A DNA stretch of 64,000 bases from Butyrivibrio sp. Lineage in GTDB: Bacteria; Bacillota; Clostridia; Lachnospirales; Lachnospiraceae. This document shows positions 1-64,000 of the stretch, piece by piece. Position 1 is the first letter of the stretch. The number at the start of each line of letters is the position of its first letter. The stretch covers positions 16,836-80,835 of the forward strand of contig JAGAAO010000046.1 of NCBI GenBank assembly GCA_017615275.1, given 5' to 3'. The notes below the pieces were generated by a model. The model did not search any database and was not told the origin of the DNA. It worked only from the letters and a program-made list of their open reading frames with translations. The position numbers and the translations under genes are program-made.

Positions 1-981
1 TTGATAATAAACACAGGCGGAACGCTGTCTTCAGTAATGAAAAGAAATGGTCTTCTTCCGGGGCTGTCTATATATGACATGCAAAAAGAGCTACAGATGG
101 TATCGGGAGAAACGAATATCGAGATAGAAGATTTTTGTTCCCTTGATAGTGCAAATATTTTTCCGGAGGATTGGAGCGCACTTGCACAGCGCATCAGCGA
201 TTGCAGAAATGATTATGATGGCATCGTTGTAATACACGGAACGGATACATTGGCATATACTTCTTCAATGCTTTCATATATGCTTCGCAATATAGGAATA
301 CCTGTTGTGATCACGGGATCGCAGTTGTCTATCACAAATCCTGTTGCTGATGCAATGGAGAATTGCAGATGTGCCATTCATATGGCGGCAAGTCAGATTC
401 CGGGAGTGTTTGTTGCTTTTAACAGAAAAGTTATGCTGGGATGCAGGGCGTCTAAAGTGCGTTCGTTAAGTTTTGATGCTTTTGAAAGTATAAATTATCC
501 CAATATTGCCACGATAAGTTCTCTTGGAATGAAGATAGATACTGCGTCGGTTCCGGAGAGAACAGGGATTTTTAAGCTTGCCAATACATATTCTGATAAG
601 GTATGTATGATAAAGATGTTTCCCGGAATACACAGGAGTTTGATTGAGTCGATTGCTGCGCAGGGATACAAAGGTCTTTACATTGAGGCGTATGGAATAG
701 GCGGAATGCCATTTCTTAAGCATGATTTTATCGGTACGCTTGATAAGCTTATACAGGGTGGCTTGACGGTAGTTGTCGGTACTCAGTGCAGATATGAAGG
801 CTCCAAGATGGATGTGTATGAGACTGGAAAAAGAGCACTTGAAATAGGAGCGCTTCAGGCACACGATATGACAGGCGAAGCCGCGCTTACTAAGCTTATG
901 TGGATTCTTGGTATGACTGACGATATCTCTGAGATTAGAGATTACTATTCGATAAATGTTGCAGGTGAGATGAGCTGCTGA
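1..981 (+). CDS. L-asparaginase (type I-like), 5' end missing
   Basis: Hydrolyses asparagine to aspartate and ammonia. The visible protein starts at residue 1 with a few residues before the TGGT motif (about residues 5-8), which carries the first catalytic threonine; family members normally have several residues and a beta strand before it. The first codon TTG is therefore probably an internal leucine and the true start lies upstream of the window. The second catalytic motif HGTDT is near residues 79-83. The C-terminal regulatory-type domain is complete and the stop is at 979-981. A terminator follows immediately, so this is the last gene of its transcript. No signal peptide can be judged because the N-terminus is cut. 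Family assignment is firm; cytosolic type I is inferred from length and lack of secretion evidence. Confidence 0.9.
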   Translation: MIINTGGTLSSVMKRNGLLPGLSIYDMQKELQMVSGETNIEIEDFCSLDSANIFPEDWSALAQRISDCRNDYDGIVVIHGTDTLAYTSSMLSYMLRNIGIPVVITGSQLSITNPVADAMENCRCAIHMAASQIPGVFVAFNRKVMLGCRASKVRSLSFDAFESINYPNIATISSLGMKIDTASVPERTGIFKLANTYSDKVCMIKMFPGIHRSLIESIAAQGYKGLYIEAYGIGGMPFLKHDFIGTLDKLIQGGLTVVVGTQCRYEGSKMDVYETGKRALEIGALQAHDMTGEAALTKLMWILGMTDDISEIRDYYSINVAGEMSC

Positions 982-994
982 TTATGGAATATTA

Positions 995-1023
995 GAAACT
1001 TCCGAAAGGAGGTTTCTTTTTTT
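995..1023 (+). terminator. intrinsic terminator after asparaginase
   Basis: A 9-bp stem (GAAACTTCC with GGAGGTTTC, one G-U pair) with a GAAA loop is followed by seven T residues. Confidence 0.85.
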
Positions 1024-1060
1024 GCGTTTTTTTATCCATAAAACAGATTTAATAATGATT

Positions 1061-1111
1061 ATAGTAATTACTATAAATTAATCTATTATGTTGATAAAAG
1101 TAATTACTTTT
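1061..1111 (+). promoter_or_regulatory. paired palindromic operators upstream of the Phd-type gene
   Basis: Two perfect palindromes share the core AGTAATTACT: a 14-bp one at 1061-1074 and a 16-bp one at 1096-1111, centres 36 bp apart, in very AT-rich DNA 34-84 bp before the Phd-like start. Phd/YefM antitoxins are known to bind palindromic operators and repress their own promoters, so these are likely autoregulatory sites. The palindromes are seen; the binding protein is inferred. Confidence 0.6.
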
Positions 1112-1144
1112 GAGATAATTGTAAATGGAAAGGTGGGTAATTCA

Positions 1145-1336
1145 ATGGGAAGTAAATATATCATACCTAACCATCATCAGATGACGGAGTTTTTACGCGG
1201 TCAGGCATCAAAAATATTTGATGATGTAGCAAAAAATGACAAGGTTGTGCTGGTGAACAAGAACAGTAAACCACAGAACATCATTATTTCTTACGACAGA
1301 TATTGCCGTTTGAAAGAAAGCGGAGCAGACATTTGA
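1145..1336 (+). CDS. Phd/YefM-type antitoxin-like DNA-binding protein
   Basis: A 63-residue protein with the layout of Phd/YefM antitoxins: an N-terminal DNA-binding half (about residues 8-45, including the FDDVAKNDKVVLVNKN segment) and a short tail. An upstream in-frame ATG at 1088 would give 82 residues, but it lies inside the palindromic operator region; the ATG at 1145 has the ribosome binding site AAAGGTGG and is preferred. No toxin gene (RelE or Doc type) is adjacent. Instead an M28 peptidase begins 9 bp downstream with its own GGAGG. It may be an orphan antitoxin or a small transcriptional repressor of the peptidase. Confidence 0.65.
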   Translation: MGSKYIIPNHHQMTEFLRGQASKIFDDVAKNDKVVLVNKNSKPQNIIISYDRYCRLKESGADI

Positions 1337-1345
1337 GGAGGTATA

Positions 1346-2557
1346 ATGCTTTTTTTACATGCAAAAAAGATATTGGCAGCTATAACAATAATTGTCATGA
1401 CGGCGCCCATTACGTCCTTTGCCACCAATAACCGTGCGGAATTACCGGAAGATCATATTCCCGTAAGTAAAGCTTCGGCTGTGATCGGAAGACTTACGAG
1501 CCCTGTCACAAGTGCAAATCGCACGGCATATGATTACACAGACAAGGCTATGGAATATCTGGAATATATAGGAACCCACCTTAAGGACAGAGGCAGCAGA
1601 ACGCCGGATTCCAATGAACATGATAAAGCAGCGGACTGGATTGTATCCGAATTGAAGGCGGCAGGATATGATGATGACCGGATTGTTGAACAGGAAGCTG
1701 AAGTTGAGAGAAGGAATACTACATATAAAGTCCGTAATATTATTCTCACGGTGCCCGGAGAAGATGAGTCAAAGCAGATAATAGCAGGGGCGCATTATGA
1801 TGGCGACGGTGTAGGTGATAACTGTTCGGGAACGGCGCTCCTTCTTGCGAATGCCGTGGGCCTGAAAAATAAAAAGCCACATTACACGGTTAAATATATT
1901 TTTTTCGATGCAGAGGAAGTGGGACTTATCGGAAGCACTTACTACGCTGAGAATATGACTAATGAAGAAGTAAATAAGACTATTTATATGATCAATCTGG
2001 ATGCGCTTGCATTCGGTGATTATGCAAATGTTTATGGCGGTGCGTATTTATATGGTGGAAAATATCTGCTTGATGACAACACTCCTGCAGAGGCGGAAGG
2101 ATATTACTATGCCATGCAAAATGCGAAGAATCTTGGCATTAAGGTTCAGGGGCCTAAGGAACTTGACGGATATTTCAACAGGAATGGGACAGGTCCTGCT
2201 ATAGAGAACGGAACACTTTATACCAATCCTTGGACTTATGCAAATCCTGCGCCGGATAACAGCTGTGCGTTTTCTCCTGCAACAATCCCGCAGAGCGATC
2301 ATCGTGAATTTATGCTAAGAGGAATACCGTACATTTATTTTGAAGCAACCAACTGGTTTGCGGCCTTTGAAGATGATGATCTGTATGCGTATACCGGATA
2401 TATTGAAACTTATGATCAAAGCCTTGGAGATAACGGAATGTTCATGAATACAGAGTATGACACACTTGAAAATCTTGAGAGCATTTTTCCGGGAAGAGTG
2501 GAAGCGCATTATCATATGTATTCGCCGCTTCTGTCATCGCTGCTTCTCTCTGAGTAA
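1346..2557 (+). CDS. secreted M28-family zinc aminopeptidase
   Basis: An exported zinc metallopeptidase of the M28 family, 403 residues. Residues 1-26 form a signal peptide with a hydrophobic core and a likely cut near SFA-T. Zinc ligands and catalytic residues typical of the family are visible: H150 (AGAHYDG), D158 (VGDNCSG), E190/E191 (FFDAEEVG), D219 (INLDA) and H319 (QSDHREF). It likely removes N-terminal amino acids from extracellular peptides. It starts 9 bp after the Phd-like gene, with RBS GAGGAGGTA, so the two probably share a transcript and the operators at 1061-1111. Substrate is unknown. Confidence 0.85.
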   Translation: MLFLHAKKILAAITIIVMTAPITSFATNNRAELPEDHIPVSKASAVIGRLTSPVTSANRTAYDYTDKAMEYLEYIGTHLKDRGSRTPDSNEHDKAADWIVSELKAAGYDDDRIVEQEAEVERRNTTYKVRNIILTVPGEDESKQIIAGAHYDGDGVGDNCSGTALLLANAVGLKNKKPHYTVKYIFFDAEEVGLIGSTYYAENMTNEEVNKTIYMINLDALAFGDYANVYGGAYLYGGKYLLDDNTPAEAEGYYYAMQNAKNLGIKVQGPKELDGYFNRNGTGPAIENGTLYTNPWTYANPAPDNSCAFSPATIPQSDHREFMLRGIPYIYFEATNWFAAFEDDDLYAYTGYIETYDQSLGDNGMFMNTEYDTLENLESIFPGRVEAHYHMYSPLLSSLLLSE

Positions 2558-2885
2558 GCGAGGCTGTAAAAGAAAAATAGTTGTTGAAAAAAACGACAAA
2601 ACTGAATATAATATTCAAAACAGACCGAATAGGTTTGTATGTTAAATCGATAAGGCTGTTAGTAACAAGATTGCAACAGACACGCATGAAGCTTTAAAAA
2701 GTGCGGTATAGGACAGAACTTTAAGACTAAAAGAGTCACTTTTTAAAATGAAATTTAGAAAGAGGCTCTTTTTTTGTGCGCTTATATTATTAAAACGGTG
2801 AAATAGAGTCTTTTAATTTACCGATACGGATATATATTTTTTAGTCCGAAGATCATATCTTGGATATATAAGCAAGCAACGTTTT
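2558..2885. other. intergenic region with nested inverted repeats
   Basis: No gene is supported in these 328 bases. It contains an 11-bp inverted repeat (TTTAAAAAGTG at 2693-2703 with its complement at 2737-2747) that overlaps the arms of the terminator listed at 2729-2776, so the two hairpins exclude each other. The last 100 bases are AT-rich and probably hold the promoter for the next operon. Confidence 0.5.
2729..2776 (+). terminator. probable terminator after M28 peptidase region
   Basis: AAAAGAGTC (2729-2737) can pair with GGCTCTTTT (2764-2772, one G-U pair) across a 26-base loop, followed by a run of T. Its left arm lies inside the loop of another 11-bp hairpin, so a switch is conceivable. 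Confidence 0.5.
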
Positions 2886-2909
2886 ATGGCATGGTTTGAG
2901 GAAAGGAAA

Positions 2910-3320
2910 ATGGATAAGAAATTAGCGGGAAGGATCAAACAGTTTCCCGAAGAGATACTAAGGATTCAGGATGCGCTGCAGGATATTTTGAATAAGATAT
3001 CCGCAAGTACAAAAAGCGGCGATGATATGCAGCTTAGGTTGATTATGCCAAGGCTTAGGTATCTTAAATCTATGATCGATGCCTTAAGAAGCGATATGAA
3101 CAATGTGCTTGCACAGATAGGTGAAGCCGATTCTGTGACAAAGCAGATAGTTATGCAGCAGATACTTACGCTGGAAAGCTTGGATGGGCAGCTTTCCGGA
3201 ATTACAGATACTATAAGCACATCTCTTAAAACACTGGACGAGTCTGACAAACGGGTACTTATGGCTGAAATAATAAAAAGGTGCAGAGACCTTGAGGCTG
3301 CAGCTAAGGAGCTAAAATGA
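2910..3320 (+). CDS. small alpha-helical coiled-coil protein, first gene of VWA operon
   Basis: A 136-residue, almost fully helical protein with heptad-like spacing of hydrophobic residues and no membrane segment or known catalytic motif. An upstream ATG at 2886 is in frame, but GAGGAAAGG lies just before the ATG at 2910, which is preferred. The gene overlaps the next one by ATGA (3317-3320), a sign of translational coupling with the XpaC-like and VWA genes. Function not recognised; a cytosolic partner of the two membrane-associated products is an inference from position. Confidence 0.7.
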   Translation: MDKKLAGRIKQFPEEILRIQDALQDILNKISASTKSGDDMQLRLIMPRLRYLKSMIDALRSDMNNVLAQIGEADSVTKQIVMQQILTLESLDGQLSGITDTISTSLKTLDESDKRVLMAEIIKRCRDLEAAAKELK

Positions 3321-4123
3321 ATAAGGATGTTTTACAGGAGAAATTGAATAAGAATGGATCAAAATTGAAGATCGGTGCGGTTGTTTTAGCTATCGCTCTG
3401 GGTTTGAAATTTTTGGTATCGGCAAATGAAGATTCGCTGATAGTTGATGTCGGAATAAGGATTTTCGGAATTCTCTCTATTATTGCTACAGCGGTCTTGG
3501 TAGTTGTTGCGTTAGGATTTGTGGTTATTCTTGCCATGTTTTTGACGGCATCTGCTGCACTTAAAAAGCAGAAGATCATTGAAGAAGCCGATTCAAATGT
3601 AGGTCCTGTTTTGAAAGTTAAGGGTAAACTTGATCCGACACAGATCAGAAACAGTCTTTTGGCAGAAGGCGATAATTGGATAAAAGCCATTACAGCGGCT
3701 AATCCAAAAGAAGCTGATGAGATGGAGGAAGCTCTCTCAAATGTCAGACAGACAATGACTAAAATGGATGATTATCAGCAAAGACTCAAGAATCTTTTGG
3801 ACAGCAACGGAGCTGATGCACTAAGAGATACTGAGGAAGTTCTGGATAGAGTTGAGCAGCATTTATGCAGAAATGTAAGAAAGCTTCTCAACATAATGAC
3901 GGTATCAAGTCCCAATACACAGAATGACCTCGATGTTGTTGAACTTACAGCGAAGAATTGCGCGGAGGACAACGACAGATTGTTAAAGACTACAAAGGAA
4001 TTTATCGTTGCTGTTACAGAATTCCTGAATTCACAGGGAGACAGCGGCAGTGACATAAATGAGGTTGAAGTATATAAGAATGCTCTTACTACACAGATAG
4101 AAGAGGGAGGAATTTATTCATGA
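3317..4123 (+). CDS. membrane protein resembling XpaC family
   Basis: A 268-residue protein with two hydrophobic segments (about residues 18-35 and 47-76) followed by a long helical cytoplasmic domain. The region around VLDRVEQHLCRNVRKLLNIM (about residues 174-193) resembles the XpaC (5-bromo-4-chloroindolyl phosphate hydrolysis) family, whose members often sit with TelA or VWA-domain genes. This match is from memory of the family pattern and is tentative. It overlaps both neighbours by 4 bases (ATGA), so the three genes are one operon. No enzyme motif is visible. Confidence 0.55.
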   Translation: MNKDVLQEKLNKNGSKLKIGAVVLAIALGLKFLVSANEDSLIVDVGIRIFGILSIIATAVLVVVALGFVVILAMFLTASAALKKQKIIEEADSNVGPVLKVKGKLDPTQIRNSLLAEGDNWIKAITAANPKEADEMEEALSNVRQTMTKMDDYQQRLKNLLDSNGADALRDTEEVLDRVEQHLCRNVRKLLNIMTVSSPNTQNDLDVVELTAKNCAEDNDRLLKTTKEFIVAVTEFLNSQGDSGSDINEVEVYKNALTTQIEEGGIYS

Positions 4124-5793
4124 GAAGAAGAGTTTTATCTGTAATTGTCAGTGCAGCAATGATCGTAGCGTCTCTTTCGGGATGCGGCAATGCTCACGGC
4201 GACGGAACTGAAAGCAGACTTACTGAAGATCAGGCCAAGAAAGAGCTTAAGTCTCTTATGACAAAGGTTAACGTAACCACAAACAATAATCCTACTTTGG
4301 ACATTTACGCAGAGGATGTTTCTACTGCAGATACCCTTGCGGATATCGATACTTTCCCTATTACCGTGACCGGTGACGGAGAGATCAATATCGAGATAGC
4401 GGCTGCAACAGAGCTTTCTGCAGAGTCACCTGACAACTGGATCAATGAAGTGGCTCAGAAGTTCAACAAAGCCGGAAATGAGATCGATGGAAAGAGAGTT
4501 ACTGTTTCTGTTCGTAAGATCACATCCGGTGAAGTTGTAACATACGTAACTGCAGGCGGATATCAGCCCGAAGTGTTCATTCCCAGTAACGCAGCATGGG
4601 GCATGATGCTTGATGCTTCAGGATGCAAGACTGAGATGGTTACCGACCGTATAGCAGGTAACACCGCAGGTATCCTTATTAAGAAGGATGCATATGACTC
4701 ATTCATTGAGAAATACGGCGAAGTTACTGTAGGAAATGTTCTTAAAGCCGCTACAGCAGGTGATATCACCTTTGCATACACAAACCCTTATACATCATCA
4801 ACAGGACTTAACGTTCTTTGTGCTATGCTCGCATCATTTGATGCTGCAGATCCTCTTTCGGATACTGCAAAGAACGCACTTATGGAGTATCAGAAGACAT
4901 CTCCTCCGGTTGCTTATACAACAGCCGTACTCAGAAACCAGGCTGCAAAGGGCATTATCAATGCCATGGTAATGGAGAAGCAGGCTTACGCTAATACTTC
5001 CGAGCTTAAGAATTACATTTATACACCTGTTGGAATCAGACACGATCATCCTGTTTATACTTTTGACTGGACTACAGATGAAGAAAAAGAAGCAACAAAG
5101 ATGTTCGTTGATTTCTGCAAGAGCGATGAAATGCAGAAACTTGCAACTGATAAGGGATTCAATCAGGACGATGATTATGCCGGTCAGGATACAGGAATGA
5201 CAGGCGCTGATTATGTTGCTGCTCAGAAAGTATGGAAGCAGAATAAGAATGGTGGCAGACCCATCATAGCAGTATTCGTAGCAGACGTTTCAGGTTCAAT
5301 GGATGGAGAGCCGCTTAACTCACTTAAAGAGTCACTTATAAATTCATCAACATATATCAGTTCAGACCACTATGTAGGACTTGTAAGCTATTCTGACGAT
5401 GTTACCATTAACCTGCCTATAGCGCAGTTTGATTCCAAGCAGAGAGCATATTTCTCAGGTGAAGCCAAGAATCTTTCGGCAGGCGGCGGAACAGCAACTT
5501 ACGATGCAGTACTCACAGGAATGCAGATGCTTGAAGACTATTCCGAGACAGTACCTGATGCAAAGCTTATGCTTTTCGTTCTTACAGACGGCGATCAGAA
5601 TGTAGGATATCCTCTGAAACGTATCAAAGACGTTGTCGGCGGACTTAAGATTCCTGTATACACTATCGCTTACAACTATAACAATGTAAAAGATCTTGAG
5701 ACACTGTCGGGAATCAACGAAGCTGCTCAGATCAAAGCAAACAGTGATGACGTTATAAATCAGCTCAGAAATCTGTTTAATGTAAATCTGTAA
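4120..5793 (+). CDS. lipoprotein with solute-binding-like domain and VWA domain
   Basis: A 557-residue exported lipoprotein. The signal peptide ends in the lipobox LSGC with C22 as the lipidated residue. Residues about 75-350 resemble an extracellular solute-binding protein fold (substrate-binding-like, with segments such as NWINEVAQKFN and FVDFCKSDEMQKLATDKGF). Residues about 380-557 form a von Willebrand A domain with the metal-binding motif D389-x-S391-x-S393 (ADVSGSM), a conserved threonine in GGGTATYDA and LTDGDQN. VWA domains mediate metal-dependent protein contacts. Fusion to a binding-protein-like domain suggests a cell-surface assembly or envelope-sensing role, which is inference. 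Last gene of its operon; a hairpin follows. Confidence 0.8.
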   Translation: MRRRVLSVIVSAAMIVASLSGCGNAHGDGTESRLTEDQAKKELKSLMTKVNVTTNNNPTLDIYAEDVSTADTLADIDTFPITVTGDGEINIEIAAATELSAESPDNWINEVAQKFNKAGNEIDGKRVTVSVRKITSGEVVTYVTAGGYQPEVFIPSNAAWGMMLDASGCKTEMVTDRIAGNTAGILIKKDAYDSFIEKYGEVTVGNVLKAATAGDITFAYTNPYTSSTGLNVLCAMLASFDAADPLSDTAKNALMEYQKTSPPVAYTTAVLRNQAAKGIINAMVMEKQAYANTSELKNYIYTPVGIRHDHPVYTFDWTTDEEKEATKMFVDFCKSDEMQKLATDKGFNQDDDYAGQDTGMTGADYVAAQKVWKQNKNGGRPIIAVFVADVSGSMDGEPLNSLKESLINSSTYISSDHYVGLVSYSDDVTINLPIAQFDSKQRAYFSGEAKNLSAGGGTATYDAVLTGMQMLEDYSETVPDAKLMLFVLTDGDQNVGYPLKRIKDVVGGLKIPVYTIAYNYNNVKDLETLSGINEAAQIKANSDDVINQLRNLFNVNL

Positions 5794-5821
5794 GATTTAT
5801 TGTAAAATATAATTACCTTAT

Positions 5822-5850
5822 AAGGGATCTCTTAGGAGGTCCCTTTAATA
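5822..5850 (+). terminator. hairpin after VWA operon
   Basis: A 10-bp stem AAGGGATCTC with GAGGTCCCTT (one G-U pair), TTAG loop, followed by a weak TTTAATAAT tail. Confidence 0.6.
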
Positions 5851-5895
5851 ATATTTGATAATAAAATGGGGGATATAGATAAGGAGGGCAAAGCC

Positions 5896-6213
5896 ATGTC
5901 ACTTGAAACAGTTTTATCCAAGGTGAGAGAAAAGGCCGAGAAGGCAGATGTTTCCAAGGTTGGTTTTCTTGCGGTACAGGTTAATTTATCCGACTGCGAT
6001 CCCGGGGTATTTTATGTTGAAGTTAAGGATCATAAGGTGAATGTGGAGCCGTATGATTATCATGACAGAAACTGTGCTTTTACGATCAATTCCGATGATT
6101 TCAATAAGCTTATAGATGGAAAGCTTGATCCTATAGTTGCTTTTACCACGGGAAAACTTAAGATTGACGGAGATATCGAAAAGGCTTTGGAGTTTTCAAA
6201 ATTGCTTAAATAA
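5896..6213 (+). CDS. SCP2 sterol-binding-like domain protein
   Basis: A 105-residue cytosolic protein with the SCP2-type lipid-binding fold: the segment CAFTINSDDFNKLIDGKLDP followed by AFTTGKLKIDGD matches the typical end of bacterial SCP2 domains, where the carrier pocket binds hydrophobic ligands. An in-frame ATG at 5866 exists, but AAGGAGGG lies directly before the ATG at 5896, so that start is chosen. The next gene, a rhomboid protease, begins 19 bases after the stop. Ligand and pathway are unknown. Confidence 0.75.
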   Translation: MSLETVLSKVREKAEKADVSKVGFLAVQVNLSDCDPGVFYVEVKDHKVNVEPYDYHDRNCAFTINSDDFNKLIDGKLDPIVAFTTGKLKIDGDIEKALEFSKLLK

Positions 6214-6232
6214 CAGGGGACACAATTTTTTT

Positions 6233-6796
6233 ATGAGAAGATTAAGGATAACATTCAATTCGCCGGTAGTGTTGGGATTTATTTTTCTAAGTTTGGCAGT
6301 ACTGATCTTGGGATACTCGACTTTGAGTATCAGCACGCAGTTGTTGTTTATGTCATATCATTCTCCGCTGACAGATCCGCTTACGTATATCAGGATTTTT
6401 ACACATGTACTTGGTCATCAGGACTGGAATCACTATATCGGAAATGCTTCGTACATTCTTCTGCTCGGACCAATGCTTGAAGAGAAGTACGGGTCAAAGA
6501 GCATTCTGCAGGTTATAGTGTGCACAGCGTTTGTGACCGGGCTTGTAAATTATATTCTTTTTTGGAACGTTGCGCTTTGCGGAGCAAGCGGAGTTGTATT
6601 TGCTTTTATACTTCTGACTTCTTTTACAAGTTTCAGAAGCGGGGAGATACCGATCACATTTATCCTGGTTGCAGTGATCTTCTTAGGGCAGCAGGTATAT
6701 GAAGGGGTATTTGTTCAGGACAACATTTCAAATTTATCCCATGTAGTTGGCGGAATTATCGGATCGATAGTAGGATTCGGACATAAGAGGAATTGA
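6233..6796 (+). CDS. rhomboid-family intramembrane serine protease
   Basis: A 187-residue polytopic membrane protein of the rhomboid family, which cleaves substrates inside the membrane. Visible are the loop and helix with HQDWNHYIGN (about 62-71), the catalytic serine S119 in CGASG, and the catalytic histidine H170 in LSHVVGG. About six hydrophobic segments match the minimal bacterial rhomboid core. A longer in-frame start at 6137 would overlap the SCP2 gene and lacks an RBS; the ATG at 6233 follows CAGGGG by 12 bases. The N-terminus is very short, with no extra cytosolic domain. Substrate unknown. Confidence 0.85.
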   Translation: MRRLRITFNSPVVLGFIFLSLAVLILGYSTLSISTQLLFMSYHSPLTDPLTYIRIFTHVLGHQDWNHYIGNASYILLLGPMLEEKYGSKSILQVIVCTAFVTGLVNYILFWNVALCGASGVVFAFILLTSFTSFRSGEIPITFILVAVIFLGQQVYEGVFVQDNISNLSHVVGGIIGSIVGFGHKRN

Positions 6797-6820
6797 CAGA
6801 AGGTATTTAGGAGGTTTTTT

Positions 6821-7426
6821 ATGGGAGTTTTTTCAAAAGTACATAGGTTCAGAGAGGCAGGTCAGGAGGCAAATGTAAATAACGTCGAGAGATTCGGGTA
6901 TCCTGCAAAATCTTTATTTACTACAACAAAGATTATTACATTACATAAAGCAACAGATATTACGGATGAAAATGAAAATGTGGTTTATCATTCTGAGACC
7001 AAATTTCCTTCAATTCGTGATAAGACAGATATTGTTGATGCACATGGAAATCATGTTGCACACATTGAGAAAAAGCTTTTATCTATTCACGAGAGACACT
7101 TTGTTACTATGTCAGACGGAACGGCATTTGAGATTTCCAATGAGATAATGCATATTGTAAAAGATATTACCAATATTGAAGGATTGGGATGGCAGCTGAG
7201 AGGAAATGCTCTGGGACTTAACTTTGAGCTGTATGATGAGAACGAAGAAATTATTGCTGTCATCGCTCAGAAAATGTTTTCCATGCACGATAAATATTGT
7301 ATCGATATTTACAAACCCGAACATGAGAAGAGAGTTATTGCAATACTAATTACATTGCAGCATATGATAAAAGACAGAGAGGCGGCAACAGGCTCTTCGG
7401 GCGGATCGTCATCTTCATCAAACTGA
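6821..7426 (+). CDS. LURP-one-related (YxjI-like) protein
   Basis: A 201-residue protein resembling the LURP-one-related/Tubby-C-like family (B. subtilis YxjI). It is built from repeated short beta strands such as LHKATDITDENENVVYH and IEKKLLSIHERHFV, which form a closed barrel around a hydrophobic helix in known structures. The helix is likely VIAILITLQHMIKDR near the C-terminus. The tail is Ser/Gly-rich. No signal peptide. Good RBS AGGAGG 7 bases upstream; it ends shortly before a terminator. Function of the family in bacteria is not established. Confidence 0.7.
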   Translation: MGVFSKVHRFREAGQEANVNNVERFGYPAKSLFTTTKIITLHKATDITDENENVVYHSETKFPSIRDKTDIVDAHGNHVAHIEKKLLSIHERHFVTMSDGTAFEISNEIMHIVKDITNIEGLGWQLRGNALGLNFELYDENEEIIAVIAQKMFSMHDKYCIDIYKPEHEKRVIAILITLQHMIKDREAATGSSGGSSSSSN

Positions 7427-7436
7427 ATACATTTCA

Positions 7437-7479
7437 AAAGGCGTAGCTTAACGGAACTAACGTAAGTTGCGTCTTTTTT
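7437..7479 (+). terminator. intrinsic terminator after LURP-like gene
   Basis: AAAGGCGTAGCTTA (7437-7450) pairs with TAAGTTGCGTCTTT (with G-U pairs), followed by six T. Confidence 0.75.
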
Positions 7480-7502
7480 GTGTAGAGCAGTGCCTTAAAC
7501 AA

Positions 7503-7550
7503 TTCTTAAAGATTTACCCTATTGGAACTTAAAAATTTTTTCAATACAAT
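7503..7550 (+). promoter_or_regulatory. promoter of the two-component operon with direct repeats
   Basis: TTGGAA (7522-7527), a 17-base spacer and TACAAT (7545-7550) form a good sigma-A promoter. Two similar words, TTCTTAAAGATTT (7503-7515) and AACTTAAAAATTT (7526-7538), lie 23 bases apart, as direct-repeat sites of OmpR-type regulators often do. Autoregulation is an inference. Confidence 0.5.
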
Positions 7551-7589
7551 GTATTTATGATTAATCATTGAAAATATACGGGAGAAAAA

Positions 7590-8324
7590 ATGAACAATAT
7601 TCTTATTTGTGATGATGAAAGGGATATCGTCTCTGCGCTTAGAATTTATCTTGAAAGCGAAGGTATGAGTGTTACTGCGGCTTTCAACGGAAGAGAAGCA
7701 GTTGAGATAATGCAGAGTCCGCTCGGAGACGACATACATCTGATCCTGATGGATGTGATGATGCCGGAGATGGACGGAATAGAAGCAATGGCGGAGATAA
7801 GGAAGATATCAAATGTTCCGATAATCATGCTCACTGCAAAAAGTGAGGATACGGACAAGGTTGTAGGGCTTACGGTCGGAGCAGATGATTATGTTACCAA
7901 GCCGTTTAATCAGGTTGAACTTATGGCGAGAGTAAAATCTCAGATCCGTCGTTATACAATGCTTGGCGCCAAAGGGACTTCGGAAAAGGCAAAAAATACA
8001 GATATTATCACCATGGGTGGTATTGAATTAAATGATAAGGCAAAAGAAGTAACTTTGGATGGAAATCCTGTTTCACTCACTCCATTGGAATACGATATAT
8101 TAAAGCTTTTGATGACTCACCCGGGTGAAGTTTTCTCTCCTAAAGAGATTTATAAAAGTGTCTGGAAAGAAACAATGATCGGCGCTGAAAGCACGGTTGC
8201 TGTTCATATCAGACATCTCAGGGAAAAATTGGAATATGACAGTACGAATCCCAGATATTTAATAGCTGTCTGGGGACGGGGATATAAAATGGAGGGGCGT
8301 GCGCCCCGAGAAAGGGAAAAATGA
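7590..8324 (+). CDS. OmpR/PhoB-family response regulator, VanR-like
   Basis: A 244-residue DNA-binding response regulator. The receiver domain (1-115) has the acidic pair D8/D9, phospho-acceptor D55 (LILMDVMMP), T82 and K104 (VTKPF). The C-terminal winged helix (about 140-238) carries the recognition region AVHIRHLREKLE and the terminal hairpin YLIAVWGRGYKME typical of OmpR/PhoB proteins. The start codon follows GGGAGAAAAA. The stop overlaps the histidine kinase start by 4 bases (ATGA), so the partner is certain. Sequence style resembles VanR-like regulators, but no glycopeptide resistance genes are nearby. Confidence 0.92.
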   Translation: MNNILICDDERDIVSALRIYLESEGMSVTAAFNGREAVEIMQSPLGDDIHLILMDVMMPEMDGIEAMAEIRKISNVPIIMLTAKSEDTDKVVGLTVGADDYVTKPFNQVELMARVKSQIRRYTMLGAKGTSEKAKNTDIITMGGIELNDKAKEVTLDGNPVSLTPLEYDILKLLMTHPGEVFSPKEIYKSVWKETMIGAESTVAVHIRHLREKLEYDSTNPRYLIAVWGRGYKMEGRAPREREK

Positions 8325-10705
8325 AACGTTTTTACAGTAGAAAAGCAAAAATTTTATCGGCAATAGCATGCATATTTTTTGCTACGTGCTTTTTAATAAG
8401 TATGGCTGGCAATGTTGTGCTTAATACCGGGGAGTATGAATATGGAAATGTGTTTAGAAATCATATATATGATAATGCGGGAGGAGCTTACGCTGCTCTG
8501 GCTCTCTCTGGATATGAATCAGGCTTCAATGCCGACCGTTTGAACGAAATGAATTGTTACTTTGGAATCATTGATGGAAAAGTAACCCAAAATACTGATT
8601 TAAATGATGACAAAATATATGTGTATCGGAATTTCGACGGTGTTCCTGTGCCGGAAGGGAATCAGTATTATAGTAAGGCATGTATTATCAACAAGAGTAC
8701 GGTTTTTAAGACCGTTAATGATAGTAATTTTACAGATATATTTTTTGATGGCTACGATGATTACATTGTTGAAAAAGATATTAGACAGACGACATATCAT
8801 GACATACAAGGCATAGGATATGATATTGTCGGAAATAAGGCATATGTTTATGCAAATGACAAATTCTATGATCTGACAAGTAGGTATGAATTTGGTGAGA
8901 GTTATTCAAATAGAAACGTAAATGAGATAAAAAAATTGAATGACGCTTATAAACAAGTTTGGGATAGCGGCAAGTTTTCTATTAATGATTACGTCAAATG
9001 TGATCCGATTTCAATGCGAGTGCCTGGAGCTAATCTATATTTGGAGTTAAATAACGGTATCGAGGTGTGTGTTCTTAGTGGGGATTATGTTGCAGATTTG
9101 GAGCCGCTTCATGATACTTTTGAGGATATGAAAAATAGTGCTGATCTGTTTATGGATACGCTTTATGTAATGCCACGTGCGGATTTGAGGGATTATTCAA
9201 CAATTGAAGCATTTGAGCCCAATCCCGAAAACAAATATTATACTTTCATTTGTTTCCCGAATGAAACTAAGCTTTCCGCCAAAGATCATGTACATGATTA
9301 TTATGCAGAGGCACATAAAATCGTTGGCGTGGCAAGCGCGGCACGACTTTTTCTTCCGGTAATGAGTATTATTGCTTTTATATTGGCGTGTGTTTGCTTT
9401 GTGATATTCCTGATCGCATCAGGCCATGTGGGACAAAGTGAAGAGATTGTGGCAGGCCCTATTGATAATATGCCTATTGAGGTGATATTGTTTGGCGAAG
9501 TGGTCTTTGGGGGCTTTATTATCAATATATTAGATAGAGTGATTCCAAGTAGACACCTTGCTTTAAATATTTCTGCTCAAGTTATCGGCTGGATTTTGGC
9601 AATGGTAATGGGATTGATCTTCTGTTCAACAGTGGCGGTTAATGTTAAACTTCATAGAATGAACGAGAAGAGTTTGTTTTTAAAGCTGCAGAATTGGAAG
9701 ACTCGGATATGGACAGCTTTTTTGGCAATACCTATGATCACGGTAGTTGTGATATATGATTTTACTATGAATGGTTTTGGGGGAGCTGAGAGCCTTGCGG
9801 TTTCCTGTGTTGTAGTTATGGTTGTATTTGCAGCATTTATATTCTGGGGAATTCGAAGCTATTCAAAGATAAAAGACTCTGCAGAAAAACTTGCGGCGGG
9901 AGATATGACAGCACATGTTGATGTAAGGGGAATGCCACAGTTTATGGAAGAAACCGGAACAGCCCTCAACGATATTCAGGCGGGAATTGAGATTGCTTTG
10001 GCGGAGCGCACAAAGAGTGAGCGAATGAAGACAGAGCTTATTACAAATGTATCTCACGATATCAAGACGCCTATCACATCAATAATCAACTATGTCGATC
10101 TTCTAAATAAAGAGAATCTGGAAAATGAGAACGCAAAGGAATATCTTGAAGTTCTTAACAGGCAGTCGCTGCGCCTAAAAAAGCTGGTTGAAGATCTTAT
10201 TGAAGCATCCAAAATCTCCACCGGAAATATTGAGCTTAATATGGAGAAAGTAAATGCAGAGGTTTTGCTTGATCAATCCATCGGAGAATTTGCGGAACGA
10301 CTTAAGGAAAAGAAGATAGAGGTTGTTGTTAACAGCTGTGAAGGTGAGATGACCCTTATGGCAGACAACAGGTATTTGTGGAGAGTGTTCGATAATATTA
10401 TGAGCAATATTGTCAAATATGCTCAGGCAGATACCAGAGCATACGTAAATCTTGAAAAAGAAGACAATAAGCTCAGATTTACTTTTAGAAATACATCCCG
10501 TGAACAATTAAATATCTCACCGGAAGAACTGATGGAAAGATTTGTCAGAGGCGATAAGTCGAGATATACAGACGGGAACGGGCTTGGACTGTCTATAGCG
10601 CATAGTCTTACCAAGTCTATGGGCGGAACAATGAACATATTCATAGACGGTGATTTCTTCAAGGTGATCCTCGAGTTTGATGCGATTACAGAAAGTGATG
10701 AATAG
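8321..10705 (+). CDS. membrane sensor histidine kinase, VanS-like, with large sensor region
   Basis: A 794-residue histidine kinase. One N-terminal membrane segment (about 10-30) is followed by a roughly 300-residue extracellular domain with no recognised ligand motif, then a cluster of about five hydrophobic helices (about 340-515). The linker leads to the HisKA box with H579 (NVSHDIKTPITSI). The ATPase domain has an N box (DNIMSNIVKYA) and a G box (DGNGLGLSIAHS). The kinase core resembles VanS/WalK-type enzymes, but the multi-helix second membrane part is larger than usual. It phosphorylates the upstream regulator. Signal unknown. Confidence 0.9.
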   Translation: MKRFYSRKAKILSAIACIFFATCFLISMAGNVVLNTGEYEYGNVFRNHIYDNAGGAYAALALSGYESGFNADRLNEMNCYFGIIDGKVTQNTDLNDDKIYVYRNFDGVPVPEGNQYYSKACIINKSTVFKTVNDSNFTDIFFDGYDDYIVEKDIRQTTYHDIQGIGYDIVGNKAYVYANDKFYDLTSRYEFGESYSNRNVNEIKKLNDAYKQVWDSGKFSINDYVKCDPISMRVPGANLYLELNNGIEVCVLSGDYVADLEPLHDTFEDMKNSADLFMDTLYVMPRADLRDYSTIEAFEPNPENKYYTFICFPNETKLSAKDHVHDYYAEAHKIVGVASAARLFLPVMSIIAFILACVCFVIFLIASGHVGQSEEIVAGPIDNMPIEVILFGEVVFGGFIINILDRVIPSRHLALNISAQVIGWILAMVMGLIFCSTVAVNVKLHRMNEKSLFLKLQNWKTRIWTAFLAIPMITVVVIYDFTMNGFGGAESLAVSCVVVMVVFAAFIFWGIRSYSKIKDSAEKLAAGDMTAHVDVRGMPQFMEETGTALNDIQAGIEIALAERTKSERMKTELITNVSHDIKTPITSIINYVDLLNKENLENENAKEYLEVLNRQSLRLKKLVEDLIEASKISTGNIELNMEKVNAEVLLDQSIGEFAERLKEKKIEVVVNSCEGEMTLMADNRYLWRVFDNIMSNIVKYAQADTRAYVNLEKEDNKLRFTFRNTSREQLNISPEELMERFVRGDKSRYTDGNGLGLSIAHSLTKSMGGTMNIFIDGDFFKVILEFDAITESDE

Positions 10706-10781
10706 TGACATGCTATTTCTTATATTTTTGCTCTGTATGAGTGCCGGAATTATTTTAGCGCTTGCAGTAGGTGCAGATTAA
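10698..10781 (+). CDS. possible very small hydrophobic peptide after the kinase
   Basis: An in-frame ATG at 10698 overlaps the kinase end; a second ATG lies at 10710. The product of 23-27 residues is one membrane helix (core LFLIFLLCMSAGIILALAVG). No convincing RBS is seen, only AGAAAG too close to the first ATG. Small single-helix proteins are often encoded next to sensor kinases, which is the only reason to list it. Confidence 0.25.
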   Translation: MNSDMLFLIFLLCMSAGIILALAVGAD

Positions 10782-10792
10782 TGAACGGAAGT

Positions 10793-10817
10793 TTATTTTG
10801 CCAAAATGGCGAAATAA
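10793..10817. repeat. inverted repeat after two-component operon
   Basis: TTATTTTGCCA and TGGCGAAATAA form an 11-bp stem (one G-U pair) with an AAA loop. No T-tract follows on either strand, so it may be a processing hairpin or operator. Confidence 0.4.
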
Positions 10818-10913
10818 GAGATTAGAATTTGCAGATGTCGATATGTATCGGACATACCCTTTCGAATATAATCATATTCATCAACAAACAGTAATGACGA
10901 AAGGGTGAAAGCT

Positions 10914-11123
10914 ATGATTACATTTCTATTTTTAGTTTTTTTATTTGGCATACTTGGCAGGCTTTTATGCTTCACATGCAAGGCAACATGGAGCATCATG
11001 AAGATGGTTATGTTCATGGTAATCTTTCCGCTTGTAGTTGTAATGATGATCAGTGGTCTGATATACATTGCATTGCCTATTCTAGTAGTGACCGGGATTA
11101 TTGGCCTACTCAGACATATATAA
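10914..11123 (+). CDS. small membrane protein, unknown
   Basis: A 69-residue protein consisting of two or three hydrophobic segments separated by the short polar stretch CFTCKATWS. An alternative GTG at 10905 is in frame, but AAAGGGTGA sits just before the ATG at 10914. It stands alone between the two-component operon and a bidirectional terminator, and may be a target of the upstream regulator. No family recognised. Confidence 0.55.
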   Translation: MITFLFLVFLFGILGRLLCFTCKATWSIMKMVMFMVIFPLVVVMMISGLIYIALPILVVTGIIGLLRHI

Positions 11124-11146
11124 AAAATAAAAAAATAATGACAAAC

Positions 11147-11194
11147 AAAAAACGCGCTTCGGAACTGTGATATCAATTCCGGAGCGCGTTTTTT
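11147..11194. terminator. bidirectional terminator between convergent genes
   Basis: A long stem AAAACGCGCTTCGGAA with TTCCGGAGCGCGTTTT, flanked by A-run and T-run, serves both the small membrane gene on + and the hydrolase on -. Confidence 0.9.
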
Positions 11195-11198
11195 GTAT

Positions 11199-12020
11199 TT
11201 AATACCCTTTTTCTGCCAACTCTTGTACAACGCCAAGATAGAAATCCGGAATGTCCGAAACTCCGTCGCCGGTCTTTTTTGTAAAGCGCATGCGGCGCAT
11301 GTCGACTTCGTCGCAATGTGATATGCCGCGTCTTGAGTTGCTTTTAAGTATTCCTCTGAAATTTCCCCATTTTACCGAGTCGGGAGTAAGGAGCCCGTCG
11401 TTTGGTCCGTCCAGAAGCCAGATAACAAGGCTTGGAAACCACAGGAAAATATCACCGAAGGGAGACTTCATCACAAATGCATAACTCTGATAGTAGGTTT
11501 CGGGTGCATCGGGATGTTCCCTGTTAAACTTATCGGATTCAGCTGTGGTGAACAGCTTGAAAACACTGTATGCATCGGGTTTTTCATCACCGAGTACCGC
11601 AAATACAAGATCGGTGAATATTGCGGCGATTCTCACGAGACAATCCGGAAGCTTTAGGAGCTTATCCACTGTACGGGAACCGTGGTGAGGCGTGTTTATC
11701 GTTGTTACGGAAGCGATTTTTTCTCCGAGTCCGTATTTTGATATTGCGCATCTGATATCAAGGCCGCCTTTTGAATGAGCTATGACATTGAGTTTTTCGG
11801 CGCCTGTTTCTTTGAGGATCTCTTCTATACGCTCTTTCAGACATTCTGCATTTGTTTCAACAGAAGCGGTACTGTCCTGATTGCCGTAGAATATCTTACA
11901 GCCTGCTTTTTCGAGCGCTCCCGGTATTCTTCCCCAATAATTTAAGTGCTTATGATCGCGAAAACCCATTCCGTGTACCATGAGGATAGGGTATTTTAAT
12001 TTAATTTCCGATGTTATCAT
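11199..12020 (-). CDS. triacylglycerol lipase-like alpha/beta hydrolase
   Basis: A 273-residue alpha/beta hydrolase of the lipase type. Visible motifs are the oxyanion region MVHGMGFRDH (about 14-23), the nucleophile elbow AHSKGG, a candidate catalytic aspartate in GPNDGLLTPDS and a histidine in ISHCDEVD. No signal peptide is seen, so it is likely intracellular. In-frame ATG 12 bases further upstream overlaps the GGAGGG that serves as RBS for the ATG at 12020, which is preferred. Monocistronic, transcribed away from the sugar transferase gene. Natural substrate unknown; lipid or polyester esters are typical of the family. Confidence 0.82.
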   Translation of the reverse strand: MITSEIKLKYPILMVHGMGFRDHKHLNYWGRIPGALEKAGCKIFYGNQDSTASVETNAECLKERIEEILKETGAEKLNVIAHSKGGLDIRCAISKYGLGEKIASVTTINTPHHGSRTVDKLLKLPDCLVRIAAIFTDLVFAVLGDEKPDAYSVFKLFTTAESDKFNREHPDAPETYYQSYAFVMKSPFGDIFLWFPSLVIWLLDGPNDGLLTPDSVKWGNFRGILKSNSRRGISHCDEVDMRRMRFTKKTGDGVSDIPDFYLGVVQELAEKGY

Positions 12021-12066
12021 TTTTCCCTCCATAGAAAAAATTATATATGTTTTTTTAAAAAATGGA

Positions 12067-12135
12067 AAAAATATCCATTATTTGGATATTTTTTGTATAT
12101 AAGATTGTGACAAAGTACAAAATATAGATTATAAT
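12067..12135 (+). promoter_or_regulatory. palindrome and promoter upstream of sugar transferase
   Basis: An inverted repeat (AAAAAATATCC with GGATATTTTTT, 12067-12093) is followed by GTGACA (12107-12112), a 17-base spacer and TATAAT (12130-12135). The transcript would have a leader of about 150 bases before the gene at 12289. The palindrome lies between divergent genes and could act as an operator. Confidence 0.5.
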
Positions 12136-12288
12136 ATAAACGTAAAATAACAATAGTTCTGAAAAATTTAAATTATTTCGAAAATTTTCGGCTATAGCAT
12201 TCAATTATTTCAAAATTGTGCCGATACATGTATTGGATATACCAATATGGAGTGTCCCGGTAATAACAGCCTATGAGGGGGTTATGGA

Positions 12289-12990
12289 ATGGCAAGAACG
12301 AATGCGCTTCTGGCTGAGAAGGTAGTACGGACTCGAGGAAAAAAGATTATAGAGCTCAATTATTGGGAGATCTATGATCATAAAACAAATATTTATAAAT
12401 GGCTCAAGAGAGCCTTTGATGTTGTTGCGGCAACAGCAGCGCTTATTGTGCTCTTGCCGGTTTTTCTGATAACGGCTGTTGCTATATTCTTTGAAGATGG
12501 AGGCCCTATTTTCTTTACCCAGCAAAGAGCGGGCAAAGATATGCAGAGCTTTAAGATCTATAAATTCAGGAGCATGTATAGAAATGCAGAAGCTCTTTTT
12601 GAGAAGATGCAATCTCAGAATGAGCAGACGGGACATGCGTTTAAGATTAAGAATGACCCGAGAGTAACACGTGTTGGCAGATTTATCAGAAGATTTTCAA
12701 TCGATGAATTACCCCAGCTATTTAATATAATAAAAGGTGACATGAGCATCGTCGGACCAAGACCTATTCTGTATTCTCAGATGGAAGAATGTAACGCATA
12801 TGAGAAACAGCGCTTGATCGTTAAGCCCGGACTTACCTGCTACTGGCAAGTGTCGGGAAGAGCAGATATCAAGTGGGACAGATGGGTTGAACTGGACCTG
12901 CAGTACATTGAGGATATGAGTTTGATAAAAGATCTTGAACTGATTCTAAGGACATTCCCGGTAGTATTTGGGCAGGACGGAGCTTATTAA
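12289..12990 (+). CDS. undecaprenyl-phosphate sugar-1-phosphate transferase
   Basis: A 233-residue bacterial sugar transferase (WcaJ/RfbP C-terminal type) that moves a sugar-1-phosphate from a UDP-sugar to undecaprenyl phosphate, the first step of exopolysaccharide or glycan assembly. One membrane helix (about 41-65) precedes the catalytic domain with QQRAGKDMQSFKIYKFRSM, the RFSIDELPQLFNII region and SIVGPRPIL plus PGLTCYWQVSGR. It has no N-terminal multi-helix sensory part, so it is the short form. It is isolated: no glycosyltransferases adjoin it, only a terminator. A polymerase/ligase-like gene lies 3 kb downstream. Sugar specificity cannot be read. Confidence 0.88.
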   Translation: MARTNALLAEKVVRTRGKKIIELNYWEIYDHKTNIYKWLKRAFDVVAATAALIVLLPVFLITAVAIFFEDGGPIFFTQQRAGKDMQSFKIYKFRSMYRNAEALFEKMQSQNEQTGHAFKIKNDPRVTRVGRFIRRFSIDELPQLFNIIKGDMSIVGPRPILYSQMEECNAYEKQRLIVKPGLTCYWQVSGRADIKWDRWVELDLQYIEDMSLIKDLELILRTFPVVFGQDGAY

Positions 12991-13002
12991 AATTAGAAAA
13001 AA

Positions 13003-13036
13003 GAGGCATGGATCAAGATCTGATCCATGCCTTTTT
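13003..13036 (+). terminator. intrinsic terminator after sugar transferase
   Basis: A perfect stem AGGCATGGATCA with TGATCCATGCCT, short loop, then T5. Confidence 0.92.
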
Positions 13037-13174
13037 GCTTGTAACATTTACATAAAAAGAAAATTAAAAAAGCGTAAAAATGCTATTTTTTTAGTGTTCA
13101 CGGTGTAAAATTTTATTTGAGGCGTTATTTCGATAGCTTTTTGCGCGAAGGATTTTTGCATGGAGGTGTCTACG

Positions 13175-15226
13175 ATGGCGAGTACTGGTGTAAAAAAGAA
13201 AAAGAGCGGAAAGATCAAATTGAAAGATAGCATAAAGACCAAACTAATCTTGATATTGCTTGCCGTTGCGGCAGTTCCTCTGCTAATTGCAGTTGGTGTC
13301 AGCTACAAAACTTCTACAGGAAAAGCTAAGAAAGATGCATTGGATCTGTTGGAATCGGATGCAAAAGTTGTAGAAGGCAGATTCAGTACCATTGTTCAGC
13401 AGAATTATATTGCGCTTAGAACATGCGCATCTGCTCAGAGTACCATTGATTATGTAAAGTCGTACAATAAAGATGCAGATGGTGCGGATACGCTTCGTCA
13501 GAGACAGATAATCCTAAAACAGATGGACAAGATCAACGAAAACATCAATGATGGAAATTCAAACTGTATTTTGTCCATTCCAAGTGGTGATCAGCTTATA
13601 AGAACAGACCGCAAAGATTCAACCAATATAGCTGACAGAGAATATTTCCAGGAGTGTTTTACCAAAAAAGTACCGACTGTTTCCAACATTGTTGTAAGTA
13701 AGGCAGCAGGAAACAGAATCTGTATTATCATCGTTCCTGTTTTTGATAACGAGACCGGTCAGATGATAGGATCACTGCAGCGAAGCTTTGATCTTAATGT
13801 ATTGCATGAATTTCTTGTTGAGAACGTAGAGAACGGATATATAGTAGATAAAGCAGGTACGGTTGCAGCACATTCTCAGTTCGAGATCGCGCCTGAAGAT
13901 GAGCCTATAGAGCATACCGAAGATGAATATATGACTTCGGAATTGGAGAGTAATACATACACAAGCATTATAGACGGTAAGCTTACTTATACATCATGGG
14001 TAAGGGAACCTACTACAGGATTCGTTGTTGCGGTATCCAAGACAAGCAGTGAAATAATGTCGTCGGCAATCCGCTCAGCACTTATAGTTGTTGTGCTCGG
14101 CCTGATCTTGCTTGCTGTTGCCGTTGTAATCTCGTTGCTTATGGCAAAGAGCTTCACAGAGCCGATAGCTGCGGTTAATGATTCACTTGGCGCACTTGCA
14201 GACGGACGTTTTGTTAAAGTTTCAAAATATGACAAAAGAAAAGATGAATTTGGAGCTATTTCAAAGGCTACTAATTCAGTTATCGAAAAACTTGATGAGA
14301 TTGTCAGTCATATAAAAGAATCAGCAGAAAATGTAGGAACATCTTCCGGAGAGCTGTCCGATATGGCGAATCAGATCTCACAGACAGCAGATGACGTATC
14401 AAATGCCGTTCAGGAAATTGCTTCCGGAGCTACGCAGCAGGCTGATGAGATCCAAAATGCTTCAAATAATGTAGATCGTATCGGTGATGCGGTCAATGAT
14501 GTACAGACATCTACCGGAAATCTTTCGGGACTTGCGGATAAGATGAAGGAAGCATCCGAAGTATCAAGTACTTCGCTTGCAACACTCAGAGAGTCGTCCA
14601 TTGAGATGACGACCAAGATAGATGATATTGCCAATACTATTCAGGCAACTCAGGAAGCCGTTGACATTATCAGCGATAAAGTTGAAGGTATTACATCTAT
14701 TGCAACTCAGACAAACCTTCTTTCTCTCAATGCTTCAATTGAGGCTGCAAGAGCCGGAGAAGCAGGAAAAGGATTTGCTGTCGTTGCTGAAGAGATCGGA
14801 AAACTTGCCGATGATTCCAAGGCAATGGCTGATGAGATCATGAAGGAAATGACTACACTTCTTGAGCAGAGTAAAGCCGCGGTTGCAGCTGCCGAAGACG
14901 TCAAGAACGGAAACAACGAGCAGCAGATAGCTATTGGCGAGACTCTTGATGCAGTTAACGGAATGCTTCAGGATATAGGCAGTACCGTAGACGGAGTTAA
15001 ACTTATTTCACAAGGCGCGGAAACCTGCGCATCTTCCAAAGATGCAGTGGTTGACACAATGAGTGCACTTTCTGCGATTTCAGAAGAAAATGCAGCTTCT
15101 TCTGAAGAAACAGGCGCATCAATGGAGGAACTTTCAGCTACGGTTACATCACTTGCAAGTTCGGCAGACAAATTGAAAGAGATTGCTGAAGAACTTAATG
15201 AAAACATGAAGTTCTTTAAAGCATAG
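13175..15226 (+). CDS. methyl-accepting chemotaxis protein with dCache-type sensor
   Basis: A 683-residue chemoreceptor. Lys-rich N-terminus, TM1 (about 23-43), a periplasm-facing sensor of about 250 residues with dCache-like features ([35 protein letters not shown]), TM2 (about 302-325), a HAMP segment and a long cytoplasmic signalling coiled coil. The hairpin tip that contacts CheA/CheW is in [20 protein letters not shown]. The ATG at 13160 is part of the Shine-Dalgarno (GGAGGTG) for the ATG at 13175, so the latter is the start. No che genes are nearby. Possible ligands such as amino acids or organic acids are typical of dCache, but this is not determined here. Confidence 0.93.
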
Positions 15227-15259
15227 AAATTGTTGTTGTTTAGCAAGGAGGGATGTGTA

Positions 15260-15898
15260 ATGTATTTGAGAAAGACCTTTAAGTATGCGATGGCTGCAGT
15301 GCTTGTAGGCTTGATCACATTGTCACCTGTAACCAACGCGATTGTAGCTGCGACCGGAGAATCTCAGGAAGAGCTTGCTGAGAAAGCAAGACAGGAGAGG
15401 GTTGCAAAAGAAAGAGAAGAGTTCGTTGCTGAAGCTACTTCACCTGTAAATAAGACTGTTGCAGGTGTTAAGTCGGATGTAGACGGATATTATATGGCAA
15501 AGAAGGTTCAGGGCGTAGCGCTTAAGCCCACAACTCCCGAGAGCGGAGCTTTTGTTAAGGTAATGGATGCCGACGTAAAGAAAAGTACGGCAGCTTATGC
15601 TGTAGCTCAGAGTGCTGCTCAGGGACTGGGCGGAACAGTCGGCCCTTGTATAAATGTTTATTACGGAAAGATGGTTGGCGGCGTATATACAGCCGGTACT
15701 GATGCATCTGCCGGAGCAATAAGCATAGGAATTCCCGCAAACTTCCGTACAGAAGGTGCGAAATACTCTGTAGTTGCGGTATATGCAGGCGGTGCAAGCA
15801 AAGTTTATGACAATGTCAGCACCGATCCCAATGTTATAACTGTAAACGTTGATGCGGCTCAGTCGCCCAATGTTATGTATGCAGTTGTAAAGCACTGA
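15260..15898 (+). CDS. small secreted protein of unknown function
   Basis: A 212-residue exported protein with signal peptide (1-29, hydrophobic core and cut near NAIVA), a short charged helix (ESQEELAEKARQERVAKERE) and an Ala/Gly/Val-rich beta-type domain. It starts 33 bp after the chemoreceptor, with RBS AAGGAGGG, so they may be cotranscribed, which hints at a surface or ligand-binding role. An earlier in-frame start at 15230 lacks an RBS and is not used. No family recognised. Confidence 0.7.
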   Translation: MYLRKTFKYAMAAVLVGLITLSPVTNAIVAATGESQEELAEKARQERVAKEREEFVAEATSPVNKTVAGVKSDVDGYYMAKKVQGVALKPTTPESGAFVKVMDADVKKSTAAYAVAQSAAQGLGGTVGPCINVYYGKMVGGVYTAGTDASAGAISIGIPANFRTEGAKYSVVAVYAGGASKVYDNVSTDPNVITVNVDAAQSPNVMYAVVKH

Positions 15899-15937
15899 CC
15901 GTACGTGTAAAATAGAATATGAAGAGCTGAAATGCCG

Positions 15938-15972
15938 GGTCCCGCCTCAAGACATGAAGCGGGACCTGCTTT
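15938..15972 (+). terminator. hairpin after secreted-protein gene
   Basis: GGTCCCGC and GCGGGACC form a perfect 8-bp stem with a 13-base loop; the T-tract is weak. Confidence 0.5.
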
Positions 15973-15996
15973 ATATGTACCATTATTTCGGAGACC

Positions 15997-17283
15997 ATGA
16001 AAAAAAGTAAAAATTATATTGCGCTTTTTTATGTATTGGCGATCTTTGTCGCAATACCGATCTTCAATAAGGGAACCTTCGAGAATATCACTGTTCACAA
16101 GACAGAGGTATTTTATTTAGTGAGCGTGCTGACGCTTATTCTTTATGTTCTATCCTCGGTTATTGATGATGTTACCAAAAGAGCCGATGTTGAGCCGTTT
16201 AAGTTCGTGACTTCGCGTGTAAATATAGCAATGGGAATCTTTTGGGGAACAGTTCTTTTGTCTACTGTTCTTTCGGGGGCTGTAAAAGAAGCTGTTTACG
16301 GCGTTTCGGGATTCAGTACCGGCGCTTTGTTTCTTACAATATTGGTCTTGTCATTTTTTTACATATCCAAATATCTTGAATGTCGCGAGTGGATATTCCA
16401 TACGATCGTGACAATATCAACGTTTCCGGCAATAGTTTCAATCGCAAACAGAATAGGAGCCGATCCGCTTCTGATGTATACGAGCGGTATTGAACCACAG
16501 TACAGTCTGTATGTATCGACATTTGGCAATTACAGCTGGTTCAGCGAATACCTGGCAGTGATCGTGCCTATAGCCATATATATGTTCATGATGACAAAGA
16601 GACTTCTGACAAGAGTGATGTACGGAGTATATCTGGTCTTGGCGGGAGTAGCGATTTGTCTTTGCTCCACCAAGATGCTTGTAGTTTCATGCCTCGCAGC
16701 ATTTTTGATCGTGCTCGCATGGAAGTTTAAGCTTTCTGTGAAAAAAGACATATCGATACTTCCGGTGATTTTTATCGCAGGAACGATACTGTATTTTATT
16801 GTGGTTTTCATTGCGAGCGGGCATTACGATCTGGCAAACGGAAGGGGATATATATGGAGCCTTACGCTAGATCTTTTCAAAAACTTTTCCGTCAGGGAAA
16901 AGTTTTTAGGTGTAGGGCCCAATCGATATATGTATGCACTTGAAGAATATTTGGGTGCACATCCTGACGCTGCGGCTACATTTTACGAGCGATTTAATAA
17001 TGTCGCTCTTACTTCGGCGCACAGTGAGATTCTGGATTATCTTATAAACATTGGCGTAGTGGGGCTTTTGGCTTATCTATACATGCTTTATACCGTGGCG
17101 GCAACTTTTGTTAAAAGAGGTTTTGGCGATGAATGTAAGGAAATCGCTGCAGTTGTGGCGGTATCTTATTTTATCTTTACACTTTGCAATTTTTCCATAG
17201 TGTGTGCAGCGCCGTATTTCTTTGTGATGCTGGGGATAATTGCAGATGAGAAAACGCTTGTGAAAGGAGAAAGTGATGGCTGA
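15997..17283 (+). CDS. O-antigen ligase/polymerase-like membrane protein
   Basis: A 428-residue protein with about ten to twelve hydrophobic segments. The large external loop and the following motifs NGRGYIWSLTLDLF, FLGVGPNRYMYALEEY and SAHSEILDYLINIGVVGLLAY match the Wzy/WaaL O-antigen ligase family, which joins or polymerises lipid-linked glycans on the outer face of the membrane. In a Gram-positive-type cell it probably acts in exopolysaccharide or wall glycan assembly. The nearest glycan gene is the sugar transferase at 12289. The end overlaps the AmrS gene by 8 bases, an unexpected operon partner. Confidence 0.8.
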   Translation: MKKSKNYIALFYVLAIFVAIPIFNKGTFENITVHKTEVFYLVSVLTLILYVLSSVIDDVTKRADVEPFKFVTSRVNIAMGIFWGTVLLSTVLSGAVKEAVYGVSGFSTGALFLTILVLSFFYISKYLECREWIFHTIVTISTFPAIVSIANRIGADPLLMYTSGIEPQYSLYVSTFGNYSWFSEYLAVIVPIAIYMFMMTKRLLTRVMYGVYLVLAGVAICLCSTKMLVVSCLAAFLIVLAWKFKLSVKKDISILPVIFIAGTILYFIVVFIASGHYDLANGRGYIWSLTLDLFKNFSVREKFLGVGPNRYMYALEEYLGAHPDAAATFYERFNNVALTSAHSEILDYLINIGVVGLLAYLYMLYTVAATFVKRGFGDECKEIAAVVAVSYFIFTLCNFSIVCAAPYFFVMLGIIADEKTLVKGESDG

Positions 17284-18112
17284 GTGTAGTGTATGCTACA
17301 GACATTGCAAGATAGGGGAAGGCGGACACGGGTTCTGTGGTGTTAGGACATGCAAGGACGGGCGAGTTGTCCCTGAGAATTACGGGAAGATAACGTCCAT
17401 TGCTCTTGATCCGATTGAAAAGAAGCCGCTTAACAGATTTTATCCGGGAAGCGCCATTCTTTCCGTCGGAAGTTACGGATGTAATCTGCGTTGTCCTTTT
17501 TGCCAGAACTATGAGATTTCCTGGGGCGACGAAGTTGAATTTGTCAAAAAAGAAGCCGAATATGTCTCACCGCAGCAACTTGCGGCAATTGCCAAAGAGC
17601 AGCAGGAACGTGGAAATATCGGTGTTGCTTTTACCTACAATGAACCGTTGATCTCTTTTGAATATGTATTGGATACGGCAAAACTTCTTAAGCCGAAGAA
17701 CTTAAAGACGGTTCTTGTGTCAAACGGAATGGCTGAAGTTGAAGCGGTGCAGGAACTTTTTCAATATGTCGATGCGATGAACATTGATCTTAAGGGATTT
17801 ACCGACCGTTATTATGAGAATATCCTAAAGGGCAACAGGAAGATGGTCATGGACTTTATAACAGAGGCGGTCAAATATTCTCATGTGGAGCTGACAACGC
17901 TGATAATTCCGGGAGAAAACGATTCCGACGAAGAAATATTCGAGCTTAGCGCATGGATCGCTTCTCTTGATAAGGATATACCGCTGCATCTTTCCAGATT
18001 TTTCCCGAGGTTTAACATGACGGACAGAGATGCTACGCCTGTGGAAAAGATATATCATCTGAAAACGGTTGCAGAAAAGAATCTGACATATGTATATACA
18101 GGAAACTGTTAG
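17276..18112 (+). CDS. amrS: AmmeMemoRadiSam system radical SAM enzyme
   Basis: A 278-residue radical SAM protein of the pyruvate-formate-lyase-activase-like group. The 4Fe-4S motif CxxxCxxC is C69-C73-C76 (GCNLRCPFC), and an N-terminal cysteine cluster (C4, C7, C11, C21, C26) is typical of AmrS. The next gene encodes the Memo and AMMECR1 domains, which defines the conserved three-part system whose reaction and substrate are unsolved. The ATG at 17276 has RBS GAAAGGAGA; it overlaps the previous gene by 8 bases. Cytosolic and oxygen-sensitive by family. Confidence 0.92.
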   Translation: MAECSVCYRHCKIGEGGHGFCGVRTCKDGRVVPENYGKITSIALDPIEKKPLNRFYPGSAILSVGSYGCNLRCPFCQNYEISWGDEVEFVKKEAEYVSPQQLAAIAKEQQERGNIGVAFTYNEPLISFEYVLDTAKLLKPKNLKTVLVSNGMAEVEAVQELFQYVDAMNIDLKGFTDRYYENILKGNRKMVMDFITEAVKYSHVELTTLIIPGENDSDEEIFELSAWIASLDKDIPLHLSRFFPRFNMTDRDATPVEKIYHLKTVAEKNLTYVYTGNC

Positions 18113-18140
18113 ATAAAATCGATTGCAAAGGGGGTAAAAC

Positions 18141-19526
18141 ATGGCAATACTTGCAGCATTTATGGTACCGCATCCGCCGCTTATAATTCCGGAAGTTGGA
18201 AAAGGCGGAGAGAACGCTGTTCGGGAAACTATAAGTTCATATGAAAATGTTGCGGAGCAGATAGCGGAGCTTAAGCCCGAGACAATTATAATCACAAGCC
18301 CGCACAGCACAATGTATTCCGATTATTTTCATATATCGCCCGGAGACCGTGCGGAGGGCTCGTTTGCAGGTTTCGGTGCACCGCAGGTTTCTTTTGACGA
18401 GGAATATGATGAGGAACTCAGGGAAGTTCTGTGCGATATAGCAGATGAGGGCGAATTTCCGGCGGGGATACTCGGGGAGAGAGAACCTGAGCTTGACCAC
18501 GGCACGATGGTTCCGCTCTTCTTCATCAGGAAGAAGTATAAAGAGGGAAAAATAATTCGCATCGGGCTTTCGGGAATCGGACTTTTGGAGCACTACAAGC
18601 TCGGAGAGATGATAAAGGAAGCCGTGGATAAAACGGGAAGGCGCGTTGTGCTGGTTGCAAGCGGCGATCTTTCACATAAATTAAAGGAACACGGTCCTTA
18701 CGGATTTGCCAAAGAAGGCCCTGAGTATGATGAGAAAATAATGGATGTTGCAAAGCGTGCCGCATTTGGCGAGATGTTTGAGTTCGGAGAGGATTTCTGC
18801 TACAAAGCTGCGGAGTGCGGTCACAGGTCTTTTGTCATAATGGCGGGAGCTCTGGACGGAATGGCAGTTGAGGCGAAAGTCTATTCACATCAGGATGTTA
18901 CAGGCGTTGGCTACGGAATTGCTTCTTTTTATCCCAAGGGAACTGATGAAACGAGGAGATTTCGCGCTGCTTACATGGAAAAGCTCATGGCAGGGTTAAA
19001 AGAAAAAGTGGCAAAATCGGATGAGTATGTGCGCCTTGCAAGAAAATCTCTTGAAAGCTACATTCTAAGTCGCGAAGTCATAGCTGTGCCCTCAGATCTT
19101 CCCGGTGAGATGCTCACGCAAAAAGCTGGTGCGTTTGTTTCAATACATAAGGCGGGTGAGCTAAGAGGTTGCATAGGAACCATACTTCCGACAACCGAGT
19201 GTGTGGCAAAAGAGATCATCAATAATGCTATCAGTGCTTCAACCAAGGATCCGCGCTTTATGCCGATAAGTCCCGATGAATTGCCGCTTCTTGATATCAA
19301 CGTTGATGTTCTCGGAGAGCCTGAAGAAATCTCATCTCCGGATGAACTTGATGTAAAGCGCTATGGAGTTATTGTATCCTGCGGAGCACGTCGAGGACTT
19401 CTTCTGCCCGATCTTGAAGGCGTCGATACGGTTGAGAGGCAGATAGAGATAGCGAGGCAGAAAGGCGGGATTGATGAAGATGAAGAGGTTAAACTTGAGC
19501 GTTTTGAAGTAGTCAGACACGTATAA
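18141..19526 (+). CDS. AmmeMemoRadiSam protein B-A fusion (Memo/LigB-like plus AMMECR1)
   Basis: A 461-residue fusion. Residues 1 to about 270 belong to the Memo/LigB class III extradiol dioxygenase-like fold, with metal-ligand candidates in VPHPPLIIPE, TSPHSTMYSD, DHGTMVPLF and ASGDLSH. Residues about 290-461 are an AMMECR1 domain with its hallmark LRGCIGT (about 341-347). In many genomes these domains are encoded separately (AmrB, AmrA) beside the radical SAM enzyme. Here they are fused and lie 28 bp after amrS with RBS GGGGG. The human homologues MEMO1 and AMMECR1 are also functionally obscure. Role: probable enzyme pair working on an AmrS-generated product, inferred. Confidence 0.88.
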   Translation: MAILAAFMVPHPPLIIPEVGKGGENAVRETISSYENVAEQIAELKPETIIITSPHSTMYSDYFHISPGDRAEGSFAGFGAPQVSFDEEYDEELREVLCDIADEGEFPAGILGEREPELDHGTMVPLFFIRKKYKEGKIIRIGLSGIGLLEHYKLGEMIKEAVDKTGRRVVLVASGDLSHKLKEHGPYGFAKEGPEYDEKIMDVAKRAAFGEMFEFGEDFCYKAAECGHRSFVIMAGALDGMAVEAKVYSHQDVTGVGYGIASFYPKGTDETRRFRAAYMEKLMAGLKEKVAKSDEYVRLARKSLESYILSREVIAVPSDLPGEMLTQKAGAFVSIHKAGELRGCIGTILPTTECVAKEIINNAISASTKDPRFMPISPDELPLLDINVDVLGEPEEISSPDELDVKRYGVIVSCGARRGLLLPDLEGVDTVERQIEIARQKGGIDEDEEVKLERFEVVRHV

Positions 19527-19597
19527 GGTATTTACATCACGGGAGAATTCCGATAGCATATTTAATGCTAAGTTTTTTTATTTAACAGGAGGCTCCT

Positions 19598-20188
19598 ATG
19601 TTTTGTCCTAAATGTGGAAAGAATCTTTCGGATGATGAGAGGTTTTGCACCGAGTGCGGAACACCGTTGCTCAATCCGGAATTTGATTCCGCTGTCACTT
19701 CTTCTCAGATTTCAAATAACGCGCAAATGCCAAGTGCACCGATGCCACAGGTACCAAGTGCACCGATGCAGCCGGCACCGTATTATCAACCTATGGGCTT
19801 CACACAACCGTCTTTTATATACAACACTTATATAAACAAGATGGATAGCTCCGCGAGTGCATGGATGGTAGTTGCTATATTGCAGATTATATTTGGCGTA
19901 GTGACACTGATTGTCGGAGTAGGAATAGTACTGATTCTTATGGGCATCTGGAATATTTCGCAGAGTAATAAGCTCAGGAACAATGTAAATTATTTTCGCC
20001 GTACACCGGCAGGAATTGTCGAGTATGTCGATAGTTCGGGAAGCGGAATATTGTGCCTGATAATAAATATATTTATAGGTGGACTTCCCGGGATTATCGG
20101 TGCAGCTATAGACATGAGCACAAAGAGTTATGGAAAAAATAACCGTCAGGCTTTGTGGGCTGTCGAATTCGGCGGAGGAATGGGCTGA
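19598..20188 (+). CDS. zinc-ribbon membrane protein
   Basis: A 196-residue protein with an N-terminal zinc ribbon (CPKCGK at 3-8, CTECGT at 17-22), a Pro/Met-rich flexible linker (about 45-75) and two hydrophobic segments (about 90-115 and 148-170). RBS CAGGAGG. Such zinc-ribbon plus membrane proteins are common in Clostridia, without a known role. Stands alone. Confidence 0.75.
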   Translation: MFCPKCGKNLSDDERFCTECGTPLLNPEFDSAVTSSQISNNAQMPSAPMPQVPSAPMQPAPYYQPMGFTQPSFIYNTYINKMDSSASAWMVVAILQIIFGVVTLIVGVGIVLILMGIWNISQSNKLRNNVNYFRRTPAGIVEYVDSSGSGILCLIINIFIGGLPGIIGAAIDMSTKSYGKNNRQALWAVEFGGGMG

Positions 20189-20254
20189 GTTTTAGGCAAT
20201 ACCTAAGTGTTAATGAGACTGTTTTTCATGATATGATGCGAGGGGGTATTTAGT

Positions 20255-20782
20255 ATGAATGAGACTTTGAAAGTATTGGAAAGTAGGCGTAGTTGCAGAA
20301 GTTTCAAGCCTGACATGATCAAAAAAGAAGAGCTTGATGCGATCATCAAAGCAGGCACATATGCTGCAACAGGTATGGGCAGGCAGAGCCCTATCATTAT
20401 TGCTGTGACAAATAAAGAGCTTCGAGATGCTATCTCAGAGGAAAACAGGAAAATCGGCGGATGGGCTGAAGATGTCGATCCGTTTTACGGAGCGCCTGTC
20501 ATTCTGATTGTCCTTGCGGATAAGAGTGCTCCGACTCATGTTTATGACGGATCGCTTGTAATGGGAAATCTCATGAATGCCGCAGCGAGTCTCGGTGTGA
20601 ACAGTATATGGATTCACAGAGCCAAGGAAGAATTTGATTCTGCCTTCGGAAAAGAGCTTCTTAAGAAGCTCGGCATTACGGGAGACTATGAAGGTATCGG
20701 ACATTGTGCGCTTGGATATGCTGATAAGCCCGTATCAGCACCTGCTCCGAGGAAAGAGAATTACGTTTATTACGTTGAATAA
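20255..20782 (+). CDS. nitroreductase-family FMN oxidoreductase
   Basis: A 175-residue nitroreductase-like flavoprotein. The N-terminal SRRSCRSFKPD motif binds FMN phosphate, followed by the GTYAATGMGRQSP segment. LMNAAASLGVNSIWIHR and GHCALGYADKP match the C-terminal half of the family. Uses NAD(P)H to reduce nitro, quinone or flavin substrates; the physiological substrate is not evident. RBS GAGGGGG. Confidence 0.88.
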   Translation: MNETLKVLESRRSCRSFKPDMIKKEELDAIIKAGTYAATGMGRQSPIIIAVTNKELRDAISEENRKIGGWAEDVDPFYGAPVILIVLADKSAPTHVYDGSLVMGNLMNAAASLGVNSIWIHRAKEEFDSAFGKELLKKLGITGDYEGIGHCALGYADKPVSAPAPRKENYVYYVE

Positions 20783-21307
20783 AATGAATTTGTAATGATA
20801 TCAGTGCTCGTAGTAATGCGGGCACTTTTTGAATAGGAAACTGTTACGAAACTGCTATTTGACAGTAAATATGATCCACTGTCGCCTGCGTATACTGCTG
20901 GGAGTGCTGGGCTTGCCTAGGGATACTACGAACACTACCGGTGGATCTTTACGTGAGAGCTTGCCTAAAAATGGGACAATTCACGTAAATTTTTTCGGAA
21001 ATGGAGTTTCTTTACGTGAGAGCTTGCAAAAAAACAGAGAGATTCACGTAAATTTTTCCGGAAATCGGAATATTTTACGTGAGGACTAGTGCAAAAGCTG
21101 GAGCTATTCACGTAAATCTTGTCGGAGATAGTAATATTTTACGTGAGACGTTACTCCAAAAACGGAACGATTCACGTAAGCTGGATTCAATCCGGTTTTA
21201 ACAGCGAGATAGAGGGCAAGCCCTTTATTGTTGAACACCCGAGATTGCTAAGGAAACACAGATCAATTCAGCGTAGGCAATCAATTAAACATAACAGGAG
21301 AAAAAAG
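20783..21307. other. long intergenic region carrying the ACGTGA array
   Basis: No credible gene in 525 bases. It holds four tandem 63-64-bp units (listed separately at 20948-21179). An open frame at 20829-21089 translates the first units into a repeated 21-residue pattern, but unit 3 is 64 bp long and shifts frame, arguing against a selected protein. Confidence 0.7.
20948..21179. repeat. four tandem ~63-bp units, each with inverted ACGTGA arms
   Basis: Each unit has TTTACGTGA at its start and TTCACGTAA about 32 bases later. Forward arms begin at 20948, 21011, 21074 and 21138; reverse arms at 20980, 21043, 21107 and 21171. Half-sites thus alternate in direction every 31-33 bases, close to three turns of B-DNA. 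Between-unit DNA (for example TTTTTCGGAAATGG) is also partly conserved in units 1-3. All eight half-sites keep the core ACGTGA/TCACGT unchanged while the intervening bases vary, pointing to selection on the arms as protein-binding sites or hairpins. Confidence 0.85.
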
Positions 21308-21853
21308 ATGGAATTACATTTGGGGAGACCGGAATCAACCGAATGGCGCCTTCCGAGAGAGGCGCGTACATACGATTTTTTGGATAAGTTGGGGATTGAA
21401 TACTACAGAACGGATCACGAGGCTGCGAGTACGATGGAAGCATGCAACGAGATAGACGGAATACTTGGAGTTGTTATTTGCAAGAATCTTTTTCTTTGCA
21501 ACAGACAGAAGACCAATTTCTATTTACTTATGATGCCGGGCGATAAGAAGTTCAAGACAAAAGAGCTGTCGTCGCAGATCGGATCAGCAAGACTCTCTTT
21601 TGCAGAACCTGAAGATATGTTGAAATATCTTGATATCGAGCCCGGATCGGTAAGTGTGATGGGACTTATGAATGACAAGGATCACGCGGTTCAGCTGCTT
21701 ATTGATGAAGATGTACTGAAGGAAGAAAACCTCGGTTGCCACCCTTGTGTGTGCACTTCAAGCCTTAGGCTCAAGACTTCTGATGTTATAGAGAAGTTCT
21801 TACCGGCAACGGGTCACAGCTATAAGACGGTGCATCTTGTCGGCGAAGATTGA
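21308..21853 (+). CDS. YbaK/ProX-type aminoacyl-tRNA deacylase
   Basis: A 181-residue stand-alone editing protein of the YbaK/ProX(PrdX) family, which hydrolyses mischarged tRNA such as Ala-tRNA(Pro). Family features include EYYRTDHEAASTMEAC, the catalytic-site lysine region VVICKNLFLCN and GSVSVMGLMNDKDHAVQLLID. The in-frame extension to 21119 runs into the repeat array; the ATG at 21308 follows CAGGAGAAAAAA and is chosen. Specificity (alanine or cysteine mischarging) is not decided from sequence. Confidence 0.85.
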   Translation: MELHLGRPESTEWRLPREARTYDFLDKLGIEYYRTDHEAASTMEACNEIDGILGVVICKNLFLCNRQKTNFYLLMMPGDKKFKTKELSSQIGSARLSFAEPEDMLKYLDIEPGSVSVMGLMNDKDHAVQLLIDEDVLKEENLGCHPCVCTSSLRLKTSDVIEKFLPATGHSYKTVHLVGED

Positions 21854-21861
21854 GTGAGTAT

Positions 21862-22383
21862 ATGGATAAAAAAGATTTTTATGAATTTGAGGTTAAAGCC
21901 TCGGTTTTATGGAAAATAATTGGATTTTTTGTCGTGTCTTGCGTTGTGCTTATATGGCTTCCCTTTCTTTGTATGACAATCGAAGGTTTTAAGAATGGAG
22001 AAGCAATGGGGCTGATCTTTGTACCTTGGGTTTGGTGCTTTTTCTGTATAGATTATAGGATGGCCGATTTATTCTATAGCAGAATAAAAATTGATAAAAG
22101 AAATAGGACGATTGAAATAAGAAGATTATTCAGATTTAAGAAAGTAATTTCGGTAGATAATATAAAAAGATGGAGAAGAGTAAGCGTGCGTTCCCGCGGT
22201 GGGTATACAACTGAATGTATATATATGTACTATGGTAATTCCAAGCTTTTGTTAAATGAAGTTTATAAAGATTATGTTCGCTTTAGTTGTTTTATACAGC
22301 AATATGCAGGGAATAAGTGTGTTATGAGAACCTCTTTCCAAAATATGCTGGATGATATGAGATATTTCTTGACGATAAATTGA
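21862..22383 (+). CDS. membrane protein with PH-like C-terminal domain, unknown
   Basis: A 173-residue protein with two membrane segments (about 13-35 and 46-65) and a cytosolic part with alternating strands (SRIKIDKRNRTIEIRR, KKVISVDNIKRWRRV) like bacterial PH-type domains of small membrane proteins. A TTG at 21850, overlapping the previous stop, is also possible; the ATG at 21862 is taken because it gives the natural N-terminus. Its base composition is more AT-rich than its neighbours. No specific function. Confidence 0.6.
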   Translation: MDKKDFYEFEVKASVLWKIIGFFVVSCVVLIWLPFLCMTIEGFKNGEAMGLIFVPWVWCFFCIDYRMADLFYSRIKIDKRNRTIEIRRLFRFKKVISVDNIKRWRRVSVRSRGGYTTECIYMYYGNSKLLLNEVYKDYVRFSCFIQQYAGNKCVMRTSFQNMLDDMRYFLTIN

Positions 22384-22410
22384 AACACAAAAGCTAATGA
22401 AAAAAACTAT

Positions 22411-22427
22411 CATAGATTTGATCTATG
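22411..22427. promoter_or_regulatory. palindrome upstream of the MetE-like gene
   Basis: CATAGAT-TTG-ATCTATG, a perfect 7-bp inverted repeat with a 3-base centre, lies about 95 bp before the start. It has the size of a LysR- or MtaR-type operator; no regulator is adjacent. Confidence 0.4.
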
Positions 22428-22519
22428 AATAACATCAAAAACTAAATATTTTTAATTATAAAAATTTACTGCTAGAATGTCCTCATTGAATCAAAGCACC
22501 GAACGGGAGGACATATATA

Positions 22520-23638
22520 ATGAGCAGAATAACAACACCACAGAGATATGATTTTGTCGGAAGCTTCCTTCGTCCGCAGGCACTTAAGGATGCAAAGGCG
22601 GCGTTTAACGAAGGTAAGATCAGAGAAGAGGAATTCAACAAAGTAGTTGAAGAAGAGATAAAGAAAGTTGTCGCTAAGCAGAAAGAGCTTGGCTATCACG
22701 TGATCACTGACGGTGAGTTCAGAAGAACATTCTGGCATCTTGATTTTATGTGGGGATTTGAAGGTGTGGATCACAAGGCTACGGGAAACGGAGTTCCTTT
22801 TAACGGAGAGCTTGCGGTACTTGATGATACATTCCTTACAGGTAAGATCAAGGCTAAGGCACATCCTTTTGTCGAGTATTACAAATTCCTTAAGCAGTTT
22901 GAGGATGAGAACACTGTTGCGAAGTACACGATCCCTTCGCCTGCTCAGACATTCCAGCAGATGATCGTACCATATAATTACGAAAATACAAGAAAGTTCT
23001 ATCCTACAAACGATGAGCTCATAGAGGATGTGGCTGCAGCGTATCGTGATGTGATAAAGCAGTTCTACGATGCAGGCTGCCGCAATCTTCAGTTTGATGA
23101 TTGCACATGGGGCGCCATCGTTGGAGATGCCGCAGAACTCAGATATAAGGCTCTAGGTATAGATCTTGAGGAAGTTAAGGATCAGCTCCTTAAAGTCAAC
23201 AACCTTGCACTTGAAGGTAAGCCCGCAGATATGGTTATCACGTCACACATATGCAGAGGTAACTATCATTCAACTTACTTTACAAGTGGTGCATATGATA
23301 CCGTTGCGAATCATGTATTTGCCAAAGAAAATGTTGACGCACTTTTCCTTGAGTATGACGATGAGCGTTCAGGCGGCTTTGCACCTCTTGCAAAGGTGTC
23401 ACCCGATAAGAAAGTTGTTCTTGGACTTATCACAACCAAGTCACCCGTACTTGAGGATAAGGATGCGGTTATCGCAAGAATCAAGGATGCTGCGCAGTAC
23501 GTACCGCTCGACAGGCTTTACTTAAGCCCTCAGTGTGGTTTTGCATCTTGCGAGATCGGAAATAAGCTTACTGAAGAAGAGCAGTGGGCTAAGCTCAAGC
23601 TTGTAAAAGAGATTGCGGAAGAAGTTTGGGGTAAATAA
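22520..23638 (+). CDS. MetE C-terminal-like (YxjG/YxjH-type) methyltransferase
   Basis: A 372-residue protein related to the catalytic half of cobalamin-independent methionine synthase, as in B. subtilis YxjG/YxjH. Zinc-site candidates are H and C in TSHICRGN (about 239-246) and the late cysteine in LSPQCGF. The family probably methylates homocysteine or a related thiol using a donor other than the full MetE system. It lacks the MetE N-terminal half. Good RBS GGGAGG. An almost identical copy of its last bases occurs at 25132-25268, evidence of a local duplication. Connection with the sulfur island 5 kb away is plausible. Confidence 0.85.
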   Translation: MSRITTPQRYDFVGSFLRPQALKDAKAAFNEGKIREEEFNKVVEEEIKKVVAKQKELGYHVITDGEFRRTFWHLDFMWGFEGVDHKATGNGVPFNGELAVLDDTFLTGKIKAKAHPFVEYYKFLKQFEDENTVAKYTIPSPAQTFQQMIVPYNYENTRKFYPTNDELIEDVAAAYRDVIKQFYDAGCRNLQFDDCTWGAIVGDAAELRYKALGIDLEEVKDQLLKVNNLALEGKPADMVITSHICRGNYHSTYFTSGAYDTVANHVFAKENVDALFLEYDDERSGGFAPLAKVSPDKKVVLGLITTKSPVLEDKDAVIARIKDAAQYVPLDRLYLSPQCGFASCEIGNKLTEEEQWAKLKLVKEIAEEVWGK

Positions 23639-23662
23639 AGAGAAATCATCAGGATGTTCAAC

Positions 23663-23721
23663 AGAAGTGACATTTTTGCAATGACAAAATGTCACTTCTG
23701 CTATATAATAGTGTCACTTCT
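23663..23721 (+). promoter_or_regulatory. operator-promoter of the AlbA_2-type gene
   Basis: AGAAGTGACATTTT (23663-23676) and its exact complement (23686-23699) form a 14-bp inverted repeat, and a third TGTCACTTCT lies at 23712-23721. A promoter ATGACA (23681-23686), 17-base spacer, TATAAT (23704-23709) is interleaved with them. The third site abuts the RBS. Strong evidence for repression by a TGTCACTTCT-binding protein, probably the gene's own product. Confidence 0.75.
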
Positions 23722-23736
23722 AATCAGGAGGGGCAT

Positions 23737-25095
23737 ATGGTGAATTTAGGAAAAGAGACAGAAACACTTGAATTTAAGAAAACGACAGGTGAGATGAAGG
23801 CTGCGATGATTTCAATTGCATCCATCTTAAACAAACATGGAGTAGGAACGCTGTATTTTGGAGTAAAACCCAATGGTGATGTTACTGGTCAAGAAGTATC
23901 AGAATCATCCTTGAGAGATGTATCTAGAGCAGTATATGAAACAATACGACCTCAGATTTATCCAGCAATACAGTAAGAGATGTTTGATGGAGTCAGTACT
24001 ATAAAAGTTGAATTTAGCGGCGAATGTTCACCATATTCGGCTGGAGGAAGATATTATCTTAGAACGGCAGATGAAGATCGAGAAGTGTCACCCGAGGAAT
24101 TAAAGGTATTCTTTGGGGCTAATAAGTACCGCGAAAAGTGGGAAAAAGGCATATCGGAGCTTACTGAAAAACAAGTGGATCGTCATGCTGTAAAAAACTT
24201 TTGGCAAAATGCGGTTACTGCAGGAAGAATGCCAGAGGGAAGATATACTTGTTCAAACATTCTGAAGCGATTTGGACTTGTGAAAAATGGTTTTTTGACT
24301 CATGCAGGTGAAGCTTTATTTGGTAATAATCATCCTATAACATTGAAAGTGGGGATATTTGCTACTGATGAAAAGTTGACCATCTTAGACATGAAAGTTA
24401 TTGAAGACAATATTTTTAATTTGCTGAGACTTGCTGAGGAATACATACTTTCTAATATACGATGGAGAGTCGAAATTGGGAGTATGGAAAGGTATGAGAT
24501 ACCTGAAGTGCCAGTGGCTGTTGTCAGAGAAGTTTTGGCAAACAGTTTTGCTCATGCTATTTATGGAGGGAGAACAACACATGAGATTTGCATTCACCCG
24601 GGGAAGATTACAATCTATAGTCCGGGAGAATATGCCAGTAAATATAAGCCTGAGGATTATATAGAACAGGATCTGGAATCTGAGATAAGAAATCCTATGA
24701 TATCCAAAATTCTGTTTTTGAATAAGTCGATTGAAAAATTTGGAAGTGGTTTTAAGCGTATTGACAGTTTGTGTAAAGATGCGGGTGTTGAGTATTCATA
24801 TGTGAGTGGAGAAAACGGATTCAAATTTGTAATTAAGCGGAATCCGGTAAGTGGCATTACCAATGTCACTACTGATGTCACTACCAATGTCACTTCTGAG
24901 AGTGATTTAAATAACACAGAGAAGACGATATTAGCAATACTAAGGGTTCGACCAGATGCGTCAAGAGATGAACTTGCAGAAAAGACTTTTAAGACGGTTC
25001 GTACAGTACAGCGTACTTTGAACTCACTTAGAGAAAAAGGTTACATCGAACGCGAAGGAGCAAAGCAAAATACCATTTGGAAGATAAAAAAATAA
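23737..25095 (+). pseudogene. AlbA_2/RecG-related DNA-binding ATPase-like regulator, interrupted by a stop
   Basis: The first part (79 codons from the ATG at 23737, RBS AGGAGGGG) is an AlbA_2 (Schlafen-like) DNA-binding domain: ETETLEFKKTTGEMKAAMIS and NKHGVGTLYFGVKPNGDVTG. A TAA at 23974-23976 stops it, and reading continues in the same frame after one codon through the rest of the domain (SPYSAGGRYYLRTADEDREV), the divergent ATPase/HATPase-like middle and a C-terminal winged helix (RDELAEKTFKTVRTVQRTL). A single nonsense mutation is the simplest reading; a re-start at the ATG at 23980 could still make a 371-residue protein. Flanked by copies of the MetE-like tail. Confidence 0.8.
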
Positions 25096-25131
25096 AATGG
25101 TGTTGATTGTAGAAGGATTGGGAAATCGGTC

Positions 25132-25268
25132 CTTTTCCTTGAGTATGACGATGAGCGTTCAAGCAGCTTTTTGCATCTTGTGACATTGGAAATAAGCTTA
25201 CTGAAGAAGAGCAGTGGGCTAAGCTCAAGCTTGTAAAAGAGATTGCGGAAGAAGTTTGGGGTAAATAA
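25132..25268 (+). pseudogene. duplicated, internally deleted 3' end of the MetE-like gene
   Basis: 25132-25170 matches 23342-23380 with two changes, and 25171-25267 matches 23541-23637 with a handful of changes, the last 67 bases identical. The 160 bases between are missing. The copy ends just past GGTAAATAAA, where the two sequences diverge. It is a recent duplication and deletion around the AlbA_2-type gene. Confidence 0.9.
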
Positions 25269-25289
25269 AAAGCATTAGTATATAAATTA

Positions 25290-25325
25290 AGAAAACCTCG
25301 GGCCAAATATGCTCGAGGTTTTCTG
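25290..25325 (+). terminator. intrinsic terminator beyond the MetE-tail copy
   Basis: AGAAAACCTCG pairs with CGAGGTTTTCT across a 13-base loop. No such hairpin follows the intact gene at 23638, so this may be its original terminator, displaced by the inserted gene. Confidence 0.75.
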
Positions 25326-25335
25326 ATATAAAAAT

Positions 25336-25389
25336 TTACCAAGTAAGCCAGCCGACATCGCCCACTCTTATCATGCCATAACCTTTCAT
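25336..25389 (-). pseudogene. 5' stub of a zinc alcohol dehydrogenase
   Basis: On the minus strand an ATG with RBS AAAGGAG encodes MKGYGMIRVGDVGWLTW and then stops. The first residues match the start of the NADP-dependent secondary alcohol dehydrogenases of Clostridia (pattern MKGFAMLGIxKxGWIE). The rest of the gene is absent; downstream sequence is the terminator and MetE scrap. Only 17 codons, so the call rests on that N-terminal match plus the intact RBS. Confidence 0.6.
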
Positions 25390-25438
25390 AACAAATGCTC
25401 CTTTCGCAACAAATTTTTAGTCATAATATCATTTTATA

Positions 25439-25450
25439 ACGAAATTTCGT
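25439..25450. promoter_or_regulatory. 12-bp palindrome upstream of the dehydrogenase stub
   Basis: ACGAAATTTCGT is a perfect palindrome 50 bp upstream of the stub's ATG; likely an operator that outlived its gene. Confidence 0.4.
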
Positions 25451-25563
25451 CTGTCGCACAATTAAATGGTATGAAAATAGCGTTAATTGCATAGACATGA
25501 AACACCACTTGATATATGGTTATAAAGCAATAATAAAATGATAGTTTAACGAAGGTGTTTCTT

Positions 25564-26976
25564 ATGTCCGGCAAAAAATTTGATTGGGTAGATTTCCTTA
25601 AAAAAGTTGCGGTTATAGCGCTTCCTGTTGCGCTTCAGAATCTTCTTACGACTACAGGCTCCATGGTGGATACCATGATGATAGCGTCAATAGGACAGAT
25701 AGAAGTTGGCGCCGTGGGACTCTGCGCACAATTTTCATCCCTGATGTTCAGCGGATACTGGGGATTTGTGGGCGGAGGAATGCTCTTTATCTCTCAGTTC
25801 TGGGGAAATAAAGACGAGGACGGAATCAACAGGTCCTATGGTCTTACTCTGTCCAGCATGATGGCGGTTGCAATTCTTTTTTGCATCATGGCGACCTGTT
25901 TTCCCGAGCTTGTTATGAAATTATATACCGATAAAGAGTCTATCAGACAGGTTGGAGTGCAATATCTTAGGATTGCAGGTTTTGCGTATCCTCTTATGGT
26001 ACTGTCAATGGCAATGGCGGTTATGCTTAGGTGTACGGAAAGAGTTCGCATCCCGCTTTATGGCTCTGTCGCTGCGGTTTCGACCAACATATTTCTTAAC
26101 TGGGTACTCATCTTTGGGAATCTCGGAGCACCGAAGATGGGAGTAAGAGGAGCAGCACTTGCAACAGTGATAGCACAGGCTGTGAGCATTGTCGTTATAG
26201 TCGCCTGCGCGATCGCAAACAGACATCCATATCTTCTTGCAATCCAAAGACATTTTAGATGGAACGGAGAATTTCTGAGAGCATATTTTAAAAAGTGCGC
26301 TCCAATCATTGCAAATGAGGTGTTTCTTGGCGTCGCCAACATGGTAATAAACGTTGTGCTTGGAAGACAACCCGAAGAGGCTATTGCAGCGATTGCAGTA
26401 TTTAGGACGCTTGAGGGACTTGTCATAGGATTTTTTGCAGGCTTTTCAAATGCATCATCAATTCTTGTGGGAAAAGAAGTTGGTTGCGGAAATATAGATA
26501 CAGCCTACGCAAGAGCGTGGAGACTGGTATATATGTGTCAGGTTGTAATAGGAATTGTTGTTCTGTCCCTTATAGGGCTCCACACTCCGATACTTACTGT
26601 CATGAAGATGAACGGCGAGAGCTTCAGGATTGCCTTTGGCTTTATATGCATATTTGCCGTTGCTGCTTTTATACGAATGGGAAATTGGGCACAGAATGAT
26701 ACCTTTAGGGCGGCAGGAGATGCCACTTACGGAACTGTCTTGGAGATTGTGTTTATGTGGTTCATGGTTCTTCCCATTGTCTGGGTAACCGGTATGATCT
26801 TAAAACTTCCGACACTTCTTGTGTTTGCGTGCTGCTACATAGATGAACCTATCAGATATGTGCTCATGCAGATTCATCTGTATCGCGGCAAATGGATTAA
26901 GCCCGTTACTCCGGAAGGCAAGGCTGCTATGGTAGGTTGGAAGCCAAAATTGTGTGCAGGAAAGAAAAAAGAATAA
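25564..26976 (+). CDS. MATE-family efflux transporter
   Basis: A 470-residue membrane protein with twelve hydrophobic helices in two halves, typical of MATE exporters that use sodium or proton gradients to expel organic cations or toxins. Diagnostic segments include TTTGSMVDTMMIASIG, GVRGAALATVIAQ and NWAQNDTFRAAGDATYG. GTG at 25555 is possible, but GAAGGTG precedes the ATG at 25564. The C-terminal tail is short and Lys-rich. Substrate is unknown; resistance should not be assumed. Confidence 0.9.
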   Translation: MSGKKFDWVDFLKKVAVIALPVALQNLLTTTGSMVDTMMIASIGQIEVGAVGLCAQFSSLMFSGYWGFVGGGMLFISQFWGNKDEDGINRSYGLTLSSMMAVAILFCIMATCFPELVMKLYTDKESIRQVGVQYLRIAGFAYPLMVLSMAMAVMLRCTERVRIPLYGSVAAVSTNIFLNWVLIFGNLGAPKMGVRGAALATVIAQAVSIVVIVACAIANRHPYLLAIQRHFRWNGEFLRAYFKKCAPIIANEVFLGVANMVINVVLGRQPEEAIAAIAVFRTLEGLVIGFFAGFSNASSILVGKEVGCGNIDTAYARAWRLVYMCQVVIGIVVLSLIGLHTPILTVMKMNGESFRIAFGFICIFAVAAFIRMGNWAQNDTFRAAGDATYGTVLEIVFMWFMVLPIVWVTGMILKLPTLLVFACCYIDEPIRYVLMQIHLYRGKWIKPVTPEGKAAMVGWKPKLCAGKKKE

Positions 26977-26986
26977 TAGAAATATC

Positions 26987-27029
26987 AAGAGGAAACATCA
27001 GGCTTTGCTTGGTGTTTCTTCTTTTTATT
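26987..27029 (+). terminator. intrinsic terminator after MATE gene
   Basis: AAGAGGAAACATCA pairs with TGGTGTTTCTTCTT (G-U pairs) and is followed by TTTATT. Confidence 0.7.
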
Positions 27030-27195
27030 CTCGCGGGGTTAAATACCATTCGCGCGCGAAAGAGTCGCAAGCGATTCTTTGTATTATAACTGCGACTTAT
27101 AACCACCTATAACCTATATCTTTTTTACATGGAACTTCTATGGCGATAGACTTATCTCATAAAGAGAAAAAACTTTTGACCTTATGGAGGGTAAC

Positions 27196-27819
27196 ATGAA
27201 AAAGATACTTGCATTTGGTGATTCAAATACATGGGGACTCATCCCCGGAACAACACCCTTTAAGAGATATCCCAGAAATGTAAGATGGACAGGGGTGCTT
27301 CAGAACAGACTTAGCGATGCAAAGGTTATAGAAGAAGGATTGTGCGGAAGAACTACGGTCTTTGAAGATGAGCACAGACCCGGAAGAAAAGGAATAAACT
27401 CATTAAACCAATATTTTGAAGGGCATGAATCTGTAGACTATGCAATTCTCATGCTTGGAACAAATGATTGCAAGAGCTACTATCATGTGTCGGCGGACAC
27501 CATCGGCGAAGGCATAGAGGAGTGCCTCGATGTACTTCTTAAACATCTTGAGCCGGAAAAGATACTTCTCGTATCCCCTATAGCTCTTGGGGATGAAGTA
27601 TGGAGACCTGACAAGGATCCCGATTTTGACAAGGAATCCGTTGTTGTAAGTAAGCAGTTAAAAGATGTATATAAGACTGTAGCGGATTCCAGAGGTGTTC
27701 ATTTCCTTGCGGCTGCAGATTATGTAACTGCAAGCGAAGTGGATAACGAGCACATGGATGGAGATTCTCATAAAATTTTTGCGAACGTTGTATACGAGAG
27801 TTTGAAGGCAATAAGCTGA
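27196..27819 (+). CDS. SGNH/GDSL-family esterase
   Basis: A 207-residue SGNH hydrolase. Block I is FGDSNTWG with the catalytic serine near residue 10, block III is MLGTNDCKSYY, and block V is the DGDSHKIFA aspartate-histidine pair near the C-terminus. No signal peptide, so cytosolic; likely deacetylates or deacylates small esters, perhaps sugar acetates released from pectin or xylan. The ATG at 27184 belongs to the Shine-Dalgarno GGAGGG, so the ATG at 27196 is taken. Confidence 0.87.
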   Translation: MKKILAFGDSNTWGLIPGTTPFKRYPRNVRWTGVLQNRLSDAKVIEEGLCGRTTVFEDEHRPGRKGINSLNQYFEGHESVDYAILMLGTNDCKSYYHVSADTIGEGIEECLDVLLKHLEPEKILLVSPIALGDEVWRPDKDPDFDKESVVVSKQLKDVYKTVADSRGVHFLAAADYVTASEVDNEHMDGDSHKIFANVVYESLKAIS

Positions 27820-27845
27820 ATAATAATGCGTTTTGTGCACCAAAC

Positions 27846-27880
27846 ACCTATTGACATACTATGTTGATGCATAGTATTAT
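27846..27880 (+). promoter_or_regulatory. cysK promoter with shared sulfur operator
   Basis: TTGACA (27851-27856), 18-base spacer and TATTAT (27875-27880). The operator ACCTATTGACATACTATGT (27846-27864) covers the -35 and agrees at 16 of 19 positions with the site before metY at 38129-38147. A further inverted repeat ACTATG-N6-CATAGT fills the spacer (27859-27876). The likely binder is the IscR-like Rrf2 protein at 37626. Confidence 0.7.
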
Positions 27881-28010
27881 TTTGATAATTTTAGATTGCT
27901 AAAGCGCAAAAGTAACAAGGGTTTTAGCGGCGATTTACATAAATGTGTATTTTATAAAAAGTGTAAATGATCATATATATGACAATATAGAAACGGAGGA
28001 AATACAAAAA

Positions 28011-28943
28011 ATGGCGAATATTTATAAAGGCGCGTTGGGGCTTGTTGGAAATACCCCACTTGTAGAAGTTGTAAATATAGAAAAGGAGCTTTCACTTAAG
28101 GCGACGGTACTTGTTAAGCTTGAATATTTTAATCCCGCGGGAAGCGTAAAGGACAGAATTGCAAAAGCTATGATCGAAGACGCTGAGGCAAAGGGACTGT
28201 TAAAGGAAGGTTCGGTTATCATAGAGCCTACATCAGGTAACACAGGTATAGGTCTTGCTGCAATCGCTGCAGTAAAGGGATATCGTACTATTCTTACAAT
28301 GCCCGAGACAATGAGTGTCGAGAGAAGAAGCATTCTTAAATCATACGGTGCAGAGATTGTTCTTACAGAAGGACCTAAGGGAATGAAGGGGGCTATCGAG
28401 AAAGCGGAGGAATTTGCAAAAGAAATTCCTAATTCATATATTCCCGGGCAGTTTGTAAATCCTTCCAATCCGGCAGCGCACAAGGCAACAACAGGTCCTG
28501 AGATCTGGAAAGATACAGACGGGAAGGTTGATATATTCATAGCAGGTGTAGGCACAGGCGGAACTGTTACAGGAACCGGAGAGTATCTCAAAGAGCAGAA
28601 TCCCAATATTAAAGTTGTAGCCCTTGAGCCTGCAGATTCACCTGTTTTGTCGGAAGGTAAAGCAGGAGCACACAAGATTCAGGGAATCGGTGCGGGATTT
28701 GTACCGGATGTTCTGAACACGGAAGTATACGATGAAGTTTTCAAGGCATCTAATGATGATGCTTTCGAAACTGCAAGACTTCTTGCAAGAAAAGAAGGAA
28801 TATCAGTGGGAATCTCTTCGGGAGCGTCATTGTATGCAGCAATTGAATATGCCAAGAAACCCGAGAATGAAGGAAAAGTTATCGTAGCACTTCTTCCCGA
28901 CAGTGGAGACAGATATTATTCCACAGCGCTCTTTACAAAATAA
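28011..28943 (+). CDS. cysK: cysteine synthase A (O-acetylserine sulfhydrylase)
   Basis: Converts O-acetylserine and sulfide, or a thiocarboxylate carrier in some homologues, to cysteine. A 310-residue PLP enzyme with the lysine K47 in NPAGSVKDRIA, the substrate loop TSGNTGIGLA and the PLP-phosphate loop GVGTGGTVTG. An upstream in-frame extension to 27945 lacks an RBS; CGGAGGAAA precedes the ATG at 28011. First gene of the sulfur island, 28 bp before the MetY-like gene. A CysM-like role with a carrier protein, as in the mycobacterial CysO pathway, is a real alternative given the downstream genes. Confidence 0.93.
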   Translation: MANIYKGALGLVGNTPLVEVVNIEKELSLKATVLVKLEYFNPAGSVKDRIAKAMIEDAEAKGLLKEGSVIIEPTSGNTGIGLAAIAAVKGYRTILTMPETMSVERRSILKSYGAEIVLTEGPKGMKGAIEKAEEFAKEIPNSYIPGQFVNPSNPAAHKATTGPEIWKDTDGKVDIFIAGVGTGGTVTGTGEYLKEQNPNIKVVALEPADSPVLSEGKAGAHKIQGIGAGFVPDVLNTEVYDEVFKASNDDAFETARLLARKEGISVGISSGASLYAAIEYAKKPENEGKVIVALLPDSGDRYYSTALFTK

Positions 28944-28971
28944 AAAACTATTTTCCTAAGGAGACGACTCT

Positions 28972-30219
28972 ATGGAGTTTAACACTAAGTTGTTACATGG
29001 AAGATCTATATCAAAGAATCCCGGGAAAGAGATATTACCGCCTGTTTCGCAGGTGACGGCCTTTCAATACGAGAGTATGGAGGAGCTTGAGAAAGTTTTT
29101 GCTCATAAGAGCATGGGATATGCATATTCCAGGATTGGAAATCCTACGCTTACAGCTTTTGAACAGAGAGTAAACGAACTCGAAGGAGGAGTTGGGGCAG
29201 TCAGTTGCAGCAGCGGAATGTCGGCGATCACAATTGCACTTCTTGCAGTCTGTAGCAGCGGTGATGAAATAATCGTTGGAAGCGGATTGTACGGAGGGAC
29301 GATTTCTCTTTTCCACGATCTGGAAAAGTTTGGTATACACACCATATTCGTTGATAAGCTGACCGCAGATTCGGTAAAAGAGCATCTCACAGACAAGACG
29401 AAGGTTGTTTTCGGTGAACTTATTTCCAACCCTTCGCTGAGAGTGCTTGATGTAGCTGAAGTTTCAAAAGTGGCACATGAGGCAGGTATTCCGCTTTTTG
29501 TGGATTCCACAACAGCGACACCGTATTTGGCAAGACCGCTTTCGCTGGGAGCAGATGTGGTGATCCATTCCACTTCCAAATACATAAACGGCGGAGGAAA
29601 TTCCATCGGAGGAATCATTGTTGACGGAGGACGTTTTAGCTGGGATTTCGATAAGCATACAGCGCTTTCGGATTTTAGAAAATTTGGAAAAAGAGCTTTT
29701 CTTTTGAGACTTCGCACAGATATATGGGAGAATTTCGGCGGATGCATGGCTCCTGCCAATGCATACCTCAGTTATATAGGGCTGGATACACTTGGGCTTA
29801 GGATGGAAAAAATATGCAGAAATACCGATGCGCTTGCAAAAGCCCTTGAAGGTATCTCAGGAATAGAGGTCTGTTATCTGACTCTGGACAGCCATCCCGA
29901 TCACGGCTACGTAGAATCGGAACTTTCCGGATACGGAGGAGGAATACTTAATTTCAGAGCCGGTTCAAAAGAAAGAGCGTTTAAAATTATCAATTCTTTA
30001 AAGTATGCACTTATAGCAAGCAATATAGGTGATCTTAGAACTTTAGTAATACATCCTGCGTCAACTCTTTACATTCATACAGGTAAAGAGGAAATGGAAG
30101 CCGCCGGTGTTTATGAGGACACTATAAGAGTAAGCGTCGGAATTGAGGACGCAGAGGACCTGATAGCAGATTTTAGGCAGGCTATCGAGAATGCAGATTT
30201 AAAAGATGAAAATGAATGA
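28972..30219 (+). CDS. O-acetylhomoserine sulfhydrylase-like Cys/Met PLP enzyme
   Basis: A 415-residue member of the Cys/Met metabolism PLP family. The PLP lysine is K203 in HSTSKYINGGG; other motifs are YSRIGNPTLTAFEQRV and VIHPASTLY. The lack of the YF/R pattern of cystathionine lyases and the operon suggest gamma-replacement with a sulfur donor, making homocysteine, but methionine gamma-lyase or cystathionine synthase are alternatives. It is only distantly similar to the MetY at 38368. It overlaps the JAMM gene by 14 bases, tying it to carrier-dependent sulfur transfer as in the Wolinella MetY/Hcy pathway. Confidence 0.82.
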   Translation: MEFNTKLLHGRSISKNPGKEILPPVSQVTAFQYESMEELEKVFAHKSMGYAYSRIGNPTLTAFEQRVNELEGGVGAVSCSSGMSAITIALLAVCSSGDEIIVGSGLYGGTISLFHDLEKFGIHTIFVDKLTADSVKEHLTDKTKVVFGELISNPSLRVLDVAEVSKVAHEAGIPLFVDSTTATPYLARPLSLGADVVIHSTSKYINGGGNSIGGIIVDGGRFSWDFDKHTALSDFRKFGKRAFLLRLRTDIWENFGGCMAPANAYLSYIGLDTLGLRMEKICRNTDALAKALEGISGIEVCYLTLDSHPDHGYVESELSGYGGGILNFRAGSKERAFKIINSLKYALIASNIGDLRTLVIHPASTLYIHTGKEEMEAAGVYEDTIRVSVGIEDAEDLIADFRQAIENADLKDENE

Positions 30220-30646
30220 AGAATTTATTCTTTTTAATGAGGCATACAGAGAAATAAAGCATCGCGCTTTAATGCAATATCCCAATGAAGCATGCGGACT
30301 GTTATTGAGTAGATGGAGCGATCATGCTATTGAGATTGCTTCAGTCGCAGACAACAAGGCAGATGGGGAAGAGAAAGCCGGTTATTTCAAAATCGACCCG
30401 ATTCAGCTGTATGAGATGGAGCGGGAGATTGAGGAAAAAGGATATGAAGTTATTGGCTTTTTTCATTCTCACCCTGACAAGCAGGCGGTTCTGTCTTATG
30501 CAGACAACAAAAATATGATTCCGGGAATGGTGTATATCATAGTTTCGGTTACAGAAGATACCGTACACGATCTAAGAGGATACATGAAAGATACACCTGA
30601 AGGGGATGTTTACGAGATACGGATTGAGGAGGAATCCATATTATGA
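30206..30646 (+). CDS. JAMM/MPN+ metalloprotease (Mec/HcyD-like), first copy
   Basis: A 146-residue zinc isopeptidase-like protein. The complete JAMM motif is present: E28 (PNEACG), H87-x-H89 (FFHSHP), S97 and D100. Relatives remove residues from the C-terminus of ubiquitin-like sulfur carriers: Mec of Mycobacterium releases cysteine from CysO-Cys, and HcyD of Wolinella trims HcyS. It overlaps the MetY-like gene by 14 bases and the carrier fusion by 4. Likely job: cutting after the Gly-Gly of the fused carrier domain in the next gene, or freeing carrier-bound amino acid. Start may be 30206 or the ATG at 30212. Confidence 0.88.
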   Translation: MKMNEEFILFNEAYREIKHRALMQYPNEACGLLLSRWSDHAIEIASVADNKADGEEKAGYFKIDPIQLYEMEREIEEKGYEVIGFFHSHPDKQAVLSYADNKNMIPGMVYIIVSVTEDTVHDLRGYMKDTPEGDVYEIRIEEESIL

Positions 30647-32100
30647 ATGTTTATATTTCGGCTACGCTCCGAAACTTTTTTGGAAGAAATGCCAAGGTTT
30701 CGGTAACGGCAAGTACAGTCAGAGGCGTGCTTGATTTTTTGATAGATGAATATCCCGAATCAAAAAAGATAATTTTTGATGAGAGCGGAGAAATAAGAGA
30801 TTTTATCAAAATATATATTGGTGATGAGGACAACACATCGAGTGATAAATGGGATCGTGCAATACCACAAGATACAGAAGTATTGCTTCTTCCTGCTATA
30901 GCGGGAGGAGCACCGAATGACAGCATTATCTCAGATGAGAGAAGAAAAGAAGTTTCTTTTGATGATTCGGAAGTAGAACGTTTTGGTAAGCATCTTTTGC
31001 TCAGAGAGATCGGTGTGAAGGGGCAGAAGAGAATAAAGGCCGCAAAGGTGGTCATCGCAGGTGCAGGTGCACTGGGATCTGCGGTTATACAGTATCTTGC
31101 GGCAGCAGGAGTGGGAACGATAAAGGTTGTAGATTTTGATGAGGTCTTTTTGGAGAATCTTCAAAATCAGGTAATACACACGACAAGAGATCTTAAGAGG
31201 CCCAAGGTTGCATCCGCAAGAGATACGGTAAGAAACATTAATAGAAGTATTATTTTTGAAGCTGAGAATGCAAGGCTCGACAGCGAAAATATTATTGATA
31301 TCATCTCGGGCTACGATCTTGTAATTGATTGCACAGACAACTACAAAGCCAGATATCTTATAAACGATGCCTGTGCATTTTGTGCCATTCCGCTTGTGTT
31401 TGGAGCAATTTATCAGTATGAGGGACAGGTGGGAATATTTAACCTTAACGGCGGACCGTGCTACAGATGTGCGTTTCCCGCACCTCCTCCGGCAGGTCTT
31501 GTACCTACATGTTCAGAGGGTGGCGCAATTAGCCCTCTTCCCGGAATTATAGGAAGTATTCAGGCTAACGAAGCACTTAAGTTGATAATAGGCATAGGAG
31601 AGCATCTTGACGGAAAGCTCCTTGTAGTGGACAGCCTTTATCTTCATACAAGAATAATCAATATAGAAAAAGACAGTAAATGTCCTTTATGCGGAGAACA
31701 TCCGACTATTACGGGAGTGCAGGAATTTGATTACGATGATTTCTGCGGACTTAAAGAAAATCAGGAAGAAGCGGCAATTGAGGGCTTCACTCCGGAAGAG
31801 CTTGCAAAGCGCATAGAGGATCAGGATTCAATAACTATAGTGGATGTGCGTGAACCTCATGAAAGAGCAATACTCAGGTTCCCAAATGCGATAGTCATAC
31901 CTATAGGTCAGCTTGTGCGTAGAATGAACGAGCTTAACCCGGATCAGGATACGATATTTATCTGTAAGCAGGGACAGAGAAGTATACTTGCGATCAATAC
32001 ATTAAGAGAAGCCGGATATACAGGACCACTCTATAACTTAAAGGGTGGACTTGATGCTATGAAGGATATTGTCTTCTCACATGAAGGTGCATGGTTGTAA
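30643..32100 (+). CDS. fusion of sulfur-carrier domain, E1-like activating enzyme and rhodanese
   Basis: A 485-residue three-domain protein. Residues 1-89 form a ThiS/MoaD/CysO-like beta-grasp carrier ending in LLLPAIAGG, with Gly88-Gly89 followed directly by APND and a linker. Residues about 108-360 are a MoeB/ThiF-type E1: nucleotide loop GAGALG (139-144), zinc cysteines C273/C276 and C347/C350, and candidate catalytic C290 (VPTCSEGG). Residues about 378-485 are a rhodanese with active-site C441 (FICKQGQRS). The carrier cannot be adenylated unless its Gly-Gly end is freed, so the adjacent JAMM protease likely cuts after G89. All sulfur-loading parts are in one chain: activation, persulfide and acceptor. 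Confidence 0.9.
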   Translation: MNVYISATLRNFFGRNAKVSVTASTVRGVLDFLIDEYPESKKIIFDESGEIRDFIKIYIGDEDNTSSDKWDRAIPQDTEVLLLPAIAGGAPNDSIISDERRKEVSFDDSEVERFGKHLLLREIGVKGQKRIKAAKVVIAGAGALGSAVIQYLAAAGVGTIKVVDFDEVFLENLQNQVIHTTRDLKRPKVASARDTVRNINRSIIFEAENARLDSENIIDIISGYDLVIDCTDNYKARYLINDACAFCAIPLVFGAIYQYEGQVGIFNLNGGPCYRCAFPAPPPAGLVPTCSEGGAISPLPGIIGSIQANEALKLIIGIGEHLDGKLLVVDSLYLHTRIINIEKDSKCPLCGEHPTITGVQEFDYDDFCGLKENQEEAAIEGFTPEELAKRIEDQDSITIVDVREPHERAILRFPNAIVIPIGQLVRRMNELNPDQDTIFICKQGQRSILAINTLREAGYTGPLYNLKGGLDAMKDIVFSHEGAWL

Positions 32101-32121
32101 TAGAAACATTATTACATCGCA

Positions 32122-32142
32122 ATTAGGCCACACCGGCTTAAT
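32122..32142 (+). other. intercistronic hairpin before the encapsulin gene
   Basis: ATTAGGCC pairs with GGCTTAAT (one G-U pair) around an ACACC loop, in the 75-base gap. It lacks a T-tract; it may set a new transcript end or protect the abundant shell mRNA. Confidence 0.4.
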
Positions 32143-32175
32143 AATATACAAATACATAATAAATGGAGGAATGAT

Positions 32176-33135
32176 ATGGCAAACGAGAAAGTACAGGCAA
32201 AAGAAGGAATTAACGCTTTAAGTGCAAAAGCTGCTTATAATCTGGCCAATGTCACAAAGACAAAACCCCAGTATGGAGCATTGACTCCCAAGTGGCTTAC
32301 CAAATTCCTTGAGTTCAAGGGACTTGAAACAGGTATCTTTAGAGTAAACAAGGTTGTTGAAGGCGAGACACCGCTTGATGTTTTGTGCAGTCAGACAAAG
32401 AAGTCAGACATTATCCCCGATGGTTATGTAGAGTATCAGACAGAGCCACGTGAATATGTTCTGAATTCAATTTCTACTATCATCAACGTTAACACTGCAG
32501 TTGAAGATGTTTACAGCGCTCCTTACGATCAGGTTCAGGAGCAGCTCAGTCTTGCTATCGATTCTTTGAGAGAGAGACAGGAGAGTCAGCTTATCAATAA
32601 TGATGACTACGGTCTTCTCAAGAACGTTGCAGATTCACAGAGAATTCAGACCAGAAACGGTGCACCTACTCCTGATGATTTTGATGAGCTTATCACAAAG
32701 GTATGGAAAGAACCTTCATTCTTCCTTGCTCATCCACGTGCGATCGCTGCATTTGAAAGAGAATGTACAAAGAGAGGTGTTCCGCCTGTAACTGTAAATA
32801 TCGCAGGAGGCACATTCCTTTCATGGAGAGGAATTCCTATCATTCCTACAGATAAACTTCTTGTAGACGGACTCAAGAATCCTAAGTCACAGAGCGGAAA
32901 GACCAATATTCTTCTTGTTCGTACAGGAGAAGCTAAGAGAGGCGTAATCGGTCTGTTCCAAGCCGGTCTTAAGAATGAACATTCAAGAGGACTTTCTGTT
33001 CGTTTCAGAGGAATTGATGATAAGGGAGTTGCATCTTATCTTTTATCTTTATACTGCTCTGCAGCAATTCTTGCAGATGATGCTATTGCAGTATTGGAAG
33101 ATGTAGAGGTAGGTGAGTACTATGACTACGATTGA
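32176..33135 (+). CDS. Family 2A encapsulin shell protein (SrpI-like)
   Basis: A 319-residue HK97-fold protein that self-assembles into a hollow protein shell. The sequence resembles SrpI and other Family 2A encapsulins: an N-terminal arm (1-40, ending near TKTKPQYGALTPKWL), the YRVN-like IFRVNKV, and GTFLSWRGIPIIPTDKLL in the P/A-domain region. Family 2A shells are known to enclose cysteine desulfurases, and exactly such a gene follows, overlapping by 14 bases. RBS TGGAGGA. Established knowledge links these shells to sulfur starvation and sulfur storage. Expected to be cytosolic and abundant. Confidence 0.93.
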   Translation: MANEKVQAKEGINALSAKAAYNLANVTKTKPQYGALTPKWLTKFLEFKGLETGIFRVNKVVEGETPLDVLCSQTKKSDIIPDGYVEYQTEPREYVLNSISTIINVNTAVEDVYSAPYDQVQEQLSLAIDSLRERQESQLINNDDYGLLKNVADSQRIQTRNGAPTPDDFDELITKVWKEPSFFLAHPRAIAAFERECTKRGVPPVTVNIAGGTFLSWRGIPIIPTDKLLVDGLKNPKSQSGKTNILLVRTGEAKRGVIGLFQAGLKNEHSRGLSVRFRGIDDKGVASYLLSLYCSAAILADDAIAVLEDVEVGEYYDYD

Positions 33136-34807
33136 GAGCTTGGCAGGAGTACCAAGCGCGGCTGAACTGAATGCTTTGGCTAACGAGCTCTTTCCGGATT
33201 TTACGGAAAGTGTATCTGCGGTGCCTGAACAGGGCGCTTCAGTTCCGGAGGTGAATGCTTCCGAAGAGACATTTGGATATGCAAACATTCCAAGTGCATC
33301 AGTCGGAGGTTTTGATTGGGAGCACCCCTTTGGATACGGCGGAGAATCTACCGATGAGTGGCTTAGAACTGTTGAGGGTGTGTCTGCACCCGAGGCGGAA
33401 TTTTTGCCCGGTGAGGGAGATGTTTCTGCGGTAACGGATACCGGAAGCGTATCATATTCTCCTGTTGTAGTGTCACAAGCGCAGGCGAAGGAAGGTGACA
33501 GAAAGATTGATGCGCCCACTTCACTTGACGGAGACGGCGTTACCAAAAAAGAAGGAAATGATGCACCATATTCATCTCGCGATGAGTCAATACGTATCGG
33601 TTCAAAAACGCTTGCACAGATCAGAAGTGATTTTCCGATCCTTTCGGAAAAGATTAATGGAAATAATCTTGTGTGGCTTGATAACGGAGCTACTACGCAG
33701 AGACCAAAGGCAGTAATAGATCGCCTTACTTATTACTATGAACATGAAAATTCAAATGTTCACAGAGGTGCGCACACTCTTGCGGCAAGATCTACAGATG
33801 CCTACGAAGGTGCAAGAGATATTGTCAGAGATTTCATAGGAGCTTCTTCGTCTGAAGAGATAGTTTTTGTAAGAGGTACGACGGAAGCAATAAACCTGGT
33901 TGCCAATGCTTACGTAAAGCCTATACTTGAGCCCGGAGATGAGATAATTGTTTCTATTCTTGAACATCACGCAAACATTGTTCCTTGGCAGCTGATAGCA
34001 CAGCAGACAGGAGCGGTGATAAAGGTTATTCCCTGTGATGAATCGGGACAGTTAAAGCTTCATGAGTATGAAAAGCTGTTTACTACAAAGACTAAATTTG
34101 TATCTGTGACACATGTATCAAATGTTCTCGGCACGGTTACACCTGTTGCGGAGCTCATTGCCATTGCTCACAGACATGGAGTTCGCATACTTATAGACGG
34201 TGCGCAGTCCGTAGCGCATATACCCGTAAACGTTACTGCGCTTGATGCAGATTTCTTTGTTTTTTCCGGACACAAGATATTTGCTCCTACGGGTATCGGT
34301 GTTGTATACGGAAAAAAAGAGCTTCTTGAAGCAGCGCAGCCATATCACGGCGGTGGAAATATGATCGCTGATGTTACATTTGAGCGCACGATATATAATC
34401 CCATTCCCAATAAGTTTGAAGCAGGTACGGGAAGTATTGCTGATGCTGTGGGACTTGGAGCAGCGCTTAATTATCTTTCTGAGATCGGAATGCCCTGCAT
34501 ATACAGATGGGAGCATGAACTTCTTCAGTATGCAATGAAAGAAATGAAGAATATTAAGGGACTGCATCTTATCGGAACAGCACTTAACAAGGCTTCCGTG
34601 CTTTCATTTAAACTTGACGGTTATTCGGACGAAGAGGTCGGAAATCGCCTCAATTCATACGGTATAGCTGTTCGTACAGGTCATCATTGTGCACAGCCTG
34701 TCCTTAGACACTTTGGATACGAGGGATCCGTAAGACCGACACTTGCACTATACAATTCACCTGACGATATTGATGCTTTGGTAAAAGTACTTAAGACATT
34801 TGCATAA
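33122..34807 (+). CDS. cysteine desulfurase with encapsulin-targeting N-terminal extension
   Basis: A 561-residue SufS/CsdA-type PLP enzyme that takes sulfur from cysteine as an enzyme persulfide. Residues 1 to about 157 are a low-complexity, acidic and Ser/Pro/Gly-rich extension with short conserved-looking motifs (ELNALANELFPDF, FDWEHPFGYGG). Family 2A cargo desulfurases carry such extensions for shell loading. The enzyme part has PLP lysine K385 (FSGHKIFAPTG) and catalytic C523 (RTGHHCAQPVLRHF). The start may be the ATG at 33122 (RBS GAGGTAGG) or GTG at 33113; both overlap the encapsulin end, giving coupled translation. Confidence 0.92.
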   Translation: MTTIESLAGVPSAAELNALANELFPDFTESVSAVPEQGASVPEVNASEETFGYANIPSASVGGFDWEHPFGYGGESTDEWLRTVEGVSAPEAEFLPGEGDVSAVTDTGSVSYSPVVVSQAQAKEGDRKIDAPTSLDGDGVTKKEGNDAPYSSRDESIRIGSKTLAQIRSDFPILSEKINGNNLVWLDNGATTQRPKAVIDRLTYYYEHENSNVHRGAHTLAARSTDAYEGARDIVRDFIGASSSEEIVFVRGTTEAINLVANAYVKPILEPGDEIIVSILEHHANIVPWQLIAQQTGAVIKVIPCDESGQLKLHEYEKLFTTKTKFVSVTHVSNVLGTVTPVAELIAIAHRHGVRILIDGAQSVAHIPVNVTALDADFFVFSGHKIFAPTGIGVVYGKKELLEAAQPYHGGGNMIADVTFERTIYNPIPNKFEAGTGSIADAVGLGAALNYLSEIGMPCIYRWEHELLQYAMKEMKNIKGLHLIGTALNKASVLSFKLDGYSDEEVGNRLNSYGIAVRTGHHCAQPVLRHFGYEGSVRPTLALYNSPDDIDALVKVLKTFA

Positions 34808-34813
34808 GTTAAT

Positions 34814-34844
34814 TCCTGCCGGATGAGAGCCTCTTCCGGCAGGA
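34814..34844 (+). other. intercistronic hairpin before serine acetyltransferase
   Basis: TCCTGCCGGA and TCCGGCAGGA form a perfect 10-bp stem with an 11-base loop and no T-tract. It contains the apparent ATG at 34823, which argues for the GTG start at 34877. Possible mRNA stabiliser or partial terminator for the shell-cargo pair. Confidence 0.6.
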
Positions 34845-34876
34845 GAAATGCAAATATTGGGGAGGCTGGGAAATTC

Positions 34877-35836
34877 GTGAGCGGAATAATCAATGAAGAT
34901 GAGATCAATAAGATCGTTCTAAATGTTTTTAAAGACTTTGAAGGTGGCAAGACTATAGATGCCATTGATATCTACAATAAACCTGACAAGGCGGAAGTCA
35001 GGGAACTTGTCGATGATTTTTTTAGAATAATTTTCCCGGGATATTTCAGGGATCGTTCATACAAGATTTTTAATCCAAAGAACAGTTTTGCCGTTACTTT
35101 GGAGGACATTTTTTATCATCTCAACAAGCAGGTAACTCTTGCTCTTGATTTCTGTAATAAGAGGGGAACTCTTACCGAAAAACAGCGCCGGGAAGAGAGC
35201 TACAGAGTATGCAAGATTTTTTTCGAGCGCATTCCTGCTGTCAGAGAATATGTAGAATCAGATTTGATCGCTGCTTATGACGGGGATCCCGCAGCCGGTT
35301 GTATGGAAGAGATAATTCTTGCTTATCCGGGACTTATGGCGATTACCGTTTACAGAATAGCGCATGAGCTTTACAAGTTGCAGATTCCTGTGCTTCCGAG
35401 ACTTATGACCGAGTATGCTCATTCTGAGACGGGGATAGATATTCACCCCGGAGCACAGATAGGAAAATACTTTTTTATCGATCACGGAACGGGCATTGTC
35501 ATCGGGGAGACCGCTGTTATCGGTGAGCACGTGAAAATATATCAGGGTGTCACAATAGGAGCGTTATCTACAAAAGGCGGACAGAAACTATCCGGAGTTA
35601 AGAGACATCCCACAATCTGTGATAATGTTACTATCTACGCCGGAGCGTCAATTTTGGGCGGAGATACAATAATAGGCGAAAATACTGTTATCGGCGGTAA
35701 TACATTCATAACAAGATCGATAGGTGCAGACACAAGAGTAAGCATGAAGAATCTTGAAATGGAATATCGCACAAATAACAATGAAAGAAAAATAGAAGAG
35801 TTGAAACAGGGTGATCAGTGGTATTACGTGATCTGA
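34877..35836 (+). CDS. cysE: serine O-acetyltransferase (EpsC-type)
   Basis: Makes O-acetylserine from serine and acetyl-CoA, the substrate of CysK. 319 residues from the GTG at 34877, which follows GGGGAGG; the upstream ATG at 34823 lies in a hairpin and is rejected. The N-terminal half is helical (long EpsC form), and the C-terminal half is a left-handed beta helix of hexapeptide repeats with the active-site regions AHSETGIDIHPGA and IDHGTGIVIGETAVIG. It sits between the desulfurase and carrier genes, completing the cysteine branch of the island. Confidence 0.92.
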   Translation: MSGIINEDEINKIVLNVFKDFEGGKTIDAIDIYNKPDKAEVRELVDDFFRIIFPGYFRDRSYKIFNPKNSFAVTLEDIFYHLNKQVTLALDFCNKRGTLTEKQRREESYRVCKIFFERIPAVREYVESDLIAAYDGDPAAGCMEEIILAYPGLMAITVYRIAHELYKLQIPVLPRLMTEYAHSETGIDIHPGAQIGKYFFIDHGTGIVIGETAVIGEHVKIYQGVTIGALSTKGGQKLSGVKRHPTICDNVTIYAGASILGGDTIIGENTVIGGNTFITRSIGADTRVSMKNLEMEYRTNNNERKIEELKQGDQWYYVI

Positions 35837-35868
35837 TCACACAAAAGTAAAATTATAAGGAGACCAAT

Positions 35869-36075
35869 ATGAAGATTACAGTTGCAGGAGAAAAAAAAGA
35901 ATTTGCTGACGGAATTACAGTTTCTGAGCTCATTGAACTTGAGCAGGTAGAGACACCGCAGTATGTCACAGTTTCCGTAAATGAGGAATTTATAAATGCC
36001 GAGGATTTTGAAACACATAAACTCAGTGAGGGCGATGAGGTTGAATTCCTGTACTTTATGGGAGGAGGAAGATAA
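35869..36075 (+). CDS. ThiS/HcyS-like sulfur carrier protein with GGGR tail
   Basis: A 68-residue ubiquitin-fold sulfur carrier. The C-terminus is FLYFMGGGR: Gly65-67 followed by one Arg, where true ThiS ends in Gly-Gly. Extra C-terminal residues are the hallmark of carriers activated by a JAMM protease, as in HcyS of Wolinella succinogenes. RBS AAGGAGA. The stop codon overlaps the E1 gene start by one base (TAATG), a tight coupling. Expected to carry sulfur as a C-terminal thiocarboxylate for homocysteine or cysteine synthesis rather than thiamine, since no thiamine genes are here. Confidence 0.9.
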   Translation: MKITVAGEKKEFADGITVSELIELEQVETPQYVTVSVNEEFINAEDFETHKLSEGDEVEFLYFMGGGR

Positions 36076-36884
36076 TGGCATTTACCAATGAACAGCTTGA
36101 AAGATATTCAAGGCATATTATTTTAAAAGAGATTGGTGTAAAGGGGCAAAAGAAGCTTCTGAATGCGAAGGTGCTCATTATCGGAGCAGGCGGACTCGGA
36201 GCCCCGGCAGCTCTTTATCTTGCTGCAGCCGGAGTTGGAACAATCGGCATTGTCGACGCAGACGTAGTCGATCTTTCCAATCTTCAGAGACAGGTTATCC
36301 ATACAACAAATGATATAGGGAAAAAGAAGGTCGAATCAGCAGCCGAGACCATGCGCCAAATTAATCCCGATGTCACTGTAAACACATATTATCAATTTGT
36401 AAGCAGCGATAATATTCTTGATCTGATAAAAGATTATGATTTTGTTATTGACGGAACAGACAATTTCGCAGCTAAGTTCCTTATCAATGATGCCTGCGTA
36501 ATGGCAAAGAAACCACTTTCACATGCGGGAATCATCAGATTCAAGGGACAGCTTACGACGATCATTCCGGGAGAAGGTCCTTGCTACAGATGTATATTCA
36601 AGGATCCGCCGCCAAAGGATGCGGTACCTACCTGCAAGCAGGCAGGAGTTATAGGTGCTATGGGAGGTGTTATCGGCTCACTTCAGGCTATGGAAGCAGT
36701 TAAGTACATTACGGGAGTAGGAGATCTTCTTGTGGGATATCTTCTTACTTATGATGCGCTTAAAATGGAATTCCATAAGATCAAGCTTCCGCCCAGAGGA
36801 AAGGGCTGTGCGGTATGTTCGGATGAACCTACTATCACAGAGCTTATAGATTACGAGCAGCCTGCATGTGATTTAAAGCATTGA
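36075..36884 (+). CDS. E1-like sulfur-carrier adenylyltransferase (HcyF/MoeB/ThiF)
   Basis: A 269-residue enzyme that adenylates the carrier's C-terminal glycine so that sulfur can be added. Nucleotide-binding loop GAGGLGAP (37-44), acidic DADVVDLSNLQRQ, zinc cysteines C170/C173 and C245/C248, and candidate catalytic C187 (VPTCKQAG). It is a stand-alone paralogue of the E1 part of the fusion at 30643, about half identical by eye in the core motifs, and lacks the rhodanese. It is coupled to the carrier gene and lies 16 bp before the JAMM gene. Confidence 0.92.
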   Translation: MAFTNEQLERYSRHIILKEIGVKGQKKLLNAKVLIIGAGGLGAPAALYLAAAGVGTIGIVDADVVDLSNLQRQVIHTTNDIGKKKVESAAETMRQINPDVTVNTYYQFVSSDNILDLIKDYDFVIDGTDNFAAKFLINDACVMAKKPLSHAGIIRFKGQLTTIIPGEGPCYRCIFKDPPPKDAVPTCKQAGVIGAMGGVIGSLQAMEAVKYITGVGDLLVGYLLTYDALKMEFHKIKLPPRGKGCAVCSDEPTITELIDYEQPACDLKH

Positions 36885-36900
36885 TAACGGAGAATGTATT

Positions 36901-37338
36901 ATGAAGATAACAATTACAAGATCTGATCTTGACAGGATTGTTGAGCATGCTCTTTTGGAAAGACCGGATGAGGCATGCGGACTTATAGCCGGAACAGACA
37001 ATGAGGACGGAATCAGAGAGATAAAGAAAGTGTATCTTTTGACTAATATAGATCACACTAATGAGCATTTTTCCATAGATCCGAAAGAACAGCTTAAGGC
37101 TATTAAGGATATGCGTGCAAACGGGCTTAAGCCAATCGGAAACTGGCATTCTCATCCTGAGACACCTTCACGTCCTTCAGAAGAGGATAAAAGACTTGCA
37201 AATGACAGTAAAGCAAGTTATCTTATCCTTTCTCTCATGGAGGAAGGAAATCCTGTCTTAAATGCTTTTCATGTGGAAAGCGTTAACGGTGAGAAGGAAG
37301 TCCGAAAGGAAGAACTCATCATTAAGGAGGATAAATAA
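36901..37338 (+). CDS. JAMM/MPN+ metalloprotease (Mec/HcyD-like), second copy
   Basis: A 145-residue zinc protease with full JAMM motif: E24 (PDEACG), H83-x-H85 (NWHSHPET), S93 and D96. Probably trims the Arg (and perhaps a Gly) from the GGGR tail of the carrier encoded two genes upstream, the step performed by HcyD in Wolinella, or releases cysteine like Mec. It is a diverged paralogue of the copy at 30206, so each carrier has its own protease. The stop is followed directly by the TusA-like start. Confidence 0.9.
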   Translation: MKITITRSDLDRIVEHALLERPDEACGLIAGTDNEDGIREIKKVYLLTNIDHTNEHFSIDPKEQLKAIKDMRANGLKPIGNWHSHPETPSRPSEEDKRLANDSKASYLILSLMEEGNPVLNAFHVESVNGEKEVRKEELIIKEDK

Positions 37339-37590
37339 ATGGCAGATATAGAATTTAATGTTGATGATACGGTTGATATTACAGATGTACAGTGCCCTGT
37401 TACTTTTGTTAAGACAAAGGTGGCACTTGAAGAGCTTGATGACGGCCAGATTCTTCAGGTTCATATAAATGACGGTGAGCCTATACAGAATGTACCAAGA
37501 AGTGTCAAAGAAGAAGGACACGAGGTGCTTAAGATACAGGATAATGGCGATGGTACCTTTGAACTGTTTATAAAGAAAGTCGGAGATTGA
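37339..37590 (+). CDS. TusA-family sulfurtransferase
   Basis: An 83-residue TusA-like protein, a small persulfide relay. The family cysteine is C19 in VQCPVTFVKTKVALEEL, matching the CPxxxxxxK pattern of TusA/SirA/YedF proteins. It follows the JAMM gene without a gap and has RBS AAGGAGG within it. It probably passes sulfur from the cysteine desulfurase or rhodanese to the E1-bound carrier. Last gene of the operon before a terminator. Confidence 0.85.
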   Translation: MADIEFNVDDTVDITDVQCPVTFVKTKVALEELDDGQILQVHINDGEPIQNVPRSVKEEGHEVLKIQDNGDGTFELFIKKVGD

Positions 37591-37609
37591 TATTTCGACT
37601 TAAGAAAAT

Positions 37610-37649
37610 AGCGACCTGCTCATGATCAGAGCAGATCGCTTAATTTTTT
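37610..37649. terminator. bidirectional terminator between TusA-like gene and regulator
   Basis: AGCGACCTGCTC with GAGCAGATCGCT (one mismatch) followed by seven T on the + strand. It overlaps the end of the minus-strand regulator gene at 37626. Confidence 0.8.
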
Positions 37650-38021
37650 TGCATAAAAGAAATTTCTCTCAAGTTCGTAGAATTCATTCCACATCGATAG
37701 TGTCTTGCATTTATCCGAACGGTCACATTTTGCGGCGTTGTCTTCAAGGCACACCACGGGAGCAAATGAACCTTCCATATGTTCTATTATTTCTCCGACA
37801 GAGTACTCGGAAGGTTCTCGAATAAGCTTATAACCGCCGTGTTTGCCGCTTGCGCTTGATATAAGCCCGCTTGATACAAGCTCTTTTGCGATTATCTCCA
37901 GGTATTTTTTGGAAATATCTTGTCTTTCGGCTATATCTTTCAGCGGGATGAGACCTGAATCTTTGTTGGAGGCAAGATCTATCATGAGCCTTAATGCATA
38001 TCGCCCTTTGGTCGTAAACAT
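37626..38021 (-). CDS. Rrf2/IscR-like transcriptional regulator
   Basis: A 131-residue Rrf2 protein with an N-terminal winged helix (GLIPLKDIAERQDISKKYLE) and three cysteines C91, C99 and C105, spaced C-x7-C-x5-C. IscR holds an Fe-S cluster through three cysteines, though with x5 spacing in E. coli; CymR, the Bacillus cysteine regulator of the same family, senses via CysK. Either type of signal is possible here. RBS AAGGAGGG. Divergent from the metY operon and convergent with the encapsulin operon, it is the natural repressor or activator of the shared ACCTATTGAC sites. Confidence 0.88.
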   Translation of the reverse strand: MFTTKGRYALRLMIDLASNKDSGLIPLKDIAERQDISKKYLEIIAKELVSSGLISSASGKHGGYKLIREPSEYSVGEIIEHMEGSFAPVVCLEDNAAKCDRSDKCKTLSMWNEFYELERNFFYAKKLSDLL

Positions 38022-38128
38022 GTAAGTCCCTCCTTATTCTTTTCTCTTTTATTAAAGATAACGTATTACCCGGCTTTTTTTGAATTAGGCTTAGGTTATC
38101 ACCGGGGATAAGTTTTAGTTATCGTAAA

Positions 38129-38162
38129 ACCTATTGACGAACTAGGTGAATATGTTTTATCA
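38129..38162 (+). promoter_or_regulatory. metY promoter region with shared sulfur operator
   Basis: ACCTATTGACGAACTAGGT (38129-38147) has inverted arms ACCTA and TAGGT nine bases apart and contains a TTGACG -35. A -10 such as TTATCA at 38157-38162 would be 17 bases away. It matches the cysK site at 27846-27864 at 16 of 19 bases. Confidence 0.65.
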
Positions 38163-38197
38163 TCTTTTCAAGATAAATGCAAGGGAGAAAAAAAGAT

Positions 38198-38281
38198 ATG
38201 AATAATTTTTCTACAGTTTCTTTTAACCGAATGCGATGTTGCCGAATGTGTTTTGACCGAATGTGCTGTTGTCGAATGTGA
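38198..38281 (+). CDS. Cys/Met-rich leader peptide upstream of metY
   Basis: A 27-codon ORF with RBS AAGGGAG ten bases upstream. Its second half is a pentapeptide repeat, RMRCC-RMCFD-RMCCC-RM, giving six cysteines and five methionines in 27 residues, and all five arginines use CGA, a codon uncommon in the surrounding genes. The DNA shows a 15-bp period (CGAATGTG). It ends 86 bases before the O-acetylhomoserine sulfhydrylase start and behind the sulfur operator. Poly-cysteine leader ORFs controlling cysteine genes are known from mycobacteria. No terminator hairpin follows, so translational or Rho-linked control is more likely than classic attenuation. Confidence 0.7.
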   Translation: MNNFSTVSFNRMRCCRMCFDRMCCCRM

Positions 38282-38367
38282 CAGGCATCGGAGTAATAAG
38301 AAAAAAGCAACTTATATATAAATAAATAGAAATCATAAATCTTAAATAGTATAGGAGAGAAATAATC

Positions 38368-39651
38368 ATGAGTAATTATAAATTTGAAACACTTCAGTTA
38401 CACGTTGGACAGGAACAGCCCGATCCCGCTACAGATGCAAGAGCGGTTCCGATTTACCAGACTACATCATATGTATTTAGAAATTCACAGCATGCAGCAG
38501 ACAGATTCGGACTTGCTGATGCAGGAAACATATACGGAAGACTTACAAATTCAACACAGGATGTGTTCGAGAAGAGAATCGCCGCACTTGAAGGCGGAAG
38601 CGCAGCACTTGCGGTTGCATCAGGAGCAGCAGCGATCACATATACAATACAGGCGCTTGCAGCAAACGGCGGACACATAGTAGCACAGAAGACAATCTAC
38701 GGCGGAAGCTACAATCTTCTTGCACACACACTTCCTCAGTATGGAATAACAACTACATTTGTAGATGCACATAATCTTGCTGAGATCGAGGGCGCGATCA
38801 AAGAGAACACAAGAGCTATCTATCTTGAGACTTTGGGAAATCCCAACAGTGATATCCCGGATATCGATGCTGTTGCTGAGATAGCTCACAAGCACGGACT
38901 TCCTCTTGTGATCGACAATACTTTCGGAACACCTTATCTCATCAGACCTATCGAGCACGGTGCAGATATCGTAGTTCATTCAGCTACAAAGTTTATCGGC
39001 GGACACGGAACAACACTTGGCGGAATCATCGTTGAGTCAGGTAAGTTCAACTGGAAAGAGAGCGGCAACTATCCTCAGATAGCAGCGCCCAATCCAAGTT
39101 ACCACGGTGTATCTTTCTATGATGCCGTTGGCCCCGCTGCTTTCGTTACATACATAAGAGCAATTCTTTTAAGAGATACAGGAGCTACTATTTCACCTTT
39201 CAACGCATTCCTGCTTCTTCAGGGTGTTGAGACACTTTCACTTCGTCTCGACAGACATGCAGAGAATACCAAGAAAGTAGTTGAGTTCCTTTCAAAGCAC
39301 CCTCAGGTTGAGAAGGTTAATCACCCTTCAATCGCAGATCATCCCGATCACGCTTTGTATGAGAAGTATTTCCCGAACGGTGGAGCTTCTATCTTTACAT
39401 TCGAGATCAAGGGCGGCAAAGAGGCAGCTTGGAAGTTCATCGACAATCTCGAGATCTTTTCACTTCTTGCTAACGTAGCAGATGTAAAGAGCCTTGTTAT
39501 CCATCCTGCAAGCACAACACACTCACAGCTTACAGATGAGGAACTTGAAGATCAGGGAATCACACAGAGCACTATCAGATTGTCAATCGGAACAGAGCAC
39601 GTTGACGATATCATTGCAGATCTTGAGAAAGGTTTTGCGGCAGCAAAATAA
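38368..39651 (+). CDS. metY: O-acetylhomoserine sulfhydrylase
   Basis: A 427-residue PLP enzyme of the canonical MetY type, making homocysteine from O-acetylhomoserine and sulfide or carrier-bound sulfur. PLP lysine K208 in HSATKFIGGHGTTLGG; NIYGRLTNSTQDVFEKR and VIHPASTTHSQL are MetY-specific. RBS AGGAGAG. It opens an operon with a cystine-type ABC transporter and is preceded by a Cys/Met leader peptide and operator. In Wolinella, MetY accepts sulfur from the HcyS carrier, which fits the carrier genes 0.8 kb upstream. Confidence 0.95.
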   Translation: MSNYKFETLQLHVGQEQPDPATDARAVPIYQTTSYVFRNSQHAADRFGLADAGNIYGRLTNSTQDVFEKRIAALEGGSAALAVASGAAAITYTIQALAANGGHIVAQKTIYGGSYNLLAHTLPQYGITTTFVDAHNLAEIEGAIKENTRAIYLETLGNPNSDIPDIDAVAEIAHKHGLPLVIDNTFGTPYLIRPIEHGADIVVHSATKFIGGHGTTLGGIIVESGKFNWKESGNYPQIAAPNPSYHGVSFYDAVGPAAFVTYIRAILLRDTGATISPFNAFLLLQGVETLSLRLDRHAENTKKVVEFLSKHPQVEKVNHPSIADHPDHALYEKYFPNGGASIFTFEIKGGKEAAWKFIDNLEIFSLLANVADVKSLVIHPASTTHSQLTDEELEDQGITQSTIRLSIGTEHVDDIIADLEKGFAAAK

Positions 39652-39674
39652 GAAGAAATAGGGAGTAAATTATT

Positions 39675-40601
39675 ATGAAAAAGAATCTTTTAAACAAATT
39701 GGGAACAATTATTACATCGGCAGCACTTCTCGGAGCATCACTTACAGGATGCGGAAGTGCCGGTGCTGAGAATACAGCAGCAAGTGAAGACGTAACCATA
39801 GCTGACGCAGAGGTTGCAAAGGCAGAGTCTGCGGAAGAAACTGCTACAGTTTACAGAACTCTCGACGAGATCAAGGAGAGCGGAACGATCAATATCGGTG
39901 TGTTCTCCGACAAGAGCCCCTTCGGATACGTTGATGAGAACGGCGAGTATGCAGGATATGATGTTTATTTTGCAGAGAAGATCGGGGAGGATCTCGGAGT
40001 AAAGATCAACTATGTTTCAACAGAAGCTGCCAACAGAATTGAGTATCTCCAGACAGGAAAGGTGGATATCATTCTTGCCAATTTCACCGTAACTGAAGAG
40101 AGAGCTCAGGAAGTTGATTTTGCACTTCCTTACATGAACGTTGCACTCGGTGTTGTTTCACCCGAAGACAAAGTAATCGAGAGCCTTGATAATGTCGGAG
40201 CAGACGACAAGATCATCGTTATTTCGGGAACAACAGCAGAGACTTATCTTGAGAAGAACTATCCAAACATCAAGCTTCAGAAGTACGATGCGTACGCAGA
40301 GGCAAAGACAGCGTTTGAGAACGGAAACGGTGTTGCTTGGGCAAATGATAATACAGAGGTAATCGCTTTCGCACTTGAGAACGAGGGCTACAAAGTAGGA
40401 ATTCCTTCACTCGGAAGTGCAGACACGATCGCACCTGCTGTAACAAAGGGCAACGAAACACTTCTTACATGGCTCAATGAAGAGATTGAGACAATCGGAA
40501 AAGATAACTTCTTCCACAAGGACTATGAAGAGACACTTCTTGAGACATACGGAAAAGATTATGAAGACACACTCGTAGTTGAGAGTGGTAAGGTTCAGTG
40601 A
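39675..40601 (+). CDS. cystine/amino-acid ABC transporter substrate-binding lipoprotein
   Basis: A 308-residue extracellular binding protein. Lipobox LTGC with C26, then an Ala/Glu-rich linker and a family 3 binding-protein fold (SGTINIGVFSDKSPFGYVDE, YVSTEAANRIEYLQTGKVDI, ANFTVTEERAQEVDF). It lies 23 bp after metY, and together with two permeases and an ATPase makes a full importer. Cystine or another sulfur amino acid is the expected ligand from context. Confidence 0.9.
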   Translation: MKKNLLNKLGTIITSAALLGASLTGCGSAGAENTAASEDVTIADAEVAKAESAEETATVYRTLDEIKESGTINIGVFSDKSPFGYVDENGEYAGYDVYFAEKIGEDLGVKINYVSTEAANRIEYLQTGKVDIILANFTVTEERAQEVDFALPYMNVALGVVSPEDKVIESLDNVGADDKIIVISGTTAETYLEKNYPNIKLQKYDAYAEAKTAFENGNGVAWANDNTEVIAFALENEGYKVGIPSLGSADTIAPAVTKGNETLLTWLNEEIETIGKDNFFHKDYEETLLETYGKDYEDTLVVESGKVQ

Positions 40602-40602
40602 T

Positions 40603-41262
40603 ATGGATATAAATGTGCTAATAACGTATATACCTCTGTATAATGAAGCACTTCTCCTTACATTTAAGATTGGTATGCTTGGCATCCTGACAGCCTTCGC
40701 CATAGGGCTGTCAGGGGCAGCAGCCGTTTATTTCAAAGTTCCTGTAGTTAAAAAAATATTGGAAATATACATTGAGCTGTTCAGGAATACACCATTACTT
40801 GTGCAGCTTTTTTTCATTTATTTTGCACTTCCGAAACTTGGAATAAGAATTGACGCAGAGACCTGCGGAGTGCTGGGACTTGGACTTATAGGCGGAGCGT
40901 ACATGATTGAGACGCTTAGGAGCGGTTTTGAATCTATCGACAAAGTGCAGAGTGAAAGCGCTCTTTCACTTGGAATGACAAGGAGGCAGATGTTTGGAAG
41001 TATCATACTTCCGCAGGCTTTTTCCGTAAGTATGCCCGGAATCATGGCGAACGTCATCTTCCTGTTAAAAGAAACTTCGGTGTTCTCTACGATAAGTCTT
41101 ATGGATCTGATGTTTACAGCCAAAGATCTGATAGGTATGTATGCAAAGACTATAGAGTGCCTTTTCCTTTTGGTTGTCTATTACCTCATCATGCTCCTTC
41201 CTATATCTGTTCTTGGATCATTCATAGAAAGGAGAGTACGCTATGCACAATTTGGGGATTGA
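40603..41262 (+). CDS. amino-acid ABC transporter permease (first subunit)
   Basis: A 219-residue HisM/GlnP-type permease with about five helices and the EAA loop GMTRRQMFGSIILPQAFSVSMP near the middle. A TTG at 40579 would overlap the binding-protein gene; the ATG at 40603 has GGTAAGG upstream and is chosen. Overlaps the second permease by 20 bases. Confidence 0.9.
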   Translation: MDINVLITYIPLYNEALLLTFKIGMLGILTAFAIGLSGAAAVYFKVPVVKKILEIYIELFRNTPLLVQLFFIYFALPKLGIRIDAETCGVLGLGLIGGAYMIETLRSGFESIDKVQSESALSLGMTRRQMFGSIILPQAFSVSMPGIMANVIFLLKETSVFSTISLMDLMFTAKDLIGMYAKTIECLFLLVVYYLIMLLPISVLGSFIERRVRYAQFGD

Positions 41263-41917
41263 TGTTCTTTTCAAAGGAACCAATATGATAAGACTTCTCA
41301 AAGGGTTATGGGTATCTGTAGAGATAAGTCTCATCGCGGTTTTGATAAGCATCGTGCTTGGACTTGTGATGGGCATACTCATGACATCCAAGAGTAAAGT
41401 AATAAGATTTATCTTAAGAGTGTATCTTGAGGTAGTCAGGATCATGCCTCAGATGGTCCTGTTGTTTATAGTCTATTTCGGTACAACAAGAGTTTTCGGT
41501 CTTAATATTTCTGCGGAAGCTTCGGCGATAATTGTATTTGTTTTCTGGGGAACTGCTGAAATGGGCGATCTTGTGAGGGGATCAATAAAAAGCATACCGA
41601 AGATACAGTATGATTCGGCGTATGCGCTTGGAATGGACAAAATTCAGGTGTACACGGCGATCATACTTCCGCAGACAATAAGGCGACTGATACCGCTTTC
41701 CATCAATCTTGTCACCAGAATGATAAAGACGACATCGCTTGTGATGATGATAGGAATAGTTGAAGTGTTAAAGGTTGCCCAGCAGATAATAGAAGCCAAC
41801 AGAAAAGCTTCGCCCAACGCGGCATTCGGAGTGTTCGCGGTGGTATTTCTTTTGTATTTTGTAGTATGCCGGACAATTAGCGGATTTGCGGTAAAGCTTG
41901 AGAAAAGGTGGACATAG
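41243..41917 (+). CDS. amino-acid ABC transporter permease (second subunit)
   Basis: A 224-residue permease with the coupling loop YALGMDKIQVYTAIILPQT. It pairs with the upstream permease to form the membrane channel, an arrangement less common than homodimers in this family. AAGGAGAG is its RBS, inside the previous gene. Ends overlapping the ATPase start region. Confidence 0.9.
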   Translation: MHNLGIDVLFKGTNMIRLLKGLWVSVEISLIAVLISIVLGLVMGILMTSKSKVIRFILRVYLEVVRIMPQMVLLFIVYFGTTRVFGLNISAEASAIIVFVFWGTAEMGDLVRGSIKSIPKIQYDSAYALGMDKIQVYTAIILPQTIRRLIPLSINLVTRMIKTTSLVMMIGIVEVLKVAQQIIEANRKASPNAAFGVFAVVFLLYFVVCRTISGFAVKLEKRWT

Positions 41918-41919
41918 AT

Positions 41920-42684
41920 TTGAGTGAAAAAGATATTGAGCAGGCAGAAATGCTCGTGGAAGTAAAAAACTTACATAAAGAATTTAACGGGAATGTCATC
42001 CTTGGGGATATCAACCTTTCCGTAAAAAAGGGTGAAGTGGTGGTTGTTATTGGTCCCTCCGGATGCGGAAAGAGTACGTTCCTTAGGTGCCTCAACGGCC
42101 TTGAGAAGATCCAGGGCGGAACCATTGCCGTTGACGGACTTTATGTGGAACCCGATAAAAAAGATATTACCAAGATCCGCCAGAAGATCGGAATGGTATT
42201 TCAGTCATATGAACTTTTTCCTCACAAGACTGTCCTTGATAACGTGATACTCGCACCTGTCATGGTACAAAAGAGGGATAAGAAAGATGCGACTAAAGAG
42301 GCTTTGGAACTTCTTGAGAAAGTCGGACTTGCTGATAAAAAAGATTACTATCCGCGTCAGCTCTCCGGTGGACAGAAGCAGAGAGTTGCGATAGTCAGAG
42401 CTCTTTTGATGCATCCTGAAGTTCTGTTGTTTGATGAAGTAACGGCGGCTCTCGATCCCGAAATGGTTCACGAGGTTTTGCAGACAATGCTTGAGCTTGC
42501 AAAGTCAGGATCCACCATGATAATCGTCACTCACGAAATGGCTTTTGCCAAAGCTGTCGCCGACAGAGTTGTATTTTTTGACGGAGGCGAGATTGTTGAA
42601 GAATCCTCCGACGTAAAGAACTTCTTCGAGAATCCTTCGACCGAAAGGGCAAAGAGATTTTTGAAGACATTTGCGTATGAATAA
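41920..42684 (+). CDS. amino-acid ABC transporter ATP-binding protein
   Basis: A 254-residue ATPase with Walker A GPSGCGKST, Q loop FQSYELFPHKTV, signature LSGGQKQR and Walker B VLLFDEVTAALDP, where the usual DEPTSALDP has V and A substitutions. It powers the cystine-type importer. Start is uncertain: the TTG at 41920 follows AGGTGG by nine bases; GTG 41908 and ATG 41950 are alternatives. A strong terminator follows. Confidence 0.9.
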   Translation: MSEKDIEQAEMLVEVKNLHKEFNGNVILGDINLSVKKGEVVVVIGPSGCGKSTFLRCLNGLEKIQGGTIAVDGLYVEPDKKDITKIRQKIGMVFQSYELFPHKTVLDNVILAPVMVQKRDKKDATKEALELLEKVGLADKKDYYPRQLSGGQKQRVAIVRALLMHPEVLLFDEVTAALDPEMVHEVLQTMLELAKSGSTMIIVTHEMAFAKAVADRVVFFDGGEIVEESSDVKNFFENPSTERAKRFLKTFAYE

Positions 42685-42700
42685 AAATATTTACTGTTGA

Positions 42701-42739
42701 AAAACCGTAGCTGCAAATATGTATGTCTACGGTTTTTTT
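42701..42739 (+). terminator. intrinsic terminator of the metY-transporter operon
   Basis: AAAACCGTAG pairs with CTACGGTTTT, followed by more T residues. Confidence 0.9.
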
Positions 42740-42850
42740 ACGTTATCATTGATATAACATTTTGCAATAATTGTTCCGTCGGCTTAATATATAAAGAGTA
42801 ACAAAAAACATTAGTGTTCATAAAAAAGAAAGGCAGTAATAGCAATAACT

Positions 42851-43957
42851 ATGATTAAAAAGAGTATTTTTTTATCTGTTGCAGCAATGTTAATAATGAC
42901 AGGCTGCGCGAATAATGGGGGAAATATTGAGCCTGAAACAACTGAGCAGGCAGACAATTCAGATGTAAATGAGGCAGGAGCTTCCGAGAGCATTCCGGAA
43001 ACGCTTCCGAGCACATGGGAAGATATCACAGAGGAAGAGGCTAATGAGGATACGGTAAGACTCTTTAAGATTCCCGAAGGTGCTGAAAATGTGCAGTGGA
43101 GCATGAAAGGAACAGGGGATAGTGAGTATCCTCTTATACAGGCCAAATTTGTTTTGGACGGTGTTGAATATACGGCAAGAACACAGTACGGAGCTTCTGA
43201 GAACAGTGATATCTCGGAATTGGATAACGAATGGGCAACAACAGAAACCGGAAATATTGGATGGTACGACGGCAACATGGAAGCCAGATTCTGCAGTTAT
43301 GTAGGCGATGAGAGCATCAATCTTTGTACATGTTATGACTTTGAGATCGGCATTGCATACAGCTTCGAGGCTAAGGCAAAGGATCTTGAAGGGTTTGATA
43401 TTACATCGGTTGTAAATTTGATGGAGCCTGAAATGGAACATATGCTTTCATCTTTTGTTGAACAGGCGGCCGGAAAAGATTCTTTTTCAAGTTATGATGA
43501 AGTAATCTCATATCTTACAAAGGGACAGGGATATACATACATAAAGCTCACAGGATCTGAAAGTGATCTCCTTATCGTAACGGAGAAAACTTATAAGAGC
43601 GGTGATAAAAACGTTTCTACAGATGCATATATTTTTGTAAATAATAACGGCAAAATTATGTCTTCTTCGAGCTTATACACTACGGATGAAAAATATCCGT
43701 TGACGGTAAGAGACGGTATCCTTTATGAGTGCAAGCCCAATGAGTATGCAACATGGGTTGTGGGCCCCGACGGAGACGGAATAATGATGAAAGATTGCAT
43801 CACCAAATATCCTGATACCGGCTCATATGTAGGATTTACAAGAGAAAGCAATGATTTTGAGAGCACTGTTGATTTTACAGGCGGTGAAAAAGAGTACAAG
43901 GCATATTGGGAGAATTATAATACGGAAGATGCAATAGACTTCACAGTTGTTGAGTAA
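42851..43957 (+). CDS. lipoprotein of unknown function
   Basis: A 368-residue exported lipoprotein with lipobox MTGC (C19) and an acidic linker (EPETTEQADNSDVNE). The rest is a mixed alpha/beta domain with aromatic-rich strands (VQWSMKGTGDSEYPLIQAKF, YKAYWENYNTED) and no recognised motif. Isolated gene after the sulfur operon, weak RBS (AGAAAGG is 17 bases away). Function unknown. Confidence 0.75.
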   Translation: MIKKSIFLSVAAMLIMTGCANNGGNIEPETTEQADNSDVNEAGASESIPETLPSTWEDITEEEANEDTVRLFKIPEGAENVQWSMKGTGDSEYPLIQAKFVLDGVEYTARTQYGASENSDISELDNEWATTETGNIGWYDGNMEARFCSYVGDESINLCTCYDFEIGIAYSFEAKAKDLEGFDITSVVNLMEPEMEHMLSSFVEQAAGKDSFSSYDEVISYLTKGQGYTYIKLTGSESDLLIVTEKTYKSGDKNVSTDAYIFVNNNGKIMSSSSLYTTDEKYPLTVRDGILYECKPNEYATWVVGPDGDGIMMKDCITKYPDTGSYVGFTRESNDFESTVDFTGGEKEYKAYWENYNTEDAIDFTVVE

Positions 43958-43995
43958 GAATACTCTGCAGTGATGTGGTTTTGCGAGGTTTGGTT

Positions 43996-44664
43996 ATGAA
44001 TTACAGAACTATTGATATGACAACTTATCCAAGAAAGGAACATTTCGATCACTTCCGAAACATGGAATATCCGTTTGTTACGATGACAGTTCAGGTGGAT
44101 ATAAGTGATTGGATAGTTCGTCTGAAAAAGGCAGGATACCCTCTTTTTCTGTGTTTCCAGTACGCAGTCGCACAGGCAGCCAATAAAGTACCTGAGTTTA
44201 GACAGCGAATAGTCGATGACGGAATCATTGAATATGAGCATTGCAACCCGTCATATACTGTTGCGCTTCCCGATGAGACTTACAGGTATTGCATGGTTAA
44301 TACCAATCAGCCGCTTAAGGACTATCTGGAAGAAGCCAAAATAAAGCAGGACAAAGCACTTCATGCCGAGCACCTTGAGGAAGAGGGCGAGCCCATGAGC
44401 CACCTGTTTACTTCTTGTGTTCCGTGGCAGGATTTTACCGGAGGCACAATGCCTTACCCGGATTCTCATTTTTCCATACCTAATGTGGTCTGGGGAAAAT
44501 ATAAGACGGAACCGTATCTTGCATTGGAAGATGGTAAGGTTGTTGAAAAAATGAAGACTACCATCCCTGTGGTTATTTTTGTAAACCACGCACTTATTGA
44601 CGGTCTTCATATATCCAAGTTCTACTCCAATCTGGATGAGGAGCTTGCAAAAATGGAATTTTAA
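43996..44664 (+). CDS. CatA-like (chloramphenicol acetyltransferase family) acetyltransferase
   Basis: A 222-residue trimeric acetyltransferase-type protein. The catalytic histidine region is FVNHALIDGLHISKFY, the family's HxxxDG. Family features YPRKEHFDHFRNMEYPFVTM and GKYKTEPYLALEDGK are present. Divergent members such as this one often have unknown acceptors, so drug resistance should not be inferred. The ATG at 43996 follows GCGAGG; GTG at 43975 lacks an RBS. Followed after 9 bases by the TPM gene. Confidence 0.85.
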   Translation: MNYRTIDMTTYPRKEHFDHFRNMEYPFVTMTVQVDISDWIVRLKKAGYPLFLCFQYAVAQAANKVPEFRQRIVDDGIIEYEHCNPSYTVALPDETYRYCMVNTNQPLKDYLEEAKIKQDKALHAEHLEEEGEPMSHLFTSCVPWQDFTGGTMPYPDSHFSIPNVVWGKYKTEPYLALEDGKVVEKMKTTIPVVIFVNHALIDGLHISKFYSNLDEELAKMEF

Positions 44665-44673
44665 GAAAGAGTT

Positions 44674-45492
44674 ATGAAAGAAAAGAAGAATAAATTATTT
44701 TATATAGTTATAGCGTTGGTTGTATTAATACCGATTGTTTCATTTTTGATGCCAAAAGGTGAAGTGCATGTTCCGCAGACCACCAAGGGAGTTTTCGTAT
44801 ATGATGAGGCGGATATGATAGACGCCGATACGGAAGATGAGATCAACAGCATCCTTGTAACTTTGGAAGAAGAAACAACGGCAGAAGTCGCAGTTGTTTC
44901 CTATGTTGATTCGAATCTGTCCATTGAGGAATATGCGACAAAGCTCATGAATGAAATGGGAGTCGGCAAAGAAGATACAAATAACGGAATTCTTTTGCTT
45001 ATGCAGAAGCAGGGAAATCATGTGCGCCTTGAAGTCGGAAGAGGAATAGATGACGATCTGACAGATGAAATGGCAGGCGACATACTTGATGAATACTATG
45101 TTCCTTACAGAGACAGCAGTACATCAAGAGCGGCGCTTGAAACGACAAAGGCAGTTGCGGGGTTTTTCTATAATTACTACGGCATCAGTAATGAATATTC
45201 AACTGTAAGAAGTCACAAGCACGCTGAGGAAGACGCACCCGATCCCGTATTTTGGCTTATAATGCTCGGAGTTCCTGTTGCTCTTACACTTGGAATTATC
45301 GGGATTGATAAGTACGATAAGAAAAGATCACGTAATAAAAGTCGCCTTATTCTTCCTAACGAGAGAAAACGTAAAGGAAAGTTCGGAAGAGCTTTTGGCG
45401 ATTTTATAGACTTTAATTATAACGACTATGGCGGAGGCTACGACGGCGGCTTTGGTGGAGGCGGTTCCGATGGCGGAGGCGCGAGCAGATAA
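44674..45492 (+). CDS. TPM-domain membrane protein (YgcG-like)
   Basis: A 272-residue protein with an N-terminal membrane helix (about 8-25), an extracellular TPM domain (VFVYDEADMIDADTEDEIN to about residue 165, with ILLLMQKQGNHVRLEVGRGID), a second helix (about 192-212), a basic cytoplasmic part and a Gly-rich tail (YGGGYDGGFGGGGSDGGG). TPM domains include acid phosphatases and photosystem repair factors in other organisms; here the role is unknown. Confidence 0.82.
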   Translation: MKEKKNKLFYIVIALVVLIPIVSFLMPKGEVHVPQTTKGVFVYDEADMIDADTEDEINSILVTLEEETTAEVAVVSYVDSNLSIEEYATKLMNEMGVGKEDTNNGILLLMQKQGNHVRLEVGRGIDDDLTDEMAGDILDEYYVPYRDSSTSRAALETTKAVAGFFYNYYGISNEYSTVRSHKHAEEDAPDPVFWLIMLGVPVALTLGIIGIDKYDKKRSRNKSRLILPNERKRKGKFGRAFGDFIDFNYNDYGGGYDGGFGGGGSDGGGASR

Positions 45493-45510
45493 GGGTGACA
45501 TAAGTTCGTG

Positions 45511-45539
45511 TTGAAAAATGCATAATTATGTGGTATTTT
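45511..45539 (+). promoter_or_regulatory. promoter with palindromic operator for the second amino-acid transporter
   Basis: TTGAAA (45511-45516), 17-base spacer and TATTTT (45534-45539). The spacer contains the palindrome CATAATTATG (45521-45530), and the wider TGCATAATTATG resembles an ARG box, TGNATWWWWATNCA. Control by an arginine repressor is possible but unproved. Confidence 0.45.
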
Positions 45540-45589
45540 TGCATAAGTAATTAAATGAGTGACTCAGATGAGTTGGAGAAATTTTTAAT

Positions 45590-46279
45590 ATGAATGAGTG
45601 GTTTGCAAAATTGGCTGAGGATTTCAGCCGTTGCTTTATCGAAGAAAATAGGTACATGATGCTGATCGAGGGTATCGGAGTGACAATCAAGGTTTCTCTG
45701 GTAGCTGTAGTTATCGGTATTGTCATTGGATTTTTGATCGCGATGTGCAATATGTCATCCAACAAGATCCTTAAGGCGATAGGAACTGTTTATACGGATG
45801 TAATTAGAGGAACACCTTCGGTTACGCAGCTGATGATAATCTATTTCGTAGTATTTGCCGCTGTGCGCTGGCCTAAGTGGATCATCGCCGCGATTGCATT
45901 CGGAGTGAATTCCGGTGCATATGTTTCTGAGATTGTTCGTGCAGGTATCCAGTCTATCGACAAAGGACAGACTGAGGCAGGAAGATCCCTTGGACTTAAC
46001 GCAAGACAGACTCTTATGGGAATCGTAATTCCTCAGGCTATCAAGAATATTTTTCCCGCACTTTGCAATGAGTTTATCGTGCTCATAAAGGAGACGGCTA
46101 TCGTTGGATACGTTGGTCTTATGGATATTCAGAAGGCCGGCGATTTCATAAAGAGTTCAACATTTTTGGCATTCATGCCTTTGATCGGAACAGCAATTAT
46201 TTATTATGTTCTGATAAAGATACTGACAATGGCACTTAAGAGAGTTGAGAATGCTCTCCGTAAGTCAGATGTACGATGA
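45590..46279 (+). CDS. polar amino-acid ABC transporter permease
   Basis: A 229-residue HisM/GlnP-type permease, with a five-helix core and EAA loop [22 protein letters not shown]. First gene of a permease-ATPase-binding protein operon. Weak RBS (GGAGAAATTTTTA). Only one permease gene, so a homodimer channel is expected, unlike the transporter at 40603. Confidence 0.9.
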
Positions 46280-46289
46280 GGAGAATGCC

Positions 46290-47021
46290 ATGAGTGATAT
46301 GATTGAAGTAAAGAATCTTAAAAAGAAATTTGAAGACCTGAATGTTTTAAACGGCATAACAACATCCATTAAGCAAGGAGAGGTTGTTGTTGTCATAGGA
46401 CCTTCGGGATCGGGAAAGAGTACATTTCTTCGTTGCCTTAACAGGCTTGAAGAGATAACGGACGGTGAAGTTTTTCTGGATGGTCAGAAGATAAACGATC
46501 CCGCGACGGACATCAACAAGATCCGTCAGAAGATGGGAATGGTATTTCAGCATTTCAATCTTTTCCCACATATGACTATTATAGATAATGTCACATACGC
46601 ACCGGTTAAACTCGGTAAGATGACTAAGGAAGAGGCGCACAATAAGGCGCTTGAACTTCTTGAAAGAGTCGGACTGAAAGAAAAAGCAGACAATTATCCG
46701 ATACAGTTGTCAGGCGGGCAGAAGCAGCGAGTAGCCATAGCAAGAGCACTTGCGATGTCTCCTGAAGTTATGCTTTTTGATGAACCCACATCGGCGCTTG
46801 ATCCTGAAATGGTAGGAGAAGTTCTCGATGTTATGAAGAAACTTGCAGATACAGGAATGACTATGGTCATAGTCACACATGAGATGGGATTTGCAAGGGA
46901 AGTTGCAGACAGAGTTCTTTTCATGGATGAAGGAATCATAATGGAGGAAGGTTCTCCGGAGAAGATATTCAATAGTCCGACAAGCGACAGAGCAAAGCTG
47001 TTCTTGAGCAAGGTCTTATAA
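46290..47021 (+). CDS. polar amino-acid ABC transporter ATP-binding protein
   Basis: A 243-residue GlnQ-type ATPase: Walker [10 protein letters not shown], signature LSGGQKQR, Walker [14 protein letters not shown]. An upstream in-frame ATG at 46245 would overlap the permease; GAGGAG precedes the ATG at 46290. Energises the upstream permease. Confidence 0.92.
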
Positions 47022-47049
47022 TAGTAAAAATGTTTAAAGGGAGAAAAAA

Positions 47050-47808
47050 ATGAAAAAAAGATTTTTGGCAGTTGCACTTACGGCAGTTTTAAGCTTCACA
47101 GCTCTTATGGGCTGCGGATCTTCAGCTTCATCTTCAGACAAGATTGTTTTTGGAACAAACGCAGAGTTCCCGCCTTTTGAGTATGTTTCATCAAACGGCG
47201 TTGTCGATGGATACGATGGAATCGATATGGCGATAGTTGCAAAGATCGGTGAGATGACAGGCAAAGAAGTTGAGATTTCAAACATTGAATTTGATTCACT
47301 TCTTGTAGGACTTCAGAACGGTCAGGTTGATGCGGTTATCGCAGGTATGACGGTTACAGATGAAAGAGCTAAGACTGTTGATTTCTCAATTCCTTACTAC
47401 ACAGCAACACAGGTTATGATCGTCAAGGAAGGTTCTGACATCAAATCAGCAAAAGATCTGGAAGGCAAGGGAATTGCAGTTGTTCAGGGATATACAGGTG
47501 AGACTGTTGTTCAGGATCTCGGATACCCTTACGAAGCTTTCAAAAAGGGAACAGAGTGCGTGCTTGAGCTTGTTAACGGCAAGTGCGATGCGGTTGTAAT
47601 TGATTCAATCACAGCAAGAGAGTATGTTGGTGATAACGAAGGTCTTACAATCGTTGAAGATCCCGATGCTTTTGGCTCTGAAGAATATGCCATCGCAGTT
47701 AAGAAGGGCAACAAAGAGCTTCTTGATACTATCAACGGTGCAATCGAGAAGATGCTTTCAGACGGAACAATATCAGAGTTTGCCACAAAGTACTCCGACG
47801 CAAACTGA
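47050..47808 (+). CDS. polar amino-acid ABC transporter substrate-binding lipoprotein
   Basis: A 252-residue lipoprotein, lipobox LMGC (C22), with the family 3 binding fold: FGTNAEFPPFEYVS, the DERAKTVDFSIPYY pocket segment and a final helix. The ligand pocket style (E/F near the start, DERA) is like arginine or general amino-acid binding proteins. Last gene of the operon. Confidence 0.92.
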   Translation: MKKRFLAVALTAVLSFTALMGCGSSASSSDKIVFGTNAEFPPFEYVSSNGVVDGYDGIDMAIVAKIGEMTGKEVEISNIEFDSLLVGLQNGQVDAVIAGMTVTDERAKTVDFSIPYYTATQVMIVKEGSDIKSAKDLEGKGIAVVQGYTGETVVQDLGYPYEAFKKGTECVLELVNGKCDAVVIDSITAREYVGDNEGLTIVEDPDAFGSEEYAIAVKKGNKELLDTINGAIEKMLSDGTISEFATKYSDAN

Positions 47809-47815
47809 TACAAGA

Positions 47816-48112
47816 GAATGGGCTGGCGCACTGATTCACAGTGTTCCCGCGGTTCGTTTGCATAGGTGCCAGGGAGACGGCATACAGCCATATTCGCTTG
47901 TGTTCGTCTACGCGCTGATTTTATTAATTTCAAAAACACAGGAATGCTTCCTTTCGACGTTGCTCAGAGAAGTCAGCATCCCTGTGTTTTTTCAATTGTA
48001 AAATCATGCGCTCGTCCGAGAACTGCGCGAATATGGCTGTATACCGTCCTCCCTGGCGCCTATGCGAATGAACTGCATGGACTTATGAATCAGTGCGTCA
48101 GCCCTCTTACGG
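47816..48112. repeat. long imperfect palindromic element 1
   Basis: The outer arms, 47816-47896 and 48027-48112, are inverted copies, about 80% identical over 83 bases (shared words CATACAGCCATATTCGC, GGCGCACTGATTCA). Inner arms also pair: TGTGTTCGTCTACG (47899-47912) with CTCGTCCGAGAACTGC (48011-48026), and a 17-bp central stem at 47932-47948/47975-47991 followed by T residues. The whole can fold into one hairpin of nearly 300 bases. Confidence 0.8.
47932..47992 (+). terminator. terminator within element 1
   Basis: AAAAACACAGGAATGCT pairs with AGCATCCCTGTGTTTTT (one G-U pair), ending in a T-run. Probably stops the ABC transporter transcript. Confidence 0.7.
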
Positions 48113-48173
48113 ACATTGCATACTGTAAGAGCTGAAGCCTGATTTTGGTGTTTTACAGGCTATTTCATATACA

Positions 48174-48367
48174 GCCAAGCCCCATAAGTTATCCGTTTGG
48201 AAATGTGCAGTTCTCGGACGAGGATGATGATTTTCAAGATGAAGAAATGAAGAGAGCTCGACTGTTACGAACAACGCTGAGAGGAGAGCTCTCTTCATTT
48301 ATGAATCTTAGAAAATCACACCGTAGCCGAACACAAGCATTTCCAAACGGATACTATGGGGCTTGGC
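48174..48367. repeat. long imperfect palindromic element 2
   Basis: Arms 48174-48205 and 48338-48367 are inverted copies with a 2-base gap (GCCAAGCCCCATA, ATCCGTTTGGAAATG). Inside, ATGAAGAGAGCTC and GAGCTCTCTTCAT pair exactly (13 bp). GCAGTTCTCGGACGAG (from 48208) is the exact complement of the inner arm of element 1, so both belong to one family. Confidence 0.82.
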
Positions 48368-48376
48368 GTAAAGAAA

Positions 48377-48405
48377 GGCTGCAACACTAAATTAGTGCTG
48401 CAGCC
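48377..48405 (-). terminator. terminator of the pectate lyase gene
   Basis: GGCTGCAACACTA and TAGTGCTGCAGCC (one mismatch), AAT loop; the minus-strand side runs into TTTCTTT. Confidence 0.7.
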
Positions 48406-48412
48406 TGTTCTG

Positions 48413-50539
48413 TTAGTCAATGGCGTAAGAGATGGATGAATTCTGTGAACCTGCGTGGCTTGTAACCCATGACTTGGCGTTTGCCGCGTCGCGTGTCTTG
48501 TAGCCGTAATTCGATGAAGGCCTCCAGTTACATCCGCCTATGCTAAGCCTTGATACATCGGAAGAAAGTACAGATCCTTTGTCTGTGAAGTTTCCTCTTC
48601 CCATATCGTTTACAACACCGCCGCTGTCTCTGCCTTTGTCAAAGAAGTTATTCTCTGAGAAAATATTGCAGTTTGTGTAAGGCGTGTAGCCGATGTTGAA
48701 GTTATAAACAAAATTGTTGTAGCAATGGAAATAACCATATCTCATAAGTCCGGGTGCTCTTGTCTGAGTACCGTTAAAGTAGCAGTTGCAGATAGTCATG
48801 CAAGGATATCCGTCATATGTGGGAGATCCGTTCTCTTCGGGATAACCAAGTATAAGACCGTACTTGTGTCCGCCGAAGTAGCATCCTGTAACCGATACGA
48901 AGTTAGACTTAAGTCCTACGTAGAGGAATTTGTCTTTGTCATTTCCGTGTATATTGCTGTCTCTGCTCATGTCGTGACCTGACCATGAACAGTGATCGAG
49001 CCAGAAATTGTTTCCGTCTGTAATATACATCTGAATATCATCGTTATCATTTATATTTACAGAGTGCGAGAAAGTAATATTCTTGTAAATGTTGTTTCCT
49101 GAATTCGATGTATTTCTGAAATGTATATTGTTAAGTGTATGCGCGCCGTAGGATCCGACAAATGTCTTATTTGCTCCAACCGAAACTTTTGTCAGCGAAT
49201 TTGCAGAGATATCTCTCCTTATGACAATCGTGTACGGAGTTGAACCTGATGCGTATTTCTGCAAATCTGAAAGACTGTTTGCTTCTACGACCTGTCCGAG
49301 AACACCACCTGTTACGGACGCTTTTTCTCTTTTGCTCATATCAAGACTGTATCCTGCAAAGCCTTCCGCGCCGTAGGAGTTAAGTCTGAAACACTGACCT
49401 GCGGAGCCGTTATATGAACTCAAAGCATAGCTGTTTCCTGAAAGAGTAAGTGCAAGATTGTTGTCCGCCTGACTTACAATTTTGTAGTTAAGAGGTGTTC
49501 CGTATGCATCGGACTTAACGGCTGCAATATTCCATAACTGTGACGAGTTGTTTGATTGTGCGGGTGCTGATGTTACCGACTGTCCGTTTGCGGTAATGCA
49601 ATTTCCGTTTGTAATATTTACGATCCTGAAAGATCCGTTACCTGCAAAATCCAGGATCCATCTGTTGTTTGCGTTAGATGCATTGCTTGTTGTAACGGAG
49701 CCGTTACCTGCAGTTACGTAGTTTCCGTCTGAACAGTTTTGGAACTGAACCTGTTGCTGTGGATATGAGGAATCCAATTTAAAATCTGACTGGGTATTTG
49801 GCTGTTCTTGTACCTGTTCCGAAGGACCGGGAGCAGGTGTGTTCGCATCTTCGTTTGAAGGTTCCGGTGTATCTGTGGAAGATGATTCATTTGAAGGTGC
49901 GGGCGTTGGCACGTTGGCGGATCTTTCTGCAGGTGCGGGTGTGTTTCCTGTCCTGTTGCCTGAAGCATATCCTGAAGGTGCCTCTGTCTTTTCAAAATAC
50001 CATGTCTGATTGCTCTGTTTTAGATTTCTGTACTGTTGTACATTTGCTCCCGATGAAGTGCTTTTGCGATTTACATCAAGAACAGATGAGAAGTTTGAAG
50101 ATTCAGTGGCGATATAATAGCCTTTTTTTGAATCTGCTTCTATTAACTTAAAGTTCTGAGCGGACTGACCGTTGTTTGAATAAATCTGAACATTTGTGGC
50201 ATCTTTGGATGATCCGTATGCCACATCAAGAGACATTCCGCCTGATGTATCCGTTGCGGGATGTAAGCGAAATGTTCCCGAATCATTTTGTTCAAGGATC
50301 CATTTCTGCCCGCGTGAACCTGTGCCTTTTGACTGAATAACATTTGCACATTTTGATGCGGAATCATTTTCAACTGTCAGGTAGAGTCCGCTGTTTTTAC
50401 TCTTTATGTAATAACAATTACCTGATTCGGGTGTTATAGCCTCTGCATGTGCCGAAATCGGCGGAATAACATACAGAGAACAAGCCAGCATAGCTACTCC
50501 CGTAAGTAGTCCCCCTATGCGCTTCATGATTTTTACCAT
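48413..50539 (-). CDS. secreted pectate lyase (PL1-like) with ricin-type lectin modules
   Basis: A 708-residue exported enzyme. Signal peptide 1-33 (cut near AHA-EA). First ricin/CBM13-like module about 35-190 (CYYIKSKNSGLYLTV, QKWILEQNDSG), a Pro/Ser/Thr linker about 195-250, a second lectin-like module about 255-395, then a PL1-type right-handed beta-helix about 410-708. Catalytic-domain signs are FWLDHCSWSG (calcium-site aspartate), GHDMSRDSN, and the arginine region TQTRAPGLMRYGYFHCYNN. It cleaves polygalacturonate by beta-elimination outside the cell. Single gene with promoter TTGATT-17-TATAAC and RBS GGAGGG. Confidence 0.88.
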   Translation of the reverse strand: MVKIMKRIGGLLTGVAMLACSLYVIPPISAHAEAITPESGNCYYIKSKNSGLYLTVENDSASKCANVIQSKGTGSRGQKWILEQNDSGTFRLHPATDTSGGMSLDVAYGSSKDATNVQIYSNNGQSAQNFKLIEADSKKGYYIATESSNFSSVLDVNRKSTSSGANVQQYRNLKQSNQTWYFEKTEAPSGYASGNRTGNTPAPAERSANVPTPAPSNESSSTDTPEPSNEDANTPAPGPSEQVQEQPNTQSDFKLDSSYPQQQVQFQNCSDGNYVTAGNGSVTTSNASNANNRWILDFAGNGSFRIVNITNGNCITANGQSVTSAPAQSNNSSQLWNIAAVKSDAYGTPLNYKIVSQADNNLALTLSGNSYALSSYNGSAGQCFRLNSYGAEGFAGYSLDMSKREKASVTGGVLGQVVEANSLSDLQKYASGSTPYTIVIRRDISANSLTKVSVGANKTFVGSYGAHTLNNIHFRNTSNSGNNIYKNITFSHSVNINDNDDIQMYITDGNNFWLDHCSWSGHDMSRDSNIHGNDKDKFLYVGLKSNFVSVTGCYFGGHKYGLILGYPEENGSPTYDGYPCMTICNCYFNGTQTRAPGLMRYGYFHCYNNFVYNFNIGYTPYTNCNIFSENNFFDKGRDSGGVVNDMGRGNFTDKGSVLSSDVSRLSIGGCNWRPSSNYGYKTRDAANAKSWVTSHAGSQNSSISYAID

Positions 50540-50590
50540 ACTGTCTGCCCTCCATTTTTCTCATACACCTTCCATCCCCTCTCGAGTATA

Positions 50591-50619
50591 GTTATATCAA
50601 CAGCATTGTTAAAAATCAA
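50591..50619 (-). promoter_or_regulatory. pectate lyase promoter
   Basis: On the minus strand TTGATT (50619-50614), a 17-base spacer and TATAAC (50596-50591). Confidence 0.6.
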
Positions 50620-50636
50620 GTAACGAATTTAACTTT

Positions 50637-51029
50637 TTATATAAGGTTCTCTAGTTTACCGTGTTTCTCGTATTTCGTAATTCGCATTGGCTTGTTTTCT
50701 TCATCCACGAATACTACGGTGGGTTTATGACTTCCTGCTTCTTCTGCATTTACGGAGCAGTAGCACATAATAATAATGTTATCGCCGACATTTACTTGCC
50801 TTGCGGCTGCACCGTTTAAGCAGATCATGCCGCTTCCCGCTTCGCCCGCTATTGTGTAGGTTTCAAAACGGTTGCCGTTCTGCACGTCAACTATCTGTAC
50901 CTGCTCATATTCAAGAATCCCTGCGGCTTCAAGGAGCTTGCTGTCGACCGTGATGCTTCCGATGTAGTCAAGCTCTGCCTGAGTGACAGTCGCGCGATGG
51001 ATTTTTCCTTTTAACATAGTTATATTCAT
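50637..51029 (-). CDS. panD: aspartate 1-decarboxylase
   Basis: Makes beta-alanine from aspartate for pantothenate. 130-residue pyruvoyl enzyme precursor; self-cleavage occurs between Gly24 and Ser25 (DYIGSITVD), the serine becoming the pyruvoyl group. The [15 protein letters not shown] region and N-terminal [16 protein letters not shown] match the family; the C-terminus is about normal length. Third gene of panBCD, 24 bp after panC. Confidence 0.95.
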
Positions 51030-51053
51030 GATTTTTTTCTCCGAAAACTTTCT

Positions 51054-51896
51054 TTAATCAACAAAAAAATTGTCTATAAGCCTGGTTTTTCCTATGTACA
51101 CAGCAACTGCGGTGAGGATAGGTCCTTCTATGGTCTTTACAGGCTTAAGTTTCTCGGAGTCGACAAGCTCTACATAGTCTATTTTGGATAACGGCTCTGA
51201 TTCGATGATCTCGGTAATTGTCTTAACGATTGTCTCTGCTTTTTTTTCACCTGAGCATATCATTTCTTTGCCTTGCGTAAGAGCTTTGTGAAGTATTACG
51301 GCAGCTTTTCTTTCTTCGGGATTTAAGTAGCTGTTTCTCGAACTCTTCGCAAGTCCGTCTTCCTCTCTTATAATGGGGCAGCCGATGATCTCGATGTTGT
51401 AATTCAGGTCTTTTACCATCCTGCGAACAATTGCGAGCTGCTGGAAATCTTTTTCTCCAAAGTATGCTCTGTCCGCCTCGGAAATGTTAAACAGCTTGGT
51501 TACTACGGTGCACACGCCGTTAAAGTGAGTGGGTCTGCTTTTTCCGCAGAGCCCTTCCGATAAGGTGTTTACACCGGCATAAGAGTAGAAGGCATCTCCG
51601 TACATTTCTTCAGGTTCGGGATGGAAGATTAAGTCTGCGCCGAGTTCACTGCAAAGCTTGCAGTCTGCGTCAAAGTCTCTTGGGTAAGTGGCGAGATCCT
51701 CGTTTGCTCCAAACTGTATCGGATTGACAAAATCGCTTACCACAACCTTGTCGTTTTCAGCCACGGCTCTTTCTATAAGGCTTGCGTGACCTTCGTGCAG
51801 ATATCCCATTGTCGGAACAAGTCCGATTGAGTAACCTGCCTTTTTCCATTCTTTTATATATTTTTTTACTTCGCTTATTTTCTCTGCAATAATCAT
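51054..51896 (-). CDS. panC: pantothenate synthetase
   Basis: Joins pantoate and beta-alanine using ATP. 280 residues, with the nucleotide motif PTMGYLHEGHASLI (about 29-42), the pantoate region FVNPIQFGANEDL and the KSSRNSYL loop. RBS AAAGGGG. Lies between panB and panD on the minus strand. Confidence 0.96.
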   Translation of the reverse strand: MIIAEKISEVKKYIKEWKKAGYSIGLVPTMGYLHEGHASLIERAVAENDKVVVSDFVNPIQFGANEDLATYPRDFDADCKLCSELGADLIFHPEPEEMYGDAFYSYAGVNTLSEGLCGKSRPTHFNGVCTVVTKLFNISEADRAYFGEKDFQQLAIVRRMVKDLNYNIEIIGCPIIREEDGLAKSSRNSYLNPEERKAAVILHKALTQGKEMICSGEKKAETIVKTITEIIESEPLSKIDYVELVDSEKLKPVKTIEGPILTAVAVYIGKTRLIDNFFVD

Positions 51897-51925
51897 TGTT
51901 TTATCCCCTTTGTATTTGTAATGGA

Positions 51926-52753
51926 TTACATAATGGCACTTAGGACGTTGTCGTCAATTTCAAAAGTGTTATCTTTGGTAGGAAAAGAGCCTGTTTTAAC
52001 GGCTTCATCATATGCGATGAAGGCTTCTTTCATTTCTTTTCCTATTTGGGCAAACTGCTTTACGAACTTGGGCTTGATTCCGTTGAACATTCCGAGCATG
52101 TCCTGATAGACAAGTACCTGGCCGTCACATCCTGTGCCGGCGCCGATTCCTATTGTGGGAATGGAAAGGCGCTTGGTTATAAGCGCAGCGAGCTTTTCCG
52201 GAACGCATTCGAGAACTACCATGAATGCTCCGGCTTTTTCAACCGCGAGAGCGTCTTCAAGAATCTGCTTTGCCTGTTCTTCACTTTTTCCCTGCACTTT
52301 AAATCCGCCGAAGGCGTTTACCGATTGGGGAGTGAGTCCTAAATGAGCTACAACGGGGATATCCGCTTTGGTGATGGCTTCAATCTGTTCACATACTTTT
52401 GCGCCGCCCTCGAGTTTGACCGCCTGGGCGTGACCTTCTTTTACCAGTCTGCCTGCGTTCATTACGGCGTCGTAGATTGAAGTCTGGTAAGACAAAAAAG
52501 GCATGTCCGCTATGAGAAAGGTTTCTTTTAATCCTCTTGAAACCGCTCTCGTGTGGTGGATCATGTCTTCCATGGTTACGGGAAGGGTGTCGTCGTAGCC
52601 GAGCATGGTCATTCCGAGGGAATCACCGATGAGAACCGTGTCTACGCCTGCCGCTTCCATTAGGCATGCGGTCGTGTAGTCGTAGCAGGTCAGCATACTG
52701 ATCTTTTTTCCTTCCGTCTTTTGTTTTTGTAACGTTGTGACTGTTCTTTTCAT
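51926..52753 (-). CDS. panB: ketopantoate hydroxymethyltransferase
   Basis: Makes ketopantoate from alpha-ketoisovalerate and methylene-tetrahydrofolate. 275 residues with MLTCYDYTTACLMEAAGVD, VLIGDSLGMTMLGYDDTLPV and GIGAGTGCDGQVLV. In-frame ATGs upstream (52786, 52768) surround the Shine-Dalgarno GGAGGAGAG that serves the ATG at 52753. First gene of panBCD. No panE (ketopantoate reductase) is in the operon. Confidence 0.95.
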   Translation of the reverse strand: MKRTVTTLQKQKTEGKKISMLTCYDYTTACLMEAAGVDTVLIGDSLGMTMLGYDDTLPVTMEDMIHHTRAVSRGLKETFLIADMPFLSYQTSIYDAVMNAGRLVKEGHAQAVKLEGGAKVCEQIEAITKADIPVVAHLGLTPQSVNAFGGFKVQGKSEEQAKQILEDALAVEKAGAFMVVLECVPEKLAALITKRLSIPTIGIGAGTGCDGQVLVYQDMLGMFNGIKPKFVKQFAQIGKEMKEAFIAYDEAVKTGSFPTKDNTFEIDDNVLSAIM

Positions 52754-52916
52754 TTTTCTCTCCTCCATATGAGCCTTGACGTTCAAGGTCTCATTGTTTT
52801 GAATTTTCGAAAAGAAACTTTTCGAATACCGTCAGACGTAACTATAGCAGACATGAAAAATACATTCCAGTTTTGTGCGAAAAAATTACAAAGTTGTTAA
52901 CTTTTTCTTGATAATC

Positions 52917-52925
52917 TGATATAAT
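52917..52925 (+). promoter_or_regulatory. extended -10 promoter of the lipoprotein gene
   Basis: TGATATAAT is an extended -10 element 39 bases before the start of the gene at 52964; the -35 is weak. Confidence 0.5.
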
Positions 52926-52963
52926 ATAGAGGAAGGATTTTTTTCAGAAGGGAAGGTTATGGG

Positions 52964-54019
52964 ATGAAAAAGAAATTTTTGGTTAGCGTACTGTGCGCTA
53001 TGCTTGTTACCGGATGTTCTTCGGTACCGCAGGCAAACTCGATTATTGGTGGCGATGTCAAAGTGGAAGAGGGGTCCAATGAGGCAGAGGAAACAGGCAC
53101 AGACGGAGAGGGAGCTGAAACTGCAACAGCGACCGATTCGAAGGGAGTGTATGAGAGTTTTTTGAAAAATGAGATCACCGTACACATCGATACAGAAGGT
53201 GATGCGGGATATTACATTTTCCAGAGAAATTATGAAGAAGACGTCGTAACTTTCCAGGAACTTGTTCAGACTTTGGTTGAAAGCGTACAAAACAACAACG
53301 GTGGTGCCAAAGTAGATATGAAGTCAGTCGGTATCCGATATGCATATATTGACTGCGGAAATGATGGCGCTGAAGAACTTGCTTTGGAGATTCGCATTCC
53401 AACCAATGTGGAAGAGACTGTTGAGTATTTCGTGATCAAGGATAACGATGGACCGCTTGAAGTTGTATATACCGATGAAGGCTGGTCGAGGAGCAATATC
53501 CATATAAATCGTTTCGGATATGTTTATACCGACGGAAGCGGCGGAGCCAATACCGGTTCATACGGAAAGGGATTTATAGGTGCGGATGGAAAATGGCATT
53601 ACATCTATACAGCTGTAGCAACTACATTTACTTCCGGCGAAGACCTGTCGTTTAACGGCGATCTGCATACTGCTCCGAGCGTTGGAGACAAAAAGTATGT
53701 ATTCTTCGATTTTGATTTTAACGATACAATCAATGAAGAGGTTGATGATACATTCAGCTATGCGGAGATCGGAGATATTGCAAGCACAGATCCTTCGGAA
53801 GGATACAGAGGTTTCTTCTGTGCGGATCTTTTGGTTGATGATTCTTTATATGAAGATTCAAATGCGTTGAAAAAATTCTTCACTGATGCAGGTTTGACTA
53901 CGGTTTCTATTACGGACATCACTAAGATGATAGAAGAAAAAGAGAACGAAGAAGGATTGACATCTGAAATAAAAGACGGGGAGGAAACTCCTTGGCAAAA
54001 GTTGGAAGTTAGTTTCTGA
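52964..54019 (+). CDS. lipoprotein of unknown function
   Basis: A 351-residue exported lipoprotein with lipobox VTGC (C18), an acidic linker (about 30-55) and a domain with the calcium-site-like YIDCGNDGAEELALE (about 127-141), a pattern frequent in secreted Lachnospiraceae proteins of unknown role. Several Gly/Asp/Tyr-rich strands follow. It diverges from panBCD and ends at a strong terminator. No enzyme motif. Confidence 0.75.
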   Translation: MKKKFLVSVLCAMLVTGCSSVPQANSIIGGDVKVEEGSNEAEETGTDGEGAETATATDSKGVYESFLKNEITVHIDTEGDAGYYIFQRNYEEDVVTFQELVQTLVESVQNNNGGAKVDMKSVGIRYAYIDCGNDGAEELALEIRIPTNVEETVEYFVIKDNDGPLEVVYTDEGWSRSNIHINRFGYVYTDGSGGANTGSYGKGFIGADGKWHYIYTAVATTFTSGEDLSFNGDLHTAPSVGDKKYVFFDFDFNDTINEEVDDTFSYAEIGDIASTDPSEGYRGFFCADLLVDDSLYEDSNALKKFFTDAGLTTVSITDITKMIEEKENEEGLTSEIKDGEETPWQKLEVSF

Positions 54020-54054
54020 ATTAAATAATAAATTGAATAATTGAATATATTATG

Positions 54055-54092
54055 GAGCCGCAGCGTTTTCGAACGTTGCGGCTCATTTTTTT
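54055..54092 (+). terminator. intrinsic terminator after lipoprotein gene
   Basis: GAGCCGCAGCGTT, TTCG loop, AACGTTGCGGCTC (one G-U pair), then A and seven T. Confidence 0.92.
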
Positions 54093-54174
54093 AAGTAATC
54101 ACTAGGTTCTGTTCTTTAGAACCGTAGTGTACTACTTAGTTCCGGCGAGCGAATGCGAGAGCGGAACTTCATTA
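54093..54174. repeat. 82-bp repeat, copy 1
   Basis: Contains two potential hairpins: GGTTCT/AGAACC and GTTCCG..CGGAAC. Copy 2 at 57764-57845 differs at only two or three positions. Confidence 0.88.
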
Positions 54175-54270
54175 AAACACAAAAGAGTTAATCATGTTAA
54201 ATAAAAATGTAACAAATTTTACCATTTAGCAACATATGGGCAGCCAATAGCAATATTTGACAAGTCGTCT

Positions 54271-54290
54271 TAAACGTTTACTGCTATAAT
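54271..54290 (+). promoter_or_regulatory. LacI-type palindrome next to a -10 element
   Basis: TAAACGTTTA (54271-54280), a perfect palindrome with the central CG of LacI-family operators, lies four bases upstream of TATAAT (54285-54290). A carbohydrate-responsive repressor is plausible. Confidence 0.45.
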
Positions 54291-54373
54291 CTAACTCATC
54301 AAACAAATATTACAGGAATTTTAATAATTCAAACTATTTGTAAGGATAAAGTTTACATAAGCGGAGGTAGTGT

Positions 54374-56971
54374 ATGAAAAGAAGGATTTCGATTTTATCT
54401 AGTTTGGCACTCGGGGGAATAATGGTGCTGAACAACGCAGTGGACGTTAACGCGGCACCTATGCTCAACCCATACAACGGACTTGAGGCAGAAGTGAATT
54501 TTGGCCAGTCAGGAACAAAGGTAATTGATGACAACGGGGGACAAGTTGTTTCAAGTATCGAGGCCGGCGATTATTTCATTGTGAAGGATGTTAACTTCTC
54601 AAAGGGGGTATCACAGTTCAAAGTCAAAGCAAAGGCTGACAAGGCATCTTGGGTTGAGATCAGAGAAGGCGGTATTGACGGCGAAGTCATCGCTCAGGTC
54701 AGAGTAAGTGACACTGAGGGTGAATATAAGGAAATTGTCACAGCAAGTTCTAAGAACCTTGAAGGAAAGACAAGCATTGCTTTTATCGGCAAGGTTGGTT
54801 CATGCTCAATAGATAAGTGGGCAGTTACTGAGTATGAGGATAAGGCTGACACTTCCAAGGACAGCAAAGATAATAATAAAGACAATAAAGAAAAAAAGGA
54901 TAATGATTCAGCTTCTACAGGTTCTACAAAGTCAAATGATTCAAACGGATTGTCTGATGCAGATAAGGCTGCCGGAAAGACAGGTCCCGGACCTATGATC
55001 GATCCTTATGAAGAGGTTTCGACAAATATAAGCTTCGGAAAGACTTCAGGAACAGAGACTGTAGATTATAATGATAAGAAAGTTATTTCAAGTCTTGAAG
55101 CGGATGACTATTTTGTTGTAGATAATGTAGATTTCAAGAGCGGAGTTATTACATTTAATACATATATTAAGGCTGATAAGGATTCTACAGTAGAGATCAG
55201 AGAGGGTGGTCCTGAGGGCGAGCTCATCGGAATGATCAAGGTTAAGCCTACAAATGGTGAGTACAAGTCATTCATCTCAAATGTAAAGAATCTTGAGGGC
55301 ATACATGCAATTGCTTTTGTAGGAAAGACAGGAGACGTCAGCATCGAGAAATGGAATGCCATGAGCGCACCTAAGAAGAAAACAGATGCGGATGCAGGCA
55401 ATACAGGTTCTTCAACAGATCCCGGAAAGCAGGATAATAAAGAGACAACTACACCTTCTACAGGTTCAGATCTCTCTGATGCAGATAAGTCAGCAGGAAA
55501 GACAGGCCGTGGACCTATGGTCAACCCTTACGACGCTGTTTCTACAGGAGTAAGCTTTGGCGAGTCTTCAGGAACTGAGATTGCAAATGTTAACGGCAAG
55601 AAGGTCACAACAGGAATTGAGAAGGGCGATTACTTCGTAGTAAACAATGTTAGTTTCAATAACGGCGTTTCCAAGTTTTACGCTACAGTTTCAGCAAAAG
55701 AGACTTCATGCATAGAAGTAAGAGAGGGCGGTCCTAAAGGAAAGTTACTCGGACTTCTCAAGATCAATCCTTCATCGGACGGAAGCTATAAAGAAGTATT
55801 TGTTCCTTCTAATGAGAACCTTGATGGAGTACATGCTATTGCATTCATAGGAAAGATGGGAAATGCAAGCATCGCAGAATGGCATGTTGAAGCGGCAGGT
55901 GCTCAGGATAAAGATACAGGCAAAAAAGATACTGATAATAAAGGCAAAGACAATACAGGTAACAACCAGGGTACAACAAATCCCAGAACAACAACACCTA
56001 CACCGACACCTACTCCTACACCACAGCCCGGAAAGGATACAGATAAAAAGACAGAACCTTCAACAGAAAAGACAGCACCCGGACCTATGGTAAATCCTTA
56101 TGATTCTGTTCCTACAGGACTTAACTTCGGAAAGACCGAAGGCGTTGAAATCATAGATCATGACGGTAAGAAGATTGTTTCAGATCTTGGAGAAGGCGAC
56201 TATTTCGTAGTAAACAATGTCAATTTTGATAAAGGTATCGTTACACTTAATGCTTTGATCAAGTCCGAAAAGGAAGCGATCATTGAAGTAAGAGACGGAA
56301 GCCTTGACGGAGATTTACTTGGAACAATAAGAGTTACAGGTACAGACGGTGAATACAAGACATTTGTTACCAAGATGAAGAATGTTGAAGGCGTACATGC
56401 ACTTGTATTCGTAGGAAAGAAAGGAAATGTAAGATTCGACAGCTGGAAGGCATTATGTGAGCCATCCAAGAAGCCGGGCCCCGGAGCAAACAACGGTTCA
56501 ACAACAACTACACCACAGCCGGGAGATAACCAGGGAACAACAACACCTACACCGCAGCCGGGAAACAATCAGGGAACAACAACACCTACTCCTGCACCAC
56601 AGCCGGGAGATAATCAGGGAACAACAGCACCTACTCCTGCACCACAGCCCGGAGACAATCAGGGAACACAGAAACCCAAGAAGAGCGGACTTAAACTCTC
56701 ACATGCAGTAAATGATTGGGGATGCGGACACCTTATTGATTTCAGAGTAAGCAATAATTCCGGAAAGACAACAGACGGATGGAAGCTTAAGATAAAGAAG
56801 GATAATATCAATATTGCACAGAGCTGGTGTGTTGATATCAAAGAAGAAGGCGATTATTATGTGATCACTCCTCTCTTCTGGAATTCACAGATCAACGACG
56901 GCAACTTCGTACAGTTTGGTATCATCGGAGTCGGCAGAGGACCTCAGAGCATTTCATATAAATTTGAATAA
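54374..56971 (+). CDS. secreted multi-module carbohydrate-binding protein without catalytic domain
   Basis: An 865-residue exported protein. Signal peptide 1-28 (cut after VNA). Four homologous beta-sandwich modules, about 29-155, 208-340, 385-515 and 580-705, each beginning PM(L/I/V)(N/D)PY and containing (D/N)YF(V/I)V..V and the VEIREGG-like segment, resemble CBM6/CBM36-type units. Linkers are Lys/Asp/Asn-rich early and Thr/Pro-rich later (TPTPTPTPTPQP). The last 95 residues (KLSHAVNDWGCGHLIDFRVS, DGWKLKIKK) look like a CBM2-type cellulose-binding domain. There is no catalytic or anchoring motif, so it may be a free scaffold or adhesin for plant fibre. Confidence 0.82.
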   Translation: MKRRISILSSLALGGIMVLNNAVDVNAAPMLNPYNGLEAEVNFGQSGTKVIDDNGGQVVSSIEAGDYFIVKDVNFSKGVSQFKVKAKADKASWVEIREGGIDGEVIAQVRVSDTEGEYKEIVTASSKNLEGKTSIAFIGKVGSCSIDKWAVTEYEDKADTSKDSKDNNKDNKEKKDNDSASTGSTKSNDSNGLSDADKAAGKTGPGPMIDPYEEVSTNISFGKTSGTETVDYNDKKVISSLEADDYFVVDNVDFKSGVITFNTYIKADKDSTVEIREGGPEGELIGMIKVKPTNGEYKSFISNVKNLEGIHAIAFVGKTGDVSIEKWNAMSAPKKKTDADAGNTGSSTDPGKQDNKETTTPSTGSDLSDADKSAGKTGRGPMVNPYDAVSTGVSFGESSGTEIANVNGKKVTTGIEKGDYFVVNNVSFNNGVSKFYATVSAKETSCIEVREGGPKGKLLGLLKINPSSDGSYKEVFVPSNENLDGVHAIAFIGKMGNASIAEWHVEAAGAQDKDTGKKDTDNKGKDNTGNNQGTTNPRTTTPTPTPTPTPQPGKDTDKKTEPSTEKTAPGPMVNPYDSVPTGLNFGKTEGVEIIDHDGKKIVSDLGEGDYFVVNNVNFDKGIVTLNALIKSEKEAIIEVRDGSLDGDLLGTIRVTGTDGEYKTFVTKMKNVEGVHALVFVGKKGNVRFDSWKALCEPSKKPGPGANNGSTTTTPQPGDNQGTTTPTPQPGNNQGTTTPTPAPQPGDNQGTTAPTPAPQPGDNQGTQKPKKSGLKLSHAVNDWGCGHLIDFRVSNNSGKTTDGWKLKIKKDNINIAQSWCVDIKEEGDYYVITPLFWNSQINDGNFVQFGIIGVGRGPQSISYKFE

Positions 56972-56987
56972 TTAAGAAAAAACATAA

Positions 56988-57025
56988 GCCCTTCTTACTG
57001 ATTTTTCAGTAAGGAGGGCAGTTTG
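56988..57025 (+). terminator. hairpin after the carbohydrate-binding protein
   Basis: GCCCTTCTTACTGA and TCAGTAAGGAGGGC pair almost fully; a modest T-rich tail (GTTTGTTT) follows. Confidence 0.7.
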
Positions 57026-57126
57026 TTTAGAGCATTCGTCAGAGTTTTTACATAATCAGAATTCCGTGATATACTTTGTAAAAGTTTACAAAAAAATTCA
57101 CATGTATTTTTGATTAGGAGAGTTTT

Positions 57127-57762
57127 ATGGATTACAAAAGCGGTGGAATACCTAAGACAATAGACGAACTTAAAGACTATTGTGAACGTAATGGATTTAC
57201 TTCTGCCAAGACCAGATTTTTTGTCGGGTTTAATTATGAAGGTCCAAAGGCGTTCGGTGTATATAAAGATGAAGCAACAGGGGAGTTTGTTGTCTACAAA
57301 AACAAAGCTGACGGAAGCAGAGCTGTTCGCTACAGAGGAACAGATGAAGAATTTGCTGTTGTTGAATTGTATGATCGATTGCAGGAAGAGATAGGCAATC
57401 AAAAAATTCGATATGCAGCTGATATGGCAGAACGCGAGAGAAATAAATATGAGAATAATGAGAATAATTTGAACTTCGGCAGGTTTGATTCGGAAGATAA
57501 CAGTAACGTAAGTTTTTCGGATTTCGATGAAACAGAGAATTATGATCATGACCGCAGAGATAAATCAGGAAGCGGAACACTTGGATTTATATTTGCTTTG
57601 ATAATGCTCATTATGTCGCTTGTATTTGGCGGCGGTGGTGGCGGCTACAGTAGCGGTGGACGCGGAGATTATGGAAGTTATAGCAGCTACGACAGCAATC
57701 ATTCAAGTTGGAGTTCGGACAATTGGGATTCAGGATATACAGATTGGGATTCTGATTGGTAA
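57127..57762 (+). CDS. membrane protein with low-complexity Gly/Ser/Asp/Trp tail, unknown
   Basis: A 211-residue protein. An N-terminal cytosolic domain (1-90; FFVGFNYEGPKAFGVYKDEA, a basic-acidic helix) is followed by an acidic, Asn-rich linker, one membrane helix (about 151-166, LGFIFALIMLIMSLVF) and an outward tail rich in Gly, Ser, Tyr, Asp and Trp (SYDSNHSSWSSDNWDSG). No family known. It sits between the surface carbohydrate-binding protein and the second 82-bp repeat. Confidence 0.65.
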   Translation: MDYKSGGIPKTIDELKDYCERNGFTSAKTRFFVGFNYEGPKAFGVYKDEATGEFVVYKNKADGSRAVRYRGTDEEFAVVELYDRLQEEIGNQKIRYAADMAERERNKYENNENNLNFGRFDSEDNSNVSFSDFDETENYDHDRRDKSGSGTLGFIFALIMLIMSLVFGGGGGGYSSGGRGDYGSYSSYDSNHSSWSSDNWDSGYTDWDSDW

Positions 57763-57763
57763 T

Positions 57764-57845
57764 AAGTAATCACTAGGTTCTGTTCTTTCGAACCGTAGTG
57801 TACTACTTAGTTCCGGCGAGCGAAAGCGAGAGCGGAACTTCATTA
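57764..57845. repeat. 82-bp repeat, copy 2
   Basis: Nearly identical to 54093-54174, same orientation, directly after a stop codon. Each copy is followed by CATTA. Confidence 0.88.
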
Positions 57846-57953
57846 TTATTATCCATTGAATAACCATGTGTTTAAGTCTATGATAGTTTATGAGTGGTTA
57901 CTTGTAGCTTACACAATAGCACTTATGTAATTATGAGACGAGGAGGAATATAA

Positions 57954-58355
57954 ATGGAAGACATAATGAAAGTGTATGAATTTTTAAATGACGCAGAGAC
58001 ATATTATCTCGCGACAGTAGACAAGGATCAGCCGAGAGTAAGACCTTTCGGAACAATTCTTTTGTCAGACGGAAAACTCTACATCCAGACAGGTAAAGTC
58101 AAGGATGTTTCAAAGCAGCTTGCTGCAAACCCTAAGGCTGAGATCTGTGCATTCAAGGATGGCAAGTGGATCCGCGTTGCAGGCGAACTCGTAAACGACG
58201 ATTCCCGTGAAGTTAAACTTGCAATGCTCGAGAAGATGCCTCAGTTAAACGGCATGTACAGCGCAGATGACGACAACATGCAGATGCTTTATTTCAAGAA
58301 TGCAACAGCTACAATCAGCTCTTTTACAGATGCTCCTGTAACTGTTAAGTTCTAA
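57954..58355 (+). CDS. pyridoxamine 5'-phosphate oxidase-family flavin-binding protein
   Basis: A 133-residue split-barrel flavoprotein. KDQPRVRPFGTILLSDGKLYIQT is the usual FMN-contact region, and KPKAEICAF-like NPKAEICAFKDGKWIRV follows. Members often bind FMN or F420; the enzyme substrate is unknown. RBS GAGGAGG. Short monocistronic gene. Confidence 0.85.
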   Translation: MEDIMKVYEFLNDAETYYLATVDKDQPRVRPFGTILLSDGKLYIQTGKVKDVSKQLAANPKAEICAFKDGKWIRVAGELVNDDSREVKLAMLEKMPQLNGMYSADDDNMQMLYFKNATATISSFTDAPVTVKF

Positions 58356-58384
58356 GGAAACACTGATCGGATCAGCATTTCCTT
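58354..58384. terminator. possible bidirectional hairpin
   Basis: AAGGAAACACTGATC pairs with GATCAGCATTTCCTT imperfectly. It lies between convergent genes; T-tracts are weak. Confidence 0.4.
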
Positions 58385-58408
58385 AGATGCTTCGCAGGGA
58401 TGTTCGTA

Positions 58409-58660
58409 TTAATTTGAAAGAGCCTGCTCAACCGCAATAGCTAATTGATCGGCGCATGAAGTGCCTTTGCCGGCGCAGTCATTGCCTTTTAATATTGCAA
58501 CGGCTCTTTCTGCATCCATGCCTTCAAGGAGTTTACCGATAGCGGCTGTATTGCCGGGGCATCCGCCGGTAAACTTAACGTTGTAAAGTTTATTGTCTTC
58601 GATATCGAAGTTGATCTGCTTTGAGCAGACACCTTTAGGTTGATATGAATAATTTTGCAT
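58409..58660 (-). CDS. TSCPD domain protein (TIGR03905-type)
   Basis: An 83-residue protein with the TSCPD motif region GKGTSCADQLAIAVEQAL near the end and CPGNTAAIGKLLEGM in the middle. The domain also occurs at the C-terminus of some ribonucleotide reductases, where it binds metal. RBS AAAGGAGA. Role of the free-standing form is unknown. Confidence 0.85.
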   Translation of the reverse strand: MQNYSYQPKGVCSKQINFDIEDNKLYNVKFTGGCPGNTAAIGKLLEGMDAERAVAILKGNDCAGKGTSCADQLAIAVEQALSN

Positions 58661-58725
58661 AGAAATCTCCTTTTCTGATATGTTATTCTACATTGTATGG
58701 AAAAAATATCAAGTATTCAGAGGGT

Positions 58726-60078
58726 ATGATGGAAAGACAAATTGATTTTACTACGGGGAAAATAGTTAGACCTTTACTTAAGTTCGCGTTACCGGTACTT
58801 GCCGCGCTCTTTTTGCAGGCGATGTACGGTGCGGTTGATCTTCTTATTGTGGGAAGATTCGCTCATTCTGAGGATGTTTCGGCAGTTTCGACAGGTTCTC
58901 AGATCATGATGACGATCACTAATCTTCTCAGCAGCCTTTGTATGGGAATGACAATATTCCTTGGACAGAAGATAGGTGAAAAGAAAACTGAGGACGGCGG
59001 TCGTATTATAGGAAGCGGGCTTATGCTCTTTATGAGCATAGGAGTTGTGCTTACGGTAGCGATTCCTGTTCTTTCGGCGAATCTAGCAACAGCTATGCAT
59101 GCGCCTGCAGAGGCGTTTGATCTTACTTCTTCATATATTAGGATATGCGGAATGGGCATTATTGTCATCATCGCATACAACCTTATCGGCGGAATATTCC
59201 GAGGACTCGGAGATTCCGTAACACCACTTTTTACAGTATTTATCGCATGTATCTGCAATATTTTGGGTGACCTTCTTCTGGTTGCCGGTTTTCATATGGG
59301 AGCAAAAGGTGCCGCGCTCGCTACAGTCGGAGCGCAGTTTATCAGTGTTATCTTGTCGGTGATGATGATACGCCGCAGGAAGCTTCCTTTCGAATTCAAC
59401 AAAAAAATGCTCAGATGGGATTCCGGTCTTATCGGAAAAATCCTGTTTCTTGGTGCACCTATCGCTATTCAGGATTTCCTCGTGTGCATATCTTTTTTGG
59501 TTATCCTTGCCATCGTTAATTCAATAGGACTTATTGCATCTGCGGGTGTTGGAGTGGCACAGAAAGTCTGCACTTTTATCATGCTCGTGCCGCTCGCGTT
59601 TATGCAGTCCATGTCTGCGTTTACCGCCCAGAACAGAGGCGCGGGAAAGACAGACAGGGCTATGAAGGGACTAAAGAGTGCAATCGCGATCTCTTTCGTG
59701 TTCGGTGTGGTCATGTTCTATATAGCTTTTTTCCACGGAAATATACTTGCAGGGATATTCTCCAAAGAAGATGTGGTTATTGCCGCGTCGGCGGATTATC
59801 TCAAAGCCTATGCCATCGATTGCATTTTTACATGTTTCCTTTTCTGCTTCATAGGTTTTTACAATGGCATGGAATATACGAAGTTTGTTATGGTGCAGGG
59901 AATCATCGGAGCTTTCGCAATCCGTGTGCCGTTGTCTTTCTTTATGAGTAAGTGGGAACCCGTGTCGTTGTTCCACATAGGGCTTGCAACGCCATGTTCT
60001 ACAGTGGTTCAGATTCTTATGTGCTTCGGATGCCTTGCTTATATCAAGAAGAAACTCAGCAAAAAAGAGCAGTTTTGA
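58726..60078 (+). CDS. MATE-family efflux transporter (second in window)
   Basis: A 450-residue twelve-helix MATE exporter with AMYGAVDLLIVGRFAHSEDVSAVSTGSQ in two parts and GGIFRGLGDSVTPLF, the DinF/NorM-like pattern. The start is one of two adjacent ATGs (58726 or 58729) after AGAGGG; an earlier in-frame start at 58693 has no RBS. It is from another MATE branch than the protein at 25564. Confidence 0.88.
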   Translation: MMERQIDFTTGKIVRPLLKFALPVLAALFLQAMYGAVDLLIVGRFAHSEDVSAVSTGSQIMMTITNLLSSLCMGMTIFLGQKIGEKKTEDGGRIIGSGLMLFMSIGVVLTVAIPVLSANLATAMHAPAEAFDLTSSYIRICGMGIIVIIAYNLIGGIFRGLGDSVTPLFTVFIACICNILGDLLLVAGFHMGAKGAALATVGAQFISVILSVMMIRRRKLPFEFNKKMLRWDSGLIGKILFLGAPIAIQDFLVCISFLVILAIVNSIGLIASAGVGVAQKVCTFIMLVPLAFMQSMSAFTAQNRGAGKTDRAMKGLKSAIAISFVFGVVMFYIAFFHGNILAGIFSKEDVVIAASADYLKAYAIDCIFTCFLFCFIGFYNGMEYTKFVMVQGIIGAFAIRVPLSFFMSKWEPVSLFHIGLATPCSTVVQILMCFGCLAYIKKKLSKKEQF

Positions 60079-60149
60079 CTACGATTTGGACTAAGACCGA
60101 AAATGGTTTATTATAGAAATTAATAAAAGGAAATGGAGGAAAAAGTAAC

Positions 60150-60386
60150 ATGCATTTAATTATTTCACTGATTTTGGGGGCTATCGCAGGTTTTCTCGCA
60201 AGCAAGATCATGGGAGAATCTTCAGGAACCATCAAGAATATCATTCTTGGTATAGTCGGCGGTTTTGTCGGTGGTTTTGTATTTAAGTTCATAGGATTTA
60301 TCCCGAACAATCTTATAGCAAACCTTATTGTAGCTGTTATCGGTGCCTGCATCTGTATTTGGCTCGGAAGAAAACTTTTCAAATAA
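60150..60386 (+). CDS. GlsB/YeaQ/YmgE-family small membrane protein
   Basis: A 78-residue protein with three hydrophobic, glycine-rich helices (GAIAGFLASKIMG, LGIVGGFVGGFVFKFIG, IANLIVAVIGACICIWLGRK). Family often annotated as transglycosylase-associated or stress protein, although no enzyme activity is established. RBS TGGAGGA. Confidence 0.85.
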   Translation: MHLIISLILGAIAGFLASKIMGESSGTIKNIILGIVGGFVGGFVFKFIGFIPNNLIANLIVAVIGACICIWLGRKLFK

Positions 60387-60395
60387 TAACATATC

Positions 60396-61124
60396 ATGAA
60401 TCATGCAATCTTTTTATCCGGCGGGACCGGAACAAGAACTGGATCGGATATTCCAAAGCAGTATACACGCGCAGGCGGGTATATGATGGTGACTTATGCC
60501 CTGAAAACCATTACTGAATGCGAGTACGTCGATGACGTTTATATCGTTGCGGATGACGGTTGGATGGATGCTATAATTGCCGATGCTGCGAAAGCCGGAA
60601 TTGATGTCGCGAAAATTAAGGGACATGCTCTGCCCGGGGAAAACAGACAGTCTTCTGTATTAAACGGCATGAACGAGATACTTAAAAATTTTTCTGCACT
60701 CGCGGATGAGAGTAATATCGGAGAGGCTGACACCGTGCTTATTCACGATGCGGCGAGACCTTATCTTGATACCAAACTTTTAAATGATTGCTACAAAGCC
60801 CTTCCCGGATACGACGGGGTTATGCCCGTTGTTCCGATGAAGGATACCGTATATTTAAGTGACGACGGGAAGTCTGTTTCGGCGCTTCTTGACAGGAGTA
60901 AGATTTATGCCGGACAGGCACCCGAACTTTTTTTGTTTAAAAAATATTATGCAGCGAACACGGCGCTTTTACCTGACAGGATACTTGCGATAAACGGCGC
61001 CACTGAACCTGCGATCATGGCAGGCATGAACATTGCCATGATACCCGGAAATGAAAAAAACTGTAAAGTGACGACAGCTGCGGATCTGGAGCGCTTTAAA
61101 CAGATTAAGGAGGAAGTGCAGTAA
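60396..61124 (+). CDS. IspD-family cytidylyltransferase (CDP-polyol type likely)
   Basis: A 242-residue nucleotidyltransferase with the signature GGTGTRTGSDIPKQY (about 9-23) and IHDAARPYLD. It transfers CMP to a polyol phosphate. Because a zinc alcohol dehydrogenase follows with a one-base overlap (TAATG), the pair resembles TarI/TarJ, which make CDP-ribitol, more than lone IspD of isoprenoid synthesis. The GxGxR loop reads GTGTRTG, close to canonical. RBS is weak. Substrate undecided. Confidence 0.8.
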   Translation: MNHAIFLSGGTGTRTGSDIPKQYTRAGGYMMVTYALKTITECEYVDDVYIVADDGWMDAIIADAAKAGIDVAKIKGHALPGENRQSSVLNGMNEILKNFSALADESNIGEADTVLIHDAARPYLDTKLLNDCYKALPGYDGVMPVVPMKDTVYLSDDGKSVSALLDRSKIYAGQAPELFLFKKYYAANTALLPDRILAINGATEPAIMAGMNIAMIPGNEKNCKVTTAADLERFKQIKEEVQ

Positions 61125-62251
61125 TGGCGAAAGCGTGGGTACTGCATGATATAGGGGACATACGCTTTGAGGACGTTGAAGTTCCTGTCCCCGGTGAAAA
61201 AGAAGTTCTTGTAAAAGTGAAGGCTGTAGGCATATGCGGATCGGACATTCCGCGCATCTATGAGACCGGAGCCCACAAGATGCCTCTTATTCCCGGTCAC
61301 GAATTTTCGGGAGTCATAGAAAAAGTCGGAGTCGGTGTCTCGGGAGACCTTGCCGGAAAGCGCGTCGCCGTATTTCCCAAGATTCCCTGCGGAAAATGTG
61401 AAAGATGCCAAAAGGGTGAGCACGATCTGTGCCTTAACTATGACTACTCGGGATCAAGACGCGACGGTGCTTTCGCAGAATACGTCAGCGTGCCTGCAAG
61501 CAACGTAATGGAACTTCCTTCCGAAGTATCTTTTGAAGAAGGTGCAATGACCGAGCCGCTTGCTGTGGCTGCCAACGCAGTCCGCACCGGCTGTGCGGGA
61601 CTTGATGCAAACGATAGCAATACGAAGATCGCTGTCTGCGGAATGGGAACAATAGGTCTCATGGTCGTTATGCTCCTTAAGGGCATGGGCTTTTCGAATG
61701 TCTATGTGATTGGAAACAAGGACAGCCATCCCGCCAAAGCGCTCGACCTTGGAATCGACTCTTTACATTACTGCGATGTCAGAAGTGATGATCCTGTAGC
61801 GTGGCTAAAGCAAAACACCGGCGGAGTATCTGTATACTTCGAGTGCGTCGGAAGTAATGACAGCATCCGCTACGGACTTGAAGCCGGAGCACCGAAGGGT
61901 AAGCTTGTCTTTGTCGGCAATCCAAAATCCGATATGTATTTTTCGAGGGATACATATTGGGAGATACTCAGAAAACAGCTGCATATAATCGGGATATGGA
62001 ATTCCACATACAGAGAGGAAGGTGCGGATATAACCACCGTGCAGGCAGGCGCAAACATAGATTGCTCGTGCCCGAGCAGCACAGCCGGCGTTCTTGACGA
62101 CTGGCACTACGTGCGCGATCTTTTATCTGCCGGCAAGATCCATCCCGCAAAACTAATATCTCACAAGCTTCCGCTAGCGGATCTCGACAAAGGCCTTTAC
62201 ATCATGCGCGACAAGACGGAAGATTATTGCAAGATAATGATATGCCCATAA
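61124..62251 (+). CDS. zinc-dependent polyol (phosphate) dehydrogenase
   Basis: A 375-residue medium-chain dehydrogenase. Catalytic zinc ligands C40 (GICGSD), H62-E63 (GHEFSG) and a structural-zinc cluster CGKCERCQKGEHDLC are complete. The cofactor loop is CGMGTIGLMV. Resembles galactitol-1-phosphate dehydrogenase (GatD) in sequence style. Coupled to the cytidylyltransferase, it probably reduces a ketose phosphate, such as ribulose-5-phosphate, to the polyol phosphate that becomes CDP-activated. Confidence 0.85.
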   Translation: MAKAWVLHDIGDIRFEDVEVPVPGEKEVLVKVKAVGICGSDIPRIYETGAHKMPLIPGHEFSGVIEKVGVGVSGDLAGKRVAVFPKIPCGKCERCQKGEHDLCLNYDYSGSRRDGAFAEYVSVPASNVMELPSEVSFEEGAMTEPLAVAANAVRTGCAGLDANDSNTKIAVCGMGTIGLMVVMLLKGMGFSNVYVIGNKDSHPAKALDLGIDSLHYCDVRSDDPVAWLKQNTGGVSVYFECVGSNDSIRYGLEAGAPKGKLVFVGNPKSDMYFSRDTYWEILRKQLHIIGIWNSTYREEGADITTVQAGANIDCSCPSSTAGVLDDWHYVRDLLSAGKIHPAKLISHKLPLADLDKGLYIMRDKTEDYCKIMICP

Positions 62252-62592
62252 ACGGGAGCTTACAGAAAAAATAACATACAGAACCATTGATAAAATCGAC
62301 TTTTCATCTGAGAAAAGTCGATTTTTGCTATCTTATCCCGAAATTTTATTGCGACATTGCAACGGAATAAAAAGTTGAGTTGTATATATTACAGAAGCGG
62401 ATGCAGTATTCAACGATGTTCAAGCTAAATTTAATTAAAGAAATTAAATTTCGCAAGAAAATATATTGCTGAATGCGACAGAATATTGTAAGATATATTT
62501 TGTTAAAACTTTGTGAAGATTTTATTTTCTAAAAGTTATAAACAATAAAATGATATGAAGTTCCAAAAATACACGTATGGGCGGGAAGAAAG
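62252..62592. other. intergenic region, terminator then AT-rich leader
   Basis: 341 bases. After the terminator (62292-62325) there is a perfect inverted repeat AAATTTAATT / AATTAAATTT (62427-62436 and 62442-62451) and AT-rich sequence that must contain the next promoter. No gene seen. Confidence 0.7.
62292..62325 (+). terminator. intrinsic terminator after dehydrogenase
   Basis: Perfect 14-bp stem AAAATCGACTTTTC with GAAAAGTCGATTTT, six-base loop, extra T. Confidence 0.92.
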
Positions 62593-64000
62593 ATGAAAAT
62601 TAAGCAGACAATACTGAATGGTATATTGATAATTTTTCTGGGAGCAAGTATTCCATGTACAGCAGTACAGGCAACTGAGCTTCCCGGTGAAGAAATGAGC
62701 GCAGCTGCAACAAGTGCTTCATCAGGCGAAGAGCTTTCAGAAGAGGATGCGGCTTCAATGGCTTCTTCTGAAGAAGTTCCGGAGAAAGAACTTAGCCGTG
62801 AAGAACGACTTGAACAGATCAAGAGCAGCGTCGTTCAGATCAATTGCGTATATATCGGTGATGATGACAAACATCACATTATAAAGGGAGCTCCCGGTAC
62901 ACTCATCGGAAAAAAAGACGGAACTGAGTACGTAATTACTGGGCTTAGTTCTATTACACCAAACAAAGATTTAAAAAATTCAGCACTTAAAGCTTTGGGT
63001 GTTGATAAGGAAGATTGGGATAAAACAGAATTTAAGTATGAAGTCGTAGTTCAGAACGACATTGTATTCAGTGCAGAGCTTTTAAGCAGCAGTGAAGAAC
63101 TTAATCTTGGTGTGTTTACACTTTCTCAGGTACTTAGCCAGAGAACCCCCATGACACTTCTTTATTCCGAGTCGGGCAGAGGTTTCACCGACGTAGAAGA
63201 TGTTCATGCTTATGGTTTCCCGGATTCAATCGTGTTTGGTAAGAATGAAGTATATTACCCCAATGAACGAGTAAACAGAATATCAGGAAAAGTTTCAAAT
63301 ATCGTAACCGAAGGAAATGTTGAATGGATAGAGCATAACGCTACCATTGCAGGAAGCAACAGCGGCGGACCGCTTGTTTCCGATGACGGTGAGATGGTTG
63401 GATTAAACATTCTTAAGACCGAGGGAACATACTTCTATTCGATAAGTTCCAACTCAATCGTAAAAGTACTTGATGGTCTTGGAATAGAATACGACAAGAT
63501 TTCTGTGGAAGAAAAAGAAAGAAACAAAGAAAGTGCGGCTGCAACCGTAAGTAGCTCAACCTATGTTGATCCTCAGGTAGTGCCTCAGCCTACAATTCCG
63601 ACATGGCTTATCGTGATCGTAATAATTTTGGTAGTACTTGTTCTTGCGATACTGATAGCAGTAGTAGGTCTTATGACCAAGAAATCTGACAAGCCTTCGT
63701 TTAAAGAAAGAAGAGAACAGAAAAAGGAAGAAAAGAACAGACAGATCACTCCGGAACAGTTCGATAACAGAAGAACCAGCAAAAAACCGGAGACCGGTGT
63801 TATGAATAAAAACCTTGACGGAACCAATGTCCTGGCACCGTCAATAGGTGGCGAAACTTCTGTACTTACACCCGGCAGCAGCTCTGTTGCACAGGGAATA
63901 TACGGTTCGATGTACAGAAAGCAGTATAGCGAGAACATCATCATAAACAAAATGCATTTTGTTATTGGTAAAGATTCAGCACATGTTGATTACTGTATAA
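62593..64000 (+). CDS. trypsin-like domain, membrane helix and FHA domain; 3' end outside window
   Basis: An open frame from the ATG at 62593 (after GGGAAGAAAG) runs to the window end without a stop, over 469 codons. Signal peptide about 1-27, an acidic Ser/Glu-rich segment, then a trypsin/DegP-like fold (about 80-310). The catalytic serine region is AGSNSGGPLVS with S257, but the usual TAAHV-type histidine motif reads VITGLSSITP, so the protease may be inactive. A membrane helix is at about 335-358. A basic linker leads to what looks like an FHA domain (ETSVLTPGSS, ENIIINKMHFVIGKDS), a phosphothreonine-binding module. It may link an outside sensor to Ser/Thr kinase signalling. Confidence 0.8.
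   Translation, partial: MKIKQTILNGILIIFLGASIPCTAVQATELPGEEMSAAATSASSGEELSEEDAASMASSEEVPEKELSREERLEQIKSSVVQINCVYIGDDDKHHIIKGAPGTLIGKKDGTEYVITGLSSITPNKDLKNSALKALGVDKEDWDKTEFKYEVVVQNDIVFSAELLSSSEELNLGVFTLSQVLSQRTPMTLLYSESGRGFTDVEDVHAYGFPDSIVFGKNEVYYPNERVNRISGKVSNIVTEGNVEWIEHNATIAGSNSGGPLVSDDGEMVGLNILKTEGTYFYSISSNSIVKVLDGLGIEYDKISVEEKERNKESAAATVSSSTYVDPQVVPQPTIPTWLIVIVIILVVLVLAILIAVVGLMTKKSDKPSFKERREQKKEEKNRQITPEQFDNRRTSKKPETGVMNKNLDGTNVLAPSIGGETSVLTPGSSSVAQGIYGSMYRKQYSENIIINKMHFVIGKDSAHVDYCI

Follow-up and report, generated by a model that had tools for sequence, protein, structure and literature searches.

A family 2A encapsulin and cysteine desulfurase adjoining carrier, E1, and JAMM genes of sulfur metabolism in a Butyrivibrio genome

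Encapsulin shells are virus-derived proteins, and the desulfurase encapsulin of Acinetobacter baumannii reportedly stores crystalline elemental sulfur, in a study from which we take the structure 8t6r to come. A carrier trimmed by a JAMM metallopeptidase is said to feature in both the Wolinella homocysteine pathway (HcyS/HcyD/HcyF/MetY) and the Mycobacterium CysO/Mec/CysM system; we know of no shell in either, nor of a JAMM partner for Uba4/Urm1, MOCS3, or MoeZ. In Synechococcus elongatus, the family 2A encapsulin SrpI holds the CyD desulfurase as cargo, with the motif LARLANEFFS in an N-terminal extension (PMC8049743). The Wolinella homocysteine pathway paper is cited in PMC5764234, and donation by the cysteine desulfurase NFS1 to MOCS3 is given in PMC3625234. 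Neighborhoods 4b/4c and 4e of Iyer 2006 combine ThiS/MoaD, an E1 (with rhodanese or SirA/TusA), a JAB gene, and sulfur enzymes, and neither "encapsulin" nor "desulfurase" appears anywhere in that paper's main text (PMC1779556). Our literature search found no paper on a shell–desulfurase pair coupled to carrier/E1/JAMM modules.

The locus described here lies in a window of 64,000 nucleotides from a contig of a gut Butyrivibrio sp. All reading frames of the run reported by the first-pass annotation were present at the positions given when the sequence was checked, and that gene inventory is borne out. On the forward strand, the run contains cysK, encoding an O-acetylserine sulfhydrylase (28011..28943; TIGR01139, 451.4 bits, cut-off 350.95), and a MetY-like PLP enzyme, here OASS2 (28972..30219; PF01053, 350.3 bits), which falls below the TIGR01326 cut-off (396 versus 495.1). 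JAMM1, the carrier-E1-rhodanese fusion, the shell, and the desulfurase follow, and then a serine O-acetyltransferase (34823..35836; TIGR01172, 164 bits, under the cut-off of 210.65). The second module (module B), also forward, comprises a free ThiS-type carrier with the tail GGGR (35869..36075; TIGR01683, 66.5 bits, cut-off 37.45), E1b, an E1 with no rhodanese match (36075..36884; PF00899, 298.7 bits), the metallopeptidase JAMM2 (36901..37338; PF14464, 93.1 bits), and a TusA-family sulfur relay protein (37339..37590; PF01206, 73.6 bits, cut-off 28.6), whose motif CP[VILT]TF was found in the frames of 50/50 relatives. Pfam places two ThiF/E1, two Prok-JAB, and one rhodanese domain (PF00581) in the run, all above curated cut-offs.

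A regulator gene on the reverse strand comes next (37626..38021; TIGR00738, 121.7 bits, cut-off 73.3); its earlier designation as IscR-like holds insofar as it is an Rrf2-family, IscR/CymR-like protein, but the IscR and CymR models themselves matched under their cut-offs. Downstream, again on the forward strand, lie metY, encoding an O-acetylhomoserine sulfhydrylase (38368..39651; TIGR01326, 635.5 bits, cut-off 495.1), and an ABC importer for polar amino acids comprising a binding protein, two permeases, and an ATPase (39675..42684; PF00497, PF00528 twice, PF00005). The importer had been called cystine-type: cystine models are among its matches, which makes cystine a plausible substrate, but no equivalog cut-off was reached (TcyN, 307 bits versus 406). 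Scanning the whole window against Rfam with gathering thresholds gave no match.

By its sequence, the 319-residue product of 32176..33135 (forward strand) is a family 2A encapsulin shell. It scores 488.7 bits on NF041162 (cut-off 380) and 317.9 on PF19307 (cut-off 22.8), stays under the cut-off of the 2B encapsulin model (378 against 400), and shows the shell domain alone in Pfam, with no cNMP domain. The proposal of an HK97-fold shell at this position is upheld by sequence matches to the solved family 2A shells PDB 8t6r (375.6 bits) and 6x8m (364.5 bits), and the genome search found a single shell copy. The adjoining cargo-type cysteine desulfurase (33113..34807, forward strand; SufS-type domain, TIGR01979, 540.9 bits, cut-off 475.1), for which an ATG at 33122 is a likelier start than 33113, has an N-terminal extension of about 160 residues containing LANELFPDF; a similar motif occurs in 62/69 relatives under a loose pattern and 54/69 under a strict one. 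Its score on the encapsulin-cargo model NF041166 is 781.1 bits, with a cut-off of 800, and by analogy with its family, the enzyme would be enclosed in the shell.

Immediately 5′ of the shell is the fusion (30643..32100, forward strand; PF00899, PF00581), with a carrier at residues 1–89, an E1 at about 107–350, and a rhodanese at about 380–478. Its carrier domain had no Pfam match above the limit used and reached 44.7 bits against SAMP1 over residues 1–89 (E 1.4e-11), under the cut-off of 60; the strands and helices predicted for it would fit a beta-grasp fold. In a search with the AlphaFold model of the fusion (mean pLDDT 79.6), the best match by E-value was Uba4 (6yub), a match that does not include the domain arrangement (rmsd 17.8), which counts against our preferred explanation. 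Residues G88, G89, C273, C276, C290, C347, C350, and C441, among them the zinc, transfer, and rhodanese cysteines expected of a Uba4/MoeZ-type E1-rhodanese protein with its MoeB-type E1, are identical in 32/32 sequences of alignment A1, whose 31 relatives were hand-picked from 76. We take C273, C276, C347, and C350 to be of zinc type, C290 to be the E1 transfer cysteine, and C441 to be the rhodanese cysteine.

The Gly-Gly is internal in 80/80 fusions from the closest 80 of at least 567 relatives and is followed by a linker of 20–34 residues, while 56/58 free carriers run 1–2 residues beyond the glycines, mostly with R there (37/64 in another count) and otherwise varied. Both carriers, as read from their sequences, thus have blocked C termini, an anatomy new relative to the first-pass annotation, and for this reason, a JAMM peptidase would probably have to cleave before either carrier is loaded. 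JAMM1 (30206..30646, forward strand; PF14464, 59.5 bits) carries a legible HxHP..S..D motif and has 51 orthologs at 30.5–45.6% identity; the nearest curated model for both JAMMs is desampylase, under its cut-off (63.5 and 75.6 of 130).

The arrangement is conserved. In the 80 loci closest to ours among at least 567 relatives, the fusion immediately precedes the shell in 74/74 with enough upstream DNA, the desulfurase immediately follows it in 75/75, a JAMM is present within 2.5 kb 5′ in 67/70, and the acetyltransferase within 3.5 kb 3′ in 52/63; the three loci of 70 that are missing the upstream JAMM count against our preferred explanation. A JAMM was present in all 38 loci having 6 kb on both sides. 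The second carrier/E1/TusA set, on either side of the shell, occurs in 26/33 full-context loci, and carrier 2, E1b, TusA, and the MetY-like enzyme are found together in 24/33 full-context relatives. The constant part is the carrier-E1-rhodanese fusion with a JAMM, and the two modules that the earlier claim couples to the shell are unequally tied to it, the second set less closely. As a protein-thiocarboxylate amino acid pathway requires, carrier, E1, JAMM, and sulfhydrylase share one neighborhood.

Among 299 genomes of the family, a sample from a larger group chosen independently of the shell and searched with at most five fusion candidates scored per genome, full-length fusions (7 copies) occur in exactly the 6 genomes with a shell above cut-off, and all 7 adjoin it. 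Most of the 42 shell-less genomes matched over the E1 part alone; partial matches spanned residues 106–460 in G082 and extended back to 48–49 in G267 and G102. The first-pass annotation had staked its reading on a linkage of encapsulin and carrier/JAMM genes in relatives, and this linkage was found, the 74/74 loci and the 6/299 genome pattern ruling out chance or a single-genome quirk. It does not hold for family 2A in general: of nine further shells from the same phylum with 9 kb or more of 5′ DNA, eight lacked the fusion, and 6/7 plasmid-borne shells (seven looked at, out of 32 matching plasmid records) had no carrier or E1 match to profiles, which were built from these same loci and may miss distant carriers. 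Two more same-phylum loci showed no fusion trace in their available 5′ DNA (<0.8 kb from the shell). Of 198 genomes in the phylum of G692, two were above the shell cut-off, G692 itself and G1246, in which the 3.8 kb locus looked at holds two shell frames and a desulfurase, with no carrier or E1 in the 843 bases 5′. The fusion–shell association maps as one gain on the shell tree, a quick tree with SH-aLRT only and long-branch warnings, in which the shells of loci L101–L118 and L132–L136 were trimmed to their last 330 residues.

Elsewhere in the genome, whose assembly is 85% complete, no match to the sulfite reductase family was found, and the PAPS-reductase family gave a single match, in a WbuX-type protein. 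Sulfate assimilation was set aside as a source on these results, given the caveat of the incomplete assembly, and cysteine/cystine or sulfide is the probable form in which sulfur enters. Beyond the two E1s of the run, the ThiF family is matched only by a TcdA-like protein and a thiamine ThiF protein, the latter above cut-off and adjoined by frames that resemble thiamine genes by eye. The genome also encodes a second acetylhomoserine sulfhydrylase above cut-off and, next to a PatB C-S lyase, a cystathionine-type enzyme that reached no cut-off; homocysteine could thus arise without carriers, which weighs against our preferred explanation.

We tentatively favor, at slightly less than an even chance, a sulfur bank tapped by a protein-based withdrawal line, in which sulfur would pass from a shell-enclosed desulfurase through the rhodanese and a JAMM-freed carrier to acetylserine or acetylhomoserine. 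Cysteine, imported or spare, would be desulfurated inside the family 2A shell, and its sulfur would stay there or exit as persulfide, with the fusion's rhodanese domain as acceptor. Cleavage behind the carrier domain's Gly-Gly by JAMM1 (or JAMM2) would free the carrier for adenylation by the E1 domain, and the rhodanese would convert it to a thiocarboxylate in the manner of Uba4/Urm1 or MoeZ; this thiocarboxylate and acetylserine from the acetyltransferase would then yield cysteine. Module B, by way of its free carrier, E1b, JAMM2, and TusA relay, may deliver sulfur to acetylhomoserine through the MetY-like enzyme, giving homocysteine. The gene setting suggests a protein-based route to both cysteine and methionine that draws on an already known sulfur-storage compartment. 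Against this stand the many family 2A systems that work without carriers and the futility of rebuilding cysteine from cysteine sulfur unless storage is real.

A rival that we regard as possible, if rather more doubtful, has the genes as neighbors by regulation only, one regulator turning on shell and carriers under sulfur shortage, with the shell storing cysteine sulfur, the carriers separately supporting the synthesis of cysteine and homocysteine from sulfide, and no direct hand-over between them. Shell and desulfurase do exist without carriers elsewhere, TusA and rhodanese could accept sulfur from any desulfurase, and an element shared by two candidate promoters weakly hints at common control. 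One copy of this element, TTGACNNACTANGTNNAT, lies in the candidate main-operon promoter (27851..27880, forward strand; TTGACA-18-TATTAT, consensus scan 11/12), and the other in a weak candidate metY promoter (38134..38163, forward strand); it occurs nowhere else in the genome at ≤1 mismatch, which is weak support because the pattern was drawn from these same two sites. Promoter-like sites are no commoner in the region than in shuffles (33 versus a mean of 31.5), and a reversed control pattern had 5 genome matches against 2 for the element pattern. A looser pattern gave 12 matches in 85 loci (the 80 relatives plus L101, L102, L104, L105, and L110), five lying some 400 bases ahead of an acetyltransferase gene, within or close to the desulfurase coding region; this form of the element is therefore not conserved at operon starts in those loci, and the element is only suggestive. 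Co-regulation also leaves unexplained why the full-length fusion occurs only in shell genomes and directly beside the shell, whereas module B changes position or is absent.

Other functions are less probable. That shell and carriers absorb surplus cysteine or sulfide in a gut rich in sulfide, instead of acting under shortage, is unlikely: sulfide is reactive and many hosts are from rumen or gut by their record titles, but the run also holds the acetyltransferase, CysK, and MetY-like enzymes, which indicate synthesis, and an amino acid importer adjoins it. We think it quite improbable that the carriers are conjugated to proteins like archaeal SAMPs and removed by the JAMMs; in its favor are the nearest models, desampylase for the JAMMs and SAMP1 for the fused carrier, both under cut-off, but the neighbors are sulfur amino acid enzymes, and no E2/E3-type family match was found among the window genes scanned (27184 to 44661). 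Least probable, and hardly to be expected, is a role like that of ThiS, MoaD, or Urm1 in thiolation for thiamine, molybdopterin, or 2-thiouridine, for while the E1-rhodanese resembles Uba4 and MoeZ, the genome has its separate thiamine ThiF, and thiamine and molybdopterin neighborhoods hold no JAB gene according to Iyer 2006 (PMC1779556).

If the withdrawal line exists, it would connect two fields that are known but separate, that of sulfur storage in encapsulins and that of protein thiocarboxylates, and would be a bacterial example of a ubiquitin-like protein synthesized as a precursor that is both fused and blocked. The fusion, which travels only with the shell in the genomes sampled, offers a concrete, testable answer to the question of how a family 2A compartment releases its sulfur. 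Somewhat doubtful, yet conceivable, is that such loci form a distinct class of sulfur compartment, in which the cleavable carrier-E1-rhodanese encoded alongside couples the enclosed desulfurase to protein thiocarboxylates: an inducible store with a ubiquitin-like release line from which cysteine and homocysteine are rebuilt, evolved once and spread among gut bacteria, its genes separate at first (as in Aliarcobacter) and then fused.

Compared with described systems, the shell shares 53% identity with SrpI over 88% of the query, and both loci have an acetyltransferase and cysK nearby and a desulfurase with an N-terminal extension (LARLANEFFS there and LANELFPDF here); at the SrpI locus, by contrast, the rhodanese is a separate protein, and no carrier, E1, or JAMM was matched within 9 kb. 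The closest solved shell is 8t6r, which we take to be from the A. baumannii system; an A. baumannii record (L114) has a rhodanese and an acetyltransferase but, unlike our locus, no carrier/E1/JAMM match within 9 kb. With the Wolinella and Mycobacterium systems, module B shares an E1, a MetY-type acceptor, and a carrier predicted from sequence to be JAMM-trimmed. The E1-rhodanese architecture, the 6yub fold match, and a cysteine desulfurase as putative donor recall Uba4/Urm1, MOCS3, and MoeZ, in which, unlike in the fusion, the carrier is a separate protein. In the terms of Iyer 2006 (PMC1779556), the fusion and JAMM1 (module A) resemble 4b/4c, and module B corresponds to 4e, with an E1 without rhodanese, SirA/TusA, and acetylhomoserine sulfhydrylase; here, by comparison, the carrier is fused to the E1-rhodanese, and a shell–desulfurase pair stands in the run. 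The parts are of known kinds, and it is their proposed coupling that is new.

A single plus-strand run of genes, beginning with cysK (28011) and closing with a TusA-family gene (37590), occupies part of contig C15 of an assembly of 3.18 Mb (99 contigs, 84.8% complete); neighbouring genes overlap or are no more than 75 bases apart. Within it, the gene at 32176-33135 scored 488.7 bits against the family 2A encapsulin shell model (cut-off 380). Its five top-scoring matches among solved chains, at 324–376 bits, were SrpI and proteins named Major membrane protein I. Pfam and NCBIfam backed the gene assignments of the first-pass annotation, those of the cysteine desulfurase (33113-34807), MetY-like enzyme (28972), serine acetyltransferase, carrier domain of the fusion, importer and regulator being softer.

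The linkage of this encapsulin with carrier and JAMM genes, proposed from the window, was borne out in relatives. The 80 closest of at least 567 shells were fetched with up to 10 kb per side and all frames scored with profiles built from those same loci, counts being restricted to loci whose DNA extended far enough. A carrier-E1-rhodanese fusion (30643-32100 in the window) lay directly 5' of the shell in 74 of 74 loci; among the six with shorter 5' DNA, the fusion was found in two and its E1-rhodanese part in one, while three ended within 0.2 kb. A JAMM gene was located within 2.5 kb 5' of the shell in 67/70 loci (38/38 for either JAMM type where 6 kb was available on both sides), the desulfurase directly 3' in 75/75, and the acetyltransferase within 3.5 kb 3' in 52/63. 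Because these loci had been selected by shell similarity, a second sample was drawn independently of the shell, comprising 299 genomes of the same family. Six carried a shell over the cut-off (a seventh, G015, matched at only 19.3 bits), and all seven full-length fusion copies occurred within those six genomes, each adjoining a shell gene (window; L100-L105); in 42 further genomes the fusion profile match was confined to the E1 part or little more, apart from G082, matched over 106-460, and G267 and G102, whose matches extend back to 48-49. The chance of perfect agreement in 6 of 299 is 1.1e-12 if genomes are independent, which they are not fully, since the island seems mobile. We hold with high confidence that the linkage is real and conserved, and, as far as sampled, it is specific to one shell clade. 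Genome G135 holds two shell/fusion loci, L101 and L102; about 9 kb read to either side of L102 gave neither a JAMM nor an acetyltransferase match.

Beyond the family, six genomes of a phylum sample (n = 398) besides the window's, and five new ones of a class sample (n = 391), exceeded the shell cut-off. Nine of these 11 shells could be read with at least 9 kb of 5' DNA: fusion and second carrier module were present in one, from another family (G634), and were not found in the other eight; an isolated E1-type frame lies 5 kb away in one of these eight (L136). L111 and L132 showed no trace of the fusion in the 730 and 449 bases available 5' of the shell. At three such loci, frames read by eye around the shell-desulfurase pair look mostly unrelated; a divergent frame in L132 may be a homoserine acyltransferase. 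Shell-like matches occurred in 32 plasmid records, of which seven were examined. In six (Azospirillum, Acinetobacter, Methylosinus, Variovorax, Synechococcus and Paraburkholderia), carrier, E1 and JAMM matches were absent within about 9 kb, with a stand-alone rhodanese in 4/6 and an acetyltransferase in 5/6. The seventh, Aliarcobacter cibarius pACIB (L112:3001-12324), carries a similar set with IS110- and IS5-family elements interspersed. Its JAMM, carrier, E1, rhodanese, shell, desulfurase and acetyltransferase are separate frames, insertion elements separating JAMM from carrier and E1 from rhodanese.

When 44 shells were placed in a rapidly built tree, the 27 linked to the fusion fell on one branch (support 100), joined by the Aliarcobacter shell (support 87); with the root position not fixed, the tree reads as a single gain of the carrier/E1 link. 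The shell is absent from at least five species of the genus to which the window belongs, and shell identity to the window's is 87.5–95.5% over the 80 loci, including two in records named for other phyla, both with the same fusion: a Treponema zioleckii isolate contig (L087, best-segment identity 92%) and a Fibrobacter assembly (L088, 88%). This distribution suggests horizontal spread of the island, although for the Fibrobacter locus mis-binning instead of transfer is possible.

The first-pass annotation saw two carrier/E1/JAMM modules with the shell. The first stands as part of a constant core of JAMM, fusion, shell and desulfurase, usually with an acetyltransferase, whereas the second (MetY-like enzyme, free carrier, E1b, JAMM2 and TusA) lies on either side of the core or is missing, its carrier, E1 and TusA occurring together in 26 of 33 full-context loci. 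The MetY-like gene accompanied these three in 24 loci, was alone missing in two, and was present without carrier and TusA in two; five had none of the four. By inference, the MetY-like enzyme is part of the second module and the acetyltransferase is tied more closely to the shell, although in some loci the latter sits after TusA.

The carrier domain of all 80 distinct fusions (L011-L090 plus L100, L102, L103 and L110) closes with P-x-x-[AV]-Gly-Gly; a linker of 20–34 residues (22 in 61 of them) then leads to E1. In the fusion model, residues 85–90, which hold the glycines, are among the least confident. Among 58 distinct free carriers, 41 stop one residue past the glycines, 15 two and one six, the remaining one falling outside the pattern; the extra residue is R in 37/64 of a wider count, with Q, AR, C, AF and others making up the rest. 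Judged from these sequences, both carriers are made with a blocked C terminus, a feature that the first-pass annotation had not noted. E1 enzymes act on a glycine whose carboxylate is free, as is established for ThiS, MoaD and ubiquitin, so a peptidase would be needed, and JAMM genes lie nearby. Their HxHP..S..D motif is intact in 57/57 JAMM2-type and 71/76 JAMM1-type frames (Pro is lost from the other five, which retain both His and the Asp), and the upstream-Glu pattern ExCG was matched in 53/53 and 59/70. JAMM1 (30206-30646) changes fastest, with a median identity to the window of 37.5% (n = 51, range 30.5–45.6%), against 68.8% for the fusion (n = 76), 92.6% for the shell (n = 80) and 92.9% for E1b (n = 55).

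The genome (84.8% complete) had no match to the sulfite reductase family, and its single PAPS-reductase-family match lies within a WbuX-type amidotransferase. Besides metY and the MetY-like gene, it encodes one more acetylhomoserine sulfhydrylase over the cut-off and, adjoining a PatB C-S lyase, a cystathionine-type enzyme that reaches none of the cut-offs; the carriers therefore need not be the sole homocysteine route. Other ThiF-family matches were a TcdA-like protein below its cut-off and a thiamine ThiF above its own. An element common to the candidate promoters at 27851 and 38134 is a hint of joint control of the operon and of metY (38368-39651) with the importer (39675-42684), perhaps by the Rrf2 regulator between them (37626-38021, minus strand). 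The pattern, itself derived from the two sites, did not turn up where the operons of relatives begin, and genome-wide it gave 2 matches versus 5 for the reversed control. The metY leader contains an imperfect 15/30-base tandem repeat (38221-38280, CCGAATGTG...). Downstream lie a CatA-like acetyltransferase family protein (43975-44664, PF00302; 102 of 300 bits, well under curated cut-offs) and, soon after the first importer, a second permease/ATPase pair named by eye from frames (45590-47021).

Every part of the island belongs to a known kind. By E-value, the fusion model best matched Uba4 (1.6e-30), the E1-rhodanese of the Urm1 system, followed by MoeB and ThiF over E1 alone (TM to target 0.93); a Uba4-like domain arrangement is unsupported, because the whole-chain rmsd is 17.8. 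The desulfurase extension carries [AL][NR]xxFP[DE] in 62 of 69 distinct relatives (strict LANxxFPD in 54; F[DE][WY][EAD]HPF in 48). The first of these patterns resembles LARLANEFFS, a motif of Synechococcus CyD; the N-terminal domain of that enzyme is reported to be both necessary and sufficient for in vitro loading (PMC8049743). Open-access literature, which takes in few subscription papers, yielded no paper that joins encapsulin and cysteine desulfurase with JAMM, sulfur carrier or ThiF. That sulfur passes from shell to carrier we put at slightly less than an even chance. Giessen 2021 reports that, in family 2A desulfurase operons, no accessory genes are more enriched than acetyltransferases and rhodaneses, and proposes a rhodanese as sulfur acceptor (PMC8346489); fused E1-rhodaneses may be among those counted there. 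What is probably new is the combination, a variant built of known parts and open to a clear test.
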